A program made the translations under genes and the position numbers. Of a stretch of DNA of 21,352 nt, positions 1 to 21,352 are shown piece by piece; within the stretch, counting starts at the first letter, position 1, and every line of letters begins with the position of its first letter. The notes beneath the pieces are model-generated. The model searched no databases. It was not told the DNA's origin and saw only the letters and a list, made by a program, of their open reading frames with translations. The DNA comes from Boothiomyces macroporosus (lineage: Eukaryota; Chytridiomycota; Chytridiomycetes; Rhizophydiales; Terramycetaceae): NCBI GenBank assembly GCA_027604185.1, contig JADGKB010000171.1:1-21352 (forward strand), written 5' to 3'.

Positions 1-1302
1 GCTACAGTTGTTGGGTCGATTGCGTCCGCTGGCTTGTAACTGGCTCCTCCTGGATAGTAGTATGGCTGAATTTGGTATTCTGCGCCATTGGACCACTTTG
101 ATACTTGGACAAGGCTGGCGTCTGCCTGAACATTCATAATCGCGTAGTCCCCGCTTCTGTCGCCGTTCTGGTCCAGAGATATCCTTCCCGTCGTCGTGTC
201 ATGATTTGGGAAGTTAAATGATTGAGGGACTTGCATCTGGCTGTTTAGCTCACCTGCATTAGAGCGGCTTACCATTAGCGAGCTTGGTGACATTGTTTCC
301 GTTTGCTTTGACCAGAGCATCAAAGCCCAAAAGCGCTAGATCGACGCAGCTGCTGTGGAAATAGCCAAACGGGCCGCTGCTGTTGATCGAAGACACGTTT
401 GCGCCAGGGTTTCCAACGCCGAGTCTGTTGGCTTTCCAGTAGGCGTCAAAGGCGTCCGACACTGGCCCGTCAGCCCGCTCCAGCGGGAACAGATACGAGG
501 TGCCGGCATAGGCAGTAGTAGGGACCATTTGCTGCAGCCCGTCGGTTCCGATCCAAAAGTATCCAGCGCCGTAGCAGCCAGCCAGCGTGGCCTGCTGGAC
601 GATCACCTCGTACTCTGCTGCAAACCCGAAATACACAATGATCCTCGCTTCGGCAGAAATAATTTGCTGTGCGATTTGATTGGCTGCATTTGCGTCCACA
701 TTCGTTTCCACTAGCTGTCTCGAAAGCACGGTTATGTTATACTGCGACGCGTAATTCAGAAAAGAGGATATGGCTCCATTCCCATAGTCTTCGTCGGTAT
801 TAATAGTGGCGATTTTGTGCCAGCCGTTGAAAGCAAGGTATTGGGCCATCGTGAGCGTAGCAGCGTTATCGTTGGGGATGGTTCGGAAAAAGTTTGGGTA
901 GAGCGCTTTCTGTCCCAGAGTCGGATTAGTGGAAGAGCCGCAACACATTGGAATTTGGTAGTTTTGTAGAATCAACGAACTAATAATCGACATTGACGAG
1001 TATCCGGAACCAAAGATAAATATTTCTCCGTCAAGAGCCATATCGAGTGCCTGAGGAATCAACTGCGCCTTGCTTCCATGGTTATTTAGCAGAGTCGGTA
1101 CAATTGTTGCGTTTGGGTGTATTAGCGAAGTGTTTTGGTTGAGCTGGCTGATTCTTACAAAGACACCTTCAATTTCATCAGCTAAATCGTTAGTTCCGTC
1201 AAGATAGAACATGAGAATTCCTACCTTGATTTGTATCGTTCCATTAGGAGTGAGACATTTACAAATCCCTAAGAGTAGGGCTATCTGATAGAGCAAATTC
1301 AT
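1..1302 (-). CDS. Class C GPCR-like / ANF-receptor ectodomain protein, left copy (3' partial)
   Basis: Exons 1302-273 and 253-1 (runs off the window), joined by a 19-nt GT-AG intron at 254-272 with a CTAAT branch site. Without splicing the frame stops just inside the intron; with splicing it stays open to the window edge, giving about 427 visible residues. The N-terminus is a hydrophobic signal peptide (MNLLYQIALLLGICKC). The rest resembles the periplasmic-binding-like fold of ANF receptors and class C GPCRs: a ligand-lobe pattern with FFRTIPND, a central TINTDEDYG segment, and DQNGDRSGDY after the intron, typical of the return to lobe 1. A C-terminal seven-helix domain would be expected but is not in the window. 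It is probably a cell-surface receptor for a small ligand. The right copy (20051-21352) differs at 7 bases and 1 residue. Fold assignment is fairly sure; the ligand is unknown. Confidence 0.8.
1..1302. repeat. Inverted repeat, left arm
   Basis: Base i of this arm pairs with base 21353-i of the right arm over 1302 positions with no indel. I found seven mismatches, at 658, 721, 793, 940, 1003, 1059 and 1243. The outer 657 bases are identical, so all divergence lies in the half nearer the start codon. Homology nearly stops at the ATG; only short promoter blocks survive beyond it. Confidence 0.95.
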
Positions 1303-1310
1303 TAAAAGTT

Positions 1311-1322
1311 AAGTGATGTCAC
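1311..1322 (-). promoter_or_regulatory. Conserved proximal block GTGACATCACTT (left copy)
   Basis: On the minus strand this 12-mer ends 8 nt before the start codon at 1302. The same 12-mer lies 10 nt before the right-copy ATG, although most other upstream sequence differs. A second shared block, TTAATTTACAC, is at 1351-1361. TGACATCA resembles an ATF/CRE-like core, but the position suggests a 5' UTR or core-promoter element. Function unknown. Confidence 0.4.
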
Positions 1323-2249
1323 TTTGGAATCGCGTCCAGCTTCTGTGACAGTGTAAATTAAAGAGATTGATATCATCAAACGATAGGATTAAACCTTTTA
1401 GTTTTGAAAGAAACTACTCGTATCTGCTATCAGTGTACGATGGTTCCATTTTAGCACATCTCGCGCAGCAAGCCCTTATAATCTTAAGCTAAACAGGGTA
1501 TTATTGATCTCATGGTAAAGTATATCTTTAGTCTCTATCTTTTCATCGGATCTACCAGGATTACTAAACTGCATTCAAAAACTTTTTTCAAATACAAACT
1601 ATCTTCGTTACATTAGTCAAATTTCAGGTATACATTTTCAGTGAAGCGGAAAAATAGTAGTGATGTAATACACTACTAAAAGCGCGATATAAGAGATTTG
1701 ATGATTGTATAACTATGATAATGTGAAGTTACCATCAAAGTGCGATTATCTAAGGTCTTGTGGAGTCGTGCAAGTTTTGTAACCGAAACTGCAATCATCG
1801 CAATATATTCAAATATAAAAGCATGGAAGTTGAGGCGTTAAGAGATGACACGGCAAATTCCTGATATAACGATGAAGAATGAATAAATAAGAGGACATGC
1901 AGCTTAGAGGAGATAGTTCTGACCATATGAACATCTGAGACTATATACAACTTAAAAGACCCTGCATTCTACTAGTATTGCAAGACATGTAGCTCTGAGA
2001 TCCGCGGAAAGACATCAGGAACTTTGCACTCGTACTTACTGGCAGAATGTATGATGTTCCATGCCCTCAGACATTCCACCTGTAAACTGTGGTTCATTCT
2101 GTGCAGTTACTTGCAAGGTCATCATCAAAAGCAATTTTTGAATATTCTTAATAAAACTTTAATCATGAATTGGGGCAAAATTATCGACAACAATGGTGTT
2201 CAAGTGTTATAAGCACCCAATTGAAGTCATAAATCTGCGATACACTTTC

Positions 2250-2255
2250 TTTATT
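2250..2255 (-). terminator. AATAAA poly(A) signal
   Basis: AATAAA on the minus strand, 14 nt after the stop codon of the 2270-3118 gene. This fits the very short 3' ends seen across the window. Confidence 0.6.
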
Positions 2256-2269
2256 CTTTAAATATGCAC

Positions 2270-3118
2270 TTAATCCAGAATAGTTAATTTTGACATCATC
2301 ACTTTTCCTCTTTTACCTGTGGATTCATTCAATGCGTCTGCCCACTACAATTAGGTGATACATACCTGATCACTATATATTTTATCAACCACTATGATCT
2401 CGCCATACCGCAATTCTAATTCATCTTCATGCTCTTCATGTTCTCTTGTTACAATATACTTTGATAGTAACTGATGCTTTTCACCTTCATCCTTCTTTTT
2501 AGATTGAGTAGTGAACACTAGTAAAAGTAACAGGAATACGAACACTCCTGCAATAATGAAATATACATACATTGGCGGCTGGACTTGTTGCAGCGAGTAA
2601 TACTTTTTACAGCAGCTTTCTGATGGAAACTTGCTACAATACTCTGACTTAAGACTGCCCAGTCCGCAAGTGGACGAATCAGCTTTTACCCCCATTATAC
2701 AATCTTGATTATTGCACAGTGTAATGTTGGAAAATAGATTTCTCCTGGAAATAATAGCAGGGTCTGTAGTAGGTTCGCATGACGAGATAAGTTTCCGAAC
2801 TGATTGTCCATAGTAATCACAAACTGCACTACACATATTGGTTTTTTGGTTATTACAGTGGGACGAATATACGTACAAGTCGGTTAGACAGTAGTAACTG
2901 GTAGAGTATTGAATTATTGATCCAGAATAAGATGGACAAGCCAAATAAGTGCTCCACGCTTGTTTCAATAGTTGTGTATCGGTATTGAGCTGGGAAATGG
3001 TTTGGCTCCATCCGGCAAGCGAAAGATTCCTCTTATATACTTTTGATAATACCTGCAAGTCTATCGAACCAGATAATGGAGCGCATATGGAATCGGCGGG
3101 TATAGGAGTGCAAGTCAT
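2270..3118 (-). CDS. Cys-rich ectodomain / single TM / SH3 protein, second tandem copy
   Basis: Exons 3118-2366 and 2344-2270, with a 21-nt intron at 2345-2365 (CTAAT branch). The product is 275 aa. Splicing completes an SH3 domain: the unspliced frame stops four codons into the intron, while the spliced one continues WADALNESTGKRGK and ends in a final SH3 strand. Order: Cys-rich extracellular region (about 1-175), a TM helix (YFIIAGVFVFLLLLLVF) followed by KKK, then a cytoplasmic SH3 domain with DELELRYGEIIVV. It is a diverged paralogue of the gene at 3171-4211; both share CLTD, a following CNN motif, and a Cys-Cys pair before the TM. Unlike that gene it has no signal peptide at the first ATG and only 52 bp of upstream space. 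Probably a surface sensor or scaffold; ligand and partners are unknown. Confidence 0.75.
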
Positions 3119-3169
3119 TTGGAAAGTTTTTTCACAGCCTGCGCATGAATGTAATTGAAACAGATTTAA

Positions 3170-3175
3170 TTTATT
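3170..3175 (-). terminator. AATAAA overlapping the stop codon
   Basis: The TAA stop (3173-3171) lies inside AATAAA on the minus strand. The transcript end should therefore fall within the 52-bp gap before the next gene. Confidence 0.6.
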
Positions 3176-4211
3176 TTAATTCTTCAATATGATCTTTAAA
3201 CACTTTACCTTCTTCCAAGGTAGTGATGTTGCGCACCTCTACCCACTTGTCATCGTGTTCATGCAGGACATCGATAAAGTCGCCTACTTTAATATTCAAT
3301 TCGTCTGGTCGAAGAGCATTATAGTCAAACTTTGCAATGTAGCGCTTCCCCGTTTTGACTGGAGGTTGAGGCGCTGGTGCTGCTCCTGGTTCATTTACTC
3401 TTCGTTGATAGAGCACCACATACATACCACCAGCAAAGACAAAAACACCAATGAACGAGCACAAGATTACAAAGCCAATTGAATTAAAGAAACCAGTGCT
3501 TTCGCTCCCCTTTTTCTTGGGTATGTCAACATCAAGTGCACTAAGGTAATTGGCTGCTCTTTGTGCAAAATTGAGGTTTGAATCGTATCGCATTTGTTCA
3601 GCGACATAACCATGATCAGTAAACATGGCTTTTGAAAAACCTTTCTTTACACAGCAACTTGCTTGGGGATTGTTTGCACAAAAGACAGTAGCAGTTGTTT
3701 TATCCCCACCAAATCCGCAGGATTGCTGATCTAGCGTAGTTCCTGAAATGCAGGTTCCTTGTTGGTTGGAACTAAACTCCATGCATAGCTGTTCAGCATT
3801 TAAAGCGTTCTTTCTGTTTCTAGCTTGAAGGGGAGTAGGATATGTACAAGTAGGAGATTTCAATAGCCTAGCGAGCGCATCTCCGTAGTCTTTGCAAACT
3901 TGATTACACACTGGCGCCGGCTGTTTATTGTTACATTCCGAAGACATCAAAAAAATATCAGTTAAACACATGTAGGTCTGGTAATATTGAATAGCCTCCC
4001 CGTTTGTAGTGCATCCCAACCATTCTTTAACTGGAGGCGGTTGCTTTACGAGTGATTCCCACTTTTCAGCTGTAACTTGGGATTCTGGAATTCCATAAGC
4101 TCTGGCAATCTTGTAAGTATCAATCATGCTATTCTGATACGGATTACAAACAGATGTTGATGCGATTGAAATGCACTTTGAAAGTGCTGAATTTGCGAGC
4201 AGCAGAATCAT
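3171..4211 (-). CDS. Cys-rich ectodomain / single TM / SH3 protein, first tandem copy
   Basis: Single exon, 346 aa. Order: signal peptide MILLLANSALSK, a Cys-rich ectodomain with about 14 cysteines (about 13-240), a TM helix (IGFVILCSFIGVFVFAGGMYVVLY) followed by RR, a Pro/Ala-rich linker, and a C-terminal SH3 domain with AKFDYNALRPDELNIKVGD and DDKWVEV. The architecture is that of a type I membrane receptor-like protein whose SH3 domain would recruit Pro-rich partners. I know this arrangement from several non-Dikarya fungi but cannot name an orthologue. It lies 52 bp upstream of its paralogue in the same direction. A TGACTCA site at 4387 is about 175 bp upstream of the start. AATAAA overlaps the stop codon. 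Confidence 0.8.
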   Translation of the reverse strand: MILLLANSALSKCISIASTSVCNPYQNSMIDTYKIARAYGIPESQVTAEKWESLVKQPPPVKEWLGCTTNGEAIQYYQTYMCLTDIFLMSSECNNKQPAPVCNQVCKDYGDALARLLKSPTCTYPTPLQARNRKNALNAEQLCMEFSSNQQGTCISGTTLDQQSCGFGGDKTTATVFCANNPQASCCVKKGFSKAMFTDHGYVAEQMRYDSNLNFAQRAANYLSALDVDIPKKKGSESTGFFNSIGFVILCSFIGVFVFAGGMYVVLYQRRVNEPGAAPAPQPPVKTGKRYIAKFDYNALRPDELNIKVGDFIDVLHEHDDKWVEVRNITTLEEGKVFKDHIEELK

Positions 4212-4386
4212 TAGTTTTTTCGGTTGGTATTTAGATTTTAAGGCAGCAAAATTTTTGAGGCTGAAGGTGTGGGAGCAGCAACTCTCTCAGCCCAAGGAAG
4301 CCATCACCACTAGTGGAGTGTCCGCCTTCTGATGGCAACGCTGATAGTTAGAACAGAGTAGATCTCGCTTTGTTAATTTTGTCGGA

Positions 4387-4393
4387 TGACTCA
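4387..4393. promoter_or_regulatory. TGACTCA (Gcn4/AP-1-type site)
   Basis: Exact TGACTCA between the 3' end of the cytochrome b561 gene and the start of the SH3/TM gene at 4211. It matches the site bound by the bZIP class encoded at 19152-19652. A 7-mer can occur by chance. Confidence 0.35.
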
Positions 4394-4415
4394 GAATGAC
4401 ATTTCAAATCAACAA

Positions 4416-4421
4416 TTTATT
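4416..4421 (-). terminator. AATAAA poly(A) signal
   Basis: Minus-strand AATAAA 8 nt downstream of the cytochrome b561 stop codon. Confidence 0.6.
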
Positions 4422-4429
4422 TTACAAAT

Positions 4430-5844
4430 TTAATCTTTCTTTGGCATTTGGATGACCACCTCTTGTTCCTTGTCGTCATCTTTTCTTGTGTGCCTCACTG
4501 GCGAAGAAGGAGAGTTTGAATTCGTCTTTTCACGCACACGGCCAACTGGATCTTCTCTGACTACAATTTTTGGACTGGAAGCATCACCGTGTTTATCTTT
4601 CTTTGCAATTGCTGCTGTGATGGATCCTGTGAGCTCTCCTTCTGGACTTAGAGAGCGCTGGACACCTGTTGATGGACTAAAGCCAAACATATTCTTTGAT
4701 CTATTGGCTGGATCTGCTGAACGAGATAATGATGTTCCTGGACTTCCTAGGTTACTAGAAATAAATGACTGGCGCTTATTTACATCAGAAGCATTTGCAG
4801 TAACAGAATTTGTTCGAGACCTGTTTCCAATCGCATCTGATGCCGATCCAGTGCGTTTTACTTCTACTATTGAATTAGTTCGAGATCGTAGTTTTGTTTT
4901 CTCATTGTCCTTGTTCTTGATGCGTGTCAAAATGTCTGGTTCGTAAGCAGGCTTCTTTTCTTCCAGAGGTTTTTCTACGTATCCTTCTACAGAGACAATC
5001 GATTTGATATCCTTTTGCTGCTTGAGTCCAGAATCCCACGTTGGCCGGTACATGAATGGACTAGTGTTCCCTTCCTTTCTTCTTTCCACAGCAAAATTGT
5101 TTGGTGTTATATCATTGTTGGGTGGTGTAGTTGCCTCATCATCGCTGCTATGGCTTTTCCCGGTAGTTTTGATGGCCTTCATTCGTTCAGCCAATGACAT
5201 GGAAAACAGCTTGTCAGCTCCAACACTTGCGGCTGCGACAAAGATATTACCTTCTGCGTACCTTGAGGCTCTACCATAATGTCTTTCGAGGTAAATACCA
5301 ATGGCACTGGCAATCGCAAACCATGCAAAGTATGCAATGTAGTATTCAGTAGTGTCAAAATCTTCATCAAAATATTGATAGTGGTGGATTCCCATGAAAG
5401 CGTTAATCGCACCTATTGCCAATAGAATCTTTCCAATATATCCGTGAATGTTGTCCTGAACTGGCTCCTGCTTGTCATCACTGGCTGGTGTAGTTGCACA
5501 ATAGATACCCAGCCCGATTTGGATTAATAGTATTGCTACCGCAGACCACCCTAATAGGCTGTGGGTGTCATTTGTATGCCAATTGACACCAGTCTTTCCA
5601 GGGCTGACAAAGTACAGACCAAACACGATGAATAGTGTCGATATGGCTGCCAACGATCCATGAGCTCTTAACCACCAGTCATCTAAATGTTCCTATCATT
5701 AAGTCAATATACTTTTAAATATCGACCTATACCGGCGATGCACGGTAACAGTACACCAAAAGTGAGTGCCATCAAAATCGCTCATGTTAATATAACATTA
5801 CCATGCGCTTGCATGCTTGTTAATGCTGAATCATCTAAATCCAT
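4430..5844 (-). CDS. Cytochrome b561 domain protein with long cytoplasmic tail
   Basis: Exons 5844-5802, 5780-5713 and 5692-4430; introns of 21 nt (5781-5801) and 20 nt (5693-5712); 457 aa. The two short 5' exons are needed to build the first helix and the b561 core: QAH, then ILMALTFGVLLPC, then WWLRAHGSLAA. Four candidate haem-ligand histidines are His14, His48, His81 and His120, the b561 pattern, in a predicted helical bundle covering about residues 12-185. There is no DOMON domain and no signal peptide. It is probably a transmembrane ascorbate- or iron-linked electron carrier in an internal or plasma membrane. The last 270 residues are low-complexity and Ser/Asn-rich, with two RSRTNS motifs fitting the RxRxxS consensus of AGC kinases. 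AATAAA follows 8 nt after the stop. Confidence 0.8.
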
Positions 5845-6221
5845 CGTTCTGTATTGAAAAATGTTTTGAAAATTGAATGCTGTGCAAATATCATTGTCAC
5901 ATTGTTGGCACATTTATGGCAATGGCACATTGTTGATTAATCAAAACAAACATGAATCATAGAGAATAATATTGAGCAGCTTTAATTAAATGGCAGCTGT
6001 GTGAGTTGCAGGTTTGGTAATAATGTCAGAGTAGCTGCATAGGCTATATACTTGATTGGAAAAAGTCATGCAATGCACCTTTCTGTAATTTATGTAACCG
6101 CCATTGTACTACTGTTGACCACTTTGTAAATTCAATTCCAAGATACTTTTGACAAGTAGCAAGTCTGTCGTGGTAATCCAATAATTTCAAGTCTCTAAAA
6201 AATCTCTGGAAATGATTCAAT
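5845..6221. other. Intergenic region, b561 promoter
   Basis: Upstream region of the b561 gene and 3' flank of the dehydrogenase. It contains a small imperfect repeat around 5890-5935 (CACATTGTTG twice, separated by GGCACATTTATGGCAATGG). I see no TATA box, gene or RNA. Confidence 0.4.
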
Positions 6222-6226
6222 TTATT
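6221..6226 (-). terminator. AATAAA overlapping the stop codon
   Basis: The TAA stop of the dehydrogenase (6224-6222) is the central part of AATAAA on the minus strand. The sequence around it resembles the end of the SH3/TM gene at 3171. Confidence 0.65.
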
Positions 6227-7803
6227 TTAATTGAGGCATGTTAACTGATGCTTGGGTAGAAGCAACATCTTCGTTACGCCATAATGAAGTAACAGTCTTG
6301 TAGTGAGTATAGAATTGAACACCAGATTTACCATAAAAGTTCAAATCACCCAATATACTTCCTCTTGATCCGGTGAAGGAGAACATTGGAAGTGGGACAG
6401 GAATTGGAACGTTAACACTAATGTTAGTTGTGTCTTACCCAACTTGGCCAACGTCAATTTCTTCAGTGAATTTGCGGGCTGCTGGACCAGAGTTTGTGAA
6501 AATAGCAGTTCCGTTTCCGTATGGGTTGTTGTTGATCAATTGAATTGCATCGTCCAAAGTATCAGCTTCCAAGCAAATCAAGACTGGTCCAAAGATTTCT
6601 TCCTTGTAGCATCTCATGTGAGGCTTTACATTGGTCAAAATAGTTGGAGCCAAGAAGTTTCCGTTTGGATATGCTTTTGGTCTGTATCCTCTTCCGTCAA
6701 GAACTAAAGTTGCGCCTTCATCAACACCAGATTGAATCAAGTCTTCAGCTCTCTTTAATGCTTGAGGAGTAATCATCGGTCCCAAGTCTGCACCTTCTTG
6801 GAAACCTTCACTGACCTTCAAAGCTTTTGCTCTTTCAACCAATTCTGGTAACCACTTCTTAGTTTCACCGACAAGAACAACGGTAGAAAGAGCCATACAA
6901 CGTTGACCTGCAGCACCAAAGGCAGCGCCAACCAATTGGTTAATGGTGTGATTCTTGTTTGCATCAGGTAAAATTACACCGTGGTTCTTTGCTGCCAAGT
7001 TGGCTTGAACACGTTTTCCGTTTAGGGATCCTCTGTTATAAATATGTTTTCCTGCTTGATCAGAACCTACAAATGAGATTGCTTTAATGGCTGGGTCGTC
7101 ACATAAAAAGTTGACGGTATCAACACCACCATGAACAATGTTCAAAACACCCTTTGGTAATCCAGCTTCTTCGGCCAACTTGGTCAACAGCATTGTGCAT
7201 CCAGGATCCCTTTCAGATGGCTTCAAAAGCATAGTGTTACCACAAGCAGTAGCAACAGGGAACATCCATAATGGAATCATGGCTGGGAAGTTGAATGGTG
7301 CAATACCGGCAGTAACACCTAATGGCTCTCTGATGGTATAAGTGTCCATTCCAGCTGAAACAGCAAGCTTTTCACCCATCAAGGAAGTTGGGATACCACA
7401 GGTAGCTTCAACAACTTGCAATCTAGATTAAATGAAATTACCCTCTCAACACATCACCCTTTGCATCAGGAAAAGTTTTTCCTTGTTCAGTAACGATAGA
7501 AGCAGCCAATTTGTCCATGTTATTTCTAATCAAAGCTTGCAATTCAAACATTACACGTTGGCGAGTAAGCACAGTAGTCTTTTTCCATGTTTTGAATGCG
7601 CTAGAGGCAGCTTTCTGAGCTTCCTTCAGTTCTTGTGCGGTAGTTTGAGGAACATAAGTTACGATTTCATTGGTGGCAGGGTTACGCAATTCAAACCAGC
7701 GATCAGTTTGAGATTCAATGAATTCTCCGTTAATATATAGTTTCGTAGATGGTGCGCCGGCTGGCTTTGCAACAGTTCCAAATTTTCTTGCTGCTCTCCA
7801 CAT
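6222..7803 (-). CDS. ALDH6A1: Methylmalonate-semialdehyde dehydrogenase (CoA-acylating), mitochondrial
   Basis: Exons 7803-7442, 7422-6439 and 6417-6222; introns of 19 nt (7423-7441) and 21 nt (6418-6438); 513 aa, near the usual family length. It is an aldehyde dehydrogenase of the MMSDH class, which oxidises methylmalonate semialdehyde to propionyl-CoA in valine and pyrimidine breakdown. Visible signs are a Lys/Arg-rich N-terminus (MWRAARKFG) fitting a mitochondrial presequence, [12 protein letters not shown], the catalytic Cys296 in [18 protein letters not shown], and [20 protein letters not shown] after the second intron. The latter is characteristic of MMSDH rather than other ALDHs. Both splices restore conserved protein (DVLRGLQVVE and QVGVNVP). 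The gene is a clean housekeeping reference for the micro-introns. AATAAA overlaps the stop. Confidence 0.95.
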
Positions 7804-8857
7804 TATTTTTTGTGAAAAAGTCGTGGTTCGAATTTTCTTTAACAGGAAGGGGCTAAATTAAACATAGCACATGATCAGTGATTTGATTGAAAGAGATGAG
7901 ACTAGCGAGGAACGAGAGTTGTATTTAGGCTATTCCGGCGACTTTTTCAACTGTTGGCGGTGAATTGGTGTTTCTCCTTCCCTGTATTTGATCAGTCTGT
8001 TGCCAAAACCTTTGTCATGTGACTTTTGCCCCAACTCACAGAACCCACATTTGAAACACCAACACAGCATTCTGATAAAATCAGTTCTTCATCAGTATTC
8101 GCTACTCATTTCAGGTAAATCTAAACCAGGTTCATATTTAAAACTACATTTTTTATGGATGCGAACATTCATGAGTTTGATAAGTATTTCGCTGGAATCT
8201 TGGTGAAATTTCAAAGAGTGAAGCTTTTTCTGTCCTAATGCTAAGAATCTCAGTTTGGAACTCTTGAGTTGAACAAGTGGGTCTCCTATGATAGCTGTGA
8301 ACTGAAAAGTTTGGCTGAAATCATTGGTCAGTTGATAGCTATTCCATCAGAGCTGATATCCCCAAGGTTCCATCATTTAGCTGGTATCTATAACATCACC
8401 AACTCTAATATCGCCATCTTTCAAATAATAAGATTATCTCCACCAAAGAGTTTTCGCTTCTATTTTAGAAGCAAGAATTTCAGCCAAATTTTTTGATTTC
8501 AAACATTTATGAAATGCGTGATTCTAGAGAGCGATTTATCAGCGACCATAGATCTCAAAGCGAGTATCTTTTTCAGTATCCCTCAGCGTACCGGTTCATC
8601 TTCTGTGTCCAGATACCTGTTATTTATTCTATTTCTTTTGTTCCATGAGCCACATTGAATACAGGAAAGATTACAAATAACTTACCAAGTTTTAAACAAA
8701 TTTTATTTCCAATTACAGTAGGCAGTAGGTACCCAGTAATCCCATCTGCAAGTATTTATCCATAGCATGAAAAATTCGATTGGACGAGATTCCTCAGCTA
8801 TTTTTCCACCGATTTATAGGAATTCTAGAAATTTTCCAAGGTTTCAAACAATATCAA
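7804..8857. other. Intergenic region between divergent genes, possible coding remnant
   Basis: Divergent promoter region of the dehydrogenase (left) and the Zn2Cys6 gene (right). On the minus strand one frame is open for 84 codons from 8346 to 8095, with no start codon near its beginning. The same frame continues upstream to about 8490 broken by three stops and includes KDGDIRVGDVIDT, which is slightly SH3-like. Plus-strand frames of 73 and 76 codons (7988-8206, 8269-8496) show nothing recognisable. It may be a decayed gene or chance; I cannot decide. Confidence 0.25.
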
Positions 8858-9217
8858 ATGGACCAGAATAAAAGCAGTGAAGAGCCAAGCGAATATCAGA
8901 ATAACGAAAGCAAAGCAGAGGAGAGAGCGGAGCATTCTAAACCCACCGCTAAATATACCAGAGTCTCGAAAGCGTGTGATGTATGCATCAAGAAGGTAAA
9001 TTTGGATTAAATGCAGAGAAGGAAATGTAGTGGGACTCTCCCCTGTGAAAGGTGTTCGGCGAGGAATGTAGAGTGCGCTTTTACTAGTATATCGAGGAAA
9101 AGAGGACCTAATGGACCAAGGAACAAGAGGCATCCCCATGGGCCAACTGAAGAAAAGCAGTTCAAGTCAGATATCATCAATGAGGCCAAAGACAGCCCTT
9201 CTTCTAGTGCTAGTTGA
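8858..9217 (+). CDS. Minimal Zn(II)2Cys6 zinc-cluster protein
   Basis: Exons 8858-8995 and 9017-9217, with a 21-nt intron (8996-9016) splitting the zinc cluster; 112 aa. Splicing yields a complete fungal binuclear cluster with spacing C-x2-C-x6-C-x5-C-x2-C-x6-C (CDVC, KKRRKC, PCERC, VEC). A basic stretch follows (SRKRGPNGPRNKRHPHG), as is usual for the linker that sets DNA half-site spacing. The N-terminal 40 residues are acidic and polar. Zn2Cys6 factors are commonly 500-1000 aa with a fungal-specific regulatory domain; here there is only the DNA-binding module and a short tail, with no dimerising coiled coil visible. It may be a competitor of a larger factor or a truncated gene. I used the first in-frame ATG; the frame itself opens further upstream. 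Confidence 0.8.
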
Positions 9218-9887
9218 TAATTTCATAAAGTAATTTTGTTTTTTTGATTAATATAGTTGTGATTTTAGGCCATCGTTAATCGGAAACGTATTACTTTTTA
9301 TCTCTTGATTTGTTTTCCATTTTCCCATTTCTAGTCCTTCAATTCTACAGAATTTCCAGATTATCCGAAATGAGAAAAAGTGACCAAGTACCTAGTAGGC
9401 AATGAAATACTTGGGGAATACAATTGGATATGATAACAGGGCATTCCAAGGAATAGAATCCCTTCAGAGCAAATGCATACGATGAGTATTGTCTTGGAGA
9501 TTGAACTCTTTTATATAAGAGAACTCAACCTTCACTAAGCTTAATGTGTACTATTGATATCGTCCACGAATAAAAATTCTTCAATATTACTCATACGTTG
9601 CAATCATCCAAATTTAAAGTCTTTGATAAAGTTTCCGTTACCCAGGTAGAAAAGGGAACAGATGAAAGCATCATGTGCTATTTGTGCATGCAAAACTGAA
9701 AGCAGTGCGAATATCATTTGTTGCGTTTTTCAAGTGTCTTATTAAGAAGAGGAGCAAGTGACTAATTTACAGCTCAATTAAAACACTCGCAGAAATGATA
9801 TATTACCAGGCAATTTATTAGAGGCTAGGCACTAAAAGTACGGCATTATACATAAATGTGCGGATTTGCATACAATTTATTGAAATT
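9218..9887. other. Intergenic region between convergent genes
   Basis: Convergent 3' flanks of the zinc-cluster gene and the wall-sensor-like gene. AATAAA occurs at 9569 on the plus strand, about 350 nt past the zinc-cluster stop, an unusually long distance for this window. A 27-codon Cys-containing ORF at 9662-9745 has no supporting feature. I see nothing else. Confidence 0.4.
9876..9881 (-). terminator. AATAAA poly(A) signal
   Basis: Minus-strand AATAAA 6 nt after the TAG stop of the wall-sensor-like gene. Confidence 0.6.
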
Positions 9888-11457
9888 CTAGTATCCTTGT
9901 GGTCTTGCAAGTACAGGTGGTAAAGTTGGATCTTCCTGCAAATATCCCGAGTTTAGCAAAATTGGAGGTTGATTCTGAGCTGATGCTGGAGACATGACAT
10001 TTTGAGGTTGATTTCCTGAATACATTGGTGATTGGGGTGTCATGGCTGAATAATCTGTTACTTTATCCGAGCTATCATATCTAAGTTGGCCATAGTTGTC
10101 ATTTCCTGATAAAATTCCAGAAGAACTAGTGTTAGTTGCATACCCAGATCCTTGGTTAATCCCTTGGTTGAAATCAGAAGACTCACTAGGCAGCGAGAAG
10201 CGATTATGTGGAGAATTGGACCATGCGTTTTGGTTAATTGCAGGTGGATTCTGAGCAGGTATATCGTTCAAAACATAGGGTGTAAAAGATTGTGCAGTTG
10301 TTGCTGGAGACCATCTTGCATTTGGAGTTACAGGGGTTTGTGGTGAAGAGTAGTAGTCTGGTGAACTTGGAGGTATACTATTTGGAGCAGATTGAAGATC
10401 CTTACTTTCTGATACGGATTTTCTTTTGTGTACAACAAATATAAATCCAAGGCCAGCAATAATTACTACGGCAAATACAACACCGCCAATTAGTAAACCT
10501 AGTGAAGATGTTGATGATGAACCCTGCTGGTTGCTCATAGTGAGTGGATTTTCATTTCCGGAATTGCCGTTAGTGTTTGAACTATTACCACCTGGATCGC
10601 CAGAAAGAGTTACACCATTAGGTAAGTTTGGCGCGGCTGGAACCCCAGATGGTTGGCTGCCTGCAACTGTAGTTTGCTTGGGTGAAGTTGCCCCAGCTGC
10701 AGAAGACGGGAAAGTATTTTTTGGTGCATTGTTGCCAGAATTTCCATTGTTATTGTTACTATTTGAAGAACCACCATTTCCAGCATTACCTCCTCCACTA
10801 TTACCATTTGTACCTCCGTTATTACCATTAGAGCCTCCGTTATTAGATGATGATCCGCCATTTCCCCCATTATTACCTGATGATCCGCCATTTCCTCCAG
10901 TAGGAGGGGGAGTTGGTTGAGGTCTATTGTTAATGCTGTTCATGGCTGCACATTTTTTCATTCCAAATGTGATTAATCTATTCACTTACTTTGGAGGAGG
11001 TGGTGGTGGAGGCGCAGGAGGACTTGCACAGGTGATTGAATTGCCTCCTACAACTCTACAAGGTGGTGATCTACCAAGAATAAATCCGCAATTGTAGTAC
11101 TGCTGTCCTGCAACGACTGTCATTGATTGAATGGTATTACTGAGAAAGTAACAAACTCCATTCGGCATATTGCTTGAATCGTACAAGAAATGCCAGGAAA
11201 AACAATCTAATTTTTAATGAATTGTTACTTGGATCATTTTGGCAAGCAGGTCCACAATTTCCATCTGTTGTGCCTGGTGGAGAACTGTACGCTGCATGCG
11301 GTCCACCACTCCAATAACACCCGTTGTGTGTACTATAAGGGGCCAAAATAAAGAAGGATGCGCCGTTATCCCACGAAGTAAAGTGTGCGCCATTATAATC
11401 TACTAAAGCGTCATGGGCTACCTGAGCTTGAACGGCTTGCAATAGAAGGTGTAACAT
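9888..11457 (-). CDS. Wall-sensor-like membrane protein: Cys-rich head, Gly/Asn/Ser stalk, TM, polar tail
   Basis: Exons 11457-11229 and 11206-10990 are joined by a 22-nt intron (11207-11228); then a disputed junction leads to 10968-9888. With a 21-nt excision at 10969-10989 the product is 508 aa. Order: N-terminal hydrophobic stretch MLHLLLQAVQA (weak signal peptide); a Cys-rich, PAN/apple- or WSC-like head (NGCYWSGGP, CQNDPNCFSWHF, GVCYF, YYNCGF); poly-Pro; a Gly/Asn/Ser stalk of about 80 residues; TM (LGLLIGGVVFAVVIIAGLGF); HKRK; and a Ser/Pro/Asn/Gln-rich cytoplasmic tail. The layout is like Wsc/Mid2 sensors that feed Rho1-Pkc1, and PKC1 is about 3 kb away, but the head is not a certain WSC domain. 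The in-frame TAA at the second junction needs explaining (see findings). Confidence 0.6.
10740..10905 (-). repeat. Low-complexity Gly/Asn/Ser stalk repeats
   Basis: Degenerate GGx/NNGG-coding repeats inside the wall-sensor-like gene. At DNA level GATGATCCGCCATTTCC occurs twice (about 10850 and 10879). Such stalks commonly vary in length between alleles. Confidence 0.7.
10969..10989 (-). other. Non-canonical 21-nt intron candidate (GT...AC)
   Basis: The two flanking exons are in the same frame, separated only by a TAA inside GTAAGT. A 21-nt excision starts with a perfect donor, has TTAAT at the usual branch position and keeps the frame, but ends in AC instead of AG. Frame-keeping AG alternatives are 12, 54 or 66 nt; the first AG after the branch site (44 nt) breaks the frame. 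Confidence 0.35.
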
Positions 11458-12259
11458 CTCCAAATTCGACTGAAATCACTTGTTTTATAGTGCTTTTCTG
11501 TGCGCCATTGGTCTCCGAATACACCCAAAATAGGAACCGAAACTGGTAGATCCTGAAATTTGAATTTCTGCAACCGAATACTTGTCAAAGATATTTTCTA
11601 ATTCAAATAATACCAAATTGAACAGAGAATTATTGTTATCACTGGAATTGATGTACATTTGTCCTTTTTAGTGTATTCCCAAAATTTGCACTTTGACCTC
11701 CGAATCCGAAATTACAAGACCGAATTCAACCAAATTCAAAGATTTTCAATTTGATTTCTATGAAATAATTCGTGGATGAGACTGCGATCATGAAATCAAC
11801 CCGTTAGCCCTCAAAAATTCTTCAATATAGAATGGCGGTATCAATCAGCTGGATATTCAAGCAAAGAATCCAACAGCACACTGTTTCGTATTCAGCTTCA
11901 CTATTCTAATTTTCATTGCAATCCCACAGCAGTTGCGAAATCTAGGAAAAGTTCATGTCGCACAACCGAATTTAGCCGATTTACATTCTAAAAAGTTGAA
12001 GCCTCTAAAGCTACACTTTCATGTACCGCATTTAAGGCAATGATTGATTATCCATCATTACTAAATCATTGGATGCAGATCTATTGAAGAGGTTTTATTG
12101 AAGCTGCAGAGAGAAACCGTTCGATATCATAACTCATTTCTGGTTTCCAGGTGTAAGTTTCATCGACGGAAGGCGGGTATTTTCGTGCTGGTAACGAAAT
12201 TGGTCCAGAGTAGTGTTGCTGAAACTGCATTTCGTTTCTCAAATATTTTCGAATCTCTA
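11458..12259. promoter_or_regulatory. Bidirectional promoter region with a CCGAA cluster
   Basis: Divergent region between the wall-sensor-like gene and the XLF gene. CCGAAT or CCGAAA occurs seven times on the plus strand, at 11515, 11537, 11574, 11700, 11706, 11720 and 11966. From base composition I would expect well under one CCGAA per strand here. The frame of the XLF gene is open back to 12098 but has no ATG before 12260. No other gene or RNA is seen. Confidence 0.35.
11483..11489 (-). promoter_or_regulatory. TATAAAA box close to the start codon
   Basis: TATAAAA on the minus strand ends only about 25 nt before ATG 11457. If it works as a TATA box with ordinary spacing, the 5' leader would be almost nil; otherwise the box is fortuitous or a further 5' exon is missed. 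Confidence 0.3.
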
Positions 12260-13420
12260 ATGAATTGGAAAAAAAAATCAGGTTACTACATCAAATATGA
12301 ATTCAGTGATAGCGGATATAAATTCTTGGTAACGGATTTCAAACAGATTTTCAGTGAGACTATTAACGAGGGAGAGTTGAAGCTCAAGATTACAAAGTAC
12401 CTACCGCTGCTGAGTAAATCGCCCACAGAGAAGCAGCTGCATATAATAAAAAAGATATTAGATGAAGGCGAGCTTATATTTGATAGCACCTGCCATCCAC
12501 CACTGTCGGATACGATCATATCACTAGTAGTTACCGCAAAATTAGTCGCAAAAGTACAGTTGAGCTTCACGTTTATTCTAGTACCAGATACCAGCGATTT
12601 ATATAAGGAACTCATTCACCCTATGACGCTCACCATAAATGCTCTGGATAACTGTAAAACCCAATACAAGAAAACAATCAAAAAAATGAGCGATTACATA
12701 GAATCGCTTGGTGCCTTGGCTGATTTGTATGGGATCCAAAGAAAGAAACAACCAGAATTGGATTGGGATAAACTCGACAAAATGTGCTTGGTTGAAAACA
12801 CAGATGCAATAGCAAAGTATGTCAGTGAAGCCCACACATTTCAATTGCAAAGCCCATCACATAGTGAACAGAGTCAGCGGACAACTGACTATAGCCAAAG
12901 ACTGTTTGATAGTGAATCGCAGAGAATGTCTAACAGTCAAGACGTGTTTAATCAGGCAACTCAACCGAAACCCCCTTCGCTTTCAAACTCCAAAGACTTT
13001 GACTCGCTTTCGCAGAATCAATTTAAACTCAATTCACCAGTTAGCTCATCAGATTTCAGAGCTGCTTATGATTCTCCAGAAAACCACTCCACTCCAGTCA
13101 AAGCAAGGATATCCCAAGATAATTCGGTTACTCCAACAAAAGCCTATTCTCAAGTAATTCCAAGTTCAATCAGTTCATCCACGGCATCGGTCGAATTGAC
13201 ACCTGTAAAAGAATCGCTGGTGAAAACACCAATAGAAAGCAAACCGCTTCTTCCTCCACAGCCTATTCCTGGTCATATGAATTCGCAACTTTCTCAATTA
13301 TCTGATCCGATAACTGGCAGTCCTGTGAAAAAGTCAATTCAAGACATCAAACAAGATCGCAAGCGTGAATTGCAGGAGCTTAAAGAAAAGCAAGCCAAAA
13401 AGAAAAAGAAGCTGTTCTGA
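12260..13420 (+). CDS. NEJ1: XLF/Nej1-type non-homologous end-joining factor
   Basis: Single exon, 386 aa from the first ATG (MNW). The N-terminal head (about 1-135) matches the XLF fold: GYKFLVTDFKQIF resembles the conserved GY-LL-SDL-QVW segment, then SFTFILVPDTSDLYKELIHP corresponds to the pre-stalk region where human XLF has the LIRPLM segment. A coiled-coil stalk follows (about 140-175). The rest is a disordered Ser/Gln/Pro-rich tail ending in KKKKKLF, the basic-plus-LF shape of the XLF Ku-binding motif. It would bridge DNA ends with Ku and ligase IV in the nucleus. Four (S/T)-P-x-K motifs (STPVK, VTPTK, LTPVK, GSPVK) suggest CDK control. It converges on the RING gene, 81 bp away. Assignment rests on remembered family pattern, not a search. 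Confidence 0.8.
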   Translation: MNWKKKSGYYIKYEFSDSGYKFLVTDFKQIFSETINEGELKLKITKYLPLLSKSPTEKQLHIIKKILDEGELIFDSTCHPPLSDTIISLVVTAKLVAKVQLSFTFILVPDTSDLYKELIHPMTLTINALDNCKTQYKKTIKKMSDYIESLGALADLYGIQRKKQPELDWDKLDKMCLVENTDAIAKYVSEAHTFQLQSPSHSEQSQRTTDYSQRLFDSESQRMSNSQDVFNQATQPKPPSLSNSKDFDSLSQNQFKLNSPVSSSDFRAAYDSPENHSTPVKARISQDNSVTPTKAYSQVIPSSISSSTASVELTPVKESLVKTPIESKPLLPPQPIPGHMNSQLSQLSDPITGSPVKKSIQDIKQDRKRELQELKEKQAKKKKKLF

Positions 13421-13473
13421 GTGAATTCCGAGTGGATTGCGTTGCATTAAAGCAAACTAAAGAGATCTATAGA

Positions 13474-13479
13474 AATAAA
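13474..13479 (+). terminator. AATAAA poly(A) signal
   Basis: Plus-strand AATAAA 53 nt after the XLF stop, and only about 25 bp from the end of the convergent RING gene. The two transcripts probably overlap at their 3' ends. Confidence 0.5.
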
Positions 13480-13501
13480 TACCAACTACATATTAATCCT
13501 G

Positions 13502-13852
13502 TCATTTATTTACAGCCAATACCAATATATTCTGCTCGTCACAAACTTGGCTCTTGCAATATGGGCATTGTCTACTGTACTTTCCCAACCATTTGTCCAC
13601 ACAGTCCAAGTGAAATAAATGACCGCACTTCAAATCTCTAATCAAGTCTCCGCAATACACTTTTTCCAAACAAATCCCGCAATCATCTTCCACTTTACAC
13701 TTCTTCATATTCAGCACATGTATCTTTGGCTTTTGCGGTGGTAAATTGATAATCAGAATGGCAAAGAGCAGAATCAAAGGACCGAATAGCGAAGGTATGA
13801 GCTGAACTAGTTTTGATATCTGTGTTGATAATGAATACTTTAGGCCGTCCAT
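13502..13852 (-). CDS. Membrane-anchored RING-H2 E3 ubiquitin ligase
   Basis: Single exon, 116 aa. One TM helix near the N-terminus (about 18-37, IPSLFGPLILLFAILIINL) is followed by a C-terminal RING-H2 finger: CGIC, then CGHLFHLDC, then CPYC, i.e. C3H2C3 ligands. The small TM-plus-RING-H2 layout fits an E3 acting at the ER, Golgi or vacuole. The substrate is unknown. No signal peptide is obvious and the TM probably anchors the protein with the RING in the cytosol. The last two codons before TGA form AATAAA, so the poly(A) signal is coding. It converges on the XLF gene. Confidence 0.85.
   Translation of the reverse strand: MDGLKYSLSTQISKLVQLIPSLFGPLILLFAILIINLPPQKPKIHVLNMKKCKVEDDCGICLEKVYCGDLIRDLKCGHLFHLDCVDKWLGKYSRQCPYCKSQVCDEQNILVLAVNK
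13505..13510 (-). terminator. AATAAA inside the last two codons
   Basis: AAT AAA TGA: the signal is wholly coding (Asn-Lys) and directly precedes the RING gene stop codon on the minus strand. Confidence 0.5.
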
Positions 13853-14615
13853 TATGAGGTAAAAGTTTAAATTGAATGGCGTTGAGGTTCATGTGATTTT
13901 AACCGCACCGCGCAATGATCAATCGCCATAATTTTGTCTGACAGAGCTTGGCTGGTGACATGCGAGTTTGAATATAAAGGAAAATACAACGGCAGGTTGT
14001 GTTTGGTTTCTTTTTGAAAGGCAATGCAATTTATAACAGATCGTTGACTATGAACTAGCAATCTGATATTGAAAGTGCTGGTATTTAAGCACGCATAAAG
14101 TTAGCGACCATGAAAAATGAAATTTCTTGGTTGCTTTATTCAGCTTGCCGAATCGAAGAATATCGTGGCATCAAACAGGATAGGGGAAAGCATTATTGAG
14201 ATTACAGGGTTTCTTCAGCAATATCCGCAAAAGTAGTTTTTTCAATGAAATAGAAAGCATGGCAATCCACCAACTCTTCATATAAAAAGTCCATCTTGCA
14301 ACTCTCAGAGCATTTTAAAGCCCTGATGGTTTTGGTCAAGAATCAAGTAAAAGACAAATGACATGTACTTGGTAATTCTATAGATATATAATACATCAGC
14401 GAGCATGCTTTCCACAATGCGATTGTAATAGTCGCATATTTTCCTTTGTCATAAGATATCTTGTATAACCACTGCCAGAGAATGGGGATTTCGGTCGCAC
14501 ACCGACAGCGAATATAAATAGAAGCGAGCGACGTTCATTCGGCTGAGATTATCCAATTGGTATTCTCTGTGTTCCAAAAAAACGCCCTTTCAAAAAACGC
14601 AAATCTGCATCCGGA
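13853..14615. other. Intergenic region upstream of PKC1, possible small ORF
   Basis: Divergent promoter region of the RING gene and PKC1. A plus-strand 39-codon ORF at 14117-14236 (starts MKFLGCFIQLAE, ends in TAG) ends at a GTAG that begins a 21-nt GT...TAG stretch of the local intron size. The following sequence is open in another frame to a TGA near 14360. The minus strand is also open here for about 45 codons. I cannot make one consistent gene model. A TATAAATAG box for PKC1 is at 14513. Confidence 0.25.
14513..14521 (+). promoter_or_regulatory. TATAAATAG box of PKC1
   Basis: Consensus TATA box 95 nt upstream of the PKC1 start codon. The identical 9-mer precedes the small gene at 18310. 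Confidence 0.5.
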
Positions 14616-17634
<3,019 letters not shown>

Positions 17635-18208
17635 AGCTTTTCTTTTTAGACTTTTAGGATTACATGGGTATCCTGGCTCCATCTTGCATGATAGTTGGTG
17701 GCGCTGTTGAGATAAACCAGCTCCACTGCTATCAAACTGAGCTGATATTACTAGTTGATCATTAAGAGTGACTATGCAGTTCTAAAAGAAGGATCTCGGA
17801 ACTAAATCTAATTCTATATTTCAAATCTAGCCACACAGATCCTTATATCTTTGGCCGGGATAATACCCGGGAATATTAATAACGAACTCAGACCAATATT
17901 TAATTTGCTTTCGATATACCGGCAGATAGACAATCTTGTAAGCAGATAGAGTGCAATAAGACTGTAATACTTGCATTATTTTCCCTTATCTAACAGTCCT
18001 TCATCTTTCAAGTTTATGCATATCTGTGAGCAACCAATCATTTCTTATTTTGCATTGTGAAAATGATGTCTGTTGCAAATCATTAAGCTACTTTTCACGG
18101 GACCCACATGCTAATTATTTGAATATTCTTGGAGAATAGCAAGACCACTACACCAACAGAAGCCAAAAATAATAGTAATCGCAGTCATATTTTCCTTGTT
18201 TTTTGTTC

Positions 18209-18215
18209 TGACTCA
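18209..18215. promoter_or_regulatory. TGACTCA site upstream of the 106-aa gene
   Basis: Exact Gcn4/AP-1 consensus about 95 nt before the start codon at 18310, and 60 nt before the TATA box. Confidence 0.5.
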
Positions 18216-18252
18216 CTATGTGTCATTTTGTTTTCGGATTTATGTGGCATGG

Positions 18253-18259
18253 TGAGTCA
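18253..18259. promoter_or_regulatory. TGAGTCA site upstream of the 106-aa gene
   Basis: Second Gcn4/AP-1 consensus, 10 nt upstream of the TATA box. Two such sites within 45 bp make chance less likely. Confidence 0.55.
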
Positions 18260-18268
18260 ACCGCCACC

Positions 18269-18277
18269 TATAAATAG
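18269..18277 (+). promoter_or_regulatory. TATAAATAG box of the 106-aa gene
   Basis: Consensus TATA box 32 nt before ATG 18310, implying a very short 5' leader. Confidence 0.6.
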
Positions 18278-18309
18278 CATCCAAAATCGTTTTTCATTAA
18301 TTTCAAAAA

Positions 18310-18630
18310 ATGGCACAACCAAACTATACCCTCGAAGAATTCATGGACAGCTTCATCGCATGCAATTTCGATTGCAATTCAATCTCTACACTCTCAGAAC
18401 AAGAACCACCAGTCTCGCCTACCTCATCTTCAGCTACATTATATTACACTGAAGAGCCAAATCAAACTGTAGGCAGCATATCTACTTTTGCGATACATGA
18501 CTTGCTCTACAGTGAACAAGAAAAGTACCAGTTACAAGAGTACTTGAAGAATTGCAAGATGTACAGCCAAAAAAGCAACGATTTCAAAATATTCACTCCT
18601 CTACTCAATCCGCAACTTCGATCTATTTGA
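18310..18630 (+). CDS. Small acidic protein of unknown function (106 aa)
   Basis: Single exon with its own TATA box, two AP-1-type sites and AATAAA 12 nt after the stop, so it is very likely a real gene. I recognise no domain. The N-terminus TLEEFMDSFIACNFDC is acidic and aromatic, recalling SSFEEFLQTEF at the start of the neighbouring bZIP protein. A Ser/Thr/Pro-rich middle contains VSPTSSS, and a short amphipathic segment (IHDLLYSEQEKYQLQEYL) could form a coil. There is no basic DNA-binding region, signal peptide or TM. It may be a bZIP-less relative of the next gene or a stress-induced target of it; both are inference. Confidence 0.6.
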   Translation: MAQPNYTLEEFMDSFIACNFDCNSISTLSEQEPPVSPTSSSATLYYTEEPNQTVGSISTFAIHDLLYSEQEKYQLQEYLKNCKMYSQKSNDFKIFTPLLNPQLRSI

Positions 18631-18642
18631 TTTCTTATTTAA

Positions 18643-18648
18643 AATAAA
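18643..18648 (+). terminator. AATAAA poly(A) signal
   Basis: Plus-strand AATAAA 12 nt after the TGA stop of the 106-aa gene. Confidence 0.6.
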
Positions 18649-18724
18649 CCCTTTTTGTATAGTATTCTCGTCTGTCTTTATTTTTATGCGTATTTGTTTT
18701 TCAGCCACCAAACTCGAGCACCAC

Positions 18725-18731
18725 TGACTCA
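18725..18731. promoter_or_regulatory. TGACTCA site upstream of the bZIP gene
   Basis: Exact Gcn4/AP-1 consensus about 195 nt upstream of the TATA box at 18925. The downstream gene encodes the class of factor that binds this site, so autoregulation is possible. Confidence 0.5.
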
Positions 18732-18924
18732 TCCTTGTGCAATACGATGGAATCATAGCGAGGATGATGATTCTTGTCGGAAACTTACCGGCATTTTATC
18801 AAGTACAGCTCTCTAAAAGGATTAGATTAATCAAGCACAGCTGCTGTTTCAGAGGCTGAAAGCGCCTTTTGGGGCAGTGTGAAAGACCAATTGAGGGGAG
18901 CAAGTGGCGTGATCAAAGACCAAA

Positions 18925-18930
18925 TATAAA
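18925..18930 (+). promoter_or_regulatory. TATAAA box of the bZIP gene
   Basis: TATAAATT about 220 nt before ATG 19152. A start site 25-35 nt downstream would give a leader of roughly 190 nt, much longer than other genes here and long enough for the uORF. Confidence 0.45.
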
Positions 18931-19090
18931 TTCACCAGATTTGCACTGTCAAAACAGAAAAAAGTTTTGCGAGTTCCTACAGCCAGGGAACTACTATACA
19001 GACAGACGAAACTTGAACCACCGCCAAAATATCAGCGCAAGAAGAAACCGGCTCCTTAAACACCTTTCTGAACACTACTCTATCTCGCGA

Positions 19091-19159
19091 ATGCAAAACA
19101 ACCGAAATAAATTCCTTGGAAACCTTTTTAACTGGTCCAAACCAGAATCTAATGGATAG
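19091..19159 (+). promoter_or_regulatory. Overlapping upstream ORF of the bZIP gene (22 codons)
   Basis: It starts at the only ATG between the TATA box and the main start. It encodes MQNNRNKFLGNLF and nine more residues, and its TAG lies 3 nt past the main ATG (8-nt overlap, different frame). Ribosomes that translate it should miss the main start, an inhibitory layout like ATF4 uORF2. It may also be chance. Confidence 0.45.
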
Positions 19160-19652
19160 CGCTCCATCCAGCTTTGAAGAATTTTTGCAAACTGAATTCC
19201 CATTGCCGCAAATGGAATCTAGCACTCCTGTAGAAATGACTCCGCAATTTGCTCCAGTGGATATGACTCCATTCTTTGCTCCAGTTGATATGACTCCTCT
19301 ATTTACATCAGTAGATATGGCTCATGTATCTTCTGTTAGCACTGTATTTTCTCCATTGCAAATGGCACGCAACTTGTCTACTTCTGGAGTCTCCAAGAAA
19401 AGGAGAGAGTACACTATGAACCACCAAGAACTTTTGGCTGATGTTGAAGAAAGAAGACGTAGAAATACTGAATCTGCTAGAAGATCTCGCGCCAGAAAGT
19501 TGGAAAGAGTTCAAGAGTTGGAACGCCGATTGGCTGAATCTGAAAAGATCCGTCAAGAAATGGCTGGACAACTTGCTCAGCTTTTGGCTGAGCGTCAACA
19601 GAGGCAAGCTCAACAAAAGAATGTAACTATGTTGCCATCTGCTTTGTTTTAA
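19152..19652 (+). CDS. bZIP transcription factor, Gcn4/CpcA type
   Basis: Single exon, 166 aa from ATG 19152. The C-terminal bZIP (about 88-150) has the basic region RRRRNTESARRSRARK, nearly the Gcn4 sequence, followed by heptads LERVQELERRLAESEKIRQE and a Gln/Arg-rich end. The N-terminal half is an activation region with SSFEEFLQTEF and four tandem 9-residue repeats of the form FAPVDMTPx. Gcn4-type factors turn on amino-acid biosynthesis under starvation and bind TGACTCA. The frame is open upstream to 19017 and reads plausibly (SLNTFLNTTL, SLETFLTG), so a non-AUG start or missed 5' exon is possible. AATAAA overlaps the stop. Confidence 0.85.
   Translation: MDSAPSSFEEFLQTEFPLPQMESSTPVEMTPQFAPVDMTPFFAPVDMTPLFTSVDMAHVSSVSTVFSPLQMARNLSTSGVSKKRREYTMNHQELLADVEERRRRNTESARRSRARKLERVQELERRLAESEKIRQEMAGQLAQLLAERQQRQAQQKNVTMLPSALF
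19209..19316 (+). repeat. Four tandem 27-nt repeats coding for 9-residue units
   Basis: Inside the bZIP gene. Units read STPVEMTPQ, FAPVDMTPF, FAPVDMTPL and FTSVDMAHV, the middle two nearly identical at DNA level apart from third positions. Boundaries are approximate. Confidence 0.75.
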
Positions 19653-19656
19653 TAAA
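19651..19656 (+). terminator. AATAAA overlapping the bZIP stop codon
   Basis: TAA at 19650-19652 is followed directly by TAAA, so AATAAA begins inside the stop codon. Confidence 0.65.
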
Positions 19657-20050
19657 AATATCTCTGTGATTCACTATTGCAATCTTGGTCACCACAAACA
19701 ATACTTGCATTGAGTGCGAAATCTGGCAAGTTGAGGTTCGAAATGCCCCACACATGTAGATGGATTATGTCATCCGCTTATAGATTAACAACAAACTATC
19801 ATACAATTGAAGTGTTGAAAGAAAAAGTGAGGCGAATAGAGCAAAGAAAAAGATTCTTTTATTATCTGTTAACCAACATGTAGTCTTAATCCGAAAACGA
19901 ATCTTTACCCCTATTTTACTGGTATCAAGACCAAACAGCTCACAGCGATCCAAATTATATCTGTTCAACATTCATTCTATGCAATTAATTTACACAGTAT
20001 TAGTGATAGCACAAATCGCCAAAACATGGTGACATCACTTTGTCTTGGAA
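19653..20050. other. Intergenic region, right receptor promoter
   Basis: 3' flank of the bZIP gene and promoter of the right receptor copy. It aligns with the left promoter only in two blocks (19985-19995, 20029-20040). A 68-codon plus-strand frame at 19677-19883 has no recognisable feature. No TATA box is clear. Confidence 0.4.
20029..20040 (+). promoter_or_regulatory. Conserved proximal block GTGACATCACTT (right copy)
   Basis: Same 12-mer as at 1311-1322, here 10 nt upstream of ATG 20051. The companion block TTAATTTACAC is at 19985-19995. Both blocks are kept in the same order at similar spacing in the two otherwise diverged promoters. Confidence 0.4.
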
Positions 20051-21352
20051 ATGAATTTGCTCTATCAGATAGCCCTACTCTTAGGGATTTGTAAATGTCT
20101 CACTCCTAACGGAACGATACAAATCAAGGTAGGAATTCTCATGTTCTATCTTGACGGAACTAACGATTTAGCTGATGAAATTGAAGGTGTCTTTGTAAGA
20201 ATCAGCCAGCTCAACCAAAACACTTCGCTAATACACCCAAACGCAACAATTGTACCGACTCTGCTAAATAACCATGGAAGCAAGGCGCAGTTGGTTCCTC
20301 AGGCACTCGATATGGCTCTTGACGGAGAAATATTTATCTTTGGTTCCGGTTACTCGTCAATGTCGATTATTAGTTCGTTGATTCTACAAAACTACCAAAT
20401 TCCAATGTGTTGTGGCTCTTCCACTAATCCGACTCTGGGACAGAAAGCGCTCTACCCAAACTTTTTCCGAACCATCCCCAACGATAACGCTGCTACGCTC
20501 ACGATGGCCCAATACCTTGCTTTCAACGGCTGGCACAAAATCGCCACTATTAATACCGATGAAGACTATGGGAATGGAGCCATATCCTCTTTTCTGAATT
20601 ACGCGTCGCAGTATAACATAACCGTGCTTTCCAGACAGCTAGTGGAAACGAATGTGGACGCAAATGCAGCCAATCAAATCGCACAGCAAATTATCTCTGC
20701 CGAAGCGAGGATCATTGTGTATTTCGGGTTTGCAGCAGAGTACGAGGTGATCGTCCAGCAGGCCACGCTGGCTGGCTGCTACGGCGCTGGATACTTTTGG
20801 ATCGGAACCGACGGGCTGCAGCAAATGGTCCCTACTACTGCCTATGCCGGCACCTCGTATCTGTTCCCGCTGGAGCGGGCTGACGGGCCAGTGTCGGACG
20901 CCTTTGACGCCTACTGGAAAGCCAACAGACTCGGCGTTGGAAACCCTGGCGCAAACGTGTCTTCGATCAACAGCAGCGGCCCGTTTGGCTATTTCCACAG
21001 CAGCTGCGTCGATCTAGCGCTTTTGGGCTTTGATGCTCTGGTCAAAGCAAACGGAAACAATGTCACCAAGCTCGCTAATGGTAAGCCGCTCTAATGCAGG
21101 TGAGCTAAACAGCCAGATGCAAGTCCCTCAATCATTTAACTTCCCAAATCATGACACGACGACGGGAAGGATATCTCTGGACCAGAACGGCGACAGAAGC
21201 GGGGACTACGCGATTATGAATGTTCAGGCAGACGCCAGCCTTGTCCAAGTATCAAAGTGGTCCAATGGCGCAGAATACCAAATTCAGCCATACTACTATC
21301 CAGGAGGAGCCAGTTACAAGCCAGCGGACGCAATCGACCCAACAACTGTAGC
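20051..21352 (+). CDS. Class C GPCR-like / ANF-receptor ectodomain protein, right copy (3' partial)
   Basis: Exons 20051-21080 and 21100-21352, with a 19-nt intron at 21081-21099. This is the inverted duplicate of the left-edge gene. I chose ATG 20051 because it matches the only ATG of the left copy; a TTG six bases upstream extends the frame but is not needed. The protein differs from the left copy at residue 82 only (Val here, Ile there). It has a signal peptide and periplasmic-binding-like ectodomain, and the end lies beyond the window. Six of the seven base differences from the other copy are silent, so both copies appear to be under protein-level constraint and functional. A 12-nt block shared with the left promoter lies just upstream of the ATG. 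Confidence 0.8.
20051..21352. repeat. Inverted repeat, right arm
   Basis: Mirror copy of positions 1-1302. Mismatches are at 20110, 20294, 20350, 20413, 20560, 20632 and 20695; all are silent except 20294 (Ile/Val). The two arms are separated by 18,748 bp of unique sequence. Such a pair could recombine to invert the segment, or could be homogenised by gene conversion. Confidence 0.95.

Follow-up and report, generated by a model that had tools for sequence, protein, structure and literature searches.

The window, i.e., the whole stretch of 21,352 nucleotides that was analysed, carries 19 listed stretches of 19–22 nt that are very probably spliceosomal introns. We are highly confident that these would be ordinary U2-type introns, reduced genome-wide to about 20 nt in a chytrid close to Boothiomyces; their removal, exact ends and branch points were deduced from the sequence. 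A size of 19–22 nt is the rule in the sampled part of the genome (about 2%). Protein matches place the probable source among chytrids, near Boothiomyces: Isy1 matches that of Boothiomyces sp. JEL0838 at 96%, and the best matches of MMSDH and PKC1 stand at 81% and 69%, respectively, with no Boothiomyces entry among the best 120 listed of each. In a collection of bacterial and archaeal contigs, tblastn confirmed no relative.

Introns of the window and their joins

The original prediction had listed 19 introns with GT-AG or GC-AG ends, ten of them in PKC1. When the nine outside PKC1 were checked at their exact coordinates, with either GT or GC admitted, GT...AG ends and a length of 19–22 nt were found for 9/9. 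For PKC1, nine introns of 19–22 nt were given by the decoder, a simple home-made model that calls GT-AG introns only, and the tenth is best read as 14623–14642; the PKC1 N-terminus resulting from that splice resembles the N-termini of P0122–P0124. Altogether, the decoder recovered 17 of the 19 introns, the two that were missed being this one and 8996–9016. The latter join gives, by eye, the spacing C-x2-C-x6-C-x5-C-x2-C-x6-C, which we take to be a Zn2Cys6 motif. The GT-AG ends were borne out; GC-AG occurred in 0/19 of the intron sequences in the window. The contig ends form an inverted repeat (7 mismatches over bases 1–1303), in which 254–272 and 21081–21099 are one and the same intron; hence, 18 of the 19 are independent.

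Table 1. Predicted introns of the window. A slash marks the join.
Position	Strand	Length (nt)	Gene	Support
254..272	-	19	ANF-receptor gene, left terminal repeat copy	exact GT-AG; decoder
2345..2365	-	21	gene 2270–3118	exact GT-AG; decoder
5693..5712	-	20	cytochrome b561-like	exact GT-AG; decoder; Pfam Cytochrom_B561 on next exon
5781..5801	-	21	cytochrome b561-like	exact GT-AG; decoder
6418..6438	-	21	MMSDH	GT-AG; gap-free join in 6/6 aligned homologues
7423..7441	-	19	MMSDH	GT-AG; DVLRG/LQVVE gap-free in 6/6 aligned homologues
8996..9016	+	21	Zn2Cys6 gene	exact GT-AG; missed by decoder
11207..11228	-	22	decoded gene 10986–11457	exact GT-AG; decoder
14623..14642	+	20	PKC1, first intron	7-nt first exon; least certain; missed by decoder
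14886..14906	+	21	PKC1	decoder; poorly conserved region
14955..14974	+	20	PKC1	decoder; poorly conserved region
15211..15231	+	21	PKC1	decoder; KKRYNQ/LYV gap-free in 5/5 covering homologues
15344..15365	+	22	PKC1	GTCTGT donor; decoder; INVT/GRKS gap-free in 5/5 covering homologues
15710..15730	+	21	PKC1	decoder; AKDQ/VFRR gap-free in 6/6 homologues
15864..15883	+	20	PKC1, C1 domain	decoder; YQCT/SCNNTVH gap-free in 6/6
16935..16953	+	19	PKC1, kinase domain	decoder; YRDLKLDN restored, 6/6; kinase-domain gap also implies 19 nt
17174..17193	+	20	PKC1, kinase domain	decoder; VGR/YPFHG gap-free in 4/6 homologues
17443..17462	+	20	PKC1	decoder; gap-free join in 5/5 covering homologues
21081..21099	+	19	right terminal repeat copy of 254–272 intron	exact GT-AG; decoder

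Homologues confirm most of the joins tested in MMSDH and PKC1. As had been proposed, removal of the stretches restores invariant motifs, namely YRDLK in PKC1 and VLRGLQVVE in MMSDH, in 6/6 homologues each. The two exceptions at the VGR/YPFHG join are P0121, which is without VGR, and P0137, which ends at that point. In the full-length homologue alignments of both proteins, introns above 22 nt were unnecessary. The GenBank protein P0241 (Boothiomyces sp. JEL0838) continues without a break over three tiny-intron sites of Isy1, so that the GenBank annotation of Boothiomyces seems already to include tiny introns.

Intron length and anatomy in the sampled genome

The sample consisted of 221 kb plus 76 kb of the 15.2-Mb genome; the 76 kb were chosen via matches to kinases and splicing parts, and are thus biased to conserved genes. 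The 221 kb, window included, also served to train the decoder, whose coding signal was ~0.19 bits per codon on the frames used for training; no single gene start, absolute count or very short exon given by it is reliable on its own. When lengths of 14–32 nt were allowed, 267 of the 317 introns decoded in the 221 kb were 19–22 nt long (both numbers include the duplicated intron of the window twice). Three decoy motif sets, applied to the same 221 kb, gave 24, 9, and 11 introns of that size, as against 267 with the actual signals. Tiny introns were decoded in 21/21 sampled loci (3–25 per locus), and the decoded intron density was ~1.85 per kb.

A scan that used only the GT/AG motif and 90-nt coding flanks yielded 39 joins of 19–21 nt, whereas five controls averaged 4.4. 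With a flat length prior of 12–400 nt and no branch term, 87/184 introns were of 19–22 nt and the 97/184 outside were unpeaked; for a range of 14–300 nt with branch columns, the corresponding values were 169/297 and 128/297, the latter being spread out. The same peak was obtained for 22 loci outside the training stretches, where 61 of the 114 decoded introns were of 19–22 nt. Of 15 frame-changing pairs of kinase-domain matches, 13 had gaps that imply 19–22 nt. Twelve same-frame pairs (implied length 33–252 nt) were left out of this count, as both matches report the same open-frame length, just as insertions inside one open frame would.

A main peak of 50 nt or longer was one of the outcomes that, according to the original prediction, would speak against it. 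In the scans of ~2% of the genome the peak stays at 19–22 nt, and the peak typical of fungi, from about 50 nt upwards, is absent. The claim that lengths are 19–22 nt only is true of the introns placed in the window, but not of the genome: Isy1 contains an intron of 46 nt (L044 1761–1806) that fits 5/5 aligned homologues. Decoder runs allowing 14–32 nt are blind to introns above 32 nt, and this limit forced a wrong 31-nt call in place of the 46-nt intron. Some introns of 23–25 nt were also decoded. No second length peak appeared in the GT/AG scan, the flat-prior and 14–300 nt runs or the out-of-training loci, although the decoder is noisy enough to mask the number of longer introns.

Read from the sequence, the tiny introns combine, in one register, a GTA donor with a YTAAY-like branch site and AG, and their AU content is 71.4%. 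The consensus puts the predicted branch A at intron position 14–15, at a probable distance of 13–14 nt from the 5′ splice site. The branch site had been said nearly to touch the acceptor, and this fits: in 237 of the 273 introns with the consensus, the predicted branch A has 5–6 nt after it, counting the AG, a figure that is partly circular since the acceptor model of the second pass held branch columns. In the first pass, without these columns, an A with six bases after it was found in 73/88. A loop of 14–16 nt and a tail of 5–6 nt account for most of the 19–22 nt length spread. From this predicted anatomy it follows that the spliceosome would act here with almost no spacing.

Each intron would amount to three short signals, the GTA donor, the YTAAY-like branch site, and the AG 5–6 nt past the branch A. 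Splicing is probably based on intron definition, U1 and U2 lying next to each other within a single 20-nt stretch. It is also probable that shortening brought most introns to a length just sufficient for the three signals, longer ones such as that of Isy1 being rarer.

Splicing machinery and rival explanations

The sought parts of the machinery appear conventional. U1, U2, U6, SF1, U2AF65, Slu7, Prp18, Cwc25, and the body of Isy1 were found; U1 carries ACUUACCU, U2 carries GUAGUA, and U6 carries ACAGAG. The score of U1 was 68.8 bits (under the threshold of 69.5), and that of U2AF65, matched exon by exon, 230.7 bits (under the cut-off of 310.3). Cwc25 keeps the N-terminal GGG motif (MGGGDLN, reading MGGGDLNLKKSWHP). 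A loss of U2AF, SF1 or U2 proteins, which the original prediction had named as something to look for, was not seen for SF1, U2AF65, and U2 snRNA, the three that were checked. Loss of U2AF65, SF1, Slu7 or Prp18 was rejected, as all four were found. For RED, a search with RED_N (PF07808), run without a positive control, gave no match. The N-terminus of Isy1 is predicted as MAPKTLAQKQE(DKL)ANILKKY, compared with the usual MARN.EKA..ML.RF, on a first-exon model that is uncertain, either a one-nucleotide exon or a 49-nt intron being conceivable at the 5′ end; 68 of the 120 listed homologues begin M.R[NS] with EK.

The last two results would suit a spliceosome that was changed along with intron size, through losses or rebuilt active-site parts. 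We consider this unlikely, given the snRNAs and protein factors just listed. It is hardly credible that the stretches are sequencing or assembly indels, or frameshift or bypass sites, that break the frames. Most lengths are indeed not multiples of three, and an indel would look alike in a frame scan; however, GT...YTAAY...AG stand in one register, the 19–22 nt length is not given by decoys, removal restores conserved proteins (MMSDH, PKC1), and the snRNAs and splicing factors are present.

It is very unlikely that the scans missed a large class of ordinary introns of 50–100 nt existing alongside the tiny ones. The 46-nt intron of Isy1, the blindness of several decoder runs above 32 nt, the calls outside 19–22 nt (97/184 and 128/297), and the presence of YTRAY near AG in 25 of 92 long calls, compared with 7.5% of random AGs, speak for such a class. 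The long calls, however, are without a peak. In 16 of the 25 calls with YTRAY, GTA lies 17–24 nt before the acceptor, and 11 of those 16 also have AG after a branch-like motif 17–24 nt past the donor (raw counts), the pattern that a missed exon flanked by two tiny introns would leave. Since the long calls are unpeaked and these 16 look like pairs of tiny introns, a second length class was set aside as very unlikely in the sampled part of the genome; it may be noted that MMSDH and PKC1 need no intron above 22 nt. Ordinary U2-type introns of about 20 nt are the reading that we retain as highly probable.

Comparison with other tiny introns

The original prediction had ranked these introns with the shortest of any known nuclear genome, which is right, although those of heterotrichs (15–16 nt) and mikrocytids (16–17 nt) are given as shorter in the portion of PMC10245619 used here. 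Its comparison with nucleomorphs and heterotrichs was also well chosen. Introns of chlorarachniophyte nucleomorphs are numerous and span 18–21 nt, almost the range found here (cited in PMC10245619); a nucleomorph is the relict nucleus of an endosymbiont, and its genome is extremely reduced (PMC10245619), whereas here the genome is fungal and of 15.2 Mb. Mikrocytid introns resemble the present ones in their narrow range and conserved signals, but these obligate parasites have 224 predicted introns and a reduced spliceosome (17–19 proteins identified, in the same portion of PMC10245619), whereas each part sought here was found except RED.

According to the parts of PMC9505925 drawn on, the heterotrich ciliate Stentor coeruleus has uniform introns of 15–16 nt that are mostly GU-AG, as here, and AU-rich (75.63% vs 71.4%). 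The tail after the branch A is 5 nt in Stentor and 5–6 nt here, and U2AF and SF1 are listed as present, as U2AF65 and SF1 are here. In contrast, the loop is shorter (10–11 nt vs 14–16 nt), no strong branch consensus is described there, unlike the YTAAY-like one here, Slu7, Prp18, and Cdc40 are N/A in its table, whereas Slu7 and Prp18 are present here, and the Cwc25 GGG motif, kept here, is given as missing (PMC9505925). Among fungi, introns are numerous in Gonapodya (4.5 per kb vs ~1.85 per kb decoded here), and those of Cryptococcus neoformans, called relatively short, average 63 bp vs about 20 here (both from the part of PMC8476143 used). No report of tiny introns in any fungus was found among the matches listed in the open-licence full-text literature; others may describe them.

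Human splicing in vitro needs roughly 50 nt from the 5′ splice site to the branch site for efficient assembly (section cited of PMC6692369), compared with the predicted 13–14 nt here with conventional-looking factors. The other tiny-intron cases compared are ciliates, obligate parasites, and relict nuclei (PMC9505925, PMC10245619, as far as cited). The present fungal case allows one to ask for the smallest intron that is still within reach of an ordinary-looking spliceosome. JEL strains such as Boothiomyces sp. JEL0838 are presumably cultured, and in a culturable fungus the lower limit of an ordinary spliceosome would be directly testable.

We mention, as a rather unlikely extension, that in a whole Rhizophydiales lineage (Boothiomyces, and perhaps also Kappamyces, Gorgonomyces, and their neighbours) introns would have been reduced independently to the three-signal limit. 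The spliceosome, with Slu7, Prp18, and Cwc25, would have stayed largely conventional, and its sole adjusted part would be the active-site N-terminus of Isy1. The Isy1 N-terminus is also altered in Stentor. If this were true, exons as short as one or zero nt between two introns would also be compatible with intron definition over 20 nt, candidates being the first introns of Isy1 and L028 6642–6680.

In a genome of this kind, gene finders with a minimum intron of 30–50 nt would leave many genes split or truncated.

Introns of the window and their fit to homologues

The window is the entire contig C171 of a 15.2 Mb genome in 216 contigs. The original prediction had placed 19 introns in it, all of 19–22 nt, with GT-AG or GC-AG ends. 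The nine lying outside PKC1 were confirmed to the nucleotide, all as GT-AG, and none of the 19 had GC-AG ends. Since one intron is present in both arms of a terminal inverted repeat, the independent introns number 18. Our decoder, a simple gene model whose counts and very short exons are not individually reliable, was trained on a 221-kb sample including the window, with the predicted introns withheld. It recovered 17 of the 19; in one of the two missed cases it called no gene, and the other was the first intron of PKC1, placed here by us (see table).

The repeat arms differ by seven mismatches and carry the same ANF-receptor-like gene; the repeat may have arisen by subtelomeric duplication or as an artefact of assembly. 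Separately, two adjoining genes look like a tandem pair. Both of their proteins are rich in cysteine and, judged by eye, seem to span the membrane, and Pfam places an SH3 domain in one of them.

Both intron joins of MMSDH were gapless against all six aligned homologues, including DVLRG/LQVVE (slash at the join). For PKC1, six of nine decoded introns joined conserved stretches gaplessly in every covering homologue (six aligned), and a seventh join, VGR/YPFHG, was gapless in 4 of 6. VGR is absent from the Kappamyces protein P0121 exactly at the intron site, and the JGI protein P0137 stops there (PKC1 alignment A2). This discrepancy may reflect a mis-annotated intron in these relatives, and is a hint that they too carry a short intron at this position. 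The remaining two of the nine lie in poorly conserved sequence.

The best matches of MMSDH were a JGI protein (81%) and then named chytrids (Gorgonomyces, 77%), and those of PKC1 were Kappamyces and Globomyces (69%); no Boothiomyces entry appeared for either among the matches listed. Isy1 best matched the GenBank protein P0241 of Boothiomyces sp. JEL0838 (Rhizophydiales, Terramycetaceae), at 96% over its whole length. Taken together, these matches point to a chytrid close to Boothiomyces. As P0241 agrees with our splicing at three tiny introns, the GenBank annotation of JEL0838, known here from protein alone, probably already includes such introns.

Features with coordinates (L011, L028 and L044 are sampled loci)
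Feature	Sequence	Position	Strand
Intron in both repeat arms	window	254–272; 21081–21099	
Intron missed by decoder, no gene called	window	8996–9016	
PKC1 first intron, missed by decoder	window	14623–14642	
Inverted repeat arms	window	1–1303; 20050–21352	
Cysteine-rich protein genes	window	2270–3118 and 3171–4286 (-)	
Isy1 first two introns	L044	1259–1307	
Isy1 46-nt intron	L044	1761–1806	
Two abutting tiny introns with zero-length exon, or one 39-nt intron (decoded)	L028	6642–6680	+
3-nt exon between two tiny introns (decoded)	L011	near 3609	-

Intron length across the sampled genome

Intron length was assayed over about 2% of the genome. When 90-nt coding flanks were joined across any GT...AG of 12–160 nt, 39 joins were obtained at 19–21 nt, against a mean of 4.4 in five dinucleotide controls; no other length in that range showed a comparable excess. 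With a flat prior (12–400 nt, no branch term), the decoder called 184 introns, 87 of them at 19–22 nt and 97 scattered over 14–397 nt. Restricted to 14–32 nt, it called 317 (267 at 19–22 nt) in 158 genes, 116 of which had introns; complement, transition and transversion decoys gave 121, 30 and 45 introns, with 24, 9 and 11 at 19–22 nt. A pass allowing 14–300 nt placed 169 of 297 at 19–22 nt.

The decoder was also applied to 22 loci that were not part of its training sequence (76 kb, mostly on other contigs, picked through gene matches). Of the 114 introns decoded there, 61 were of 19–22 nt, the remainder being spread at 1–3 per length up to 120 nt. Gaps within kinase domains, measured without the decoder, implied 19–22 nt for 13 of 15 frame-changing neighbour pairs and 11 and 32 nt for the other two (115 of 145 matches used; 12 same-frame pairs set aside). 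Tiny introns were decoded in all 21 sampled loci, at 3–25 per locus. Instead of a peak at 50 nt or more, which the original prediction had named as contrary evidence, the excess thus fell at 19–22 nt. By four tests, this is the intron-length rule in the roughly 2% sampled, and the original observation is sound across that part.

Intron anatomy, longer introns and known tiny introns

The donor was GTA in 265 of 285 introns of 18–25 nt, and introns were 71.4% A+U. With branch columns held in the acceptor model, a consensus-inferred YTAAY-like branch A was followed by 5 or 6 nt in 237/273 and stood at position 14 or 15 in 222/273. An earlier run without those columns gave the A followed by six bases in 73/88, and a simple search for T[AG]A found a site in 233/266, with a 5–6 nt tail in 207 of the 233. 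A loop of 14–16 nt and a tail of 5–6 nt account for most of the 19–22 nt spread.

Some introns of 23–25 nt likely exist. Isy1 has one of 46 nt (donor GTAAGT, end ACTAATGTTAG), supported by all five aligned homologues, P0241 included. YTRAY lay near the acceptor in 25 of 92 long decoder calls; 16 of these also had GTA 17–24 nt upstream of the acceptor. In 11 of those 16, an acceptor-like AG was present as well, 17–24 nt downstream of the donor. This is the pattern expected if such calls join two tiny introns around a missed exon.

Excerpts of PMC10245619 give 15–16 nt for heterotrichs, 16–17 nt for mikrocytids and 18–21 nt for the chlorarachniophyte nucleomorph. On these figures the present introns are of the same kind and, as claimed, among the shortest known, though not the record, the first two groups having shorter ones. 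The original interpretation is right in kind. What is surprising is the position of the case in the tree. PMC8476143 counts an intron mean of 63 bp as short for a fungus, and no report of fungal introns this small was found among the matches listed in a literature search. An excerpt of PMC6692369 estimates about 52 nt from 5′ splice site to branch site as the minimum for the human B complex without altered structure, compared with an inferred 13–14 nt here.

Splicing machinery and the Isy1 N-terminus

Loss of U2AF, SF1 or U2 components, proposed as a check, was not borne out where looked for: SF1, U2AF65 and two U2 snRNA genes with GUAGUA (contigs C80 and C178) were present. U2AF65 scored below the family's whole-protein cut-off because its exons match singly; once spliced, its top PDB matches were U2AF65 RRM structures, and the U2AF65 C-terminal domain and a U2AF59 segment were also matched. 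U6 (with ACAGAGA), U1 (start AUACUUACCU; 68.8 bits, just below the Rfam threshold of 69.5), Cwc25 (N-terminus MGGGDLNLKKSWHP), Isy1, Slu7 and Prp18 were found as well. In yeast, Slu7 and Prp18 matter mainly at long branch-to-acceptor distances, and hence their retention here was unexpected. The decoded U2AF65, Slu7, Prp18, SF1 and Isy1 genes themselves contain tiny introns. RED_N gave no match in a search run without a positive control.

Among the matches listed, 68 of 120 Isy1 homologues begin with M.R[NS] followed by EK; many others begin inside this motif, probably because their first exon was missed. Deviations from it occur in P0241 (MAPKTLAQKQEANILKKY), Kappamyces P0243 and Gorgonomyces P0278 and, to a lesser degree, in Globomyces P0242. 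According to PMC9505925, the N-terminus of Isy1 in Stentor shows a striking lack of conservation. The first two Isy1 introns, read as 20 + 1 + 20 with an exon of one nucleotide, yield EDK, resembling the usual EEK; P0241 implies a single 49-nt intron instead. We regard the N-terminal departure and the one-nucleotide exon as a lead, not a result.

It may be noted that the two U2 genes differ mostly in their 3′ halves, the branch-pairing region being common to both. Duplicate matches of equal score (Cwc25 on C49 and C100; kinase or RRM at two places each on C10, C65 and C20) suggest that parts of the assembly are duplicated or were left unmerged.
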